Assembly (NCBI GenBank): GCA_025354645.1
Contig: JANXML010000331.1
Coordinates: 1 to 48,824, forward strand
DNA from: Arcicella sp.
Lineage (GTDB): Bacteria; Bacteroidota; Bacteroidia; Cytophagales; Spirosomataceae
Direction of reading: 5' to 3'
DNA length: 48,824 bases
A program made the translations under genes and the position numbers. Below, piece by piece: positions 1 through 48,824 of this stretch. Under the pieces are notes generated by a model. The model was not told the origin of the DNA. It saw only the letters and a list, made by a program, of their open reading frames with translations, and ran no database searches. How positions within the stretch are numbered: the stretch's first letter is position 1; each line of letters begins with the position of its first letter.

Positions 1-42
1 GGAGAGAACTTTAAAATCCATTTCATCAATCCAACAGATTTC

Positions 43-62
43 TTCGTACCTCGCAATGACAG
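43..62. repeat. Possible end of an extragenic repeat
   Basis: The stretch reads, on the minus strand, as TGTCATTGCGAGGTACGAAG. Sequences of this kind recur between genes in many Cytophagales and Flavobacteriia genomes. Only one copy is visible here, so the call rests on recall and not on repetition within the window. Confidence 0.3.
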
Positions 63-81
63 TATCAATGCAATAACAGTT

Positions 82-1251
82 TTAGCAAATTCCCAACGTC
101 TTCCGAATTCGTAAAATTGCCTCCTCAAAAATCGAAACCTCTGCACAAAGTGATGTTCGGATATAGTTGTTTCCTGCTGTTCCAAAGATTCCTCCTGGGG
201 TGATGAAAACGGCTGCTTTTTCTAAAATTTCATCCGATAATTCATAACCAGTTTTATATTTTGCGGGTATTTTTGCCCAGACAAACATTCCAGTCTGTTC
301 ATTATTATACTCACAATCAAGTAGTTGCATCATTTCAAAAACTTTTTGTTGACGAATTCGATAGGTTTTATTCAATTCCTCGAACCATTGTTTATCATTT
401 TGCAAAGCCATAATTGCTGCCATCTGCAAAGGCAAAAACATCCCCGAATCCATGTTTGATTTGAAACGAAGAACGGGATTAATGAACTCAGATTTTCCTG
501 CCAACATTCCCATTCGCCAACCCGCCATGTTGTGCGATTTTGAAAGCGAATTTAATTCCATCGCCACTTCTTTCATGCCTTCAATTGACAAAATACTTTG
601 GGGGTCATCGTTCAAAATAAAACTGTAAGGATTATCATTTACGATGAGAATGTTGTTGGTCGAAGCAAAGTCTCTAAGCTGCTCAAAAAAGCCTTTTGTT
701 GCTTTTGCACCCGTGGGCATGTGTGGATAATTCACCCACATTAGTTTCACTTTTGAAAGGTCTTTTTTTGCTAATTCTTTCAAATCTGGCAACCATCCGT
801 TGGCTTCTGAAAGGTCATAATCCACCACGGTTGCTCCCGTTAAAAGCGAAGCGGCACGATAAGTAGGATAGCCTGGATTTGGTACTAAAACTTCGTCTCC
901 TGCTTCCAAATATGCCATAGAAATGTGCACAATTCCCTCTTTTGAGCCAATCAGAGGCAATATTTCATTCACAGAGTTTAATTCAACGCCATACGCACTT
1001 TGATAAAAATTAGCCATTGCTTCCCGTAATGCTGGAATTCCTACGTAACTCTGATAAGCATGATTTTTGGGATTTTGGGCAGTCGAAGCCAACGCCTCAA
1101 TGGTCTGAGAGGAGGGAGGTAAATCAGGACTTCCAATGCCCAAATTCAAGACATCAATGCCCGAATTTCTCATTTCGGCAATTTGTTTTAATTTGGTCGA
1201 GAAGTAATATTCTTGCACCAAATTCATGCGGGAAGCGGGAGTTATTGTCAT
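82..1251 (-). CDS. PLP-dependent class I/II aminotransferase
   Basis: This 389-residue protein is a cytosolic fold-type I aminotransferase that moves an amino group between an amino acid and a 2-oxo acid. Visible signatures are the PLP lysine K238 in SLSKSHNMAGWRMG, the ring-binding D206 and Y209 in NDNPY, and a variant of the NPxNPTG motif, NYPHMPTG (174-181). The length and the GIGSPDLPPS N-terminus resemble the aspartate/LL-diaminopimelate aminotransferase group. The exact substrate cannot be read from sequence. It is transcribed alone on the minus strand, and a long GC-rich inverted repeat lies just upstream of its start. The fold is certain; the substrate is open. Confidence 0.9.
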   Translation of the reverse strand: MTITPASRMNLVQEYYFSTKLKQIAEMRNSGIDVLNLGIGSPDLPPSSQTIEALASTAQNPKNHAYQSYVGIPALREAMANFYQSAYGVELNSVNEILPLIGSKEGIVHISMAYLEAGDEVLVPNPGYPTYRAASLLTGATVVDYDLSEANGWLPDLKELAKKDLSKVKLMWVNYPHMPTGAKATKGFFEQLRDFASTNNILIVNDNPYSFILNDDPQSILSIEGMKEVAMELNSLSKSHNMAGWRMGMLAGKSEFINPVLRFKSNMDSGMFLPLQMAAIMALQNDKQWFEELNKTYRIRQQKVFEMMQLLDCEYNNEQTGMFVWAKIPAKYKTGYELSDEILEKAAVFITPGGIFGTAGNNYIRTSLCAEVSIFEEAILRIRKTLGIC

Positions 1252-1260
1252 ACGTTAAGA

Positions 1261-1329
1261 AGCCCCCTAACCCCCAGAGGGGGAATATAGGAATACCATT
1301 TTAATTCCCCCTTCGGGGGTTAGGGGGCT
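1261..1329. repeat. GC-rich extragenic palindrome (REP-like)
   Basis: Arms of 15 bp match perfectly (agccccctaaccccc at 1261-1275 and its complement at 1315-1329). Inside them lies a second pair, gagggggaat near 1277-1286 and attccccctt near 1304-1312. The run of G/C is unlike the AT-rich surroundings. Similar CCCCCTAACCCC palindromes are scattered between genes in Bacteroidota genomes. It sits directly upstream of the aminotransferase start and could fold as a double hairpin. Confidence 0.75.
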
Positions 1330-1341
1330 ATGGCTAAAAAA

Positions 1342-1367
1342 AAGCCAACCCTTTGCGGAGTCGGCTT
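1342..1367 (-). terminator. Terminator of the toxin-antitoxin operon
   Basis: On the minus strand an 8-bp stem with one G:T pair (aagccgac / gttggctt) is followed by a run of eight T. It lies about 140 nt past the yoeB stop codon. Confidence 0.6.
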
Positions 1368-1503
1368 GTGTATAATTAGTTTTTTATTTCTGTTGGAACA
1401 CACCCGACTATTACTGACCGTAGTAGTAATAATATACTGAAGATGTGACTTTGTGATTTTTCATTACTCAAAGATAATTTGAAAATTTGTTTTTGGCAAA
1501 AAA

Positions 1504-1770
1504 TTAATCGTCATAGTGTCCTTTACATGATATAATTAAGATGTTTTCAATAGACACTTTATATATTAGTCTATGTTCATCAGTTATTCGTCTTGACCAA
1601 CATCCTTTAAATTCATGTTTTAAAGGCTCAGGTTTTCCAATTCCTTTAAAAGGGTCTCGACTAATTGATTCAATTAGTTCCCTAACTCTAATAAAAATCT
1701 TTAAGTTCTCAACAGCCCAATCTGCAAATTCGTCAAAGGCTGCTTTCGTAAAGTTTATTTGATACTTCAT
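1504..1770 (-). CDS. yoeB: YoeB-family mRNA interferase toxin
   Basis: The 88-residue protein has the full Txe/YoeB signature: DPFKGIGKPEPLKHEFKG, then CWSRRITDEHRLIYKV, and a C-terminal SCKGHYDD with the conserved HY pair. YoeB toxins are ribosome-dependent endoribonucleases of the RelE fold that cleave mRNA in the A site. The start codon lies inside the upstream antitoxin gene (overlap 38 nt), which implies translational coupling and fits a type II toxin-antitoxin pair. The length is that of the family, and the catalytic C-terminal residues are present, so it should be active. Confidence 0.93.
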   Translation of the reverse strand: MKYQINFTKAAFDEFADWAVENLKIFIRVRELIESISRDPFKGIGKPEPLKHEFKGCWSRRITDEHRLIYKVSIENILIISCKGHYDD

Positions 1771-1978
1771 TGAATTGTTCTGGTGTAAATGAAATTATAT
1801 TTCCTTCTTCTCCTTGTTTTATTGAAAGAAGTAATTTTTCTCTCATCATTTTTCGCTGTTGTATCAAATCATCAGTTTCAATCATCAATTTGATATGTTG
1901 ATTTTTAAATAAATTTTTAATTTTTTTGAATAACTTAAAGTCTAATTCTTGTTCTTCTAATTCAAAAATTGTTGTCAT
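1733..1978 (-). CDS. Putative antitoxin partner of YoeB
   Basis: An 81-residue, charged, mostly helical protein encoded directly upstream of yoeB and overlapping it by 38 nt. Position and size are those of an antitoxin that binds the toxin and represses the operon. The sequence does not show a clear YefM/Phd N-terminal fold: there is a Glu/Leu-rich start (FELEEQELDF), a Lys-rich middle and a C-terminal SFTPEQFNEVSNKLYESSL that could be the toxin-wrapping segment. I assign the role from context, not from homology. Confidence 0.7.
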   Translation of the reverse strand: MTTIFELEEQELDFKLFKKIKNLFKNQHIKLMIETDDLIQQRKMMREKLLLSIKQGEEGNIISFTPEQFNEVSNKLYESSL

Positions 1979-2034
1979 AATATATAATTATTTGATAATA
2001 CATAAAGTTAGTATTTTGTTAAATATATAACAAA

Positions 2035-2487
2035 TTATTTTAAAAATTTCCCCACCACATCAAACACTAAATCACTCTCGAAACCCTTGCTAAGGGCATA
2101 TTTTACTAATTTTTGTTTGATAATTAATTTGTTGTTGTCTTTTACGTCCTTTGATTTTTTTTCGATGAGTTCTTGTAAAGTCGTCATATAATCGTCTCCA
2201 TCAATTTCGCTCATTCCTGCTTTTAAGCAATAATCTGAAACGCCTCGCATTTTTAGTTCTTGACGAATTTTGATTCTGCCCCACTTTTTTACTCTGAATT
2301 TGCTTCCCGCAAATATTCTGGCAAAACGTTCTTCGTTGAGGTAATTATTTTCAATTAAATAAGCAATTATTTCTTCCGCTTCATCACCCAAAACCTCCAA
2401 TTCAGACAGTCTTTTACGGACTTCCTTGTGGGTACGTTCTTGATAGGCACAGAAGTTAGCAGCTTTTATGAGGGCTTCTTTGTTCAA
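2035..2487 (-). CDS. recX: Regulatory protein RecX
   Basis: A 150-residue protein with the three-helix repeat layout of RecX, the protein that binds RecA filaments and limits strand exchange. Typical stretches are the N-terminal CAYQERTHKEVRKRL, the central YLNEERFARIFAGSKFRVKKWGRIKIRQEL and a final KQKLVKYALSKGFESDLVFDVV. The length matches Bacteroidota RecX. recA is not in the window, and the gene stands alone between the toxin-antitoxin pair and a divergent Crp/Fnr gene. Confidence 0.9.
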   Translation of the reverse strand: MNKEALIKAANFCAYQERTHKEVRKRLSELEVLGDEAEEIIAYLIENNYLNEERFARIFAGSKFRVKKWGRIKIRQELKMRGVSDYCLKAGMSEIDGDDYMTTLQELIEKKSKDVKDNNKLIIKQKLVKYALSKGFESDLVFDVVGKFLK

Positions 2488-2633
2488 TTTAGGACTTTAA
2501 TTTTGTCAAAATTAAGGTAAAATATTGAATTTTTGTTTTGCCTTCACGTATGATGAAGATTTTTTTCTAAATTTAGATCTACATTGTTTTCAACACTCAA
2601 TTATCAACAATATATTCTTAAAACCTTAAAATA

Positions 2634-3227
2634 ATGATGAGTGAAATTGACTTTCTGAAAAATGTCCTAAAATCCTTCGCAGGTATTGAAAATGATACCT
2701 TTGAACTTTCTAAAAATTTTTGGCACATAAAAGAATACAAAAAAGGAGAACTCTACAATGATTATCAACAGGTTTGTAAACACTTGGGATTTGTGATTGA
2801 GGGTGTTTTTAGGTCGTATCATTTGGTTGAATCCACGGGTGAAGAACGAAACGTTTTCTTTTATACCAATAATCAAGTGGTGGTGTCCTACGCCAGTTTT
2901 ATTCACCAAGCTCCTTGTCATTTCTACACACAATCCATGGCTCAATCGAAGGTAATATATATTCATTATGATCAATTGAATCAACTATATCGACAATCTC
3001 ACGAGTGGGAACGTCTTGGCAGATTGATTGCCGAACAGGCTTCTACTTTTGCCTTGATGCGAACAGAAAGCCTGCTTTTCCAAACGCCCGAACAACGATA
3101 TTTAGACTTAGTTTATCAACATCCAGACATCATGGATAGAATTCCGCTGTATCATATTTCTTCTTATTTGGGCATTCAAGGTCCTTCACTGAGTAGAATT
3201 AGAAAAAGAATTGCTGAGAAAAAATAG
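2634..3227 (+). CDS. Crp/Fnr family transcriptional regulator
   Basis: The 197-residue protein combines a cyclic-nucleotide-binding-like beta-roll (about residues 20-120, with KEYKKGELYNDYQ and the GVFRSYHL strand) and a short C-terminal helix-turn-helix (YHISSYLGIQGPSLSRIRKRI, about 172-193). Such proteins sense small molecules or redox state and bind promoters as dimers. The cAMP-contacting RxxS pair is not evident, as in most Bacteroidota members. Either of two adjacent ATGs (2634, 2637) may be the start. It is a single gene ended by a strong hairpin at 3234-3290. Confidence 0.88.
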   Translation: MMSEIDFLKNVLKSFAGIENDTFELSKNFWHIKEYKKGELYNDYQQVCKHLGFVIEGVFRSYHLVESTGEERNVFFYTNNQVVVSYASFIHQAPCHFYTQSMAQSKVIYIHYDQLNQLYRQSHEWERLGRLIAEQASTFALMRTESLLFQTPEQRYLDLVYQHPDIMDRIPLYHISSYLGIQGPSLSRIRKRIAEKK

Positions 3228-3233
3228 TAATTT

Positions 3234-3290
3234 AACCGCAAATATGGGAAGACATAAATCATTGTTTATCGTCTTCCCGTATTTGTGGTT
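3234..3290 (+). terminator. Long hairpin terminator after the Crp/Fnr gene
   Basis: Twenty-base arms (3234-3253, 3271-3290) pair with two mismatches that become G:T. The arms contain the AACCGCAAATA...GTGGTT sequence seen in a loose hairpin family elsewhere in the window. Confidence 0.7.
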
Positions 3291-3389
3291 TATTAAGTCT
3301 CAATTTTTACGATTTTAACTTGGGTTAAAATTTTTCACAAGTCTCATGTCTAATTTTGTGATGTAATCAATCAAAAATAAATCTAAATT

Positions 3390-3806
3390 ATGAAATTCAC
3401 AAGACAGGCATCTGCCAATTGGAAAGGAACAGGAATGGAAGGCGTTGGAACAGTATCAACGCAAAGTTCGACCTTGGATAAAGCTCAATTATCATTCAAA
3501 ACACGTTTTTCCGATGGCGTTGGCACAAATCCAGAAGAGTTAATTGGGGCGGCTCATGCAGGTTGTTTCTCGATGCAATTCAGTTTTTTATTAAACGAGG
3601 CGGGGTTTACGGCTGACAATATTGATACAAACGCAAAAGTTACTTTTGAAGATGGCACAATTACAACCATTCAGTTAGAACTAACCGCAACAATTCCAAA
3701 CATTACGAACGAACAATTTCAAGAAACGGCTTTGAAAGCAAAGGAAATATGTCCAATTTCAAAGCTGTTGAAAACTGATATTTCACTAACCGCAAATTTA
3801 TTGTAG
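3390..3806 (+). CDS. osmC: OsmC-type peroxiredoxin
   Basis: A 138-residue OsmC/Ohr-fold protein that reduces organic hydroperoxides in the cytosol. The two redox cysteines are C59 (AAHAGCFSM) and C121 (KEICPISK), and R39 and E50 fit the conserved Arg and Glu next to the peroxidatic Cys. PEELIGAAHAGCF is the OsmC-subgroup hallmark. Length is normal. It is monocistronic, with the start at the ATG preceded by the A-rich tract aaaaataaatctaaatt, and is followed by a bidirectional terminator. Confidence 0.93.
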   Translation: MKFTRQASANWKGTGMEGVGTVSTQSSTLDKAQLSFKTRFSDGVGTNPEELIGAAHAGCFSMQFSFLLNEAGFTADNIDTNAKVTFEDGTITTIQLELTATIPNITNEQFQETALKAKEICPISKLLKTDISLTANLL

Positions 3807-3828
3807 TACCTAATCTTTAAAATTATAA

Positions 3829-3876
3829 ACCCCAAAATCTCAATGCCTAACCACACTGATTTTGGGGTATTTTTTT
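3829..3876. terminator. Bidirectional terminator between convergent genes
   Basis: Arms accccaaaatc / gattttggggt are followed by a T run on the plus strand. It separates osmC from the convergent phosphatase gene. Confidence 0.85.
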
Positions 3877-3890
3877 GCTCATTGATATAT

Positions 3891-4388
3891 TTACGAACGC
3901 CCCCCAGACATTCTCTCAATAAATTCTTTTGTCCAAATAATTTGTTCATCAGTGTCAGGAACTTGAATGCCTCTGATTTTTGAAATATCTTCAAAGGATT
4001 GCTTTACGGATGTGTTATTTATTGCTAATAAAACTACGGCTGAAATGATAGATACTCGCCCAATACCTCCTCGGCAGTGCATGAGAACTTTCTTGTCTTC
4101 CTTTATTTTATTAAGAAGATTGGTTACTAACTCTTTGGTTTTCAGATAACTATCTGGCACTTGACGGTCTTCGATAGGGAATTTTATAAAATCAAAACCT
4201 TCTCTGCGGCAATCCATTCGCTCGTATTCCAAACCTAATTCTTCGTTTTCTTCGTCGGTTAAAAAACTTACAATTGTATTTACCTCCAACTTCTTCCAAT
4301 GCCCAATTTCTTCCATTAAATCATTTCCGCCCAAAGGTCGAGACATGATGCCGAGGTTTTCGTTAAGCCAGAATATTCTTGTTTTCAT
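3891..4388 (-). CDS. Dual-specificity/tyrosine protein phosphatase
   Basis: A 165-residue cysteine phosphatase. The P-loop HCRGGIGR gives nucleophile C105 and R111 (C-X5-R), and D74 in FPIEDRQVP is the likely general acid. The layout is closest to small CDKN3/DSP-like bacterial phosphatases. It should remove phosphate from Tyr or Ser/Thr, or possibly from a small molecule or phosphoinositide. It lies downstream of the CDF transporter on the same strand, separated by 55 nt, so cotranscription is possible. No kinase partner is adjacent. Confidence 0.88.
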   Translation of the reverse strand: MKTRIFWLNENLGIMSRPLGGNDLMEEIGHWKKLEVNTIVSFLTDEENEELGLEYERMDCRREGFDFIKFPIEDRQVPDSYLKTKELVTNLLNKIKEDKKVLMHCRGGIGRVSIISAVVLLAINNTSVKQSFEDISKIRGIQVPDTDEQIIWTKEFIERMSGGRS

Positions 4389-4443
4389 GTTAAAATAGTT
4401 GTTAAGTGTTATGTTATTAAATTATTAACTTAACACTCAATAA

Positions 4444-5367
4444 TTACCCCTTCCACTCCTGCAAATCAGGTTCAATATAAATCCATTTCACTTCGGGGGA
4501 GCATTCTCTAATTTCCTCCTCAAATTTATTAATTAATGTACTGATTTGCAGAGCATTAAGATCGTGTTTACATTTAATTTTCAAGCACATCAATACTTCA
4601 TATGGTCCTTGTTGAACGGTAATGCAATTGATTAACTTCAAAATTTCAGGATTTTTATCTGCCTGTTTTTGGACTAATTTAGTAATTACAGGGTCGGCAC
4701 TCTCGCCGATTAGCAGTGATTTTACTTTTATGGAGAGGAAAATTGCCACTAAAATTAATACTATACCAATGGCAAAAGAACCTAAACCATCATAGTGTCC
4801 ATCGCCCGTATAGTATGAAGCGAGTAAAGCAACGATTGCTAAAATTAGTCCAAATACTGCTGCTGAATTTTCGCCAAAAATTACGATTAAGTCACTGTCT
4901 TTAGTACTTTTTAGGTACTGCCATAAACCCGTTGAACCTCTTCTGACATTTAATTCCAGTAAATTTGAGTAGGTTGCATAACCTTCCAAAGCCAATGAAA
5001 ATAACAAAATCCCAATACCCCATTCAACTTTTTCAACGGGTTCAGGATTGTTATATTTGTGGATTCCTTCGTAGATTGAGAACATTCCACCAACTGAGAA
5101 TAATAACATCGCCACCATGAATGACCAAAAATAAATGGCTCTTCCATAGCCCAGAGGGTGTTTTGCGTTGGCTGACCGCTGAGATTGTCTTACTCCAACA
5201 AGTAAAAGTGCTTGATTCGCACAGTCAGAAAATGAGTGAATTGTTTCGGCAAGCATTGCTCCTGAACCCGTCATAAAAGCGGCAAATCCTTTGGAAGAGG
5301 CAATTAATAGATTTACAATTAGGCTTTGAATGATATGCCCCGTACTGTGTTTTTCTTCTTTTTTCAT
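4444..5367 (-). CDS. Cation diffusion facilitator transporter (SLC30A9-like)
   Basis: The 307-residue protein has six predicted membrane segments, with metal-site motif H44/D48 (HSFSD) in TM2 and a GENSAA motif in TM5, where the usual HxxxD is replaced by an acidic residue as in the ZnT9 branch. The HPLGYGRAIYFWSF loop is typical. The C-terminal cytosolic domain (about 215-307) ends in a VKWIYIEPDL strand. CDF proteins exchange Zn2+ or a similar metal for protons across the inner membrane. It starts 26 nt after the stop of the lipoprotein gene 5394-5843 on the same strand. Confidence 0.9.
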   Translation of the reverse strand: MKKEEKHSTGHIIQSLIVNLLIASSKGFAAFMTGSGAMLAETIHSFSDCANQALLLVGVRQSQRSANAKHPLGYGRAIYFWSFMVAMLLFSVGGMFSIYEGIHKYNNPEPVEKVEWGIGILLFSLALEGYATYSNLLELNVRRGSTGLWQYLKSTKDSDLIVIFGENSAAVFGLILAIVALLASYYTGDGHYDGLGSFAIGIVLILVAIFLSIKVKSLLIGESADPVITKLVQKQADKNPEILKLINCITVQQGPYEVLMCLKIKCKHDLNALQISTLINKFEEEIRECSPEVKWIYIEPDLQEWKG

Positions 5368-5393
5368 TTAGCGTTATTGATAATCCTTTTATT

Positions 5394-5843
5394 TCATTGA
5401 CAAGTTGTCTCTCTTAACACCACATTGTTATCGAATGTTATTTTGCTTTTGTCCTTAAACATTACCTTGCCATCTTTATCATCAATTTCTCCGTAGCCTT
5501 CGACCCAACCGTTGGCTGTTTTCAGAAACACCACTTCACGTTCTGATTCCACGCCTTCCGACACGAATGTATAATTGGCAAAAAGCGTATCAGACTTTAA
5601 TTCCCCTTTAATTTTACCTGCACTACGGTCTTTTTGATAATAATCGTAAAGCAAATTTCCAGTAACCATATTGTCGTTAATGGTGACGTTTAATTTGATG
5701 GTGCTACTGTCTTTTGTGTGTTGATAGCAAGTTTCGGTTTGGCTCGTTTTGACTTCCGTTTTGTTGGCTGATTCTTGTTTTTCCTCAGTATTGCAAGAGG
5801 CAAAAATAGCAAGACTCAAAACGATGATTGATGTGTTTTTCAT
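5394..5843 (-). CDS. Putative lipoprotein of unknown function
   Basis: A 149-residue protein with an N-terminal signal and lipobox IFASC (lipidated C17), followed by a Glu/Lys/Thr linker. The rest is predicted beta-rich, with TIKLNVTINDNMVTGNLLYDY and GELKSDTLFANYTF repeating the pattern of a small lipid- or ligand-binding barrel seen in many Bacteroidota lipoproteins. No enzymatic motif is visible. It lies immediately upstream of the CDF transporter and may be cotranscribed. Confidence 0.75.
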   Translation of the reverse strand: MKNTSIIVLSLAIFASCNTEEKQESANKTEVKTSQTETCYQHTKDSSTIKLNVTINDNMVTGNLLYDYYQKDRSAGKIKGELKSDTLFANYTFVSEGVESEREVVFLKTANGWVEGYGEIDDKDGKVMFKDKSKITFDNNVVLRETTCQ

Positions 5844-5915
5844 TTGTTTGCTGCGTGTTTTATTAACGTGTTTTAAGTCTTAAAAAATTATACCACATAT
5901 TTATCAGAAAATATT

Positions 5916-6707
5916 TTATTTCTTCCTGACCATCCTGTAAACCAACGAAGGCAAAAAACGCTTCAAATAAACCCCAAAGACTTCATAAAATCCACCAATG
6001 TAAACCTCTTTTCTGTTACTGATAATGGCTCTCATCGCTTTTTTAGCAAATACGTCTGCCGTCATTCCATTGGCTTGATTGTCGTCCATTTTTCCGTGTT
6101 TATTTCCCTCTGCATCTAAGGCATTTACGGATATTTGGGTTAGAATATATCCTGGACAAATGGTTGTTACGTTAATATTATCTTGCCAAACCTCCGCCCG
6201 CAATGAATCAAAAAAAGCGATAATAGCGTGTTTGGCGGCTCCGTATCCTCCCCGCAAAGGAACGCCAATTTTGCCCGCAATGCTGCTGATTACCACAAAA
6301 TGCCCTTTTTTTCGCTCGCTCATGTGAGGAAGTAGTGCTTGTGTGAAGGCGACCACACTAAAAAAATCTAATTCCATCAAATCTCGATAGACTTGAAATT
6401 TTGTGTCTTTCACATAAGAACGTTGTGAGATTCCAGCATTTTGAACCACAAAATCAATTTGTCCAAAATGGTCAATAACGATCTTAACTTTTTCAGGAAA
6501 TTGCTCAAAATCGAGCATATCCATCGGTAAAACAAGCACATCTTTTTCGGATAAACCCGTGGCTTGGGCAACTCGCTGTAATTGAGATTCACGCCTTGCC
6601 GAAAGCACTAATTTCGCTCCTTCTTGGGCAAATTGATACGCAAGAGCTTCGCCAATACCTGACGAAGCTCCCGTAATCCAAACGGTTTTATTTTTTAGGG
6701 TTATCAT
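5916..6707 (-). CDS. SDR family NAD(P)-dependent oxidoreductase
   Basis: A classical short-chain dehydrogenase of 263 residues. TGASSGIG (12-19) binds the nucleotide, NAG is at 90-92, and the catalytic Ser142, Tyr155 and Lys159 lie in SSIAG and YGAAK. The SARRE stretch after beta-2 suggests NADP(H) preference. The C-terminal FYEVFGVYLKRFLPSLVYRMV tail is like DHRS7-type membrane-associated SDRs. The substrate is unknown. It is a single gene with its own intergenic region on both sides. Confidence 0.9.
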   Translation of the reverse strand: MITLKNKTVWITGASSGIGEALAYQFAQEGAKLVLSARRESQLQRVAQATGLSEKDVLVLPMDMLDFEQFPEKVKIVIDHFGQIDFVVQNAGISQRSYVKDTKFQVYRDLMELDFFSVVAFTQALLPHMSERKKGHFVVISSIAGKIGVPLRGGYGAAKHAIIAFFDSLRAEVWQDNINVTTICPGYILTQISVNALDAEGNKHGKMDDNQANGMTADVFAKKAMRAIISNRKEVYIGGFYEVFGVYLKRFLPSLVYRMVRKK

Positions 6708-6865
6708 TCTTAATTGTTCAAACTATAAGGGACATAATTGGTTATCAATAAGTGAACTAATAAACTCCTTGACTTGCTATTTTAGACTCATTTAAAACCT
6801 ATTTTGAGTTGAAACCGTAAGTATAAAGTATTGAACTATAAAAATTAACAAACACATTAAATCTC

Positions 6866-7159
6866 ATGGAAAAATTTGCATTATTAGCACGAGTTGAAGC
6901 CAAACCTGGTAAAGAAACTCAAGTTGCTGAATTTTTAAAATCAGCCTTACCCATTGCAAAAGGAGAAGCCGAAACGGTAAGATGGTATGGCTTACAAATT
7001 AACGAAAATACTTTCGGAATTTTTGATACTTTTGAAACCGAAGATGGTAGAAAAGCCCATTTACAAGGTGAAATTGCCGCAGCTTTGATGGCAAACGCCT
7101 CAGAATTATTATCGAAAGACCCTATAATTGAGTTTGTTGATTTATTGGCGGTTAAGTAA
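6866..7159 (+). CDS. Antibiotic biosynthesis monooxygenase (ABM) domain protein
   Basis: The 97-residue protein is a single ferredoxin-like ABM domain: ARVEAKPGKETQVAEFL at the start, then TVRWYGLQINENTFGIFDTFE and a helix rich in Ala. Such dimeric small proteins include quinol monooxygenases of the YgiN type and heme-degrading enzymes; many are uncharacterised. Nothing here discriminates between them. It is monocistronic and convergent to the S9 peptidase gene, with a shared terminator between. Confidence 0.85.
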   Translation: MEKFALLARVEAKPGKETQVAEFLKSALPIAKGEAETVRWYGLQINENTFGIFDTFETEDGRKAHLQGEIAAALMANASELLSKDPIIEFVDLLAVK

Positions 7160-7167
7160 TAAATGAT

Positions 7168-7201
7168 GGCACACAGACAATGAAATATTAATCTGTGTGC
7201 C
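7168..7201. terminator. Bidirectional terminator
   Basis: Perfect 10-bp arms ggcacacaga / tctgtgtgcc lie between two convergent genes. Confidence 0.75.
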
Positions 7202-7207
7202 AATATT

Positions 7208-9355
7208 TTATTCCGAAACCCCAACCAAATTCAACATAAACGCATATTCCCGTGCCACTTCATGAAAACGTTTGAAACGTCCTGATGCTCCACCGTGTCC
7301 TGCTTCCATGTCGCAATGAAAGAGGAGGAGATTGTTGTTTGTTTTTAAGGCTCTTAACTTAGAAACCCATTTGGCTGGCTCAAAATATTGAACTTGCGAG
7401 TCGTGTAAACCTGTGGTTATCAACATATTAGGATAATTTTTTGCCGTCACATTATCAATCGGCGAATACGATTTCATGTAATCATAATAGACTTTATTTT
7501 TTGGATTTCCCCATTCTTCCCACTCGCCCGTTGTCAAGGGAATGGTCTCGTCCAACATCGTCGTAACTACATCCACAAAAGGTACGCCCGCCACAATTCC
7601 TCGGTATAAATCTGGACGCATATTCGTAATTGCTCCCATCAATAAACCACCCGCCGAGCCTCCGTTGGCAAATAATTTATCTTTTGAAGTGAATTTTTCT
7701 TTCAATAAAAATTCCGAAACATCAATAAAATCGTTAAAAGTATTTTTCTTTTTCAACAACTTGCCGTCTTCATACCATTGGCGACCCATCTCTTGTCCGC
7801 CCCTGATGTGGGCAATGGCAAAGGCAAATCCACGGTTCAATAAACTCAAACGTGCTGCCGAAAAATAAGGGTCAGTCGAGTAGCCATACGAGCCATAGGC
7901 ATATTGTAAAAGCGGTTGCGAACCATCTTTTTTGAAGCCTTTTTTATAGACAATCGACACGGGAACTTTCACTCCGTCACGGGCGGTGGCGAACAATCTT
8001 TCCGTTACGTAATCAGTTTTATTAAATTCGCCCAAAACCTCTTGTTCTTTCATTAATTTCTCTTCTTTTGTGTCCATATTATAGTCAAAAGTTGAGCCTG
8101 GTGTAGTCAGAGAAGTATAGCTAAAACGCAAAATATTGGTATCAAAATCTGGGTTAGCACTTACGCCAGCATCGTAGGCGGGTTCATCAAATTTAACGTA
8201 ATGTTCTTTTTTATCGGTTTGATTGATGATTCTTAGATGCAATAATGCGTTTCGTCTTTCCTGCAAAACCAGATGATTTTTGAAAACTTCCATGCCATCC
8301 AAATACGTATCGGCACGGTGCGGGATAACCTCTTTCCAGTTTTTCATATCGGCAGTTTTTCCTTCTTCCACTTCCATTAATTTGAAGTTGGTAGCTCCAT
8401 CGGCGTTAGTTCTGATATAAAATTTATTGCCAAAATGTTCAATATAATACTGTAAACCGTGTTTTCTTGGATAAAAAGTCGTGAATTGTCCCGTTGGATT
8501 TGAAGCATCCAACAACCTAAATTCCGAAGAAATTCCGTTGTGATCAGATACTGAAATAATGTATTTTTTCGATTTCGTTCTGCCGATTCCCGTATAAAAT
8601 TGTGGGTCTTTTTCGGTATAAACTAATACGTCCGTTTTTGGATCAGTTCCCAAAACGTGACGATATGCTTTTGAAGCCAACAAAGTTTGTGGGTCACGCA
8701 CCATGTAGAAAATCGTTTTGTTGTCGGTTGCCCACGCATACGAACCGCCTTCGGTATTTTTAATTTGGTCTTTCAGTAATTTACCCGTTTTCAAATCTTT
8801 GAATTTGAGCGTATAATTCCTGCGACTAACCGTATCGACGCCAAAAGCCATAATTTGCTCATTATCAGCAATTTCATAACCTCCAATGTTGAAATACGTC
8901 TTGCCTTTTCCCATTGCATTGCCATCCAAAAGAATTTCCTCTTTCCCTTCCAATGAACCTTGTTTGCGACAATATACTGGATATTCTCCGCCTTCTACGT
9001 ACTTTGAATAATAGTAATAATCGCCATCTTTCACGGGTACGGATTCATCTTTTTCCTTGACTCTGCCTTTCATTTCATCAAAAAGTTTGTCTTGAAATGC
9101 TTTTGTGGGAGCCATCACAGTATCGGTATAAGCATTTTCTGTATTAAGATATTTGAGAACTTCTGGATTTTTTGGGTTGTTCAACCAGTAGTAATTATCT
9201 TGGCGAGTGTCTCCGTGGAGCGTCATGGGGTGCGGTTTAATTGCCACCGTTGGGGCTTTAATCACGTCTGGATTCATTGAAATGGCTTTTTTTTGTTCTT
9301 TTTGGCAAGATGCTAATAGTAAAGCAACGCCAATTGTGAGGGATAAGTTTTTCAT
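7208..9355 (-). CDS. S9 family peptidase (oligopeptidase B type), lipoprotein
   Basis: A 715-residue prolyl-oligopeptidase-family serine peptidase. The N-terminal two thirds are the seven-blade propeller, and the C-terminal alpha/beta-hydrolase holds S567 (GGSAGG), D652 (LHDSQV) and H687 (AGHGG). It cuts short peptides, in this branch often after Arg or Lys. I choose the ATG at 9355 over the upstream 9403 because it yields a normal signal peptide with lipobox LLASC (C17), so the enzyme is periplasmic or surface-anchored, and because the start is preceded by an AT-rich tract. Length is typical. Confidence 0.92.
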   Translation of the reverse strand: MKNLSLTIGVALLLASCQKEQKKAISMNPDVIKAPTVAIKPHPMTLHGDTRQDNYYWLNNPKNPEVLKYLNTENAYTDTVMAPTKAFQDKLFDEMKGRVKEKDESVPVKDGDYYYYSKYVEGGEYPVYCRKQGSLEGKEEILLDGNAMGKGKTYFNIGGYEIADNEQIMAFGVDTVSRRNYTLKFKDLKTGKLLKDQIKNTEGGSYAWATDNKTIFYMVRDPQTLLASKAYRHVLGTDPKTDVLVYTEKDPQFYTGIGRTKSKKYIISVSDHNGISSEFRLLDASNPTGQFTTFYPRKHGLQYYIEHFGNKFYIRTNADGATNFKLMEVEEGKTADMKNWKEVIPHRADTYLDGMEVFKNHLVLQERRNALLHLRIINQTDKKEHYVKFDEPAYDAGVSANPDFDTNILRFSYTSLTTPGSTFDYNMDTKEEKLMKEQEVLGEFNKTDYVTERLFATARDGVKVPVSIVYKKGFKKDGSQPLLQYAYGSYGYSTDPYFSAARLSLLNRGFAFAIAHIRGGQEMGRQWYEDGKLLKKKNTFNDFIDVSEFLLKEKFTSKDKLFANGGSAGGLLMGAITNMRPDLYRGIVAGVPFVDVVTTMLDETIPLTTGEWEEWGNPKNKVYYDYMKSYSPIDNVTAKNYPNMLITTGLHDSQVQYFEPAKWVSKLRALKTNNNLLLFHCDMEAGHGGASGRFKRFHEVAREYAFMLNLVGVSE

Positions 9356-9479
9356 TTTAATAGTTTTACGTTGAGATATTTGTAAGTAATTATTGCATAG
9401 CAATTTATAAAATTAACCAAATTTTAAGAACATTGTTGAGTCAAATTGTTAATTAGACATCAACCAAACAAAATAAAAC

Positions 9480-9671
9480 ATGAAAAATATCGCATACATA
9501 CTTTTAGGAATTGCAGGAATAATGCTTGCTATTTTATTAATTTGGGGCATTTTGACTTTATTCTCAATGGGAATTAATGAAAAAACTTTTATCATTATCA
9601 TCTTCGGTGGAATTGCCTGTTTTGGTTTAATTGGCAGGATTATCCACGTAGCAAAAGATTCCAGAAAGTAA
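9480..9671 (+). CDS. Small two-helix membrane protein
   Basis: A 63-residue hydrophobic protein with two predicted membrane segments (about 4-32 and 36-54) and a basic C-terminus (HVAKDSRK). I do not recognise the family. Its ATG follows an A-rich tract (caaaataaaac), as in neighbouring genes. It is divergent from the S9 peptidase. Function unknown. Confidence 0.6.
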   Translation: MKNIAYILLGIAGIMLAILLIWGILTLFSMGINEKTFIIIIFGGIACFGLIGRIIHVAKDSRK

Positions 9672-9903
9672 TTTTGACCGCTTACTCATTGTTGAAATAT
9701 TATGAAAACAAACCTTTCAATAAGACGTTTGTTACTTAGGTATTAATTATTTTACAACGATTAGTAATAACATAAAAGACTGATAGTAAGCATATTAGCC
9801 ATTTACTGATGACCAATAATTAATTATTACTTACACATCACTAATTGTGTAAAAATCTCTCAATTTTTAACAATTCGGTGCGGCGTTCCGCAACACATCA
9901 ATC

Positions 9904-10452
9904 ATGAAAAAGTTAGTATTAGTATTCGTTTTAGCACTTATTTCGGTAGGTACATTCGCACAAATGCAAAAAGCTCCAATGGTTGGCGGGGCAGTAATGA
10001 GTCCATCCAAAAACATCGTTGAAAACGCTTCAAATTCAAAGGATCATACAACTTTGGTGACGGCAGTAAAAGCAGCGGGTTTAGTAGAAACACTTTCGAG
10101 TTCGGGTCCATTTACGGTTTTTGCTCCAACCAATGCAGCTTTTGATAAACTGCCTGCGGGAACGGTGGAAACTTTGGTGAAACCAGAAAGCAAGGAAACC
10201 CTTACCAATATTCTTACGTATCATGTGGTGCCTGGCAAGTTAAGTGCAGCTGATATTTTAGCAAAAATTAAAGAAGGTAATGGTGCGGCTGTTCTTACAA
10301 CAGTGCAGGGGGGAAAATTAACAGCGTCTTTGAAGGGTACAAACGTAATTTTGACGGATACAAAAGGGGGAACCTCAATAGTTACGATTGCGGACGTTAA
10401 TCAGAGCAATGGTGTCATTCACGTAATTGACTCGGTACTTTTACCGAATTAA
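9904..10452 (+). CDS. Fasciclin-domain secreted protein
   Basis: The 182-residue protein has a signal peptide ending around TFA-QMQK and one complete FAS1 domain (about 40-180). FAS1 motif H1 is TVFAPTNAAFDKLPAGTVE, the YH motif is YHVVPGKL, and H2 is IHVIDSVLLP. FAS1 proteins mediate adhesion or are periplasmic stress-linked proteins in bacteria. The gene is monocistronic and ends in a strong terminator. The intergenic stretch upstream (9672-9903) holds no recognisable gene. Confidence 0.92.
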   Translation: MKKLVLVFVLALISVGTFAQMQKAPMVGGAVMSPSKNIVENASNSKDHTTLVTAVKAAGLVETLSSSGPFTVFAPTNAAFDKLPAGTVETLVKPESKETLTNILTYHVVPGKLSAADILAKIKEGNGAAVLTTVQGGKLTASLKGTNVILTDTKGGTSIVTIADVNQSNGVIHVIDSVLLPN

Positions 10453-10477
10453 CTAATTGATAATCAGACAGATTAAT

Positions 10478-10518
10478 AACAAAAGGAACAGTGCCAATGG
10501 CATTGTTCCTTTTGTTTA
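10478..10518 (+). terminator. Strong terminator after the fasciclin gene
   Basis: Arms aacaaaaggaacagtgcc and ggcattgttccttttgtt pair with one G:T, with a three-base loop (aat) and T-rich 3' arm. Confidence 0.9.
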
Positions 10519-10556
10519 AAGACGATTTTAAAATTCAATATATTGTTATTTGTAAA

Positions 10557-10854
10557 TTAGTGGATTTAATAGAACCTCGTGCAGAATCTTCGCACAAACG
10601 TACTTATGGTCATGCCTTATTAGTGGCTGGTAATATTGGACTTATGGGGCATCTGCGATTGCTTCAAAGCGTGTTTGCGGGGTGGAACGGGCTTGCTTAC
10701 AGTTAATATACCTGAAAATGAAAGCGTTATTCTACAAACTGCTGTTCCAGAAGCGTTGTTAATTTTTAGAAATAAATCCAGATAAAATGGACGTGTGCAA
10801 TATGCCCATTCGATAGGAATCAACAAAACAAATATAAAAAAATTACGTAAGTAA
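10557..10854 (+). pseudogene. Decayed NAD(P)HX dehydratase (nnrD/YjeF C-terminal) fragment
   Basis: The three forward frames taken in turn spell an ADP-dependent NAD(P)H-hydrate dehydratase. HKRTYGHALLVAGNIGLMG (from about 10594) is in frame 1, ASAIAS follows in frame 2, and ACLRGGTGLLTV with NIPENESVILQTAVPEA is in frame 3. A later stretch, EINPDKMD and then SIGI, is again shifted. At least two single-base losses (a G run near 10646, an A run near 10665) and further shifts break it, and the catalytic C-terminal part is missing. It is a remnant whose start and end are only approximate. Confidence 0.8.
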
Positions 10855-10857
10855 AAT

Positions 10858-10901
10858 ATGTGAATAATGTAATTTATTTGCAAAGTAATGTAATAGATTT
10901 A
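10858..10901 (+). promoter_or_regulatory. Upstream half of stress promoter K, severed by the IS
   Basis: ATGTGAATAATGTAAT (10858-10873) and the second half-site ATGTAAT (10888-10894) stand 21 bp apart, as in the eleven intact copies. The -7 box is missing here: the IS begins at 10902. If the IS and one TTA copy are removed, TTTG at 11796 falls exactly 32 bp after the start of the second half-site. Confidence 0.85.
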
Positions 10902-11774
10902 GAAGATGTTTAAAAATTAGTTTTTAATCAAAAAAGGGAATCGGTTTGTTATCTTTTAAACGACGAAATTTATCAGATATGCAAACTTGTTACGAAGTTT
11001 TAACCGATTCCCGCTGGGAAATTATCAAAGAAATTGTTTCCGACCAAAGAAAGCGAAAATATAATTTGCGGGACGTGTTAGATGCCCAATTTTATATCTT
11101 ACGAACAGGTACACAATGGCGAAATATTCCTGATACTTACCCGCCTTGGGAGACGGTTTATTACTATTTTCGGAAGTGGAAAAAAGACGGAACAATTGAA
11201 CGTCTTAATGCCACTTTGAATAAATTTGAACGTAAAAGACATGGCAAAAATGAAACGCCAAGTCTGTTATGTATTGACAGTCAATCAGTTAAAGTTGCTG
11301 CATTCATCAGTGAAGACAAAGGCATTGATGGTAACAAGCTCGTCAATGGTCGTAAAAGACACATAATTGTTGATACACTCGGACTGATTTGGGGTGTCGT
11401 TGTTCATGCTGCCGACATTCACGATGGAACGAAGGCTCATCTGTTAGTAGAACACTGTTTAGGTTACTTGGATAGAATGCAAAAAATACTCGTCGATGAT
11501 GCTTATAAAAAAGTATTTTACGATTGGGTCTATGATAATATTGTTGGATTAGAAGTTGAATTTGCATCAAGACCACCATCGGCAAAAGGCTTTGTTCCAG
11601 TCAAATGGAGATGGGTCAATGAAAGAACTTTTGGTTGGCTGAATTTCTTCCGAAGGCACGCAAAAGACTATGAAAAAACAACAAATTCTGCCGAAGCATG
11701 GATACTACTTACTAATTGCCAAATAATCTTAAATAGAAACTGAATTTTACCAAATATAATTTTTAAACATCTTC
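10902..11774 (+). mobile_element. IS5-family insertion sequence
   Basis: This complete 873-bp element has perfect 18-bp terminal inverted repeats (gaagatgtttaaaaatta at 10902-10919, complement at 11757-11774). It is flanked by TTA direct repeats (10899-10901, 11775-11777), the 3-bp TNA-type target duplication of several IS5 subgroups. One transposase gene fills it. The identical ends suggest recent insertion. Confidence 0.93.
10979..11743 (+). CDS. IS5-family DDE transposase
   Basis: The 254-residue transposase has an N-terminal DUF4096-like helical domain (LTDSRWEIIKEIV, then RTGTQWRNIPDTYPPWETVYYYFRKW) and a DDE catalytic core with D in LCIDSQSVK, D in LVDDAYKK and E in NERTFGWL, followed by the typical FFRRHAKDYEKT stretch. 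I place the start at the ATG 10979; a longer reading frame begins with TTG at 10946. No stop or frameshift is present, so the element looks active. Confidence 0.93.
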   Translation: MQTCYEVLTDSRWEIIKEIVSDQRKRKYNLRDVLDAQFYILRTGTQWRNIPDTYPPWETVYYYFRKWKKDGTIERLNATLNKFERKRHGKNETPSLLCIDSQSVKVAAFISEDKGIDGNKLVNGRKRHIIVDTLGLIWGVVVHAADIHDGTKAHLLVEHCLGYLDRMQKILVDDAYKKVFYDWVYDNIVGLEVEFASRPPSAKGFVPVKWRWVNERTFGWLNFFRRHAKDYEKTTNSAEAWILLTNCQIILNRN

Positions 11775-11777
11775 TTA

Positions 11778-11801
11778 GTTAGGTAATTACTGAATTTTGT
11801 A
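11778..11801 (+). promoter_or_regulatory. Downstream half (-7 box) of promoter K
   Basis: TTTTGTATTT at 11795-11804 supplies the TTTGTA -7 box (TTTG 11796-11799) 37 nt before the hydrolase ATG. Its upstream activator sites are now 873 bp plus one TSD away on the far side of the IS. Residual expression would depend on outward transcription from the IS. Confidence 0.8.
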
Positions 11802-11832
11802 TTTCAAATTTTAATCTAAATGTAGAGATATT

Positions 11833-12678
11833 ATGAAATTCATTGAAACAACCCCTGATGAGTTAGGCAATTCCGTAAACTTATTTTACACAGATTTAGG
11901 TCGTGGAAAACCCGTAGTTTTCATTCATGGCTGGCCCCTAAATCATGCTATGTGGGAGTACCAATTGGCTGAACTTCCAAAGCATAATCTTCGTTGCATC
12001 GCCTATGACCGTCGTGGCTTCGGGAAGTCTGATTATCCTTGGGAAAATTATGATTATGATACCTTTGCTGATGATTTGAAAGCACTGCTTGATCAGTTGC
12101 ATTTGACAGAAGTAACCTTAGTGGGATTTTCGATGGGTGGAGGAGAAATTGCTCGATATATTGGAAAATATGGAAATGATAAAATTAGTAAAGTTGTGCT
12201 GATTAGTGCTGTAACCCCTTTTATGTTAAAAACTGATGATAATGTAGAAGGCGTAGATAAGTCAGTTTTTGACGAAATGGTTGAAAATATCGATAAAGAT
12301 CGTCCAGCATTCTTAGCAGATTTTGGTAAACAGTTTTATGGCGTTAGTCTTTTCAACGATGCTGTTAGTGAACAAACGTTACAGTGGAATCAATCAGTTT
12401 GTTTGATGAGTTCGCACAAGGCAACGGTTGATTGTGTACTTGCATTTTCGCAAACAGATTTTAGAAGTGATTTGGCAAAAATTAATGTACCTACTTTGAT
12501 TATACACGGAGATTCGGACAAAACTGTGCCAATTGAAGCCTCTGGAAATCGGACTTCAATGATGTTGCCAAACGCAAAATATCTCATTTATGAAGATGCT
12601 CCTCATGGACTTTTTATTACTGAAAAAGATAAATTGAATGCGGACTTAATTGATTTTATTAAGGGAAGTACTATGTAA
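11833..12678 (+). CDS. Alpha/beta hydrolase (non-heme chloroperoxidase/esterase type)
   Basis: A 281-residue single-domain hydrolase with triad S100 (GFSMGG), D227 (HGDSDKTVP) and H258 (DAPHGL), and oxyanion-hole HGWPL (32-36). The YDRRGFGKSD stretch is typical of the cofactor-free perhydrolase/esterase group often annotated chloroperoxidase. It has no signal peptide. Its promoter once belonged to the shared stress-promoter set but is split by the IS directly upstream, so the gene may be poorly expressed in this strain although its frame is intact. Confidence 0.9.
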   Translation: MKFIETTPDELGNSVNLFYTDLGRGKPVVFIHGWPLNHAMWEYQLAELPKHNLRCIAYDRRGFGKSDYPWENYDYDTFADDLKALLDQLHLTEVTLVGFSMGGGEIARYIGKYGNDKISKVVLISAVTPFMLKTDDNVEGVDKSVFDEMVENIDKDRPAFLADFGKQFYGVSLFNDAVSEQTLQWNQSVCLMSSHKATVDCVLAFSQTDFRSDLAKINVPTLIIHGDSDKTVPIEASGNRTSMMLPNAKYLIYEDAPHGLFITEKDKLNADLIDFIKGSTM

Positions 12679-12712
12679 TTTATTGTTAAAATAGTTAAGT
12701 TTATAAAAAAAG

Positions 12713-12740
12713 AAGCCCTACAATTTGTGGGGCTTTTTTT
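12713..12740 (+). terminator. Terminator after the alpha/beta hydrolase
   Basis: A short aagccc/gggctt stem with an AT-rich loop is followed by seven T. Confidence 0.75.
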
Positions 12741-12832
12741 ACGAAATTATGAATAAAATAGTAGTAACTATTTAAAAATCAATTAGTTGATAAACTCATT
12801 TTATTGCCTAAATATGCTTTATTCTCCTGTAA

Positions 12833-12900
12833 GTGTGAATGATGTAATATATTCTAACAATTATATAACACATTAAAATGATGATTTTATGACCTTTGTA
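12833..12900 (+). promoter_or_regulatory. Shared stress promoter, copy A
   Basis: GTGTGAATGATGTAAT at 12833-12848, the second half-site ATATAAC at 12863-12869 (21-bp step) and CCTTTGTA with TTTG at 12895 (32-bp step). It precedes the Met-rich DUF6799 gene by 36 nt. Confidence 0.9.
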
Positions 12901-12935
12901 GCGTTATTATTTTACTAACAATAAACAACAAGAAA

Positions 12936-13385
12936 ATGAAAAAGTTAATTTTAATTTTATCAATTATTACCGTTTCTCTAAGTTCATTTGCCTACACTAA
13001 TTCTGATACGGAAATGCGTCAGGATACAATGAATACATCGAGAAAAAACAAAAAGATGGGAGCATCTGGAACTGGAAGCAATACTTCCAATATGAATCAA
13101 GATACCATGAACACGTCGAGAACTGGCGGAAAAATGGGTAAAATGGGTCATAACAAAATGGGTAAAATGGAAGATGGTGTGATGATGAAAGATGGCAAAA
13201 TGATGATGTCTAAAAGCGGACAAATGATGCCGATGGATAATGAAGTTACATTGGATAATGGAACAAAAATTATGACTGACGGAACATACATGGATAAGAA
13301 TGGTAATTCGATGAAAATGAAAAACGGGGATCATATGAGTATGTCAGGCAAAATGATGTCAATGAAAAAACATAAAATGAAATAG
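12936..13385 (+). CDS. Met/Lys-rich exported protein, DUF6799-like
   Basis: The 149-residue protein has a signal peptide (cleavage near SFA-YTN) and an extraordinary Met, Lys and Gly content. The octamer QDTMNTSR occurs twice (about residues 25-32 and 55-62), followed by MGKMG repeats. The C-terminal half alternates DG/NG turns with Met-rich strands (MMKDGKMMMSKSGQMMPMDN, then LDNGTKIMTDG), the DUF6799 pattern. Met clusters suggest soft-metal (Cu) binding or methionine as an oxidant sink, but that is inference. Promoter A lies directly upstream. Confidence 0.8.
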   Translation: MKKLILILSIITVSLSSFAYTNSDTEMRQDTMNTSRKNKKMGASGTGSNTSNMNQDTMNTSRTGGKMGKMGHNKMGKMEDGVMMKDGKMMMSKSGQMMPMDNEVTLDNGTKIMTDGTYMDKNGNSMKMKNGDHMSMSGKMMSMKKHKMK

Positions 13386-13393
13386 TTTTAATA

Positions 13394-13438
13394 AGGCAGT
13401 TTATAGAAACATAAAACTATGAACTGCCTTTTTTTCTC
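13394..13438 (+). terminator. Terminator between the Met-rich and PA2169 genes
   Basis: Arms aaggcagtt/aactgcctt are followed by seven T. The next gene starts 16 nt later without a visible promoter of its own, so it probably depends on read-through from promoter A. Confidence 0.85.
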
Positions 13439-13453
13439 TAAACAGGATGCTAT

Positions 13454-13915
13454 ATGAATACCAACGAATCAATAGATATTTTGAACAACTTAATCATCCT
13501 CAACAATGATAGGATTGATGGGTACAAGGCTGCTTATTCAGAAACGTATAAAGAAGAATTAAGAGATTTGTTCACAAAATTTGAACAAACAAGTCTGGAA
13601 TGTAAAAGTGACTTGGAAAGTGAAATAAAACGCTTAGGTGGTACTCCCAAAGAAGGTACTATGATTTTAGGCAAATTGCACAGAGGTTGGATGGATATTA
13701 AAGCTGCAATCACGGGGAGTGACAGTGAGGCAATTTTAGGCTCGTGCGAATACGGTGAGCAAACAATAATTAAAGCCTATGAAGATGCACTTGAGGAGGA
13801 TATTGAAGACGTAACTCATGAACAGAAAGTGATGTTAAACCACCAATTGACGTTATTGAGAGATGATTATGAGAAAATAAAATCTATGCAAGATTTAATG
13901 GAAAATGAAGTGTAG
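13454..13915 (+). CDS. PA2169-family four-helix-bundle protein (DUF2383)
   Basis: A 153-residue, entirely helical ferritin-like protein. NDRIDGYKAAYSET in helix 1, GGTPKEGTMILGKLHRGWMDIK in the middle and SCEYGEQTIIKAYEDAL are the marks of the PA2169/DUF2383 group. These proteins are common in stress and biofilm gene sets; the biochemical role is not established. Acidic and His residues could hold metal. It follows the Met-rich gene, with a terminator between. Confidence 0.88.
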   Translation: MNTNESIDILNNLIILNNDRIDGYKAAYSETYKEELRDLFTKFEQTSLECKSDLESEIKRLGGTPKEGTMILGKLHRGWMDIKAAITGSDSEAILGSCEYGEQTIIKAYEDALEEDIEDVTHEQKVMLNHQLTLLRDDYEKIKSMQDLMENEV

Positions 13916-14035
13916 TTTAATTGATTGTCTCTAATTATATCCTTTAAAATTTTTCATTTTAAATTTTATGCTTATCGATATTCCACATTTTTTTGCCAAA
14001 TTCATTGAAATCTACTACTGATTTTTATGGAATTT

Positions 14036-14064
14036 GACACCTCGCATTTCGAGGTGTCTTTTGC
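14036..14064 (+). terminator. Terminator after the PA2169-family gene
   Basis: A perfect 9-bp stem, gacacctcg/cgaggtgtc, is followed by ttttgctttt. Confidence 0.9.
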
Positions 14065-14160
14065 TTTTATTATGAATGTATTTTTATTGAAAAATTATTA
14101 AAATTTCACCAATAAATCATCGTTAATTATTAATTTAACCACCTTTTAAAAGACAATTAT

Positions 14161-14568
14161 ATGCAAAGATTATATCGTGACTTGGAAAATCGTTTTGAAC
14201 GCCTCACTTCCATTGTTACCTCAATACTTGGAAATTCTGTCACGTTTGTTGTTGCACTCGCAACGGTTGCATTCTGGCTTACTGAAAAGGAATTTTATAC
14301 TCAAGATTTGCATCATTGTATCAGTGATGTAATTTTAGGAATCACGTTTCTGAGTTTTTTTATGATTCAAAAGTCATTTAATCGTTTTTCAGCTTCTTTG
14401 CATTTGAAATTGAATGAATTGGTTTCTGCCCATGACAATGCCAATAATGCAATTATTAATGTTGAGCATAAAACGGAAGAAGAGATTAAAGAGATTGCAA
14501 AGGAATACGCAGAAATTGTTCAAATATTGGAAGGGGAAACGAAGAATGAGCAAGATAAAGAGCATTAA
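14161..14568 (+). CDS. Low-affinity iron permease family membrane protein
   Basis: The 135-residue protein has two membrane helices (about 22-42 and 54-70) and a long acidic, helical C-terminal tail. The sequence pattern FLSFFMIQKSFNRFSASLHLKLNELVSAHDNANNA fits the bacterial 'low affinity iron permease' family (Fet4-related), in which FliQ-like and KLDEL-like motifs are conserved. Iron transport has not been shown for the bacterial members, so the family name should not be read as a function. It starts a run of four genes, with only 6 nt to the next. Confidence 0.8.
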   Translation: MQRLYRDLENRFERLTSIVTSILGNSVTFVVALATVAFWLTEKEFYTQDLHHCISDVILGITFLSFFMIQKSFNRFSASLHLKLNELVSAHDNANNAIINVEHKTEEEIKEIAKEYAEIVQILEGETKNEQDKEH

Positions 14569-14574
14569 GAATCT

Positions 14575-15108
14575 ATGAATACGAAGAACGCTTTCCCTTA
14601 TCATTTAGATTTTAAAAGTATTAATTTTAGAGTTAATCCTGAATTTTACCGTGTAGGAGTGGGCGAACAAGGTGTATTATTAGTTGAACCCTATAAATCT
14701 GAAATACTCCCATACTGGAAATTTAAAAATGAAGAATTAGCGGAGCAATCAGCTCGAAAAATATTTCAATTATTTGAAAATTATCTTCAAAATGATGAGT
14801 TCGTAGGGGCAGATATGGCAAGAAAGTTCTTACAAATGGGTTTCACCCGGGCCAGAAGATATGCTAATCATAAAGGAGGTAAAAAATATGAAAAAGGGGA
14901 TATAAATCATACTGAGGGATTATCTTATCCCTATTCGCAAGGAAGTTCAGACAAAGGAAACTCGCAATTACCACAACAAATGGATGCTTTGACCAATGAA
15001 AAAGCACGTGCCGCTGAAATCTTTAAACAGTATTGGTTTAAGGCAAAAGATTGTCCTGAATACCTCAAAATGAAAGCTGAATTTAAGGAAAAATATTATT
15101 TAAAGTAA
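14575..15108 (+). CDS. DUF4385 family protein
   Basis: A 177-residue soluble protein matching DUF4385: an N-terminal FRVNPEFYRVGVGEQGVLLVEPYKSEILPYWKFK module and central FVGADMARKFLQMGFTRARRYANHKGGKKYE, where basic residues suggest nucleic-acid or phosphate contact. A low-complexity linker (about 122-140) leads to an Ala/Glu helix. The function of the family is unknown. It begins 6 nt after the previous stop, so it is in an operon with the iron-permease-like gene. Confidence 0.85.
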   Translation: MNTKNAFPYHLDFKSINFRVNPEFYRVGVGEQGVLLVEPYKSEILPYWKFKNEELAEQSARKIFQLFENYLQNDEFVGADMARKFLQMGFTRARRYANHKGGKKYEKGDINHTEGLSYPYSQGSSDKGNSQLPQQMDALTNEKARAAEIFKQYWFKAKDCPEYLKMKAEFKEKYYLK

Positions 15109-15137
15109 AAGGCTTTTTAGACGCTATCAATCATATC

Positions 15138-15350
15138 ATGAAAAATAAAATTATTATCACCATCGCAAGTTTATTTTTTTTAGGTTCTTGCAAAACGGTT
15201 AAACCTTACCAAAAGATTTATCTGAATGACAGTGAAATGCAATTTGAAAATTCAGCAAGTAATAACTATGAAAAGTATGTAAGAAGTATTCGGGAAGGGG
15301 CAACTCCAAGTTCAGGAACAAAAACAAGTGGAGGATGTGGGTGTAATTAA
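15138..15350 (+). CDS. DUF4266 small lipoprotein
   Basis: A 70-residue lipoprotein (lipobox FLGSC, C18) with the DUF4266 signature: KTVKPYQKIYLNDSEMQF near the N-terminus, an REGA stretch, and the Cys-rich C-terminal GGCGCN. In Bacteroidota and Proteobacteria it is almost always next to DUF3570 and often to a thioredoxin-like protein and an ApbE flavinyltransferase. Only DUF3570 is next to it here. The paired cysteines could bind metal or form a disulfide. Confidence 0.9.
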   Translation: MKNKIIITIASLFFLGSCKTVKPYQKIYLNDSEMQFENSASNNYEKYVRSIREGATPSSGTKTSGGCGCN

Positions 15351-15356
15351 GAAACT

Positions 15357-16556
15357 ATGAAACGGAAAATTATTCTTATCGGAAGCATTTTTTTAAGTGT
15401 ATTTACTTCAAAAGCACAAGATGCTGACACGAGTTATAAAAAATTAACTTTGAGGAAGACTCAGGTAGAATTTATTTATAATCAATACAATCAGGACGGT
15501 AATAATTCTGCGGTTACGGGTGGCATCGGAACTGAACAATTATCGGTGAATGCTCCGCTTATTTTAACCATAATACCCATTAAAAAAAAAGGAGAATTAA
15601 CCTTGAAAACTGGAGCAGATTTTATTACTTCAGCTTCAACTGATAGAATTGACAATGTGGTTTCGTCGGCTTCAAGAGAAGACATTCGGGCTCATGTGGA
15701 TGCGAGTTACAAGCATGATTTTGAGAAAACAACGATTTCTGTCGGTACGGGGTTTTCTATCGAGTCAGATTATTTTTCAGTTCCGATAAATTTTGGTTTG
15801 AGTGTTCAGAGTAAAGATAAAATGAAAACCTATTCAGCGAGTCTCAAAATGTATTTCGACGATTTGCGATGGGGAAGATTAAATCCTGATTATTACAGAC
15901 CATTTGGATTGATTTATCCCGTTGAACTTCGTGATAAAGAATGGTTTAATATTTATAATCGGAATTCATATAATTTTCAATTTGGAATCACTCAGATTCT
16001 TAATAAACGAAATATCTTAGGCATATTTCCAGAGATTCACTATCAGAAAGGATTATTATCTACTCCTTTTCACCGAGTATATTTCGATGATTCGTCTTTG
16101 AAGGTTGAAAATTTGCCCAACCAACGGTTGAAACTCATTTTAGGATTGAAGTTGAATAGTTTTGTGGGAGGCAAGTTTATCCTAAAAAATAAAGTTGATT
16201 TTTACACGGACAGTTACGGTATTTCTGGATTTGGTTATGAATACGAAACCGTTTTTAAAGTCAGTAATTCAATTTCGTTAAAACCTTCTTTTAGAATTTA
16301 TTTTCAAAATGCTGCAAAGTATTTCGCTGGTCATAAAGAACATAATATTATTGAGCAATACTACACCTCAGATTATGATTTATCTAACTTGAAAACCTAC
16401 ACAACTGGTTTTTCATTCAAATATACACCGTCCGTAAAAATCAGTAAGCATTTATTTTTCAATAGTTTAGAACTATCCTATTCAAATTTTCAGCGGAGTA
16501 ATCAACTCGTTGCCCACATTTTGAGTTGCAGTTTTAAAACTGATTTTGTAAAATAA
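15357..16556 (+). CDS. DUF3570 outer-membrane beta-barrel protein
   Basis: A 399-residue exported protein (signal peptide ending near SKA-QDA) made of alternating amphipathic strands, with an aromatic C-terminal strand (HILSCSFKTDFVK). The length and its position 6 nt after the DUF4266 lipoprotein identify it as DUF3570, a probable outer-membrane porin-like barrel. The DUF4266-DUF3570 pair is thought to form an envelope module with extracytoplasmic flavin or redox proteins; the substrate is unknown. Confidence 0.88.
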   Translation: MKRKIILIGSIFLSVFTSKAQDADTSYKKLTLRKTQVEFIYNQYNQDGNNSAVTGGIGTEQLSVNAPLILTIIPIKKKGELTLKTGADFITSASTDRIDNVVSSASREDIRAHVDASYKHDFEKTTISVGTGFSIESDYFSVPINFGLSVQSKDKMKTYSASLKMYFDDLRWGRLNPDYYRPFGLIYPVELRDKEWFNIYNRNSYNFQFGITQILNKRNILGIFPEIHYQKGLLSTPFHRVYFDDSSLKVENLPNQRLKLILGLKLNSFVGGKFILKNKVDFYTDSYGISGFGYEYETVFKVSNSISLKPSFRIYFQNAAKYFAGHKEHNIIEQYYTSDYDLSNLKTYTTGFSFKYTPSVKISKHLFFNSLELSYSNFQRSNQLVAHILSCSFKTDFVK

Positions 16557-16771
16557 TACAATCCAAAATTCATGAAAATATCCCAGAGTTTACCACTTTA
16601 TGCTTAGTAACAAATTTTATAAATTTTGAAAAATGAAGAGGAATTGAATGCTAATATATTGAAAACTACAATGATAATCAAACATAAATACGCTGAAACA
16701 AGGAGAAAAAGCCAAGTCCAGAACTTTCAAAGAGTCTGCGAGCAATTTACTTTTCATCTTTAACGCAAAAA
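16557..16771. other. Intergenic stretch without recognised gene
   Basis: I see no ORF longer than a few codons, no clear terminator directly after the DUF3570 gene and no repeat. The stretch ends where stress promoter E begins (16772). Confidence 0.5.
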
Positions 16772-16839
16772 GTGGGAATTATATAACATTTAGCAAAAAT
16801 TATGTAAGTATGTATTCAGTGTATCCCACCATCTTTGTA
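16772..16839 (+). promoter_or_regulatory. Shared stress promoter, copy E
   Basis: GTGGGAATTATATAAC at 16772-16787, second half-site ATGTAAG at 16802-16808 (21-bp step) and ATCTTTGTA with TTTG at 16834 (32-bp step). It is not followed by an ordinary gene: a terminator comes about 160 nt later. Confidence 0.88.
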
Positions 16840-16950
16840 TCGTAGTTATTGATACAGTTAATCAAAAAAAACTACAAAAAATATGGACGAATTTAGGTCA
16901 AAGCAGGGCTTATTTGTTTAATCCCTTCTTATTAAAACATAAAAAAATTA

Positions 16951-16967
16951 AATAGTGGTTAGGTGTT
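16951..16967 (+). repeat. 17-nt 3'-UTR element, copy 1
   Basis: AATAGTGGTTAGGTGTT is identical to 37316-37332, and each copy lies 3-4 nt upstream of a terminator whose stem is otherwise unrelated. A looser copy is at 35179-35195. Confidence 0.65.
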
Positions 16968-16970
16968 ATG

Positions 16971-17006
16971 AAAACGTTCTCTTGTTTAGAGAACGTTTTT
17001 TCTTTT
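16971..17006 (+). terminator. Terminator of the candidate small RNA
   Basis: A perfect 12-bp stem, aaaacgttctct/agagaacgtttt, with a five-base loop and T-rich tail. Confidence 0.92.
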
Positions 17007-17023
17007 TAGTCAAAATCTAAAAT

Positions 17024-17089
17024 GTGGAAATCATATAATTATTTAGTTTTATTGTGTAATTCTCATTTCTATTCAGTGAGTTATTTTTG
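17024..17089 (+). promoter_or_regulatory. Shared stress promoter, copy F
   Basis: GTGGAAATCATATAAT at 17024-17039, second half-site GTGTAAT at 17054-17060 (21-bp step), TTTG at 17086 (32-bp step). It begins 18 nt after the small-RNA terminator and leads into the 41-residue gene and the glycan operon. Confidence 0.88.
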
Positions 17090-17127
17090 TTAAGTAGTTT
17101 TTACTAAATAATTAAATCCTCAACAAA

Positions 17128-17253
17128 ATGGCAACTACCACAAAAAGTGATAGAAAATCCATGATGGATATTAACTCTGAAACAACGAAAGGAACAACTT
17201 TTAAGTCCACTGGGTCCAATAAATCAGATAACGCAAAAGACTCAAAAAAATAG
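17128..17253 (+). CDS. Small hydrophilic protein of 41 residues
   Basis: The ATG at 17128 lies 42 nt after the TTTG of promoter F, the same distance as in other genes of the set, and the frame is open for 41 codons. The product is rich in Thr, Ser and Lys (KSDRKSMMDI at the start, NAKDSKK at the end), with no hydrophobic core, so it is probably disordered. It resembles in style the Lys/Ser-rich proteins at 32864 and 42201. No family recognised. Confidence 0.6.
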   Translation: MATTTKSDRKSMMDINSETTKGTTFKSTGSNKSDNAKDSKK

Positions 17254-17348
17254 AGTTCCATGTAATAGTTTTGCAAGTTTTTAAGTCTTTTTTTAGGAAA
17301 GGAAGACTTACTTTAAAATAAATATTAAACCTTTTAAATAATTGTATT

Positions 17349-18524
17349 ATGAATCTTATTTGCTTTTCGCATCTACGCTGGAATTTTGTTTATCAACGTC
17401 CACAACATATATTGAGTCACTTTGCAAGTCAATACGTAACGTATTACGTAGAAGAATTTATAATTAACGATCAGGAGGATGGCTATGAAATATACAAAAC
17501 CAAAGAGAATGTATTGGTCGTTACGCCTCATTTAAACAATGCTACATTCTCAGAAGATAGCAAAAATGCACGTATAACGAACATCTTGAAGGATTTTTTC
17601 AGTGAAGAAGGAATAAAAAATTATATATTTTGGTATTATACGCCAATGGCTTTGGCTTTCACGAAGAGCTTTAGACCAAAAGTTGTTGTGTATGATTGCA
17701 TGGATGAGTTGAGTGCTTTTAAATTTGCTCCGCAAGAATTAAAGAATCTTGAGCAAGAGCTATTGGATTCTGCTGATATTGTTTTCACGGGCGGTAATAG
17801 CTTGTATGAAGCCAAGAAGAATCAACATCATAATATCTTTTCATTCCCAAGCAGCATAGACAAAACGCACTTTTCAAAGGCTCGTCAAGTGCTTGACCAA
17901 CCCGAAGACCAGAAGCATATTCCTTATCCAAGACTTGGATTTTTTGGGGTTATTGATGAACGTTTTGATATTGAGCTTATTGAAAAAGCAGCAATCCTTA
18001 AACCAGATTGGCAATTCGTTTTGATTGGTCCAGTGGTGAAAATTGACCCCATGACTTTACCAAAGAATGATAATATTCATTATTTAGGAGGGAAATCTTA
18101 TCAAGAATTACCTACTTATTTAAGTGGTTGGGATATTTCATTGATTCCATTTGCCATTAATGAATCAACCAAATTTATTAGTCCCACAAAAACGCCTGAA
18201 TATTTAGCGGCTGGAAAACCAGTAGTTTCCTCGCCTATTCATGATGTTATATATCCCTACGGAGAAAACAATTTAGTACACATTGTGGATAATGCTTTTG
18301 ATTTAATTGAAAAGGCATCTCAAGAACTTGCCTTGAAAGATAAAAGTGAATGGCTGGAACGGGTGGATGATTACTTGAATGATATTTCATGGGATTTGAC
18401 GTGTTCAAAAATGCAAAAATTAGTTAAAATTGAGTTGGAAGACAAAGAAATTGCTAAAATTGTTAAACTTCCAAGAATGAATAATAATGATATTTTATCG
18501 AGAGTGGAAGTAGGGGTGAAATGA
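17349..18524 (+). CDS. Glycosyltransferase (GT-B, GT4-like)
   Basis: A 391-residue GT-B protein. The N-terminal FSHLRWNFVYQRPQHILSHFA is a hallmark of a GT4-like group found beside sugar mutases and clan-A glycosidases. The C-terminal half carries FFGVIDERFDIELIE, the donor-binding SLIPFAINESTKFISPTKTPEYLAAGKPVVSS (two acidic/EYLA motifs, about 265-300). It should transfer a sugar from an NDP-sugar at the cytosolic face. Its stop overlaps the start of the next gene (ATGA), so they are translationally coupled. Confidence 0.88.
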   Translation: MNLICFSHLRWNFVYQRPQHILSHFASQYVTYYVEEFIINDQEDGYEIYKTKENVLVVTPHLNNATFSEDSKNARITNILKDFFSEEGIKNYIFWYYTPMALAFTKSFRPKVVVYDCMDELSAFKFAPQELKNLEQELLDSADIVFTGGNSLYEAKKNQHHNIFSFPSSIDKTHFSKARQVLDQPEDQKHIPYPRLGFFGVIDERFDIELIEKAAILKPDWQFVLIGPVVKIDPMTLPKNDNIHYLGGKSYQELPTYLSGWDISLIPFAINESTKFISPTKTPEYLAAGKPVVSSPIHDVIYPYGENNLVHIVDNAFDLIEKASQELALKDKSEWLERVDDYLNDISWDLTCSKMQKLVKIELEDKEIAKIVKLPRMNNNDILSRVEVGVK

Positions 18525-19759
18525 TAAATCCAACTGAAACATATCTGCAAAATCGTTATCAATGGTCTGTTATTGAGAATAACCAATTAGCATTATTTCC
18601 TCCTCATAATCCTTTTAAATCGTTCTGGATGGCGGGATTTGAGTGTACAGACCAAATAAATGCTTTCGGAAATCGAGTTGATTTTTTGGAAATTACGGGG
18701 CATTTATCCATGCTTGCTGACGATTATAAAAACCTCGCTATTCTGGACATGAAAACCGTTAGAGAGGGCATAAGATGGAGTGTGGTCGAAAAATTACCCT
18801 ATCAGTACGATTTCTTTACGGTAGGTGAAATGATTAGGGTTGCTCAAGAAAATAATATCCAACAAGTTTGGGATATTTGCCACTTTGGCTTTCCTGACGA
18901 TCTCACTCCTCTTCATCCAATGTTTGCTCGTCGTTTTGCGGCTCTTTGTCGGGCATTCGTTGAATTTTATCGGAATCTGATTCCAGACGGCGAATTAATA
19001 GTTACTCCCATCAATGAAGTAAGTTTTTTGTCTTGGCTTGGCGGAGATGTTCGAGGAACATCTCCTTTTTGCGTTGGGCAAGGTTGGGAAGTGAAATACC
19101 GCCTTATGAAGGCATATATTGAAGGCATTGAAGCCATGAAAGAGGTTGATTCAACCATTAGAATTTTAACGACCGAACCGCTAATTTGTATAATTCCACA
19201 CGAAAATGCAGGTCAAGAAGAAATAGATTTAGCTCTTTCTGTACACAATGACCAATTTCAAGTAACTGACATTTTATGCGGGAAAATTTGCCCAGAATTG
19301 CGAGGCAAACCTGAATATTTGGATATTTTAGGATATAATTTTTACTTCAATAATGAATGGGTTTTAAGCACACACGACTTTCTTGACTGGAGAAAACAAT
19401 GTAACGATGAACGCTTTGTTCCTCTTCATCAATTGTTAAAAAGTGCCTATCAACGCTATCAACGCCCTTTTGTGATAACTGAAACGAGCCATCCGAAAGA
19501 AGACAGACCTCTTTGGGTTGAAATAATTGTTGAGGAATGTGCTTTGGCATTGGCGGCGGGACTTCCACTTTGGGGCGTTTGTTGGTATCCAATCTTAAAT
19601 CGCCCAGATTGGGATAATTTAAACGATTGGCATCATTCAGGACTGTTTGAGGATGTTTATGATTCCTTTGAAAGACAGCCAAGAATACCACATATTTCAA
19701 CGGTTCAGGCTTTAATAAATGGGCAGATTTTATTGAAAGAAATGGTTGATTTTGTGTAG
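18521..19759 (+). CDS. Clan GH-A (GH1-like) glycosidase domain protein
   Basis: The 412-residue protein has a TIM-barrel of the GH-A clan. Candidate catalytic residues are the acid/base Glu in TPINEVSF (about 166) and the nucleophile Glu in VITETSH (about 324); the GFECTDQINAFGNRVDF start resembles GH1-like proteins fused or coupled to glycosyltransferases. It has no signal peptide, so it works in the cytosol, perhaps trimming or building the glycan made by its partner. It overlaps the upstream glycosyltransferase by 4 nt. Confidence 0.8.
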   Translation: MINPTETYLQNRYQWSVIENNQLALFPPHNPFKSFWMAGFECTDQINAFGNRVDFLEITGHLSMLADDYKNLAILDMKTVREGIRWSVVEKLPYQYDFFTVGEMIRVAQENNIQQVWDICHFGFPDDLTPLHPMFARRFAALCRAFVEFYRNLIPDGELIVTPINEVSFLSWLGGDVRGTSPFCVGQGWEVKYRLMKAYIEGIEAMKEVDSTIRILTTEPLICIIPHENAGQEEIDLALSVHNDQFQVTDILCGKICPELRGKPEYLDILGYNFYFNNEWVLSTHDFLDWRKQCNDERFVPLHQLLKSAYQRYQRPFVITETSHPKEDRPLWVEIIVEECALALAAGLPLWGVCWYPILNRPDWDNLNDWHHSGLFEDVYDSFERQPRIPHISTVQALINGQILLKEMVDFV

Positions 19760-19822
19760 ATTTTTGTAGAATAAATCTGTTAATATTATCACAAGAAAAC
19801 CCATAAATTTTTCAAAAATAAG

Positions 19823-19887
19823 GTGTGAAAGTTATAAGTCTTTATCATAATTATGTAATATTTTCGAGTTTTAATTTAATAATTTTG
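19823..19887 (+). promoter_or_regulatory. Shared stress promoter, copy L
   Basis: GTGTGAAAGTTATAAG at 19823-19838, second half-site ATGTAAT at 19853-19859 (21-bp step), TTTG at 19884 (31-bp step). This is the weakest copy of the first half-site. It precedes the lipoprotein hydrolase by 94 nt. Confidence 0.75.
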
Positions 19888-19977
19888 TGAATTGAAAATA
19901 GTATTAAAAAACTAATTTCCTTTTTCAATTAACTGATAATCAATGTATTATTTTTTTTAATTTCTAAACCAATAACT

Positions 19978-21120
19978 ATGAAATCAAAATCATTTTATGT
20001 CAAGTTGCTTATAGTAAGTGGCTTAATGACAACCATTATTTCTTGTAACAACAAGCCAAAATCTTCTGATACTGCCGAAGTAAATCAATATGCCAAAGAT
20101 AGTATTATTGATAAAAACGAAGGTGTAAAATTAAGCCCAAAGGGAGGAGTTCCAGGTTGGGGAACAACCATAAAACCTGAGATGCAAGTCGTTATCGACA
20201 AACTTATCAGCCTTGGTGGAAAGCCTATTGAAACGCTTAGTGCCAAAGAAGCACGTATGCAACCAACCCCAACGGATGCGGCAATGGCAGTTATGAAAGA
20301 AAATAATATGCCAATGCCCACTGCACTCTGCGACACGGTTGGTAAGGATATTCCCGTTACAGGTGGCAAAACGCACATAAGAATATATACACCACAAGCA
20401 GGCACAGCACCACATCCCGTTATTGTATATTATCATGGAGGTGGATATGTGATTGCTGATATTAATGTATATGGAGGCAGTACGCAAGGATTATGTGAAC
20501 AAACAGGTGCCATTGTTGTTTCGGTAGAATATCCAAAAGGACCAGAACATAAATTTCCAGCGGCACATAATGTTGCTTTTGATGCGTATAAATGGGTACT
20601 CAAAAATGCGGCTTCTTTCAAGGGAGATGCCTCAAAAATTGCTATAGTGGGCGAAAGTGCTGGGGGTAATCTTGCCGCTAACGTAAGTATCATGGCGAGG
20701 GATAAAAAACTGCAAATGCCATTGTATCAGGTGTTGGTATATCCCGTTGCAAGCAATGACATGACGAATGAAAGTTACACAAAATATGCTGCCGCAAAAC
20801 CTTTAAACAAGGCAATGATGGGCTGGTTTGTGAAAAACTATTTGGTAAGTACAGACCAATCCGCTGACCCTCGCATCAGTATAGTAAACGCCAATCTTGC
20901 AGGTTTGCCTAAAACACTAATCATTGGAGCGGAAATTGACCCTCTACAAACCGAAGGAAAATGGTTGAGTGATAAATTAAAAGCTGCCAATGTGGACACC
21001 GAATATAAACTATACGAAGGAGTCACCCACGAATTTTTTGGTATGGCAACCGTTGTTCCTCAAGCAAAAGATGCTCAAGCATTAGCTTCAAAAAACATCA
21101 AATCTGCTTTTGGAATGTAG
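19978..21120 (+). CDS. Alpha/beta hydrolase lipoprotein (HSL/esterase family)
   Basis: A 380-residue exported esterase. The lipobox IISC gives C23; the hormone-sensitive-lipase motif HGGG is at 153-156; the triad is S227 (GESAGG), D321 (GAEIDPL) and H351 (VTHEFFG). The family hydrolyses short acyl esters, here in the periplasm or at the outer membrane. It is transcribed alone from stress promoter L and ends at a good terminator. Residues 30-110 before the catalytic domain form a helical cap region. Confidence 0.9.
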   Translation: MKSKSFYVKLLIVSGLMTTIISCNNKPKSSDTAEVNQYAKDSIIDKNEGVKLSPKGGVPGWGTTIKPEMQVVIDKLISLGGKPIETLSAKEARMQPTPTDAAMAVMKENNMPMPTALCDTVGKDIPVTGGKTHIRIYTPQAGTAPHPVIVYYHGGGYVIADINVYGGSTQGLCEQTGAIVVSVEYPKGPEHKFPAAHNVAFDAYKWVLKNAASFKGDASKIAIVGESAGGNLAANVSIMARDKKLQMPLYQVLVYPVASNDMTNESYTKYAAAKPLNKAMMGWFVKNYLVSTDQSADPRISIVNANLAGLPKTLIIGAEIDPLQTEGKWLSDKLKAANVDTEYKLYEGVTHEFFGMATVVPQAKDAQALASKNIKSAFGM

Positions 21121-21196
21121 TTTTTCGAGCAGTTAATATTTATACAAGTACTTGATTATCAAAATATTACAATTTTAAATTTTAGGTACTTAGTTT

Positions 21197-21234
21197 ACAA
21201 AAGCCTTTGGTGAAAACCGAAGGCTTTTGTTTTG
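21197..21234 (+). terminator. Terminator after the esterase lipoprotein
   Basis: Perfect 11-bp arms acaaaagcctt/aaggcttttgt are followed by tttt. Confidence 0.88.
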
Positions 21235-21312
21235 AACGCTAATTATTTAAAACGAGTATTACACAGATTTTAAATAATCATGCCATGAGTAAATGACCTT
21301 TCGGTTCAAAAC

Positions 21313-22299
21313 CTAAACAATTAGCCTTATTGATTTAGCGTGCAGAATTGCCTCATCTGTGTGTTTGAAAAGACAAGTTTCAATGGTTTTATCTTCTAAT
21401 GTTGCTAAGATATTTGTGGCAAAACCTTCTTTTTCAGGACTTATATTTCTGATATAAATTGCCACAACTTTATTTGGATATTTGTTTGCCAAAGCCACAT
21501 AAATTTCTGGGTCTTTCTGTGAATTATCACCCAAAAGCACAAACTGTTGTTTTGGAAAAGCATCAAAAATTCGCTTTACTCTTATCAACTTTCCTTGATG
21601 TTTTGTGGAACCCGTTTTGAATAACTGATACCATTTTTTTATTTGATTAAGAAGGAAAGCACCCTTTGGCAATTCATTAAATTTAAAGAACTCATTGAGG
21701 TCATCGTATAGATTCCACTCACTGCTCGACACATAAAAAAAAGGATTTAGTGTCTCTGGATTTGTGTGTGAAAGTGCCAATAAATTATAGAACTTCACTA
21801 CATCTGAAAAAGTCTTTCTGCTGCGAGGATTTTTAGTGAATAATACCCTTAATTTCTTACCCGTTGTGGCAGAGTGAGAAACCAAAACCGTATCATCAAT
21901 ATCAGAAATAAAACCGTATTGGGTTGCGTGTGGCACAAATAATTTTCCTTCTCCCGTTTTTACGATAAGTCCTTCATTATCAACGATATGTACTATAATT
22001 GGATGCCATCCTGCGGGAACAGAATTGAATGATTGCCATTCAAATTTAAAGAATCCGTCACTTTCGGTGGTCGTAAAAATTTGTTGATTTTCCCAGATTA
22101 ATTGAACCCTAACATTCGGAATTGGATTAACAAAAAATAGCCTAATTAAATGGATAATATTCGTGAAAACATTGTCCGTAAATTTGCTCTGACTCACGGG
22201 TTTCCCTTCCAAAACGTGACCATAAATTACCAAATTATTTTTGTGTCCGTAGCCGTGATAAATTTTAACATGGGCTTGTTGGTATGATTCTTTTATCAT
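21313..22299 (-). CDS. App1-family phosphatidate phosphatase (DUF2183)
   Basis: A 328-residue protein with an N-terminal beta-sandwich (about 1-120) and a C-terminal HAD-like App1 domain. The catalytic DIDDT (D133, D135) is followed by VLVSHSATTGKK; later conserved pieces are SSSEWNLYDDL and LLGDNSQKDPEIY. App1 enzymes dephosphorylate phosphatidic acid to diacylglycerol. I take the ATG at 22299; a frame extension to 22347 would run into the divergent kinase promoter. It is divergent from a lipid kinase that performs the opposite reaction type. Confidence 0.9.
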   Translation of the reverse strand: MIKESYQQAHVKIYHGYGHKNNLVIYGHVLEGKPVSQSKFTDNVFTNIIHLIRLFFVNPIPNVRVQLIWENQQIFTTTESDGFFKFEWQSFNSVPAGWHPIIVHIVDNEGLIVKTGEGKLFVPHATQYGFISDIDDTVLVSHSATTGKKLRVLFTKNPRSRKTFSDVVKFYNLLALSHTNPETLNPFFYVSSSEWNLYDDLNEFFKFNELPKGAFLLNQIKKWYQLFKTGSTKHQGKLIRVKRIFDAFPKQQFVLLGDNSQKDPEIYVALANKYPNKVVAIYIRNISPEKEGFATNILATLEDKTIETCLFKHTDEAILHAKSIRLIV

Positions 22300-22360
22300 G
22301 AAATTTAACGGTAAATGTTGCTTAATTCTCTTTGAATTTAATACCAAAAAAAATCATTCC

Positions 22361-23236
22361 ATGACTCAACAAAAAAGCATCGAATTCCTCTTTATTATTA
22401 ATCCAGGTTCTGGAAGTAGCACGATTGATTGGGCGGCTGAAATTAAAAATTATTTTGCTGATTCTACGCATTCTTTTGAGTTATATCACCTTACCAAAAA
22501 TTGCAGTGTTGAAACCATCAGCGAAAAAATCAACTTGTTCTCACCAAGTACGGTTGTTGCCGTTGGTGGCGATGGAACCGTGAAATTAGTGGCAGAGTGT
22601 ATTTTGAACACAAAAACGAAATTAGGGATTCTTCCAGCAGGCTCTGCCAACGGTTTAGCGAAGGAATTCGGGATAAGTAATGTGCCCGTTGAAGCATTAG
22701 AAGTACTCTTAAATGGAAAATCTCAGAAGATTCATACGGTTCAAGTCAACGGAGAATTATGTATTCATTTGAGCGATGTTGGCTTGAATGCTTATGTGGT
22801 GAAAGAGTTTGAAAATCAGCCCGTGCGTGGAATGTGGGGCTATACGATGGCTTCTATGAAAGTTTTATGGCAAAATCCAATGATGGAAGTAACCATGAAA
22901 ATTGCTCAAAAAACCATTAAAGTAAAGGCAAAAATGATTGTGATTGCAAATGCCACAAAATATGGAAGTGGAGCAATCATAAACCCAATCGGAAAATTAG
23001 ATGATGAATTATTTGAAGTGATAGTAATGAAAAAAATATCGTTTAGTGAAATGTTCAAAATGGTTGTTTCACACAAGCCCTATGATTCGGAAAAGACCGA
23101 AATATTTCAAACCAATGAATTGTCAATTAAATCGTTCAGAAGAGTACATTTTCAAATTGATGGGGAATATTTAGGAAAAATTAAAGAAGTGAAAGCAACT
23201 ATTATACCTGATTGTTTGGATGTTGTTGTGCCATAA
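22361..23236 (+). CDS. Diacylglycerol kinase-family lipid kinase (YegS/BmrU type)
   Basis: The 291-residue kinase shows the DAGK catalytic signatures: INPGSGSS (13-20), VGGDGTVKLVAE (about 63-74) and LPAGSANGLAKEFGI (about 90-104). It transfers phosphate from ATP to a lipid such as diacylglycerol. I take the ATG at 22361, because the longer frame from 22298 overlaps the divergent App1 start and lacks family similarity. The App1 phosphatase and this kinase face each other over 61 bp, suggesting a paired control of phosphatidic acid. Confidence 0.9.
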   Translation: MTQQKSIEFLFIINPGSGSSTIDWAAEIKNYFADSTHSFELYHLTKNCSVETISEKINLFSPSTVVAVGGDGTVKLVAECILNTKTKLGILPAGSANGLAKEFGISNVPVEALEVLLNGKSQKIHTVQVNGELCIHLSDVGLNAYVVKEFENQPVRGMWGYTMASMKVLWQNPMMEVTMKIAQKTIKVKAKMIVIANATKYGSGAIINPIGKLDDELFEVIVMKKISFSEMFKMVVSHKPYDSEKTEIFQTNELSIKSFRRVHFQIDGEYLGKIKEVKATIIPDCLDVVVP

Positions 23237-23370
23237 TTTGTTGGTAATTAATCAATAAAGAACCTCCTGATTACGAAAAATTAGCCTTTATCAAAAAAAA
23301 CTATGATTTATACTCATCAATAAGGGATTCTATCCACTGCAAATTACCAACAAAAAAACTGCAATTTTAC

Positions 23371-23438
23371 GTGTGAATAATATAACTAATTCATAAAGTT
23401 ATGTAATACTTATACCCTCATAAAATAGCACCTTTGTA
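23371..23438 (+). promoter_or_regulatory. Shared stress promoter, copy C
   Basis: GTGTGAATAATATAAC at 23371-23386, second half-site ATGTAAT at 23401-23407 (21-bp step), CACCTTTGTA with TTTG at 23433 (32-bp step). It precedes the GH130 gene. Confidence 0.9.
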
Positions 23439-23508
23439 CTTCTTAAAAATTGATGATTTAGTATATTTTATTGAACAATTTTAAGAATTTAATTTTAGAT
23501 AACAAATC

Positions 23509-24552
23509 ATGATAGAGGTTAAAAAAGAAGGTATTTTGCTCAATAAAACGAACCTTGGTTTTGAAAACGAAGGAGTATTAAATCCCGCAGTAATTAGCGA
23601 TGGAGGCATGATTCACCTTTTTTACAGAGCCGTCAGTAAGGGGAATTATTCGAGCATTGGTTATTGCAAACTGAGCAATCCACTCACCATCGAAAAAAGG
23701 TTTGATATGCCTATCATGTTTTCGCAATACGACTATGAACTTCATGGAATTGAAGACCCAAGAATTGTTAAAATTGAAGATACTTTTTATATCACTTATG
23801 CTGCTTATGATGGTGTGAATGCACTGGGAGCCTACGCAATTTCAAAAGATTTAATCACTTGGAAAAAGAAAGGATTAATGGTTCCTCAATTTATCTACAA
23901 AGAATTTAATCGTTTAGCAGGTTCAAGAATGCCCCTAAATGAAAAATACTTGCGATATAATGAACACGAAAAAATTGTTGAGAAAAAAGGAATAAAAGTG
24001 TTGCTTTGGGATAAAAACGTAGTGTTTTTTCCGAGAAAAATTGATGGTAAATTTTATTTTCTGCACCGCATAAAACCTGATATTCAAATTGCTTGTGTTG
24101 AAAATTTAGAGGATTTAACCACCGAATATTGGCAAAATTATTTCATTCATTTTGGAGATAATATTGTGATGGCTCCTAAACACAAACATGAAGTGAGTTA
24201 TTTGGGAGGGGGATGTCCACCCATCGAAACTCAATTGGGTTGGTTGGTGATTTATCATGGTGTTTATGATACAACCAACGGTTACGTTTACACTGCTTGT
24301 GCTGCCCTACTTGACTTAAAAAATCCACAGAAAGAAATTGCTCGATTGCCCTATCCTTTGTTCAAACCCCAGGAAGATTGGGAAACGGAAGGTGAAGTCA
24401 ATAATGTATGTTTTCCCACAGGTTCTATCATCATTGAAGACACACTCTATATTTATTATGGTGCCGCCGACGAGCAAATTGCCGTTGCTTCGCTCAGTTT
24501 ATCATCCTTGTTAAAAGAATTAATGTTAAACGTAATTATTAGCCCAACCTAA
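23509..24552 (+). CDS. GH130-family glycoside phosphorylase/hydrolase
   Basis: A 347-residue five-bladed propeller of GH130. The diagnostic GIEDPRIVKIEDTFYITYAAYDG (from about residue 82) contains the proposed catalytic Asp, and FFPRKIDGKFYFLHRIKPDIQIA and GGCPPIETQLGWLVIYHG are conserved blade motifs. GH130 members phosphorolyse or hydrolyse beta-mannosides. It lacks a signal peptide, so a cytosolic phosphorylase is likely. It is first in an operon with the GT4 fusion protein 96 nt downstream. Confidence 0.88.
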   Translation: MIEVKKEGILLNKTNLGFENEGVLNPAVISDGGMIHLFYRAVSKGNYSSIGYCKLSNPLTIEKRFDMPIMFSQYDYELHGIEDPRIVKIEDTFYITYAAYDGVNALGAYAISKDLITWKKKGLMVPQFIYKEFNRLAGSRMPLNEKYLRYNEHEKIVEKKGIKVLLWDKNVVFFPRKIDGKFYFLHRIKPDIQIACVENLEDLTTEYWQNYFIHFGDNIVMAPKHKHEVSYLGGGCPPIETQLGWLVIYHGVYDTTNGYVYTACAALLDLKNPQKEIARLPYPLFKPQEDWETEGEVNNVCFPTGSIIIEDTLYIYYGAADEQIAVASLSLSSLLKELMLNVIISPT

Positions 24553-24648
24553 AAAACAAGTTTTGAAATAGTTGCAATTGATGATTGGTAAGTTATTCGC
24601 CTCCAACAGCAAATCACAACTCTTCACTGAACTTGTTTCTCAAAGAAA

Positions 24649-27012
24649 ATGAAAAATGAAATAAGTTTTAATCACAGTAACCGCATATTATTTGGAGAAA
24701 GACAAAAAGTAGTCTCAAAAAGCGGTTCTCTCATTTCGGAAACAGACAATGCCTTGCCCGAAATCCTATTCGTAACATCTTATCCGCCTCGAGAATGTGG
24801 AATTGCCACTTATTCTCAGGATTTGATAAAAGCATTACACAATAAATACAATGATTCATTCAAAATCACTGTTTGTCCCATTGAAACAGTAAATGAAAAG
24901 CATATTTATAATGAAGATATTAAATACATTCTTGACATTGATAAGAAAAAATCGTTCGTAAAATTAGCCGAAACCATTAACAAAGATTTGGCAATCAAGA
25001 TGGTGATGGTTCAACACGAGTTTGGTCTTTTCAGAGACAGAGACTATGAGTTTCTTCAGTTTCTTACCATCCTAAAAAAACCGATAATTCTTGTTTTTCA
25101 TACTGTTTTGCCGAAGCCAAATCAGAACTTGAAATTGAGAGTTCAACAAATCGTTCAGGCTTGTAAATCTATCATCGTAATGACTGATTTATCTGCCAAA
25201 TTATTGGTGAATGATTACGGAATTATATCTGAAAAAATTGCCGTAATTCCTCACGGAACGCATTTAGTGGCTCATTCGGATAAAGGTTTATTGAAAGAAA
25301 AATATAATTTAACGGGCAAAAAAGTATTAGCTACTTTTGGGCTTTTGAGTTCTGGAAAATCTATTGAAACAACCTTGGATGCGTTACCCGCCATTATCGA
25401 AAATAATGACGATGTCATGTTCTTAATCATCGGTAAAACCCATCCCTCGGTTGTGAAACATGAAGGTGAAAAATACCGAATGATGCTTGAAGAGAAAATT
25501 GAAACGTTGAATTTGCAAAATCACGTTCAGTTTGTGAACCAATTTGTTGCTCTTCCAGCCCTTTTGGAATATTTGCAACTTACTGATATTTACTTATTTA
25601 CGTCGAAAGACCCAAATCAAGCAGTTTCAGGAACATTCTCTTACGCTATGAGTTGCGGATGTGCCATTGTTTCAACGTCCATTCCGCACGCACAAGAAGT
25701 TTTGCAGGATGATGCTGGAATTATTGTTGATTTCGAGAATCCAGAACAATTATCACTTGCTGTGATTGCTCTGCTCGACCAAGAAGAATTAACAAAAAGT
25801 ATTAGCATGAGAGGCTTGCACAAAATCGTTCCGTCAGTTTGGGAAAATGCTGCCATCTCTCACGCCTTATTATTTACAACTATGAGTGACCGTCAGATTA
25901 ACTTGAAATATAAAATCCCTGCTGTCAATCTTGACCATATCAAGAGAATGACAACCGATTTTGGCATGTATCAGTTTTGTATCATCAATCAGCCTGATGT
26001 TGAATCTGGTTATACGCTCGACGATAATGCCCGAGCAATGGTTGCCATGTGTCAGCATTATGAATTAACGAAGAACGAAGAAGATTTAAAATATATTCAT
26101 GTTTACTATAATTTTATTGAGTATTGTTTGCAGTCAGAAGGATACTTTTTGAATTATGTGGATGAAAATAAAAACTTTACTGAGCAAAACTATCAAACAA
26201 ATCTCGCTGATTCTAATGGCAGAGCAATCTGGGCATTGGGTTATTTGATTTCGATGAGTAGTATATTGCCAAAGCAATTGATTGACGATGCTCAATTAAC
26301 GATGCAAGTTGCTTTATCGAAAGTGAACAAAATTCACTCAACGAGAGCAATGGCGTTTATTATCAAAGGATTATATTATCGGAATATTGAAAATAAATTG
26401 TCGCAAGACGTTGCCTTAATTAAAGAATTAACCAACCGTTTAGTGCAGATGTACCGCCACGAAGCAGAAAAGGATTGGGATTGGTTCGAGAGTTATCTAA
26501 CTTACGGAAATAGCATTTTGCCCGAAGCTCTTTTGTGTGCCTACATGACAACAGGAGAGGTTACTTACAAAGATATTGCCAAAAAGACCTTTGATTTTTT
26601 ATTATCAAAAATATTCAGAGAAGACCGAATTAAAGTTATTTCAAACAAAGGATGGTCGCACAAAGGTGATAATTTGGATAAGATTGTAATCGGTGGCGAA
26701 CAACCCATTGATGTTGCTTATACTATTTTGGCTTTAAGTAAATTTTATGAAGTATTTAAAGAGGATACCTACAAGCAAAAGTTGGACATTGCTTTCAATT
26801 GGTTTTTAGGAAATAATCATTTAAAGCAAATAATTTATAATCCATGCACGGGAGGTTGTTATGATGGTTTGGAAGAAAATTATGTAAATTTAAATCAAGG
26901 AGCAGAATCAACTGTGAGTTATTTAATGGCGAGATTGACTTTGGAAAAATTTCTGAAGAGTGAACAAAAAATAAAAATTCAGCCAGAAAAAACCTTGAAA
27001 ATTATTGTTTAA
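24649..27012 (+). CDS. GT4 glycosyltransferase fused to a helical (alpha/alpha-barrel-like) domain
   Basis: This 787-residue protein has two parts. Residues about 38-410 are a GT-B/GT4 enzyme: ILFVTSYPPRECGIATYS at the start, VIPHGTH, FGLLSSGKSIETTLDALP, and the donor-binding FSYAMSCGCAIVSTSIPHAQE. Residues about 425-780 are an alpha-helical region (YTLDDNARAMVAM, WALGYL, DWDWFESYLTYGNSILPEALL) resembling six-hairpin glycosidase or D-mannan-processing domains. With GH130 upstream, a mannose-containing polymer or glycolipid is plausible. A terminator follows. Confidence 0.85.
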   Translation: MKNEISFNHSNRILFGERQKVVSKSGSLISETDNALPEILFVTSYPPRECGIATYSQDLIKALHNKYNDSFKITVCPIETVNEKHIYNEDIKYILDIDKKKSFVKLAETINKDLAIKMVMVQHEFGLFRDRDYEFLQFLTILKKPIILVFHTVLPKPNQNLKLRVQQIVQACKSIIVMTDLSAKLLVNDYGIISEKIAVIPHGTHLVAHSDKGLLKEKYNLTGKKVLATFGLLSSGKSIETTLDALPAIIENNDDVMFLIIGKTHPSVVKHEGEKYRMMLEEKIETLNLQNHVQFVNQFVALPALLEYLQLTDIYLFTSKDPNQAVSGTFSYAMSCGCAIVSTSIPHAQEVLQDDAGIIVDFENPEQLSLAVIALLDQEELTKSISMRGLHKIVPSVWENAAISHALLFTTMSDRQINLKYKIPAVNLDHIKRMTTDFGMYQFCIINQPDVESGYTLDDNARAMVAMCQHYELTKNEEDLKYIHVYYNFIEYCLQSEGYFLNYVDENKNFTEQNYQTNLADSNGRAIWALGYLISMSSILPKQLIDDAQLTMQVALSKVNKIHSTRAMAFIIKGLYYRNIENKLSQDVALIKELTNRLVQMYRHEAEKDWDWFESYLTYGNSILPEALLCAYMTTGEVTYKDIAKKTFDFLLSKIFREDRIKVISNKGWSHKGDNLDKIVIGGEQPIDVAYTILALSKFYEVFKEDTYKQKLDIAFNWFLGNNHLKQIIYNPCTGGCYDGLEENYVNLNQGAESTVSYLMARLTLEKFLKSEQKIKIQPEKTLKIIV

Positions 27013-27044
27013 GGAAAACTTTATAAATAACATATCGAACAATC

Positions 27045-27102
27045 AAAACTCTTGCCCGTATCAACGAATAATATTCGATTTTTACGGACAGGAGTTTTTG
27101 TT
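27045..27102 (+). terminator. Terminator of the GH130-GT4 operon
   Basis: Sixteen-base arms with two mismatches (27045-27060, 27083-27098) enclose a second small hairpin (cgaata/tattcg) and are followed by T residues. Confidence 0.8.
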
Positions 27103-27169
27103 GCATAAAATATTGTGTGAACTAAATTTGTATTATATTTGAAGCAAATATAGAAAAACCTCTTTTCGT

Positions 27170-27733
27170 ATGAAATTATACATCAAATATGACATTAATG
27201 AAATTTGTAAAAAAATTCTTCAAGAACAATTAGATAGATTATCATTATCGTATGTTTTACTTGGATATAGCGAGGTGGAAATAAAAGAAGATATTTCAAA
27301 TGATAAATTAAAGGAACTTCATGCAGGATTAAATAGTTACGGAATTGAAGTGGTAGAAAGTAGTAAAAACATCTTAGTTCAGAAAATTAAAGATGTAATT
27401 ATTGAGATGATTTATGAGAACGATAAACTGCCATCTTCAAAGATTTCCGCTTATTTAGCCGATAAAATTTCTCATAGTTATGGATACATTGCCAACGTAT
27501 TTGCAGAGGTTACTTATACATCGGTTGAAAATTTTATTATCTTACACAGAATTGAATTTGCAAAAAAACTGATAACAATAGATGAATTATCTTTTACAGA
27601 AATTTCTCATAAATTGAATTATAGTAGCCTTGCCCATTTTTGTACACAGTTTAAAAATACGACTGGATTAACGCCTTCTGCCTTTAAAAGAATTATTCTT
27701 AAAAGACGTGAAGCCGCTTTGAACAATACATAA
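27170..27733 (+). CDS. AraC-family transcriptional regulator
   Basis: The 187-residue protein has a small N-terminal alpha/beta domain (1-70) resembling those of short Bacteroidota AraC proteins, then two helix-turn-helix units: KISAYLADKISHSYGYIANVF (about 91-111) and FTEISHKLNYSSLAHFCTQF (about 142-161), ending in the AraC hallmark KNTTGLTPSAFKRI. No ligand-binding cupin is present. It sits between the glycan operon and a response regulator/kinase pair, inside the cluster of shared stress promoters. It is my first candidate for the activator that binds them (inference). Confidence 0.9.
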   Translation: MKLYIKYDINEICKKILQEQLDRLSLSYVLLGYSEVEIKEDISNDKLKELHAGLNSYGIEVVESSKNILVQKIKDVIIEMIYENDKLPSSKISAYLADKISHSYGYIANVFAEVTYTSVENFIILHRIEFAKKLITIDELSFTEISHKLNYSSLAHFCTQFKNTTGLTPSAFKRIILKRREAALNNT

Positions 27734-27837
27734 CATAATTTGTTACCCGTATAAACCAACAGAAATTATTTGAATTTTCTTATTAACACATAAATTAGCA
27801 AACCATATTATTTATTCCTTAATTTATAAAACCCCCA

Positions 27838-28284
27838 ATGCAGAACGAACCAATACATGTATTACTTGCCGATGATGATGAAGATGACCGCCTTTTTTTT
27901 AGCGACGCCATCAAAGAATTGAAAATGAATACTGTGGTGAATGTAGTAAAAGACGGGCAAGACTTAATCGACTATCTTTTGCAAACTGATGTGACACTCC
28001 CTCACGTACTATTTTTGGATTTGAATATGCCCATCAAAACAGGATTAGAATGCTTGAAAGAAATAAAAAATATTGACCGACTTAAAAATATTGCCATTGC
28101 CATTTACTCAACTTCTGCCTCAGAGAAAGATATTGAGGAAACATTTATTAGAGGAGCAAACGTTTATATCAAAAAACCGAGCAGTTTTACTTCGCTTAAA
28201 AAAGTTTTATCGGAAGTCATTACCCTTAATTGGCAATACCACACATCGGGACTGGACAGAAACAATTTTCTTTTGAGTCTTTAA
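27838..28284 (+). CDS. Stand-alone response regulator (CheY-like receiver)
   Basis: The 148-residue receiver domain has the acidic pair D12/D13 (LLADDDEDD), phosphoacceptor D61 (LFLDLNMP), S91/T92 and K112/K113 (YIKKPSS). There is no output domain, so it acts by protein contact, as in phosphorelays or Rcp1-type regulators paired with CHASE/PAS kinases. It lies 14 nt before the histidine kinase gene, and both are surely one operon. Confidence 0.92.
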   Translation: MQNEPIHVLLADDDEDDRLFFSDAIKELKMNTVVNVVKDGQDLIDYLLQTDVTLPHVLFLDLNMPIKTGLECLKEIKNIDRLKNIAIAIYSTSASEKDIEETFIRGANVYIKKPSSFTSLKKVLSEVITLNWQYHTSGLDRNNFLLSL

Positions 28285-28298
28285 TTTTTTGAAACTTC

Positions 28299-30089
28299 AT
28301 GAATTTACAAAGTATTTATCTTTTCACTTCTTCATCTTTTCTTAGGAAGATTTTTTTAGGTGCTTTGTTTATTTTAATCTGCATTTCGGCATTCACGTAC
28401 CGCCATACGTTTGCTCTCTCTGATTCAACCGCATCAGTGATACATTCACAGCAAGTTCATCTTGAATTGGAACAAATGATGTCCTATCTAAAAGATGCTG
28501 AAACAGGTCAGAGAGGATATATTCTTACCCAAAATCCCGTATATCTTCAGCCTTATAATGGGTCAAGAGAAAAAGTGGAGGTTTCTTTTAAATTATTGAA
28601 GTCTTTAACTCTCGATAATTCCAAACAGCAAATCAATTTAGATTCGCTTCATAAAATCATTGATTTAAGGTATTCTCTTTTTAGAAAATCCTTAGCATTA
28701 AGTGTCGAAAAGCCCGTAAATAAGGTCGAATTTGATAATGTTTTAATGAATGGGAAGAATGCAATGGACGATATCCGTTATAGAGTCAATCAAATGATTG
28801 AATTTGAGTTGGTATATCTGAAAGAAAAAAAGGCTAAATATGAAAGTGAGATTTCATTTACGCCCGTTTTCACGATAGTACTTTTTCTTTTTACGGTTCT
28901 GATTTTTGCGATTGCCTACATGATGATTAATCGTGATTTAAAGAACGTACATAAAGCCAACAAAGAATTAACAATCATTAATGAATCAATTGACCACGCT
29001 GAAATTATTGGAAATTTTTGCCTCACTCAATGGGATTTATATAACAATAAATTAATCTATTCCGATAATTTGTATCGAATGTTAGGTTGCGAGCCACAGT
29101 CGTTTGAACCAACCGTTGAAAATTATGTAGCCTTCGTTCATCCAGAAGATAAACATATTGTTGAAAGAGGTGCCAATGATGCTCTGAATAAAAATGAAAC
29201 GTACATTCGTACTTACAGAATCATTAGAAAAGATGGTGAAATAAGGTATTTTAGGTCGGTAGGTAAATTGATTGAAGATGCAAAAAATCATAAAACTCAC
29301 ATTGGTATTATTAATGATGTGACTGAACAACATTTAAGTAATTTATCATTGGAGGAACAAAATCTTGAATTGGAACAAACTGTTAAAGAATTAGCTTCTT
29401 TCAACTACGTGGCAAGTCACGATTTGCAGGAACCGCTCCGAAAAATTCAGTTATTTATTTCTCGAATTGATGAAAATGAAAAACACTCATTGTCGGAGAC
29501 TGGCAAAGAGTATTTTGCCAGAATCAATGTTTCAGCACTCAGAATGCGAGTTTTGATTGATGATTTGTTGCAATTTTCCAGAACAAACAAGGCGGAAAAG
29601 AATTTAGAAAGGACGGATTTGAACAAGATATTTCATAAGGCAAAAAATGAATTAGCGGAAGCGATTCGTGACAAAAAGGGCATTATTCAAACCAATAGAT
29701 TGCCGATTTTAAACGTAATTCCCTACCAAATTGAACAACTTTTCATTAACCTTATCAGTAATTCCTTGAAATATAGTAGGGTAGGAGTTGAGCCTTTTAT
29801 AAAAATTGAATGTGAAAAAGTGAGAGGTAAAGATTATTCTCCTTTTAAAGTAAACGGAGAAAAAAAATATTTTAAGTTCACTTTCACAGATAATGGTTTG
29901 GGATTTGAACAAAAAAATGCAGAAAGTATTTTCATACTTTTTCATCGTCTTCATCATAAGTCCGAATATAATGGTACGGGTATTGGATTATCAATCTGTA
30001 AAAAAATTGTTGAAAATCATGGAGGTTTCATCACTGCAAAAGGCGTACCTAATGAGGGTTCGGCATTTACTTTTTTTCTTCCCGCATAA
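28299..30089 (+). CDS. CHASE3-PAS sensor histidine kinase
   Basis: A 596-residue membrane kinase. TM1 is at about 15-33; the CHASE3 periplasmic sensor (about 42-185) has KDAETGQRGYILT; TM2 is at about 190-210. A PAS_3 domain (about 235-345) ends in GIINDVTEQ. The HisKA domain has H374 in NYVASHDLQEPLRKIQ. The ATPase domain shows NLISNSLKYS, DNGLGF and GTGIGLSICKKIVENHGG. This phytochrome-like HisKA type usually signals to a Rcp1-like receiver, which is the gene just upstream. Confidence 0.94.
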   Translation: MNLQSIYLFTSSSFLRKIFLGALFILICISAFTYRHTFALSDSTASVIHSQQVHLELEQMMSYLKDAETGQRGYILTQNPVYLQPYNGSREKVEVSFKLLKSLTLDNSKQQINLDSLHKIIDLRYSLFRKSLALSVEKPVNKVEFDNVLMNGKNAMDDIRYRVNQMIEFELVYLKEKKAKYESEISFTPVFTIVLFLFTVLIFAIAYMMINRDLKNVHKANKELTIINESIDHAEIIGNFCLTQWDLYNNKLIYSDNLYRMLGCEPQSFEPTVENYVAFVHPEDKHIVERGANDALNKNETYIRTYRIIRKDGEIRYFRSVGKLIEDAKNHKTHIGIINDVTEQHLSNLSLEEQNLELEQTVKELASFNYVASHDLQEPLRKIQLFISRIDENEKHSLSETGKEYFARINVSALRMRVLIDDLLQFSRTNKAEKNLERTDLNKIFHKAKNELAEAIRDKKGIIQTNRLPILNVIPYQIEQLFINLISNSLKYSRVGVEPFIKIECEKVRGKDYSPFKVNGEKKYFKFTFTDNGLGFEQKNAESIFILFHRLHHKSEYNGTGIGLSICKKIVENHGGFITAKGVPNEGSAFTFFLPA

Positions 30090-30228
30090 AATTCTCTTCC
30101 TCTGCATATTTGCGTGATTTTAACTTTTTAATAGAATCTTCCTTTCATCCGCATCTCTGCGAAAAACTCATATCCTTCTCGAAATCAGGCAATTATACTT
30201 TTTACTGTCATGAAATTACGCTGCAAAT

Positions 30229-30294
30229 GTGTGAATGATGTAAGTTATAATTAAAGTTGTGTAATACTTATTTTTATGAAGATTCTCAACTTTG
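30229..30294 (+). promoter_or_regulatory. Shared stress promoter, copy B
   Basis: GTGTGAATGATGTAAG at 30229-30244, second half-site GTGTAAT at 30259-30265 (21-bp step), TTTG at 30291 (32-bp step), 40 nt before the DUF4142 gene. Confidence 0.9.
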
Positions 30295-30330
30295 TGGCAT
30301 AAATTTTTATTAAACTAAATAAACAAAAAC

Positions 30331-30927
30331 ATGAACAATTGTAGAAAGTTAAAATCAGCATTATTTATTATTGCTTTAATTTCTATTACATTTTTTAGCA
30401 TGACTTCGTGCGACAACAAAGCGAAAACGGAGGACACAAAAGAAGTTGCAGAAGACAAAAACGAGGCAAAAATGGAAGGAACGAACAATGAAGCGGATGC
30501 TCAATTTTTAGTAAATGTAGCAGAAATCAATCAAGAAGAAATCAGTTTAGGAAAATTGGCACAACAAAAAGGCTCAATGGCTGATGTGAAAGACTTAGGA
30601 AAAATGATGGTTGAGGCTCACACGAAAGGAATGAAAGATTTATCAGAACTTGCTATGAAAAAATCAATCAGTCTTCCAGAAGCAAAAACGGATGATGTGA
30701 ATGAAGCATACAAAGAAATGAATGAGAAATCGGGTAAAAAATTCGATGAAAAATATTGTGAAAAAATGGTTGATGGTCATAAAGATGCCATCAGTAAGTT
30801 TGAAAAAGCCTCAACCGATGCAGTGGACCCAGATATTAAAATGATGGCAACAAATATGCTCCCAGATTTGCGTAAACACTTAGAAATGGCAGAAATGTGC
30901 AAGAAAAAATGTGAAGCAATGAATTAA
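30331..30927 (+). CDS. DUF4142 lipoprotein
   Basis: A 198-residue lipoprotein (lipobox SMTSC, C27) with an acidic Lys/Glu linker, then a DUF4142 ferritin-like four-helix bundle (about 50-190). ADAQFLVNVAEINQEEISLGKLAQQKGSMADVKDLGKMMVEAHTK-type helix 1-2 is diagnostic. The C-terminus has clustered Cys/His/Met (MAEMCKKKCEAMN). DUF4142 proteins are widespread in stress and envelope gene sets, with no known reaction. Stress promoter B lies directly upstream. Confidence 0.9.
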   Translation: MNNCRKLKSALFIIALISITFFSMTSCDNKAKTEDTKEVAEDKNEAKMEGTNNEADAQFLVNVAEINQEEISLGKLAQQKGSMADVKDLGKMMVEAHTKGMKDLSELAMKKSISLPEAKTDDVNEAYKEMNEKSGKKFDEKYCEKMVDGHKDAISKFEKASTDAVDPDIKMMATNMLPDLRKHLEMAEMCKKKCEAMN

Positions 30928-31136
30928 AAATAATGATACCCCTTATCCGTTAACTCAAACCTTAAATTTATTATGTTAGCAGTGCGTAGTTTGCAGTAGG
31001 AAATAATTAAAAGAATTAGTTTGTTTACGTTCAAACAACTGAATCTTATTTTATTATTTATTACTGTAAACTACTAAAACTTTTTGTTATTACCCAACCC
31101 TGAATATTTTATTAAACAGTCAAATTCTATCAAAAA

Positions 31137-31670
31137 ATGAGCACAATTTCGGATTATTTTAAATCAAACTCGGACGTAGCACAAGGATTACGTGAGTTAT
31201 TCGTAGATGAATTAAAGGACATCTATTGGGCGGAAAAAGCACTTACAAAAGCTATTCCAAAAATGATTGACAATGCAACTTCAAGCGATTTAATCCAAGC
31301 ATTGACAAAGCACTTAGGTGAAACAGAAAATCAAATTACTCGCTTAGAAAGGGTTTTTAGTTCAATTGGTGAAGAAGCCGAGACAAAAAAATGCCAAGCA
31401 ACGGCAGGTTTAATTGAAGAAGCTGAGGAAATTATGGACAGTACTGAAAAAGGTGTTGTGAGAGATGCGGGTATTATTTCAGCCGCACAAAAGGTTGAAC
31501 ATTACGAGATTGCTACGTACGGCACACTTCGCACGTTCGCTCAGACATTGGGTGAGCATGAAGCAATGACATTATTGCAGGAGACTTTATACGAAGAAAA
31601 AGGAGCCGACCATAAATTAACTGAGATTGCAGAATCTCACATTAATGCCGAAGCGGCAGATATGGCATAG
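31137..31670 (+). CDS. YciE/YciF ferritin-like stress protein (DUF892)
   Basis: The 177-residue four-helix protein has the DUF892 hallmarks LRELFVDELKDIYWAEKALTKAIPKM, HLGETENQITRLERVF and AQKVEHYEIATYGTLRTFAQTLG, with metal-site Glu and His residues spaced as in YciF. In enterobacteria YciF belongs to the sigma-S general stress regulon. It is followed closely by YtxH, GS26 and a small gene in the same direction. I see no copy of the shared promoter upstream. Confidence 0.92.
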   Translation: MSTISDYFKSNSDVAQGLRELFVDELKDIYWAEKALTKAIPKMIDNATSSDLIQALTKHLGETENQITRLERVFSSIGEEAETKKCQATAGLIEEAEEIMDSTEKGVVRDAGIISAAQKVEHYEIATYGTLRTFAQTLGEHEAMTLLQETLYEEKGADHKLTEIAESHINAEAADMA

Positions 31671-31825
31671 ATTAAGTAGTCTGAAACTTGCGGTAGGCAG
31701 TAAAAAATTAATAAGTCTAAATAAAGAACAAGATGTTTAATTTGTTTGATGCCTACTGCAAGATATTTATTATTAAGTGGTTATGTAGATACGAAAAATT
31801 ATTTAATCAAAAAACAAATAAAATT

Positions 31826-32137
31826 ATGAAATCAAATAAGTTATTAGTGGGCATATTAGCTGGGTTTGCTGGTGGTATGTTAGCAGGAATACTATTAGCT
31901 CCAGAGAAGGGTTCAGATACAAGACAAACTATTTTGGATAAAGGAGATGATTATGCAGGAACTTTGAAGGAAAAATTTAATGATTTCATTGATACCGTTA
32001 CTCAAAAATATTCAAAAACAGCTGATGATGCTGACGAATTAGCTGATGAAGGGAAAATAAAAATTCATGAAATGGTATCGGAAGGAAAAGATAAATACAA
32101 TGAGGCGAAAAGTGAAGTAAAAAATGCAATTGCCTAA
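31826..32137 (+). CDS. YtxH-domain protein
   Basis: A 103-residue protein with an N-terminal glycine-rich membrane helix, LLVGILAGFAGGMLAGILLAP, directly followed by EKGSDTRQTI, the YtxH/GvpP-like signature, and a long amphipathic Lys/Glu helix. YtxH proteins are general-stress proteins in Bacillus. I take the ATG at 31826, since translation from 31733 would add a non-conserved leader. It is single-pass and probably faces the cytoplasm. Confidence 0.88.
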   Translation: MKSNKLLVGILAGFAGGMLAGILLAPEKGSDTRQTILDKGDDYAGTLKEKFNDFIDTVTQKYSKTADDADELADEGKIKIHEMVSEGKDKYNEAKSEVKNAIA

Positions 32138-32146
32138 AATTTATGG

Positions 32147-32205
32147 TTGTGGGATAATGGTTATACAAGTCGCTATTGTTAGGTATAACTACCCCACAAT
32201 TTTTG
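32147..32205 (+). terminator. Terminator after the YtxH gene
   Basis: The outer stem ttgtggg/cccacaa and inner stem ggttata/tataact are followed by five T. Confidence 0.65.
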
Positions 32206-32337
32206 AGGAGAAACGATCAGTAAAATCATTTTAAAAACGAACCTAATTTTCATTAAAAAATCGTGCCAGCAGATGTACGTATATACTGTTACGTTACAAA
32301 ATTTTTACTTCTAAACAAATCAAAAATATATAATACT

Positions 32338-32847
32338 ATGAATGAGGCAAACAATTTGAAAGCACATGAAGGTGTTGAAAAATTAAAAGAATTAGTTAAA
32401 GACATAAATATCTGTCTTTTTTGTACAAATCTTAAAGTGGACGATGGAGCAACCTGTCGCCCGATGGCTGCACAGGAAGTAGATGAAAAAGGAAATTTAT
32501 GGTTTTTCAGCGGGATTGATAGTGATAAAAATAGGGAAATTAAGCAAGACAAACACGTACAATTATTTTTTTCAAATCCAGGCAAAAGTAGTTATTTAGT
32601 GGTAAGTGGTGAGGCAGAGATTGTCTTAGACCGTGACAAAATTGAAGAGTATTGGTCGCCACTCGTTAAAACTTGGTTTAAAGAAGGCAAGGATGACCCA
32701 AATATCTCCCTGTTGAAAGTTTTCCCCAAAAGTACCTATTATTGGGATGTTGATGGTAACAGAATGATTAATTTCATCAAAATGGTAGCCTCAGTTGCAA
32801 CTGGAACAAATTTAGTAAGTTCAGAACAAGGTTCAATCACAGTTTAG
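32338..32847 (+). CDS. General stress protein 26-like FMN-binding protein
   Basis: The 169-residue protein is a split-barrel flavoprotein of the pyridoxamine 5'-phosphate oxidase superfamily, in the GS26 branch. GNLWFFSGIDSDKNREIKQDKHVQLFFSN and SYLVVSGEAEIVLDRDKIEEYWSP are characteristic, and the final YYWDVDGNRMINFIKM is the C-terminal strand pair. GS26 proteins bind FMN/FAD and respond to general stress. The ATG at 32338 is chosen; a GTG frame from 32263 is not conserved in sequence style. Confidence 0.9.
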   Translation: MNEANNLKAHEGVEKLKELVKDINICLFCTNLKVDDGATCRPMAAQEVDEKGNLWFFSGIDSDKNREIKQDKHVQLFFSNPGKSSYLVVSGEAEIVLDRDKIEEYWSPLVKTWFKEGKDDPNISLLKVFPKSTYYWDVDGNRMINFIKMVASVATGTNLVSSEQGSITV

Positions 32848-32863
32848 TTAAAAGCTCATATCT

Positions 32864-33037
32864 ATGAAAGATTCAGAAAAGCCAAATGATTCACCAAAAA
32901 AGGAAACAAAAAAGAATTCTTTGGTGAACAATATTAATGCAAAGAAAAAGGCTGGTACATCCAACTCGAAAAGCAAATCCACTATATCAGATAAAGAGTA
33001 TCACGATATGGAGAATAATTGGGAAGTGAAGAAATAA
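32864..33037 (+). CDS. Small Lys-rich hydrophilic protein (57 residues)
   Basis: A 57-codon frame follows GS26 by 16 nt and is likely its operon partner. The product is highly charged, Lys/Ser/Asn-rich and probably disordered (SEKPNDSPKKETKKN, then SKSTISDKEYHDMENNWEVKK). No family recognised. It resembles other small hydrophilic proteins of this island (17128, 42201, 46499). Confidence 0.6.
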   Translation: MKDSEKPNDSPKKETKKNSLVNNINAKKKAGTSNSKSKSTISDKEYHDMENNWEVKK

Positions 33038-33431
33038 GTAATTTTTTGTTATAAATGTACAGCATTAGTTTATTTTTATTATTACATAGGGCAGTATTCC
33101 ATACACCTTTGTTTTAAGAACTTAGGTTTGTGCAATACGCCCTATTTTTATGAAATAAAAGTATTATAAAAATAAAATTTTTTAAAAAAAATAAAAAAAA
33201 GAATCAATTATAAATCCAAGAGAATTTTTTTCTCGTAGATAGGTTATAATTATTTTACGAATACGTTTCGTAATTATTGATTTTTTTGACGTTAGATTAT
33301 TGAACAATTAAAATTATAACAATCTTTTCTTTCCTTGTGCAAAACACTGAGGATGAGATTGTTATGTTAAAAAATATAATTTTTAGTCTTTTATATATTA
33401 TTACAATTCATCAATTTAAACTATTATAGTA
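33038..33431. other. 394-bp intergenic region
   Basis: It holds a terminator (33086-33150), then an AT-only tract, then a palindrome at about 33247-33281 (aattattttacgaa/ttcgtaattatt) followed by seven T. That second hairpin may be a further terminator or an operator for the ferritin-like gene. No gene and no copy of the shared stress promoter are visible. Confidence 0.5.
33086..33150 (+). terminator. Terminator of the YciF-GS26 cluster
   Basis: Arms atagggcagtatt (33086-33098) and aatacgccctat (33134-33145) pair with one bulge and are followed by five T. Confidence 0.75.
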
Positions 33432-34151
33432 ATGGAAAAATCACAAAATGACTTGTCAGTAGTGGAAAGTACCGCTAATGTATTACAGTCTTCGGGTAGT
33501 CGCCGAAACTTTTTAAGAAACGCAGGTTTGACTACTGCTGCGGGTGTTGCCATTCTCGCTGTTGGATGTAAGAAAGATGATCCAGTTGTTACACCATCAG
33601 GAACAGTAGATTTAGGTTCAGGCGACGTTGGTATTTTGAATTATGCTTATGCTCTTGAACAATTGGAGGCAGCATTTTATATTCAAGTATTAACGACACC
33701 TTACACGGGCATGTCAGCCGCTGAAACAGCAGTTTTGACTGACATCAGAGATCACGAAATTATTCACAGAGATTTCTTCAAAGCAGCGTTAGGAACAAAT
33801 GCAATTGGTGCTTTGGAACCAAATTTTGCAGCGATTGATTTCACAAGTCGTGACAAAGTTCTTGGGGCAGCAAAACTTTTTGAAGACACAGGTGTAACTG
33901 CTTATAATGGAGCGGGTAAGTTGATTAAAGATGCTAATTATTTGCTTTTGGCTGGTAAAATTGTATCAGTAGAAGGTCGTCATGCAGCAGCAATTGCAGA
34001 TTTATTGAAACCAATGACAGCTTTTTTTGCGGGTGATGATATTATTGATGGAAACGGATTAGATGGTGCAAAAATGCCTTCTGAAATTTTGACAGCCGTT
34101 CAACCTTATATTAAAACTAAGATTAGTGGTGCCAACCTTCCAACATCGTAG
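33432..34151 (+). CDS. Tat-exported ferritin-like lipoprotein (1)
   Basis: A 239-residue protein starting with a twin-arginine signal (SRRNFL, R24-R25) that ends in the lipobox LAVGC (C46). It is therefore folded before export and lipidated. The body is a ferritin-like four-helix domain (about 64-215) with metal-site patterns EQLEAAFY, DHEIIHRDFF and VEGRHAA. Export by Tat suggests that a metal centre is inserted in the cytosol. Its paralogue follows 214 nt downstream. Confidence 0.9.
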   Translation: MEKSQNDLSVVESTANVLQSSGSRRNFLRNAGLTTAAGVAILAVGCKKDDPVVTPSGTVDLGSGDVGILNYAYALEQLEAAFYIQVLTTPYTGMSAAETAVLTDIRDHEIIHRDFFKAALGTNAIGALEPNFAAIDFTSRDKVLGAAKLFEDTGVTAYNGAGKLIKDANYLLLAGKIVSVEGRHAAAIADLLKPMTAFFAGDDIIDGNGLDGAKMPSEILTAVQPYIKTKISGANLPTS

Positions 34152-34365
34152 GAAACTGGTTATTAGAAATTAATTATTTGTTATTGAAATCATAATTTAT
34201 TGTTAATCAATGACTTACTTAAAATTAATTTCTTATAAAAATTAAAAAAGCATTTTAATTATTTAATAACAACGCAAGTTTTATTCATTGTAATACTGAT
34301 AATATCTAAACTTTATCTATGTATTTTGAAAGTGAATATGATTGCAATAATAAAAATAAGAAATC

Positions 34366-35160
34366 ATGAATATCTTCAATATATTATCAGAGATAGAAAA
34401 AGTAGATGGCGAAGTTTTTGAAAGACTTGACCATGTTTCACGCCGAGGAATGTTTAGTTCAATGGGCAAAAAATTATCGGCAGTTGCCGTTCCAACCTTA
34501 GTTGCGGGGATGCTTAATAAAGCGTATGCAACAACTCCAGGAGCATTAGATGTGTTAAATTTCGCTTTAACACTCGAATTCCTTGAAGATGAATTTTATA
34601 AAAAAGCACTTTCAACTGCGGGCTTAATTCCAGATACTGATAAGCCAATTTTCGCTCAAATCAGCAAGCACGAAACACAACACGTTGCGTTTTTAGTGGG
34701 TGCATTAGGGGCAAAAGCAATTGCAAAACCAGTATTCGATTTCACGGCAAAAGGTACATTTGCTGATGTTTTCAGTAATTATAAGACCTTCGCAATTGTT
34801 TCTCACGCTTTGGAAGATACTGGCGTTCGTGCCTACAAAGGACAAGCAGGTAATCTGATGGCAGCAGAAGACAAACCATTGCTTCAATATGCTTTACAGA
34901 TTCACTCAGTTGAAGCTCGTCACGCCTCAGTTGTTCGTCGTTTGTTGAATTCAAGAGGTTTTGTTCCAGGAGCAAAAGGGTGGATTACCTTAGCCCAAGG
35001 AAATCCAACAGCAGTTTATGCAGGAGATGATGTTTTGACGCAAGGTGGTGTGAACTTGACAGGATTGGCTGGAAAATCAAACGAAGCCATCAGTGAGGCT
35101 TTCGATGAGCCTTTGACAAAAGATGCAGTTTTGGCAATTGCTAAACCATTTATTGTGTAA
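34366..35160 (+). CDS. Tat-exported ferritin-like protein (2)
   Basis: The 264-residue paralogue of the preceding gene has twin arginines R26-R27 (SRRGMF), a hydrophobic stretch and a cleavable KAYA site (A55), so it is a soluble periplasmic form. The ferritin-like helices carry LEFLEDEFYKKAL, KHETQHVAFLVGALG and VEARHASVVRRLL. The pair of one anchored and one soluble Tat ferritin-like protein is recurrent in Bacteroidota; catalysis is unproven, with iron or peroxide handling likely. Confidence 0.9.
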   Translation: MNIFNILSEIEKVDGEVFERLDHVSRRGMFSSMGKKLSAVAVPTLVAGMLNKAYATTPGALDVLNFALTLEFLEDEFYKKALSTAGLIPDTDKPIFAQISKHETQHVAFLVGALGAKAIAKPVFDFTAKGTFADVFSNYKTFAIVSHALEDTGVRAYKGQAGNLMAAEDKPLLQYALQIHSVEARHASVVRRLLNSRGFVPGAKGWITLAQGNPTAVYAGDDVLTQGGVNLTGLAGKSNEAISEAFDEPLTKDAVLAIAKPFIV

Positions 35161-35178
35161 TTAATAGTAATATTTTTT

Positions 35179-35195
35179 ATAGTTATGTAGGTGTT
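35179..35195 (+). repeat. 3'-UTR element, loose copy 3
   Basis: ATAGTTATGTAGGTGTT matches the ATAGT...TAGGTGTT frame of the 17-mer at 16951 and 37316 and again overlaps the start of a terminator. Confidence 0.4.
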
Positions 35196-35232
35196 ACAGA
35201 GATTATTATAAATCTTTGTAACACTTTTTTTT
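35191..35232 (+). terminator. Terminator after the ferritin-like pair
   Basis: Fourteen-base arms gtgttacagagatt/aatctttgtaacac with one G:T are followed by eight T. Confidence 0.9.
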
Positions 35233-35360
35233 GTGTTTCTCGCAAAGGTGAAAAGGCGATAAGTTCTAATTGTTGCTATTAAAAGATAATTTTTATTACA
35301 GAACTTTTGTGTCTTTACAATTTTGCACGAAAACATTTAATTAACCTAAAAATCAATACG

Positions 35361-36197
35361 ATGAAAACCCTTCTTTTTCCAACTGATTTTAGTGAAAATG
35401 CTATTCATGCTTCTGAATATGCAGGATTATTGGCTCAAAAATTTGATGCTAATGTGATTTTACTTAATATTTATTCTGTTCCAATCATGACAGAATATCA
35501 AGTTCCCTACAACATCAGCGATTTCACGGTGGAAATGAAAGAAATTTCAGAAAAAAACTTGCAAGTATTTACTGATAAATTTATCGAAACAACCAATTTA
35601 CCAAAGGAGAGGATTTCTCAAAAAATAGCGTATGGTTTTGTGGCGGATGTAATTACTGAAACTGCCAAAAACATGAATGTCGATATGATTGTGATGGGAA
35701 CAAAAGGAGCTTCAAATGCTTTGGAAAGATGGATTGGCACAACCGCTCAAACGGTGATGAAAAAAACGGAATGCCCCTTGTGGGTTATTCCGCAAGATGC
35801 TACCATTAATTACCCACAAAAATTTCTGTACGCCGCTGATTTGCAAGAAGATGAAATTATGGCAACGCAAAAAGTGATGGAATTTGCAACACCTTTGCAG
35901 GCAATATGCAAAGTGATTCACATTGATGATTATTTTGAAGTGAATGCAAATCAAGAAGTCAAAGAAAAGATTAATGAATTGAAAGAGGAGTTCAAAGATG
36001 ATGATAATGTTTTTGTAAGAAATATTCGGCGTGATGATATCATTGAAGGATTAGAGGCTTACATAAACTCTTATAAACCAGATGTTTTGGCGTTGGCTGT
36101 GTATGAAAAATCAATATTTAGTAAAATTTTTGAAGAAAGCGTAACGAACCATTTTGTGTATGAATCAAATCTGCCTTTGTTGATTTTTAGGAAATAA
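35361..36197 (+). CDS. Universal stress protein with two UspA domains
   Basis: A 278-residue tandem Usp protein. Domain 1 (1-145) has LLFPTDFSENA and the ATP-loop-like VMGTKGASNALERWIGTTAQTVMKKTECPLWVIP. Domain 2 (about 150-278) is more divergent and ends LPLLIFRK. The ATG at 35361 is chosen over an in-frame ATG at 35307 because it begins directly with the first beta-strand. Usp proteins bind ATP and protect cells under starvation and oxidative stress. The -7-like TTTTGTG near 35308 may be its promoter. Confidence 0.92.
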   Translation: MKTLLFPTDFSENAIHASEYAGLLAQKFDANVILLNIYSVPIMTEYQVPYNISDFTVEMKEISEKNLQVFTDKFIETTNLPKERISQKIAYGFVADVITETAKNMNVDMIVMGTKGASNALERWIGTTAQTVMKKTECPLWVIPQDATINYPQKFLYAADLQEDEIMATQKVMEFATPLQAICKVIHIDDYFEVNANQEVKEKINELKEEFKDDDNVFVRNIRRDDIIEGLEAYINSYKPDVLALAVYEKSIFSKIFEESVTNHFVYESNLPLLIFRK

Positions 36198-36267
36198 GTA
36201 TTAATCGCAACGTCGCTAAATTGTAAAGAAAATATATCTTTTCGTCTTTGCGGTTATTTAACCCAAA

Positions 36268-36335
36268 GTGGAAATAATGTAATATATTTTCAATATTGTG
36301 TAATAAATACTATCTCCATTTTGAAGACCTTTGTA
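36268..36335 (+). promoter_or_regulatory. Shared stress promoter, copy D
   Basis: GTGGAAATAATGTAAT at 36268-36283, second half-site GTGTAAT at 36298-36304 (21-bp step), GACCTTTGTA with TTTG at 36330 (32-bp step), 26 nt before the CsbD-like ATG. Confidence 0.9.
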
Positions 36336-36359
36336 GTATAATTATAGAACGAAAAAGCC

Positions 36360-36554
36360 ATGAAAAATTCAACGGTAACAACCTTAGATTGGGAAGTAGT
36401 TAAAGAAAAATTACTGCAACAATTCAGTACTTTAACCGAAGAGGATTTAATGACAGAAAGCGGAAAGGAAGATGAGGTATTTGACAAACTCGAAGCAAAA
36501 TTAGGAATGCCAAAAGAGGAAATCTATGATATGGTTGGTAAATTTGAAAAATAA
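36360..36554 (+). CDS. CsbD-like general stress protein
   Basis: A 64-residue hydrophilic helical protein. DWEVVKEKLLQQFSTLTEEDLM, then GKEDEVFDKLEAKLGMPKEEI and a final F follow the CsbD pattern (WxxxKGKxKxKWGxLTDDDL...GKxDxLxGKLQxxYGxxKEEA). CsbD is a sigma-B-controlled protein in Bacillus with no known reaction. The strongest type of shared stress promoter lies directly upstream, in accord with that role. Confidence 0.85.
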   Translation: MKNSTVTTLDWEVVKEKLLQQFSTLTEEDLMTESGKEDEVFDKLEAKLGMPKEEIYDMVGKFEK

Positions 36555-36658
36555 TACAAAGATTTTATATTCATCTAATACCTCAAAACAGACTGTCTCC
36601 ATGGGTAGTCTAAATTTCACTTAATTACTGAGTACAACAATTATTAAACACATCAACA

Positions 36659-37288
36659 ATGAAAAAGTTAATTTTAATGACGGCAGCAATTGCTGTCATG
36701 GCAGGCAAAAGCTATGCCCAACAAACCCGTGATGCCTTCAGTTTTGGCATAAAAATTGGATCAAATTATTCAAATGTTTATGATTCGCAGGGTGAGAAGT
36801 TTACAGCTGATGGAAAGTATGGATTGGCAGCAGGGGCATTTTTGTCATTACCATTAGGAAAGTTTATTGGAATTCAGCCCGAAGTAATTTATTCAGAAAA
36901 AGGTTTCAAAGGCTCAGGGTCGTTTTTAGGAAGTAATTATAGTGCAACTCGTACAACTACTTTTATTGATGTTCCAATTTTGCTTGCTATTAAGCCAATA
37001 AATTTTTTAACTATTTTAGCAGGACCTCAATATTCATTTCTGATTAAGCAGGACAATAATTTCACCAGTTCATTAGCAACAATTGACCAGCAGAAAATTT
37101 TTGATAATGATAATGTTAGAAAAAACGTATTAGGATTAACGGGTGGTGTAGATATTAATTTGAGCAATTTTGTGATAGGAGCAAGAGCAGGATGGGATGT
37201 TCAAAACAATAACGGAGATGGTACTTCAACCACGCCACGTTATAAAAATGCTTGGTATCAAGCAACAATCGGTTATAGATTTTTATAA
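36659..37288 (+). CDS. Outer-membrane beta-barrel protein (PorT/OMP_b-brl_2)
   Basis: The 209-residue protein has a signal peptide (KSYA-QQT) and an eight-stranded barrel of the porin/PorT type: FSFGIKIGSNYSNVYDS, GAFLSLPLGKFIGIQPEVIYSEKGF, FIDVPILLAIKPINFLTILAGPQYSFL and a C-terminal strand ending YRFL with aromatic last residues. Role probably structural or as a receptor. It follows the CsbD-like gene by 104 nt. Its 3' UTR carries the 17-mer shared with the candidate small RNA at 16844. Confidence 0.9.
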   Translation: MKKLILMTAAIAVMAGKSYAQQTRDAFSFGIKIGSNYSNVYDSQGEKFTADGKYGLAAGAFLSLPLGKFIGIQPEVIYSEKGFKGSGSFLGSNYSATRTTTFIDVPILLAIKPINFLTILAGPQYSFLIKQDNNFTSSLATIDQQKIFDNDNVRKNVLGLTGGVDINLSNFVIGARAGWDVQNNNGDGTSTTPRYKNAWYQATIGYRFL

Positions 37289-37315
37289 TTCCAAATTATG
37301 GAATAACAATATTTT

Positions 37316-37332
37316 AATAGTGGTTAGGTGTT
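37316..37332 (+). repeat. 17-nt 3'-UTR element, copy 2
   Basis: AATAGTGGTTAGGTGTT is identical to 16951-16967 and lies 4 nt upstream of the terminator stem. Confidence 0.65.
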
Positions 37333-37336
37333 GATA

Positions 37337-37372
37337 AAAATCCGCCGTTTATAATGGCGGATTTTCTTTTTC
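37337..37372 (+). terminator. Terminator after the beta-barrel gene
   Basis: A perfect 10-bp stem, aaaatccgcc/ggcggatttt, is followed by ctttttc. Confidence 0.92.
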
Positions 37373-37487
37373 TAATTTTTATTATTAATAACGATTACAG
37401 GTTGGGTTACATAATTTTAATCCATTTGAAGTGGCATAGTTTTTTTAAGAGCCTTATTCTAAACAGTATTTAAAATTAAACAAAATC

Positions 37488-37643
37488 ATGGGAAATTTAC
37501 TTTACATTATCGCAGTTATCCTGATCATATTCTGGGCAATCGGTTTCATCGGTTACAGTGCAGGAGGAATCATTCATGTTCTCTTAGTGATAGCTTTAAT
37601 TGCTGTTATATTAAGAATAATTCAAGGACGAAGACCTTTATAA
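37488..37643 (+). CDS. Lmo0937-family small membrane protein
   Basis: A 51-residue hydrophobic protein: MGNLLYIIAVILIIFWAIGF, a glycine hinge (YSAGGIIHVL) and a second helix ending in basic RIIQGRRPL. This is the Lmo0937/DUF5670 pattern, common next to stress genes in Bacteroidota and Firmicutes. The ATG is preceded by an A-rich tract. A terminator follows directly, so it is a genuine small gene. Confidence 0.85.
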   Translation: MGNLLYIIAVILIIFWAIGFIGYSAGGIIHVLLVIALIAVILRIIQGRRPL

Positions 37644-37665
37644 TCAAAGGTTCGGTTTCATCAAT

Positions 37666-37702
37666 AAAAGCATTGTCTAAATAATTAGGCAATGCTTTTT
37701 TG
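37666..37702 (+). terminator. Terminator after the Lmo0937-like gene
   Basis: Perfect 10-bp arms aaaagcattg/caatgctttt are followed by tt. Confidence 0.85.
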
Positions 37703-37767
37703 CTTTCAAACCTATTAAATCGTTAAATTTACCAATCTCATAAATTAATAATAAATTGGTTACTAAA

Positions 37768-38316
37768 ATGGATAAGGATATAAAAAAAATGATGCAATCA
37801 GAAGCTGAACAGGTGAAAAAATTGCAGTCAATTGTTGAAACGGCAATTAGTGAAGAGAAATTGATTGTTGAAAATTTGTTAAATCCCCCCAAAGATTTGT
37901 TGACTCGTGGACAGAAAATTTCGGATAAAGTAGCTCGTTTTGGAGGAAGTTGGGCTTTCATTATCTCATTCTTTATCGTGCTGATTGTATGGATTATTTA
38001 CAACACCAATGCGGCAAAACAAAACGAATTCGATCCTTATCCATTCATCTTAATGAACTTAATACTCTCTTGTATTGCAGCATTGCAGGCTCCCATAATT
38101 ATGATGAGTCAAAACCGACAAGAAGAAAAGGATAGACAAAGAAGTGAAAATGATTATCTTATTAATTTAAAAGCAGAATTAGAATTGAGGAACTTACACC
38201 AAAAAATTGACCTACTTCAAGAAGAGCAAATTAAAACCCTGTTTGAAAGCCAAGCTAAGCAATTGGAGATTTTGAAATTAATTCAGCAAAAATTGGAAAA
38301 AAACTTTTATAAATAA
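37768..38316 (+). CDS. DUF1003 membrane protein
   Basis: A 182-residue protein with an N-terminal coiled-coil-like helix, two membrane segments (about 65-85 and 98-118) and a long charged C-terminal coiled coil. The DUF1003 hallmark FDPYPFILMNLILSCIAALQAPIIMMSQNRQEEKDR is complete. The family occurs with stress proteins; its function is unknown. The ATG at 37768 is preferred over a TTG twelve bases upstream. A shorter relative is encoded at 46988-47296. Confidence 0.9.
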   Translation: MDKDIKKMMQSEAEQVKKLQSIVETAISEEKLIVENLLNPPKDLLTRGQKISDKVARFGGSWAFIISFFIVLIVWIIYNTNAAKQNEFDPYPFILMNLILSCIAALQAPIIMMSQNRQEEKDRQRSENDYLINLKAELELRNLHQKIDLLQEEQIKTLFESQAKQLEILKLIQQKLEKNFYK

Positions 38317-38379
38317 TAATTGCTAACTTTGATATTCATGTACTTGGACATTCATTGAAAAGAAATAAAACCAATAAAA

Positions 38380-38417
38380 ATAGGATATAGCAACTTTTAG
38401 AAACTACCATATCCTAT
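38380..38417 (-). terminator. Terminator of the DJ-1/sugar dehydrogenase operon
   Basis: Perfect 9-bp arms ataggatat/atatcctat are followed on the minus strand by a T-rich tract. Confidence 0.65.
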
Positions 38418-38448
38418 CGAAAAAAAATAACTTTGATAATTATGTAAC

Positions 38449-39762
38449 TTACTTCGCATCGGCACTAACCCGCCAAATTGTATTACATACATCATCTGTG
38501 ACTAATAATGAACCATCAGGCATTTCAGTTACGCCGACGGGTCTGCCATGCACTTTTTTATCAGCCGTGATGATAAAACCTGTCAAGAAATCTTCGGGCT
38601 TACCTGCGGGTTTCCCATCCTCAAAAGGAACAAAAACCACTCGATAGCCCGATAAAAGCGTTCGATTCCATGAACCATGTTGGGCGATAAATACACCATT
38701 TTGGTATTTTTTAGGAAATGATTTTTTCGTACAAAAAGCCAATCCTAATGATGCCGTATGTGGTCCAAGTGAAACATCTGGAACAATGGCTTTTGCCACT
38801 AAATCAGGTCTTTTTTCTGGTACTCTTGGGTCAATGTGTTGTCCATAATAGGAGTAGGGCCAGCCATAAAAACCGCCCTCTTTAACACTGGTGAGGTAAT
38901 CAGGCACTAAATCATCCCCTAACTCATCTCTTTCGTTCACGGCTGTCCAGAGAGTTTTTGTGCCAGGGGCAAATCCCATTCCAACGGGATTTCTTAAACC
39001 GTAAGCAAAAATTCGTTTTCCCGAACCATCTAAATTCATTTCAATAATTTGAGCTCTGCCGTTTTCTTCTTCAATCCCATCTTCGCCAATATTTGTCTTT
39101 GAACCAACCGCCACGTATAACTTTGTGTTGTCTGGACTGACGATAATATTACGAGTCCAATGGCGAGGAAATTTACCCGAAACTAATTCAGCAATTCTCT
39201 CACCTTCACCCGTCATGGCGGTTTGCCCAGGCGTGTATTTAAAACGTAATACTGCGTCTGTGTTTGCTACATACAGATAATCCCCCACCACAACCATTCC
39301 AAAAGGTTGATTTAATTTATTGTCACGGGTCATAAAAACCGTACGCATATCAGGAATTCCGTCTTTGTTCGTGTCCCTTAACAAAGCAATTCGGTCGATG
39401 CTATGACTCAAATTATTAGCCCTCGAAGCTCCAACAATGGGTCCACCAATTTTTTCATATAATTTATGATTTGAATTGGTTTCTGCCACTAAAACATCAC
39501 CATTTGGCGTTACGTACATCCAACGTGGATTTTCAAAACCTTTGGCATATTTTGTAACGGTAAATCCTGCGGGAGCAGTTGGTTTTTCACCGTCTTTCCA
39601 ACCCACTGCATTACTAAAATTCATTTTAGACTTTGTGGCAAATGGAGGAGGGAGAGTATCAGTTTTTGCACTTTTACTTTGCGAAAACCCAACGTAAGTC
39701 ATTAACAATAAACAAGTTAACGGGAATACTTTATGGTTAGCGGGATTTATATCGATATACAT
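38449..39762 (-). CDS. PQQ-type sugar dehydrogenase (sorbosone dehydrogenase-like)
   Basis: A 437-residue exported beta-propeller oxidoreductase. After an N-terminal signal segment it shows FTVTKYAKGFENPRWMYVTPNGDVLVAETNSN, RDTNKDGIPDMRTVFM, FAYGLRNPVGMGFAPGTKTLWTAVNERDELGDDLVPDYL (the RNP.G and NERDxLGDD motifs of the soluble glucose/L-sorbosone dehydrogenase group) and IAQHGSWNRT. It oxidises sugars in the periplasm using PQQ. It starts 12 nt after the DJ-1/PfpI gene, so it is cotranscribed from promoter H. Confidence 0.9.
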   Translation of the reverse strand: MYIDINPANHKVFPLTCLLLMTYVGFSQSKSAKTDTLPPPFATKSKMNFSNAVGWKDGEKPTAPAGFTVTKYAKGFENPRWMYVTPNGDVLVAETNSNHKLYEKIGGPIVGASRANNLSHSIDRIALLRDTNKDGIPDMRTVFMTRDNKLNQPFGMVVVGDYLYVANTDAVLRFKYTPGQTAMTGEGERIAELVSGKFPRHWTRNIIVSPDNTKLYVAVGSKTNIGEDGIEEENGRAQIIEMNLDGSGKRIFAYGLRNPVGMGFAPGTKTLWTAVNERDELGDDLVPDYLTSVKEGGFYGWPYSYYGQHIDPRVPEKRPDLVAKAIVPDVSLGPHTASLGLAFCTKKSFPKKYQNGVFIAQHGSWNRTLLSGYRVVFVPFEDGKPAGKPEDFLTGFIITADKKVHGRPVGVTEMPDGSLLVTDDVCNTIWRVSADAK

Positions 39763-39774
39763 ATTTTTAAATTT

Positions 39775-40455
39775 TTAGTGTTTCAAAAGTTTAATTAATT
39801 CTTGTGCAACCTCCTCTGACGAAGCAGGATTTTGACCCGTTATCAACAGCCCGTCTTTCACAACGTATGAAACAAAATCATCACTTTTTGAATATAAACT
39901 CCCTTTATTTTTTAATTCATCTTCCAATAAAAAAGGAACGACATCAGTCAATTTAACGCCTTCTTCCTCCGTATTGGTAAAGCCTGTAACTTTCTTTCCT
40001 TTCACCAAAGGTTCTCCGTTTTCATCCATCACGTTCAATAATGCTGAGGGTGCATGGCAAACAGCGGCAACTGGTTTTTTACTTTTCCAGAAGTCTTCAA
40101 TTAATTTTATTGAATCTTTATCGGTCGTTAAATCCCAAAGTGGTCCGTGTCCGCCTGGGTAGAAAATAGCATCAAAATTATCGGCTGAAACTTCAGTTAT
40201 TTTTTTAGTATGAGCCAACAAAGTTTGCAAATCACCATCTGCTTTGAAACGTATGGTGGCAGGAGTTTGGCTTGAAGGCTCGTCACTTTTAGGGTCAATT
40301 GGAGGTTGTCCACCCTTGGGGGATGCCAATACAATTGATGCACCTGCTTCTCGAAAAACATAATACGGAGCGGCAAATTCTTCTATCCAGAAGCCAGTTT
40401 TTTTGCCAGTGTTTCCGAGTTCACTGTGTGAAGTGAGAACAATTAATATCTTCAT
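39775..40455 (-). CDS. DJ-1/PfpI family protein (type 1 glutamine amidotransferase-like)
   Basis: A 226-residue Hsp31/DJ-1 superfamily protein. The nucleophile elbow AAVCHAPSALL gives C133 and H134, and E25/E26 in FWIEEFAAPY fits the conserved Glu; YPGGHGPLWDL and ITGQNPASS are typical of the YhbO/Hsp31-like glyoxalase group. Such proteins repair or detoxify glyoxal damage or act as chaperones. The start is the ATG at 40455; the TTG at 40467 is unlikely. Stress promoter H is 36 nt upstream. Confidence 0.92.
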   Translation of the reverse strand: MKILIVLTSHSELGNTGKKTGFWIEEFAAPYYVFREAGASIVLASPKGGQPPIDPKSDEPSSQTPATIRFKADGDLQTLLAHTKKITEVSADNFDAIFYPGGHGPLWDLTTDKDSIKLIEDFWKSKKPVAAVCHAPSALLNVMDENGEPLVKGKKVTGFTNTEEEGVKLTDVVPFLLEDELKNKGSLYSKSDDFVSYVVKDGLLITGQNPASSEEVAQELIKLLKH

Positions 40456-40490
40456 GTTAGTTATCAATAAGGGTTTAAATTACATAAACA

Positions 40491-40555
40491 CAAATTTCTG
40501 ATTTATATAAAAAATACCATTACATAATTTTGCAAAAGAATTACATGATTCACAC
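40491..40555 (-). promoter_or_regulatory. Shared stress promoter, copy H
   Basis: On the minus strand: GTGTGAATCATGTAAT (40555-40540), second half-site ATGTAAT (40525-40519, 21-bp step), TTTG at 40494 (31-bp step). It drives the DJ-1/sugar dehydrogenase operon. Confidence 0.88.
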
Positions 40556-40620
40556 TAATTTTATTATAAATGATGAATAATTAATCTGTAAGGTGTTAAT
40601 CCGCAGTTAGCTAAGTCTTT

Positions 40621-40702
40621 TCACTTCCCGAAAGTTCTTTCTACTTTCGGGAAGTGAATTTTGATTAAACTTCCCGAAAGTAGAAAAAACTTTCGGGAAG
40701 TT
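40621..40702. repeat. Pair of near-identical hairpins in inverted orientation
   Basis: Hairpin 1 has 15-bp arms (40621-40635, 40643-40657), loop tctttct. Hairpin 2 has 14-bp arms (40668-40681, 40689-40702), loop agaaaaa. Since the loops are nearly complementary, the whole of hairpin 2 equals the reverse complement of hairpin 1 with one mismatch over 33 bp. It resembles a REP doublet (BIME). Confidence 0.85.
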
Positions 40703-40921
40703 CACCAGTCAGTAGTTTTTGAACATAAAAATGAAATCTAATTACTTAACAGTGTATTAATTATTTGTTAATTATTCATTTTAATTAAATAATTTTTTTA
40801 TACCAATTTCATATTATCGGCACTTATTAGTTCAAAACGGAAGTATTCGGATAATCGAATACTTCCTTAAACTAAGTATTTAAACTTTAAATTTGGTATA
40901 AGATGCAAGGTCAAACCATAA

Positions 40922-40957
40922 AAAAAATAGTCAACGAGAATCCGCTGACTATTTTTT
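40922..40957. terminator. Bidirectional terminator after the OmpA gene
   Basis: Perfect 12-bp arms aaaaaatagtca/tgactatttttt lie between the OmpA stop and the hairpin region. Confidence 0.85.
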
Positions 40958-40994
40958 ATATTTATTCATAATAATACAATATGCTTTGCCCCGC

Positions 40995-41891
40995 TTACTT
41001 TTTATCAGGGTTTAATAAATCATAAAACTGATCAAGTTTTGGCATTAAAATAATCCGAGTACGACGATTGGTTGTGCGTCCTTCTGCAGTGCTGTTGCTG
41101 GTCAAAGCATTAAATTCACCTCGACCCGCCGCAATCAATTTATTGGGGTCGATATTGAAAGTTTGTTGCATCACTCTCACAACCGATGTGGCACGTTTTA
41201 CGCTTAAATCCCAATTGTCCGTAATACATTCAGTATTGATTGCTACGTTGTCTGTGTATCCTTCCACCATTACTTCCAACTCAGGTCTTGATTTTACAAT
41301 TTGTGCAATTTTCTCTAAAATAGTATTTGCCTTAGATGATATTTTTGCACTTCCAGTAGTGAAAAGCATTTTGTCTGAAAGGTTCACCATCACCACTGTT
41401 TTATCAACCTTCACTTCTATATCTTGGTCTTCAATTCCGTTCGCTAAAACCTTAGTAAGATTCAAGGCTAAGGCTAAATTTAAAGAATCAGTTTTTGTTC
41501 GTGCGGCTCTCAAGAGGTTTATATATTTATCTTTTTGCTCTAATTGCGATAACGTTTTGTTAATATTTTCATTGGCTTCTTTTGATAAAACCGTTAAATT
41601 ACCAACTGCATCTAATTGTTTGTCACGGTTTTTTCTTAAATCGACAATTTGGTCATTTAGATTGGTAATTTGTGCATCACGTTGCGTTTTCAAACTTTCA
41701 TTCTCTTGGTTTGTTCTTGCCATAGCCGCCAAACGGTCTTTATAGTCTTGAACACTATCTCCACATTTCACTAAATCGGTTTGAGCTTTGTCGTATCTTG
41801 ATTGTAAATCAATAAATTTCTTTTTGGCTACGCACGAGGAAAGCAAAACCGCTACCATAAAAAAGAATAAAATTTTAAAAGGATTTGTCAT
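40995..41891 (-). CDS. OmpA-family peptidoglycan-binding lipoprotein
   Basis: A 298-residue lipoprotein (lipobox LLSSC, C20). A long coiled coil (about 22-150) is followed by an OmpA C-terminal domain (about 165-285) with MLFTTGSAKISSKANTILEKIA, VMVEGYTDNVAIN, DNWDLSVKRATSVVRVMQ and AAGRGEFNAL. It ties the outer membrane to peptidoglycan. The start must be the ATG at 41891: an in-frame ATG at 41924 lies upstream of the likely transcript start set by promoter I (TTTG at 41925). Confidence 0.93.
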   Translation of the reverse strand: MTNPFKILFFFMVAVLLSSCVAKKKFIDLQSRYDKAQTDLVKCGDSVQDYKDRLAAMARTNQENESLKTQRDAQITNLNDQIVDLRKNRDKQLDAVGNLTVLSKEANENINKTLSQLEQKDKYINLLRAARTKTDSLNLALALNLTKVLANGIEDQDIEVKVDKTVVMVNLSDKMLFTTGSAKISSKANTILEKIAQIVKSRPELEVMVEGYTDNVAINTECITDNWDLSVKRATSVVRVMQQTFNIDPNKLIAAGRGEFNALTSNSTAEGRTTNRRTRIILMPKLDQFYDLLNPDKK

Positions 41892-41921
41892 AATTATATA
41901 TTTATTAAATTTTTTAACATA

Positions 41922-41987
41922 CAAATATCAGAACGATAAAATCGTGAAGTGTTATATAATTTTAAAAAGGAATTACATCTTTCACAC
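41922..41987 (-). promoter_or_regulatory. Shared stress promoter, copy I
   Basis: On the minus strand: GTGTGAAAGATGTAAT (41987-41972), second half-site ATATAAC (41957-41951, 21-bp step), TTTG at 41925 (32-bp step). It drives the OmpA lipoprotein and fixes its start codon. Confidence 0.9.
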
Positions 41988-42160
41988 CAATGATTTTTTA
42001 TAAGTATCTAATTATCAGATGTTTGGTAAATTTTTATTTGTTTAATTAAATTGAAAAAGGTATTAATGAGCTTAGCTATTTTCTTTAAATTGACAGGATT
42101 ATTAATTTTAAATCGAAAAAAATACGATAGCGTCAAGTTGATTTTATGCAAAATAATAAC

Positions 42161-42187
42161 AAAGGCTCTGTTTAGAACAAAGCCTTT
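42161..42187 (-). terminator. Terminator after the 164-residue gene
   Basis: Arms aaaggct/agccttt are followed on the minus strand by gttattatttt. Confidence 0.6.
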
Positions 42188-42200
42188 ATTTAACGTTTAA

Positions 42201-42695
42201 TTATTCATCTGCTGGTTCACTTTTGTCGCCTTTTTTAGTCATATTTTCGATATTATTTGGCATATCCGACATCCGAGGAGTTTGATCATTTGGAACATCA
42301 TTTGGTACATCAGACTTTGTGAGGGCATTTTGCTTCTCAGTGGGTGCTTTATTTCCCTCAGTTTTATTGTCTTTCTCAGCATCCATTTTATTGTTCATTT
42401 CAGATTTTTTATAATTATTATCACTTGAATAATTTCCAACACTTTTCTTGCCTTCCACATCCTCTTTGTCATAATCGGGAGTTTCCCCCATCATACTGAT
42501 TTTGTCTGGTTTTGAAGAACCGCCACCTGTAAGCATACTTTCACCATCATTCATTCCTGATGATTCAATGCCATCATTGTTCATCATTTCACTCTCGGGA
42601 GTTGATTTTGTATAATCACTGTTTTCAACCAATTCCTGATTCAAATCACTCCCACCCGATGTGGATAAATTTAATTTTCCTTCTCTGTTAATCAT
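42201..42695 (-). CDS. Hydrophilic low-complexity protein of 164 residues
   Basis: The protein is rich in Asn, Asp, Ser, Lys, Glu and Met, with hardly any hydrophobic residues, and is predicted to be disordered. Short motifs recur: DVPNDVPNDQTP, SGMNDGESM and MNNDGIESSG. No domain is recognised. Such hydrophilins are typical of desiccation or osmotic-stress sets, which the surroundings support, but this is inference. It follows the 93-residue gene by 31 nt, so the two probably share a transcript. Confidence 0.7.
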   Translation of the reverse strand: MINREGKLNLSTSGGSDLNQELVENSDYTKSTPESEMMNNDGIESSGMNDGESMLTGGGSSKPDKISMMGETPDYDKEDVEGKKSVGNYSSDNNYKKSEMNNKMDAEKDNKTEGNKAPTEKQNALTKSDVPNDVPNDQTPRMSDMPNNIENMTKKGDKSEPADE

Positions 42696-42726
42696 CGTCT
42701 TTACATTTAGATTGTTGTATTAATTA

Positions 42727-43008
42727 TTATTTACTTTTCTTTTTAAAAAGTTCATCGGGAATATCTACTGAACTCCCTATTTCAGCTTTATCGTCCCAAC
42801 GTAATTTGTTAATATATTTTTTTGGAGTCATGCCCGTTGCCTCGTGGCGAGCGTCAAATGATTTCTCACTTTGGGGATTTTTTTTCCCAACTTTCACGCC
42901 CTCTTGCCCACCTTGAATCATCATTTTTTTTCCTGATTCGGGATTCGTTCCTTCGGCTTTCCAAGATTTCCCTTCTTGGGTTGCTTTTGATAATTTGAAA
43001 GTTGCCAT
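42727..43008 (-). CDS. Small basic protein of unknown function (93 residues)
   Basis: A 93-residue Lys/Gly-rich soluble protein with FKLSKATQEGKSWKAEGTNPESGKKMMIQGGQEG at the N-terminus and a structured-looking TGMTPKKYINKLRWDDKAEIGSSVDIP near the C-terminus. I do not recognise a named domain, although similar small proteins seem usual in Bacteroidota. It lies between Dps and the low-complexity gene on the same strand. Function unknown. Confidence 0.7.
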   Translation of the reverse strand: MATFKLSKATQEGKSWKAEGTNPESGKKMMIQGGQEGVKVGKKNPQSEKSFDARHEATGMTPKKYINKLRWDDKAEIGSSVDIPDELFKKKSK

Positions 43009-43169
43009 GTTTTACAATGAAATCGTCGTAAAATAATTAACCACAAAAATTCAAAGATTTTCAAAACTTTAAATTTCTGTGGCTAATTTATTATTAATTT
43101 GTTTCTGGCAAAACAACAGAAACATAAATAAGATTAATTCTTTCTAAACACTTTTTACTTTGCGTGACG

Positions 43170-43640
43170 TTACTTTAAATATCTTCTCAACGTCCATGCA
43201 ATCGTTTCATGTTCTTGCATAACACCCGTGAGGAAATCAGTTGTGCCTGCATCGCCACTTTCGTCGCATTTATCAATGTCTTCTCTCAATTCTTTAATGA
43301 CAGTTTCGTGGTCTTCCAGCAATTCTTCAATCATTTTCATGCGAACAGGATATTCGTCGGGCCACTCTTTCAATCTCGTCATCTTGGCGTATTGATTCAT
43401 TGTTCCGATGGTTACACTTCCCAATTTGCCAATTCTTTCAGCCACTTCATCAATAACCTCTTCTATTTCTTTGTATTGATGTTCAAATAATTTATGTAAT
43501 TCCATAAAACTTTCGCCTGAAACATTCCAGTGAAATTTTCTGGTTTTAATGTATAATGTTACTTCGTCCGCCAAAACCGTTGAAAGAATATCTGTACTGG
43601 TTTTTAATTGCTCTGCGGATAATCCAATGGAGGTTTTCAT
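43170..43640 (-). CDS. dps: Dps family ferroxidase/DNA-protection protein
   Basis: A 156-residue Dps. The intersubunit ferroxidase ligands are all visible: H37 (KFHWNV), H49, E53, D64 and E68 (DEVAERIG). Dps dodecamers oxidise Fe2+ with H2O2, store iron and shield DNA in starved cells. The N-terminus lacks a Lys-rich DNA-binding tail, so protection may be mainly chemical. It is 11 nt downstream of the AI-2E transporter stop, on the same strand, suggesting read-through. Confidence 0.95.
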   Translation of the reverse strand: MKTSIGLSAEQLKTSTDILSTVLADEVTLYIKTRKFHWNVSGESFMELHKLFEHQYKEIEEVIDEVAERIGKLGSVTIGTMNQYAKMTRLKEWPDEYPVRMKMIEELLEDHETVIKELREDIDKCDESGDAGTTDFLTGVMQEHETIAWTLRRYLK

Positions 43641-43651
43641 AGTTTGTTTTG

Positions 43652-44785
43652 TTATTGAAGTTTTAACTTCTGTTTAATTAAAGAAAAAATAGATTTTGAC
43701 TGTCTTTCACGTACAGGAACTACTAATGGAGTGCCTGTTGGTGGTACACCTAATAAAAATCCCCAAGGTTTTACGGGTTCGACGTGGTCAAAAATCACCT
43801 TTACGATTGCTGTAAGTGGAATAGACAAAAACATGCCAGGCAAACCCCATAAAGCTCCGCCTGCCAAAACCACGATGATTGATACTAAAGCATTAATCTT
43901 CACTTTTGATGCCACCACTTTTGGAACAATGTAATGAACATCAAAAAATTGAATTATTGAATAAAAAACAAAAATCCATATTGCATCAGAAGGTGTGTCG
44001 GAAATAATGGCAATTAGTACCGGAAAAAGGATTGAAATTAAGCCTCCTACATATGGAACCACATTAACAATTGCTCCAAGAACGCCCAATAAAATGGCAT
44101 AATCAATGCCAATAATCAGTAACGTTATTGAATTCAAAAACGCCATGATTACTGCCTCTAAAAAAAGACCGTCTAAATAACCTTGAATAATTAATTTCGT
44201 TGAACTTAACACCGCATCAACTTCTCCATATTCTTTTCTATTGAATAGTTTATGAATAAATTTAATGAGATGCTTTTGATACAACAAAATCATAAAAACA
44301 TAGACTGGAATCAACAAGGCAACCACTAATTTGCTTCCCGTACTCAAAATTGTTTGACCAATTAAAGCTCCACCATTATTAATAAATTCTGATCTTTTTT
44401 TCAAGACCATTGAATGAATTTTTAACTTACTAACGTTGAATCTGCCAGATGCCCAAAGTTCAACTGAATCAGCAAATTGGTTAAATTTCTCCACCAATTT
44501 TGGAAATGAGTCAGTAAACTGCATTATTTGAATGGAAAGAAATGAAATAATAAAAAGTGTGATAGCAATTCCAATAATTAAGGTAATGGAAATTGCCAAA
44601 ACTTCATTAATCTTTCTCTTCGTAAAAAAACTTACCATCGGACTCAAAACAATAGCAATAATTGTTGAATAAATAATAGGAACAATTATGCTTTGAGTAA
44701 GATATAAAGTAGTTACAAAAACAAACAAGCCAATAATAATGATGGATGTTTTCACATAAAAGGGCAATACGAGGTCTTCTTTCAT
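43652..44785 (-). CDS. AI-2E family transporter (PerM/TqsA type)
   Basis: A 377-residue inner-membrane protein with about eight helices. The family marks are an N-terminal helical hairpin (LYLTQSIIVPIIYSTIIAIVLSPMVSFF), a hydrophilic loop at about 85-150, and the conserved IDYAILLGVLGAIVNVVPYVGGLISILFPV block followed by VVLAGGALWGLPGMFLSIPL. The superfamily exports signals or acts as Na+/H+ antiporters. Substrate is undetermined. Dps follows immediately. Confidence 0.9.
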   Translation of the reverse strand: MKEDLVLPFYVKTSIIIIGLFVFVTTLYLTQSIIVPIIYSTIIAIVLSPMVSFFTKRKINEVLAISITLIIGIAITLFIISFLSIQIMQFTDSFPKLVEKFNQFADSVELWASGRFNVSKLKIHSMVLKKRSEFINNGGALIGQTILSTGSKLVVALLIPVYVFMILLYQKHLIKFIHKLFNRKEYGEVDAVLSSTKLIIQGYLDGLFLEAVIMAFLNSITLLIIGIDYAILLGVLGAIVNVVPYVGGLISILFPVLIAIISDTPSDAIWIFVFYSIIQFFDVHYIVPKVVASKVKINALVSIIVVLAGGALWGLPGMFLSIPLTAIVKVIFDHVEPVKPWGFLLGVPPTGTPLVVPVRERQSKSIFSLIKQKLKLQ

Positions 44786-44823
44786 TGAATTTAGAGGTTG
44801 TTTTTTAGGGTTTATATTGTATC

Positions 44824-44943
44824 TCAGCTACACCGTTCCAATACGACCCAAATAATTACAAATACGATTACTGTTCCAAAACAGCCTCCTCCTAATTTAC
44901 TGGCACCATATCCTGCGATTAATCCTTTGAAAATGTTGTTCAT
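44824..44943 (-). CDS. Small single-pass membrane protein (39 residues)
   Basis: A 39-codon frame starting at 44943 encodes MNNIFKGLIAGYGASKLGGG, then CFGTVIVFVIIWVVLERCS. A glycine-rich amphipathic start leads to one membrane helix with flanking Cys. It lies between the YitT and AI-2E genes, both on the same strand, with 50 and 38 nt spacing. The hydrophobic pattern and fit make it a probable gene. No family recognised. Confidence 0.6.
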   Translation of the reverse strand: MNNIFKGLIAGYGASKLGGGCFGTVIVFVIIWVVLERCS

Positions 44944-44993
44944 TGTTTTTGTTGGTTTTAAAATGTTATAAAAAGGTTTAAAATTAATAATAT

Positions 44994-45866
44994 TTAATGT
45001 TGCAGAGGGCGTTTTTTCACCATGCCTCCTTTGATATTTCTGACGCTACTGATAACTATAAATGCGTTTGAATCAATTTTTTCAATTTCAGAATTGAGCC
45101 GATTTATTTCTAACCGTGTGAGGACGGTATAGACAATGTCAATATTTTTCAACTCACCATTCTTGCCAAATCCGTTTTTGCCTACGTAAACGGTTACGCC
45201 CCAATCAATGTCGTCTCTAATCATATCGGCAATTTGCTTACTCTTTACTGATACTATCGTTACGCCCATGTATTCCTCGATGCCATCCACAATAAAATCA
45301 AGCGTTTTTGAGGCTGATAAGTAAGTAATCATTGAATACAAGGCAGTTTCAACGGACAGAAAGTAAGCGGCAACTGAAAAAATAATGACGTTTATTACGA
45401 TGATAATATCCCCAATACTTGTTCCAAATCTTCTACTTAAAAATATTGCTAAAACTTCCGTGCCATCAATTACTGCCCCACCTCTCACGGCAAGACCAAT
45501 GCCCGAACCCAAGAAAAATCCTCCGAAAATGGCAACTAATAAATTATCTTTTGTCACGTCTGGAAAAGATACAGTTCCAACCACTAAAGCAAGACCTGCG
45601 ATGGCAAAAGAAGTTTTCAGAGCGAAAACTTTACCCATTATTTTATAGCCAAGAAAAACAAAGGGGATGTTCACTAATATTAAGAGAATGTAGAGTGGAA
45701 TGTGTGTTATGGCAGAAATCAGTAAAGAAATTCCAGTGGCTCCTCCATCAATAAAATGGTTTGTCAATAAAAAGCCTTTGAAACCAAATGCAGCAGAAAA
45801 AACGCCAAGCGTTATGAAAACAAAATCTTTGATATATTTTAATATGGTTAATTTTGGTTCCTGCAT
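44994..45866 (-). CDS. YitT family membrane protein (DUF161-DUF2179)
   Basis: A 290-residue protein with five or six membrane helices (about 12-195) of the YitT/DUF161 type (FGFKGFLLTNHFIDGGATGISLL and RGGAVIDGTEVLAIFLSRRFG) and a cytosolic C-terminal DUF2179 domain (about 215-285). YitT proteins are widespread; the transported molecule is unknown. It heads a minus-strand run with the 39-residue protein, AI-2E transporter and Dps. The ORF begins at MQEPKLTILKY, with a normal A-rich leader. Confidence 0.9.
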   Translation of the reverse strand: MQEPKLTILKYIKDFVFITLGVFSAAFGFKGFLLTNHFIDGGATGISLLISAITHIPLYILLILVNIPFVFLGYKIMGKVFALKTSFAIAGLALVVGTVSFPDVTKDNLLVAIFGGFFLGSGIGLAVRGGAVIDGTEVLAIFLSRRFGTSIGDIIIVINVIIFSVAAYFLSVETALYSMITYLSASKTLDFIVDGIEEYMGVTIVSVKSKQIADMIRDDIDWGVTVYVGKNGFGKNGELKNIDIVYTVLTRLEINRLNSEIEKIDSNAFIVISSVRNIKGGMVKKRPLQH

Positions 45867-46038
45867 AATATTGAGCTTCGGGTTTGTTCATTCTAACTTT
45901 TAATAAGAATACATGAATAAAATTTGTTTATTTCTTATAAATTGACGGAACAATATGCACTTACCGCAATAGTTCGAACAAAAACCTATCAGGCGTTTGA
46001 AACACTATTAACATCAAATCTTAAACTCATGGTAAAAA

Positions 46039-46423
46039 CTATTTAATCTCCTTTTCCATCAGTTCGATTTGAGTTTTCTCCTTCTTCACATCTTGACGAA
46101 TCAGAGCGAATAGACTCATATATACGTTGGCAATCCATACCAATGAAAAAAGAGCAATCACGTAGCCTCTCCAATCATTCATAATGAATTTATAGTCCGT
46201 AAAAAAAAATAAAAAAGGCTGAAACGTAATGACTAAAACAATATTCACACGTGAAAAGATAGAAAATTTTTCGTTCTAAAATAGTCTTTCCAGTCTTACT
46301 GTGTTCAACGCAATACTCACGAGGTTCTTTAAAAATTTCTTCGTGAGTAACCGTCCAAGCCACACAAGCAATTGGAATCGCTAATAAAAAAAGGATAAAA
46401 ACTTGATTTTCAGATAATTCCAT
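46039..46423 (-). pseudogene. Frameshifted membrane protein gene (T9 tract)
   Basis: Two overlapping frames on the minus strand, 46423-46190 (77 codons) and 46248-46039 (69 codons), together read as one protein of about 127 residues. Frame 1 gives three-helix-like MELSENQVFILFLLAIPIACVAWTVTHEEI through FTCEYCFSHYVSAFFIFF; frame 2 continues TDYKFIMNDWRGYVIALFSLVWIANVYMSL. The join falls in nine consecutive T (46201-46209); eight would restore the frame. This may be a true mutation, a phase-variable tract, slippage or a sequencing error. The function is unknown. Confidence 0.75.
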
Positions 46424-46498
46424 TATGATTCATTACTATTATAATTATTATATTTTCAATTATTTTCATAAATTTGAGATAAATAGAATTTATAATAA

Positions 46499-46855
46499 TC
46501 AGTCTAACCCACGATTCTCTTCTAAATCATCGTGATTATCGCCACCTAAACTGTAGTAATTATTCTCTTCATCTTCCATGCCGTTGTTTTCTTGTTCGTC
46601 ATCCATTTCTGAACCTGGCACGTCCAAATCATCGCCCACTAAATCTTCATTAAAAGATTTCTCGTTCCATTCTCCCAAATCATCGTTTGAGTTTTTCATT
46701 TTTGAAGGGTTTTCAGGGTCAATGTCCTGTTCTTCTTTAAGTCGAGCGTAAACATCTTCACTGGCTGGATATTTTGGATAGCCAGGAAAATTTTCTTTCG
46801 TTTCGATATCCGCCTCGGGGATAGGGCGTTTGGTATTTTTATATTCTTGTTTCAT
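46499..46855 (-). CDS. Acidic hydrophilic protein of 118 residues
   Basis: A 118-residue, strongly acidic protein (Asp/Glu/Asn-rich C-terminal half, LVGDDLDVPGSEMDDEQENN) with a short conserved-looking start, KRPIPEADIETKENFPGYPKYPASEDVYARLKEE. That N-terminal block resembles a family of small stress-cluster proteins in Bacteroidota, but I cannot name it. It is probably disordered. It is transcribed alone; no shared promoter copy is visible upstream. Confidence 0.7.
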   Translation of the reverse strand: MKQEYKNTKRPIPEADIETKENFPGYPKYPASEDVYARLKEEQDIDPENPSKMKNSNDDLGEWNEKSFNEDLVGDDLDVPGSEMDDEQENNGMEDEENNYYSLGGDNHDDLEENRGLD

Positions 46856-46987
46856 GTTAAATTTTAGGATTGAGTTAAAAATATCAGTTTTTCTAAATTA
46901 TACAATAATTAAGGTTAAGAAAGGTCAATATCTCCACACTGTCAATAATCGAATCAGTCTTCCGTACAAATAAGTAAACTACAATTT

Positions 46988-47296
46988 TCATTTATAAACC
47001 TCTTTTTGCTTTTGAAAACTATTAGCTTTTGTTTCAGAATAATGGTCTGGACTTGCCATCACGGCAACGATACAATATAAAATGATGTTCATAATCACCA
47101 AAATGTAAGGAGGAAATTGTTGGTATTCAATGACAACTATATTGAAAGTTACCCAAAGAATTATTCCAGTTATCAATAGAAAATAAGATACCCACTTAGA
47201 TGATTCAAAAGTGAGTTTATTTTCAAGTGAATTTGAAACATCAAACTGCTTTATAAAAAGAGGTAATTGCAAATATTTAGTGTATTTATTTTCCAT
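46988..47296 (-). CDS. Short DUF1003-like membrane protein
   Basis: The 102-residue protein aligns by eye with the membrane core of the DUF1003 gene at 37768: KWVSYFLLITGIILWVTFN matches its first helix, and FPPYILVIMNIILYCIVAVMASPDHYSETK matches FDPYPFILMNLILSC...MMSQNRQEEK. The N- and C-terminal coiled coils are missing. It is thus a truncated or minimal paralogue. Stress promoter G is 25 nt upstream of the ATG, so it is under the shared control. Confidence 0.75.
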   Translation of the reverse strand: MENKYTKYLQLPLFIKQFDVSNSLENKLTFESSKWVSYFLLITGIILWVTFNIVVIEYQQFPPYILVIMNIILYCIVAVMASPDHYSETKANSFQKQKEVYK

Positions 47297-47320
47297 AACT
47301 TCACGATTTTTTAGTTATTA

Positions 47321-47386
47321 CAAAGGTGAGTTTATTTAATAAAAAAAGTATTACACAATTCACGGAAATAATTACAACATTCACAC
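47321..47386 (-). promoter_or_regulatory. Shared stress promoter, copy G
   Basis: On the minus strand: GTGTGAATGTTGTAAT (47386-47371), second half-site GTGTAAT (47356-47350, 21-bp step), CACCTTTGTA with TTTG at 47324 (32-bp step), 28 nt before the ATG counted from TTTG. Confidence 0.9.
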
Positions 47387-47392
47387 CTTAAT

Positions 47393-47547
47393 AAAATCAA
47401 AAAGCACCGTCATGTTTAAATGAAAGTGCTTTTTAATCTCGAATTGTTAAACTAAGCCGTCATTAGATTTGAATTAATAACGCTGTTTGTGTGTGTTAGT
47501 CTTTTTTTTATTCATACTTATTAAGGTTTATTTGTTACTAACTTAAT
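47393..47547 (-). ncRNA. Candidate small RNA (or micro-protein) driven by promoter J
   Basis: The transcript predicted from promoter J runs about 155 nt to a terminator. Its only reading frame at the usual distance (42 nt after TTTG) has 13 codons, 47515-47474, peptide MNKKKTNTHKQRY. Size and layout mirror the promoter E transcript, though the sequences are not alike. Confidence 0.55.
47399..47434 (-). terminator. Terminator of the promoter J transcript
   Basis: Perfect arms aaaaagcac/gtgcttttt (9 bp) are followed on the minus strand by gatttt. Confidence 0.8.
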
Positions 47548-47553
47548 GAAGTA

Positions 47554-47618
47554 CAAATTTTGAAATTTTACCGTAAATTTTGTTACATTACTTAATAAAA
47601 ATGTTACATAATTCACAC
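47554..47618 (-). promoter_or_regulatory. Shared stress promoter, copy J
   Basis: On the minus strand: GTGTGAATTATGTAAC (47618-47603), second half-site ATGTAAC (47588-47582, 21-bp step), TTTGTA with TTTG at 47557 (31-bp step). It has no ordinary gene downstream before a terminator. Confidence 0.87.
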
Positions 47619-47676
47619 CTAATTCGTCAAAATTATCCATAATAACCTATCTATTTTCTTTAATCATTATCTGCTT

Positions 47677-48570
47677 TCATTTTTCAGGGGCAACTGGCTC
47701 TGCGTGTTCCATTGGAGCAACTTTTCCTGTGTATCTGCGGGCATAAGCTGCCGTGAATTCTGCTCCGAAAAAAACAATCATTGAAGAATAAGAAACCCAC
47801 AAGAGCATCAGAATGACTGATCCCGCTGCTCCATAAACTGAAGCTGGATCGGCGGTGCCAAAATAGAATGCCAATGCCGTTTTGCCAATCGTGAATAGTA
47901 GTCCAGTAATCAGTGAACCTACCCACACGTGTTTCCATTCAATTTTTGCATCTGGTAAAATTTTATACATCAAAGCAAAAAGCAAAGAAATGACTGCTAA
48001 GGAAAATAAGAAATTTAAAATATTGAAAACAACAACCGTAAATTCTGAGGTATAAATTTTAATAATATCGCTCAAGGCGGTCAACCCCGTTGAAACCACC
48101 AATGAAACCAAGAGTAAAAAGGCGATGGCAACAATCAATCCGAATGAAAAAAGGCGAGCTTTCACAATTAACCAAATGCCATTTTGTTTGACGGGTTTAA
48201 CATGCCAAATATCGTTAAGAGACTTTTGCAATTCTACAAATACTCCCGTGGCTCCCAACAATAAAACGCCAATACTAATAACAGAGCCTATAACTGATGA
48301 TTTTGAGGTACTGGCTTTCGAAAGCATTTCTTTCATTGAAGCGGCAGTGTCAGCTCCCATCGTGTTCGATATTTGATTAATTATATTCTCATTAACCGCA
48401 TCTTTTCCAAAAAAATAACCAGTGATGGCAATAATCAAAACCAATAATCCAGGAATACTAAAAATGGCGTAATACGCAATTACAGCACTTTGACGAAATG
48501 GATCTTTCTCGTTCCAAGAATTAAAAGTTGATTTGAAAAGTTTACCTAAATGTCTAAGTTGTAATTCCAT
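47677..48570 (-). CDS. YihY/BrkB family membrane protein
   Basis: A 297-residue inner-membrane protein with six helices. YihY/BrkB marks are FRQSAVIAYYAIFSIPGLLVLIIAITGYFFG near the N-terminus, VFVELQKSLNDIWHVKP, and the C-terminal AFYFGTADPASVYGAAGSVILMLLWVSYSSMIVFFGAEFTAAYARRY. The family was once mistaken for RNase BN; its function is unsettled. I choose the ATG at 48570; a frame from 48609 adds 13 residues without a hydrophobic start. Transcribed alone. Confidence 0.9.
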   Translation of the reverse strand: MELQLRHLGKLFKSTFNSWNEKDPFRQSAVIAYYAIFSIPGLLVLIIAITGYFFGKDAVNENIINQISNTMGADTAASMKEMLSKASTSKSSVIGSVISIGVLLLGATGVFVELQKSLNDIWHVKPVKQNGIWLIVKARLFSFGLIVAIAFLLLVSLVVSTGLTALSDIIKIYTSEFTVVVFNILNFLFSLAVISLLFALMYKILPDAKIEWKHVWVGSLITGLLFTIGKTALAFYFGTADPASVYGAAGSVILMLLWVSYSSMIVFFGAEFTAAYARRYTGKVAPMEHAEPVAPEK

Positions 48571-48738
48571 TGGTTGGTTTTGGAGATGAGATATGTTGCC
48601 ACCAAGCATTAACTAATTTTGAAAATAAAGAATCTTAGACTTGGTGACAATTGTTTTTTACAGTAATAGAATCAACAATAATACAATAGACCTCTTTCCT
48701 AAATGAGATTTTCTTATTTTTATTGTAAATAACTGATT

Positions 48739-48824
48739 ATGAGTGATAAATATAAACTTTTACAGGATAATCCTAAATATTGCACCCGTCTATTTGGGAT
48801 AAAATTTGAACTTTTTGAGACTAT
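48739..48824 (+). CDS. Start of a probable transposase, cut by the window edge
   Basis: A frame open to the window end begins MSDKYKLLQDNPKYCTRLFG and goes on IKFELFE. Such helical starts are typical of the N-terminal helix-turn-helix of IS5-superfamily transposases (DDE_4 type). A candidate left end of the element, agacctctttcct at 48689-48701, lies upstream. With under 30 codons visible the call is tentative. Confidence 0.4.
   Translation, partial: MSDKYKLLQDNPKYCTRLFGIKFELFET

Follow-up and report, generated by a model that had tools for sequence, protein, structure and literature searches.

Tandem promoter sites with a 21-bp step in Arcicella and an AraC-type protein as their likely reader

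General stress regulons of the SigB and RpoS type are run by a dedicated alternative sigma factor. Genes familiar from such regulons, encoding a Dps-type ferritin, YtxH and Usp, are found in or near the Arcicella cluster described here, with CsbD behind the same kind of site elsewhere, but no sigma factor family scored above cut-off among the 50 ORFs scanned in the window (the whole stretch of DNA that was analysed, 48,824 nucleotides of Arcicella sp. contig JANXML010000331.1). To our knowledge, broad stress-response control in the Bacteroidota is poorly described.

The promoters themselves recall XylS at Pm and its relatives MtlR and MekR. In the available excerpts of the published accounts (PMC4514859, PMC5481539), XylS sites read TGCA-N6-GGNTA-N6-TGCA-N6-GGNTA, with two boxes per half-site and a 21-bp step, the step that recurs in 12 of 12 Arcicella copies. 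Both have a pair of direct half-sites with two boxes in each, just upstream of a promoter that in Arcicella is a predicted one, and the candidate Arcicella reader shares with the XylS family an AraC-type DNA-binding domain. Unlike XylS/Pm, the Arcicella promoter is of the Bacteroidota TAnnTTTG type, some 20 sites with stress-like targets take the place of one catabolic operon, the N-terminal part of the regulator (about 90 aa) is without a Pfam match, and a receiver-only response regulator and a kinase adjoin its gene. LytTR systems, as the accessible part of PMC6193735 presents them, also combine direct repeats at a 21-bp step just upstream of the promoter with positive autoregulation of the kind proposed below, but the Arcicella repeat differs in sequence, has an extra upstream box and is not accompanied by a LytTR gene at the cluster. 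Neither the element nor the regulator is described in the titles and abstract openings of the open-access journal papers listed as matches.

Tandem sites in the Arcicella window

A sequence-only reading had described twelve promoters of one rigid architecture in the window. All twelve heptamer pairs were confirmed in position and strand, and the step between the heptamers is 21 bp in 12 of 12 copies. The distance from heptamer 2 to TTTG is 32 nt in A, E, F, C, B, D, I and G and 31 nt in L, H and J; K, counted as the ninth 32-nt copy, has that step only by arithmetic, after removal of an insertion sequence (IS) that was read by eye. The sites and the insertion are as follows.

10858..10894, plus strand: site K, both heptamers; the IS separates it from its -7 box, and it would serve an alpha/beta hydrolase (11833-12678)
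10902..11774, plus strand: IS5-like insertion in promoter K, with a DDE transposase (10946-11743); its limits are as judged by eye
12833..12898, plus strand: site A through TTTG; precedes a DUF6799 protein (12936-13385)
16772..16837, plus strand: site E through TTTG; the short stretch downstream ends in a terminator-like hairpin, with no ATG-started ORF of at least 30 aa before F
17024..17089, plus strand: site F through TTTG; precedes a 41-aa ORF (17128-17253) and a glycosyltransferase (17349-18524)
19823..19887, plus strand: site L through TTTG; precedes an Abhydrolase_3 protein (19978-21120)
23371..23436, plus strand: site C through TTTG; stands at the head of the run GH130, GT4, AraC-type regulator, response regulator, histidine kinase
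30229..30294, plus strand: site B through TTTG; precedes a DUF4142 protein (30331-30927)
36268..36333, plus strand: site D through TTTG; precedes a 64-aa ORF (36360-36554)
40491..40555, minus strand: site H through TTTG; precedes a DJ-1/PfpI protein (39775-40455)
41922..41987, minus strand: site I through TTTG; precedes an OmpA-family protein (40995-41891)
47321..47386, minus strand: site G through TTTG; precedes a 102-aa protein (46988-47296)
47554..47618, minus strand: site J through TTTG; G follows without an intervening ATG-started ORF of at least 30 aa

The IS5-like element has 24-bp inverted ends and displaces the -7 box of K; with its bounds at 10902-11774 and a TTA duplication, likewise read by eye, the step in K comes to 32. 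Scored with a 41-bp matrix built from the twelve, the sites reach 35.8-47.9 bits and the next-best position in the window 9.6, whereas the same matrix got no higher than 13.2 bits on 50 first-order Markov sequences; on leave-one-out, every copy was still within the top twelve. The first 10 kb, reported as empty, indeed hold zero copies of 9 bits or more. At E<=4.1e-5, nine additional sites were found elsewhere in the Arcicella genome.

In the upstream half-site both boxes, TGTGAA and ATGTAA, are conserved about 9-10 bp apart, and in the downstream half-site ATGTAA alone is well conserved. The half-sites of the aligned copies are direct repeats only, with no inverted TGTGA/TCACA pair. TTTG follows 31-32 nt past heptamer 2, and its placement relative to the transcription start is a prediction from the letters; as a putative -7 box it resembles the housekeeping box that the accessible part of PMC9723704 reports for Flavobacterium. 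The core carries a mean of 0.86 bits per position, the -7 region 0.63 and the flanks 0.17-0.22. Flanks so low in information are not common to the copies, and a mobile or MITE-like repeat was rejected on that ground; chance and plain A+T richness were ruled out by the Markov sequences and by a reversed-sequence control.

The genes behind the sites had been read as a general-stress set. That reading is supported, with corrections concerning DUF1003, D, E and J: the DUF1003 gene (37756) does not stand immediately behind any site, the 64-aa ORF behind D found nothing in Pfam at E<=1e-3, and E and J are followed by no ATG-started ORF of at least 30 aa ahead of the next site. A CsbD protein does stand behind such sites in other genomes. 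The terminator motif was seen in four copies in relatives.

Sites in other genera and their association with a regulator gene

The run headed by site C includes three genes that would form the regulatory part of the switch.

27170..27733, plus strand: AraC-type regulator of 187 aa, HTH_18 at 96-174; putative reader of the sites
27838..28284, plus strand: receiver-only response regulator; a candidate partner for the AraC-type protein
28299..30089, plus strand: CHASE3-PAS sensor histidine kinase; candidate for the signal input

The 187-aa protein matches HTH_18 at 51.4 bits (cut-off 33.6) and HTH_AraC at 35.1 (cut-off 26.6), and its N-terminal part of about 90 aa matches nothing in Pfam. Its best solved relative is a YesN-type domain (E 1.4e-6); GadX, SoxS and AraC reach only E 0.04-0.06. 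One other full-length relative is encoded in the Arcicella genome, on contig C44, where a protein with a CxxC N-terminus is found among genes reading as metal-related and where weaker tandem sites also occur. The response regulator is a receiver without a DNA-binding domain, and a receiver-only response regulator follows the AraC-type gene in 66 of 80 named loci. In the window no site lies directly ahead of the AraC-type gene, the nearest upstream being C, two genes off. As to a plasmid-borne origin, relatives of the regulator are present on 29 of 72,556 plasmid records, all below 60% identity.

Around relatives of this regulator, 78 non-Arcicella loci contain 106 sites of at least 14 bits (reversed sequence: 0), with TTTG starting at +32 in 70 of them and at +31 in 13. 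Random placement with respect to gene starts, which the earlier reading had named as a refutation, was not what the 80 named loci showed: in 72 of 112 sites heptamer 2 lies 30-130 nt before a same-strand called start, against a mean of 5.6 and a maximum of 12 in 200 random placements. Called ORFs contain only 9 of the 112, where random placement gives a mean of 92, and an ATG-started ORF is found within 500 bp of 103. The products encoded behind the sites in other genera include Dps-type ferritin, CsbD, YtxH, BON and DUF5670 (Pfam, one representative each), as well as DUF4142-like, OmpA-like and beta-barrel proteins recognised by reading. Their resemblance to the window set lends support to the stress-regulon reading, in which the putative role in stress is deduced from gene families only.

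The regulator is the commonest gene behind the sites, at 21 of 103 and in 21 loci, all from the named loci that were chosen for carrying it; six of these 21 genes lie within 130 nt of the site. Sites 30-600 bp ahead of the anchor gene of a locus number 21, where mean density predicts 1.8. Genomes were then searched motif-first with R1, a motif built from 11 window sites, under filters that are stricter when more than 40 genomes are involved and with site counts that are lower bounds, the best 16 (class), 40 (family) or 136 (second genus) candidates being scored per genome. R1 matches occur in 40 of 121 family genomes. Each of the 19 with at least three sites has a relative of at least 143 bits, against 37 of 121 overall, at a cut picked post hoc; among the 21 with one or two sites, 11 loci were examined and a relative lies within 1.5 kb in nine, in two of them a CxxC-type relative. 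Across the class, a profile score of at least 260 bits (a cut chosen after looking) is reached in 17 of 29 genomes with at least three sites and in 35 of 266 others (Fisher p 1.4e-7), and at E<=1e-48 the figures are 21 of 29 site-rich genomes and 112 of 266 others (p 0.0017); in the second genus, at 200 bits, they are 13 of 18 and 3 of 18 (p 0.001), all of these tests counting related genomes as independent. The regulator 27170-27733, encoded within the cluster, is proposed as the reader of the sites; the earlier reading had named none.

The association has its exceptions. A full-length relative is missing from six of the 29 class genomes with at least three sites: G246, G253, G288, G326 and G340 have zero relatives at E<=1e-8, and G392 has a 73-residue HTH match only. 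In the second genus G340 (at least 21 sites), G253 (at least 7) and G432 (at least 4) are without a relative at E<=1e-15, and G429 (at least 7) and G437 (at least 6) have relatives of only 168 and 98 bits. The island of G340 has many genes in common with that of G220, which carries the regulator; it is spread over contigs, one of which may be missing. Of 29 best-site loci fetched across the class, only 5 have the regulator gene no more than 1.5 kb away. Behind the site in four loci stands the gene of a different protein, of about 340 aa, that shares a stretch with the regulator group; none of the four has a BLAST match to the window regulator at E<=1e-5.

Alternative readers and a model of the switch

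We consider it probable that the sites are tandem targets of an AraC/XylS-type activator, with 27170-27733 as the likely reader. It is improbable that a different activator of direct repeats reads them instead, a LytTR response regulator for example, even though the 9-bp repeats and 12-bp spacer of LytTR sites, as given in PMC6193735, add up to the same 21-bp step just upstream of the promoter. The Arcicella genome encodes 34 LytTR domains, one of which (C88:24013-24282) lies about 114 bp from a site (C88:23831-23899), and six site-rich genomes are without the AraC-type gene; yet there is no LytTR domain in the window, and just 1 of the 34 has a site (E<=4.1e-5) less than 1 kb away. The repeats in the sites are TATGTAAT-like, unlike the ACCnCTTA-like repeats in that portion of PMC6193735, the extra TGTGAA box of the upstream half-site is not predicted by a LytTR reader, and in family genomes with few sites it is the AraC-type gene that adjoins the site in 9 of 11 loci examined.

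The AraC-type protein might also control its own neighbourhood only, with one or more other readers elsewhere, in which case the cluster would be a set of convergent promoters and not one regulon. Sites by CxxC relatives at metal-type genes do resemble the stress-type sites, site-rich genomes without the regulator gene exist, and four loci have sites before the longer protein with a regulator-like stretch. But the twelve window sites share about 35 bits and the same -7 spacing, which makes a single reader simpler, and we regard several readers as unlikely. A Crp/Fnr-type protein reading the TGTGA part is very improbable indeed. The candidate, encoded at 2634-3227, is of the cNMP-binding type at 26.3 bits (below the 27.5 cut-off), and the GTGTGAA of the sites resembles a CRP half-site. 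The CRP consensus consists of inverted TGTGA/TCACA half-sites, whereas the aligned copies have no inverted partner; TGTGA is weak in D-type loci, and a relative of the candidate at E<=1e-5 was found in 0 of 98 loci searched, upon which this reader was rejected.

With an AraC/XylS-type activator as the preferred reading, each site would bind two copies of a small protein, most likely 27170-27733, on half-sites repeated directly at a distance of 21 bp (two turns of the helix), with the downstream one next to the -33 region of a promoter of the Bacteroidota TAnnTTTG type. If TTTG is the -7 box, the downstream contact would fall near -40 to -34, from where the activator could touch RNA polymerase and boost a weak promoter. 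Genes for the envelope, for ferritin-like proteins and for other protection would come under its control, as would, at a fifth of the relatives' sites, genes of the regulator's own type. As for the window, the receiver-only response regulator and the sensor kinase encoded next door probably govern how active the protein is, presumably upon a stress signal. More tentatively, the system may be a core general stress response of the Bacteroidota, run with no sigma factor by a small AraC-type activator that a receiver-only regulator switches by protein contact, with short regulated transcripts (E and J) and an origin beside or from a CxxC metal-sensing sister branch that retained the same kind of site.

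The Arcicella switch and the copies in its relatives probably mark the control circuit of a stress response. A motif that can be found in genomes, one candidate regulator and a kinase make the question directly testable in a laboratory Flavobacterium, and the motif permits target prediction across genomes. The stress and metal-type branches are a natural family in which to study how the specificity of AraC-type proteins changes.

Anatomy of the sites and the genes behind them

The genome that holds the window comprises 5.36 Mb in 392 contigs, the window being contig C371. All twelve sites (A to L) claimed by the sequence-only reading are present as it described them. They score 35.8–47.9 bits with a 41-bp matrix (35.4 bits of information in total), compared with 9.6 bits for the runner-up position in the window and a maximum of 13.2 bits in 50 Markov control sequences, and in leave-one-out runs every omitted copy stays within the top twelve. 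The core leads from GTGTGAATNATGTAAT through T-rich and A-rich stretches to TTATGTAATA and may be seen as a pair of direct half-sites with a 21 bp step, the upstream one with two putative contacts (TGTGAA and ATGTAA) and the downstream one with mainly ATGTAA. The near-fixed second step also holds, with TTTG lying 31 or 32 nt beyond heptamer 2. One study reports the Flavobacterium -7 box, TAnnTTTG, at -12 to -5 (PMC9723704). Its A, the third base 5' of TTTG, is A in 11/11 uninterrupted copies in the window, and the T preceding it is mostly substituted in the same copies. On the scale of that study heptamer 2 would fall at about -40 to -34, and the layout is shared with AraC/XylS-type tandem sites as two further papers present them (PMC4514859, PMC5481539).

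Genes following the window sites
Site K: alpha/beta hydrolase, promoter split by an IS5-like element
Site A: DUF6799 protein
Site F: 41-aa ORF and glycosyltransferase
Site L: Abhydrolase_3 protein
Site C: run GH130-GT4-AraC-RR-HK
Site B: DUF4142 protein
Site D: 64-aa ORF
Site H: DJ-1/PfpI protein
Site I: OmpA-family protein
Site G: 102-aa protein

Behind sites E and J no ATG-started ORF of at least 30 aa precedes the following site. Cluster genes without a site directly upstream include DUF892, YtxH, two Ferritin_2, Usp, DUF1003 and a Dps-like ferritin. The IS5-like element (10902-11774) is inserted within promoter K and splits it, so the hydrolase gene should be uncoupled from the regulon. 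The stretch behind site E (16838-17000, +) ends in a terminator-like hairpin (16970-17000; one found against 0.1 expected), and 97 nt of it recur at 89% identity in an Arcicella locus (L131), likewise flanked by two sites, making it a candidate small RNA of the regulon; the same terminator scan behind site J found none.

Two observations concern other elements of the window. A YoeB-type toxin gene (1504-1978, −; 106.9 bits) has an 81-aa ORF without a Pfam match upstream, and the two are probably an ordinary toxin-antitoxin pair. The motif TAGTGGTTAGGTG occurs in five exact genome copies, including 16953-16967 and 37318-37332 (+) in the window, and in three more of the form TAGTGGTTAGGTA; by eye, all eight lie a few bases 5' of a terminator-like hairpin, as do four further copies in fetched loci (L107, two; L112; L131). 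With one mismatch TAGTGGTTAGGTG totals 28 in the genome and 28 in a read-backwards control, so these two forms alone stand out. The motif is possibly a 3'-end RNA element.

A scan of the whole genome with R1, a model built from the sequence of 11 window sites, returned 20 places at E<=4.1e-5, of which 11 belong to the window and nine to other contigs ( C146, C88, C144 twice, C340, C25, C44, C90 and C177); site K itself reached E 0.0017. The outside sites are followed by, among others, a 222-aa protein that reads as reductase-like, a 127-aa protein that matched no Pfam family and a DUF4142 protein, and those on C90, C177 and C25 have no clear target nearby among the genes listed. Weaker matches on C44 adjoin a small cysteine-rich protein and a P-type ATPase-like protein, metal-related by reading. 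The C44 cluster (L039 and L040), metal-related by the same kind of reading, combines weaker tandem sites with a relative of the window regulator that carries an N-terminal CxxC, and its multicopper-oxidase-like gene reads as apparently broken by a transposase gene.

The candidate reader and its putative two-component partners

The gene whose product may read the sites is located midway in the cluster:
27170-27733 (+): protein of 187 aa with an AraC-type HTH; genes for a receiver-only response regulator and a CHASE3-PAS kinase come next

The only other full-length relative in the genome is that on C44, whose CxxC is absent from the window protein. Going by the CxxC motif, the N-terminal part may have a metal-binding-type fold; a Pfam search of this part did not reveal one. 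Among the best 80 of 577 confirmed relatives from a scan of genome contigs, the closest named ones come from two Arcicella assemblies (83-84% identity), on which the assignment of the genus to Arcicella rests. A window-type response regulator (tblastn, E<=1e-10) lies downstream within 1.5 kb in 66 of these 80 loci, and response regulator and kinase occur together behind the regulator gene in 52. By their N-terminal residues the 54 aligned proteins divide into an S type (KYMVSxRC or KYMISxRC; 13) and a D type (41), to which the window's own protein belongs. The response regulator is found in 0/13 S-type loci versus 40/41 D-type rows (window counted; the exception is L208), a pattern that points to a two-component input for the D type. 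The receiver has no output domain; we infer that it would act on the AraC-type protein by direct contact.

Sites, putative targets and candidate regulators across Bacteroidota

The best 80 of the 577 loci are mostly from Flavobacterium and Chryseobacterium, with Cytophagales, Saprospiraceae and Bacteroidales-type records besides, and R1 gives 109 matches in them at E<=0.01. The 78 loci outside Arcicella (1,359,309 bases) contain 106 matrix sites that score at least 14 bits, compared with 0 when the sequence is reversed (161 against 12 at 10 bits); at the stricter cut the sites are distributed over 60 loci. Placement is far from random, in agreement with the sequence-only reading: across the 80 loci 72/112 sites stand 30-130 nt before a same-strand called gene (random mean 5.6) and only 9/112 fall inside ORFs (random mean 92).

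An ATG-started ORF follows within 500 bp at 103 of the 112 sites. These ORFs comprise the regulator (21, a share inflated because the loci were picked for carrying it), Dps-type proteins (13), DUF4142-like lipoproteins (8), Ig-like lipoproteins (8), beta-barrel proteins (4), a ~340-aa regulator-linked protein (4), OmpA-like (3), CsbD (3) and DUF5670 (3) proteins, and pairs or singles that include YtxH, BON and YceI-like proteins. Pfam, run on one representative of each kind examined, matched six kinds (ferritin, Big_5, CsbD, YtxH, BON, DUF5670) and gave no match for the DUF4142-like representative; reading alone gave the labels beta-barrel, OmpA-like and YceI-like. Judged by the density of sites in the rest of these 78 loci, which allows in part for the selection bias, 1.8 sites would be expected 30-600 bp ahead of the anchor gene, and 21 were found. 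Six of the 21 regulator-preceding sites are within 130 nt of the start, and most Flavobacterium ones are ~400 nt off. The ~340-aa protein (L144, L148, L151, L152) has a stretch common to the regulator group and no match to the window regulator at E<=1e-5; it is perhaps a second regulator. In seven Chryseobacterium loci (L170, L171, L175, L177, L178, L179, L182) a site near 11102 is followed by conserved-looking sequence, with no ATG-started ORF of at least 40 aa within 500 bp.

Genome surveys probed the link between site and regulator. In the family a relative at E<=1e-15 is present in 107/121 genomes and a site (R1, E<=1e-3) in 40/121. A relative of at least 143 bits occurs in 19/19 genomes with three or more sites versus 37/121 overall (Fisher p 2.6e-12, with a cut picked after viewing the data and related genomes treated as independent), but 18 of those 37 have fewer than three sites, which counts against the link. 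Among one- or two-site genomes the relative lies within 1.5 kb in 9 of the 11 loci fetched (of 21 genomes; two are of CxxC type), and in these nine and three loci from site-rich genomes the inspected order is regulator, site and next gene on the same strand. Six large family genomes (L121, L124, L125, L127, L128, L129) have the site beside the regulator and then a ~410-aa gene whose product resembles DUF3494 ice-binding-type proteins.

In the class, 64/295 genomes have a site (R1, E<=1e-5) and 133/295 match a regulator profile (three Arcicella proteins and 22 of S type) at E<=1e-48. Of the 29 genomes that hold at least three sites, our own included, 21 match at that threshold and 23 at E<=1.2e-37, where the matches of G165 and G303 cover only part of the protein; in six no full-length relative was found. 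Against the link also speak the best-site loci, only 5/29 of which have the regulator gene within 1.5 kb, and in our own genome a LytTR gene that adjoins an outside site. In the genus of G340 a score of at least 200 bits is reached in 13 of the 18 genomes that hold at least three sites, counting one gene that was matched in two frames, versus 3/18 others; G340, G253 and G432 have no relative at E<=1e-15 and G429 and G437 weaker ones only. Many genes are common to the clusters of G340 and G220; that of G340 is spread over several contigs, and its regulator gene may thus have been lost in assembly.

The general architecture of tandem-site activation is already known; the literature searched yielded no description of this regulator group, its partner kinase or its stress-like target set, which spans several orders. 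Overall the proposed regulon is supported, and the sites most likely represent a Bacteroidota system of AraC/XylS-type tandem-site activation for which a candidate reader can be named.
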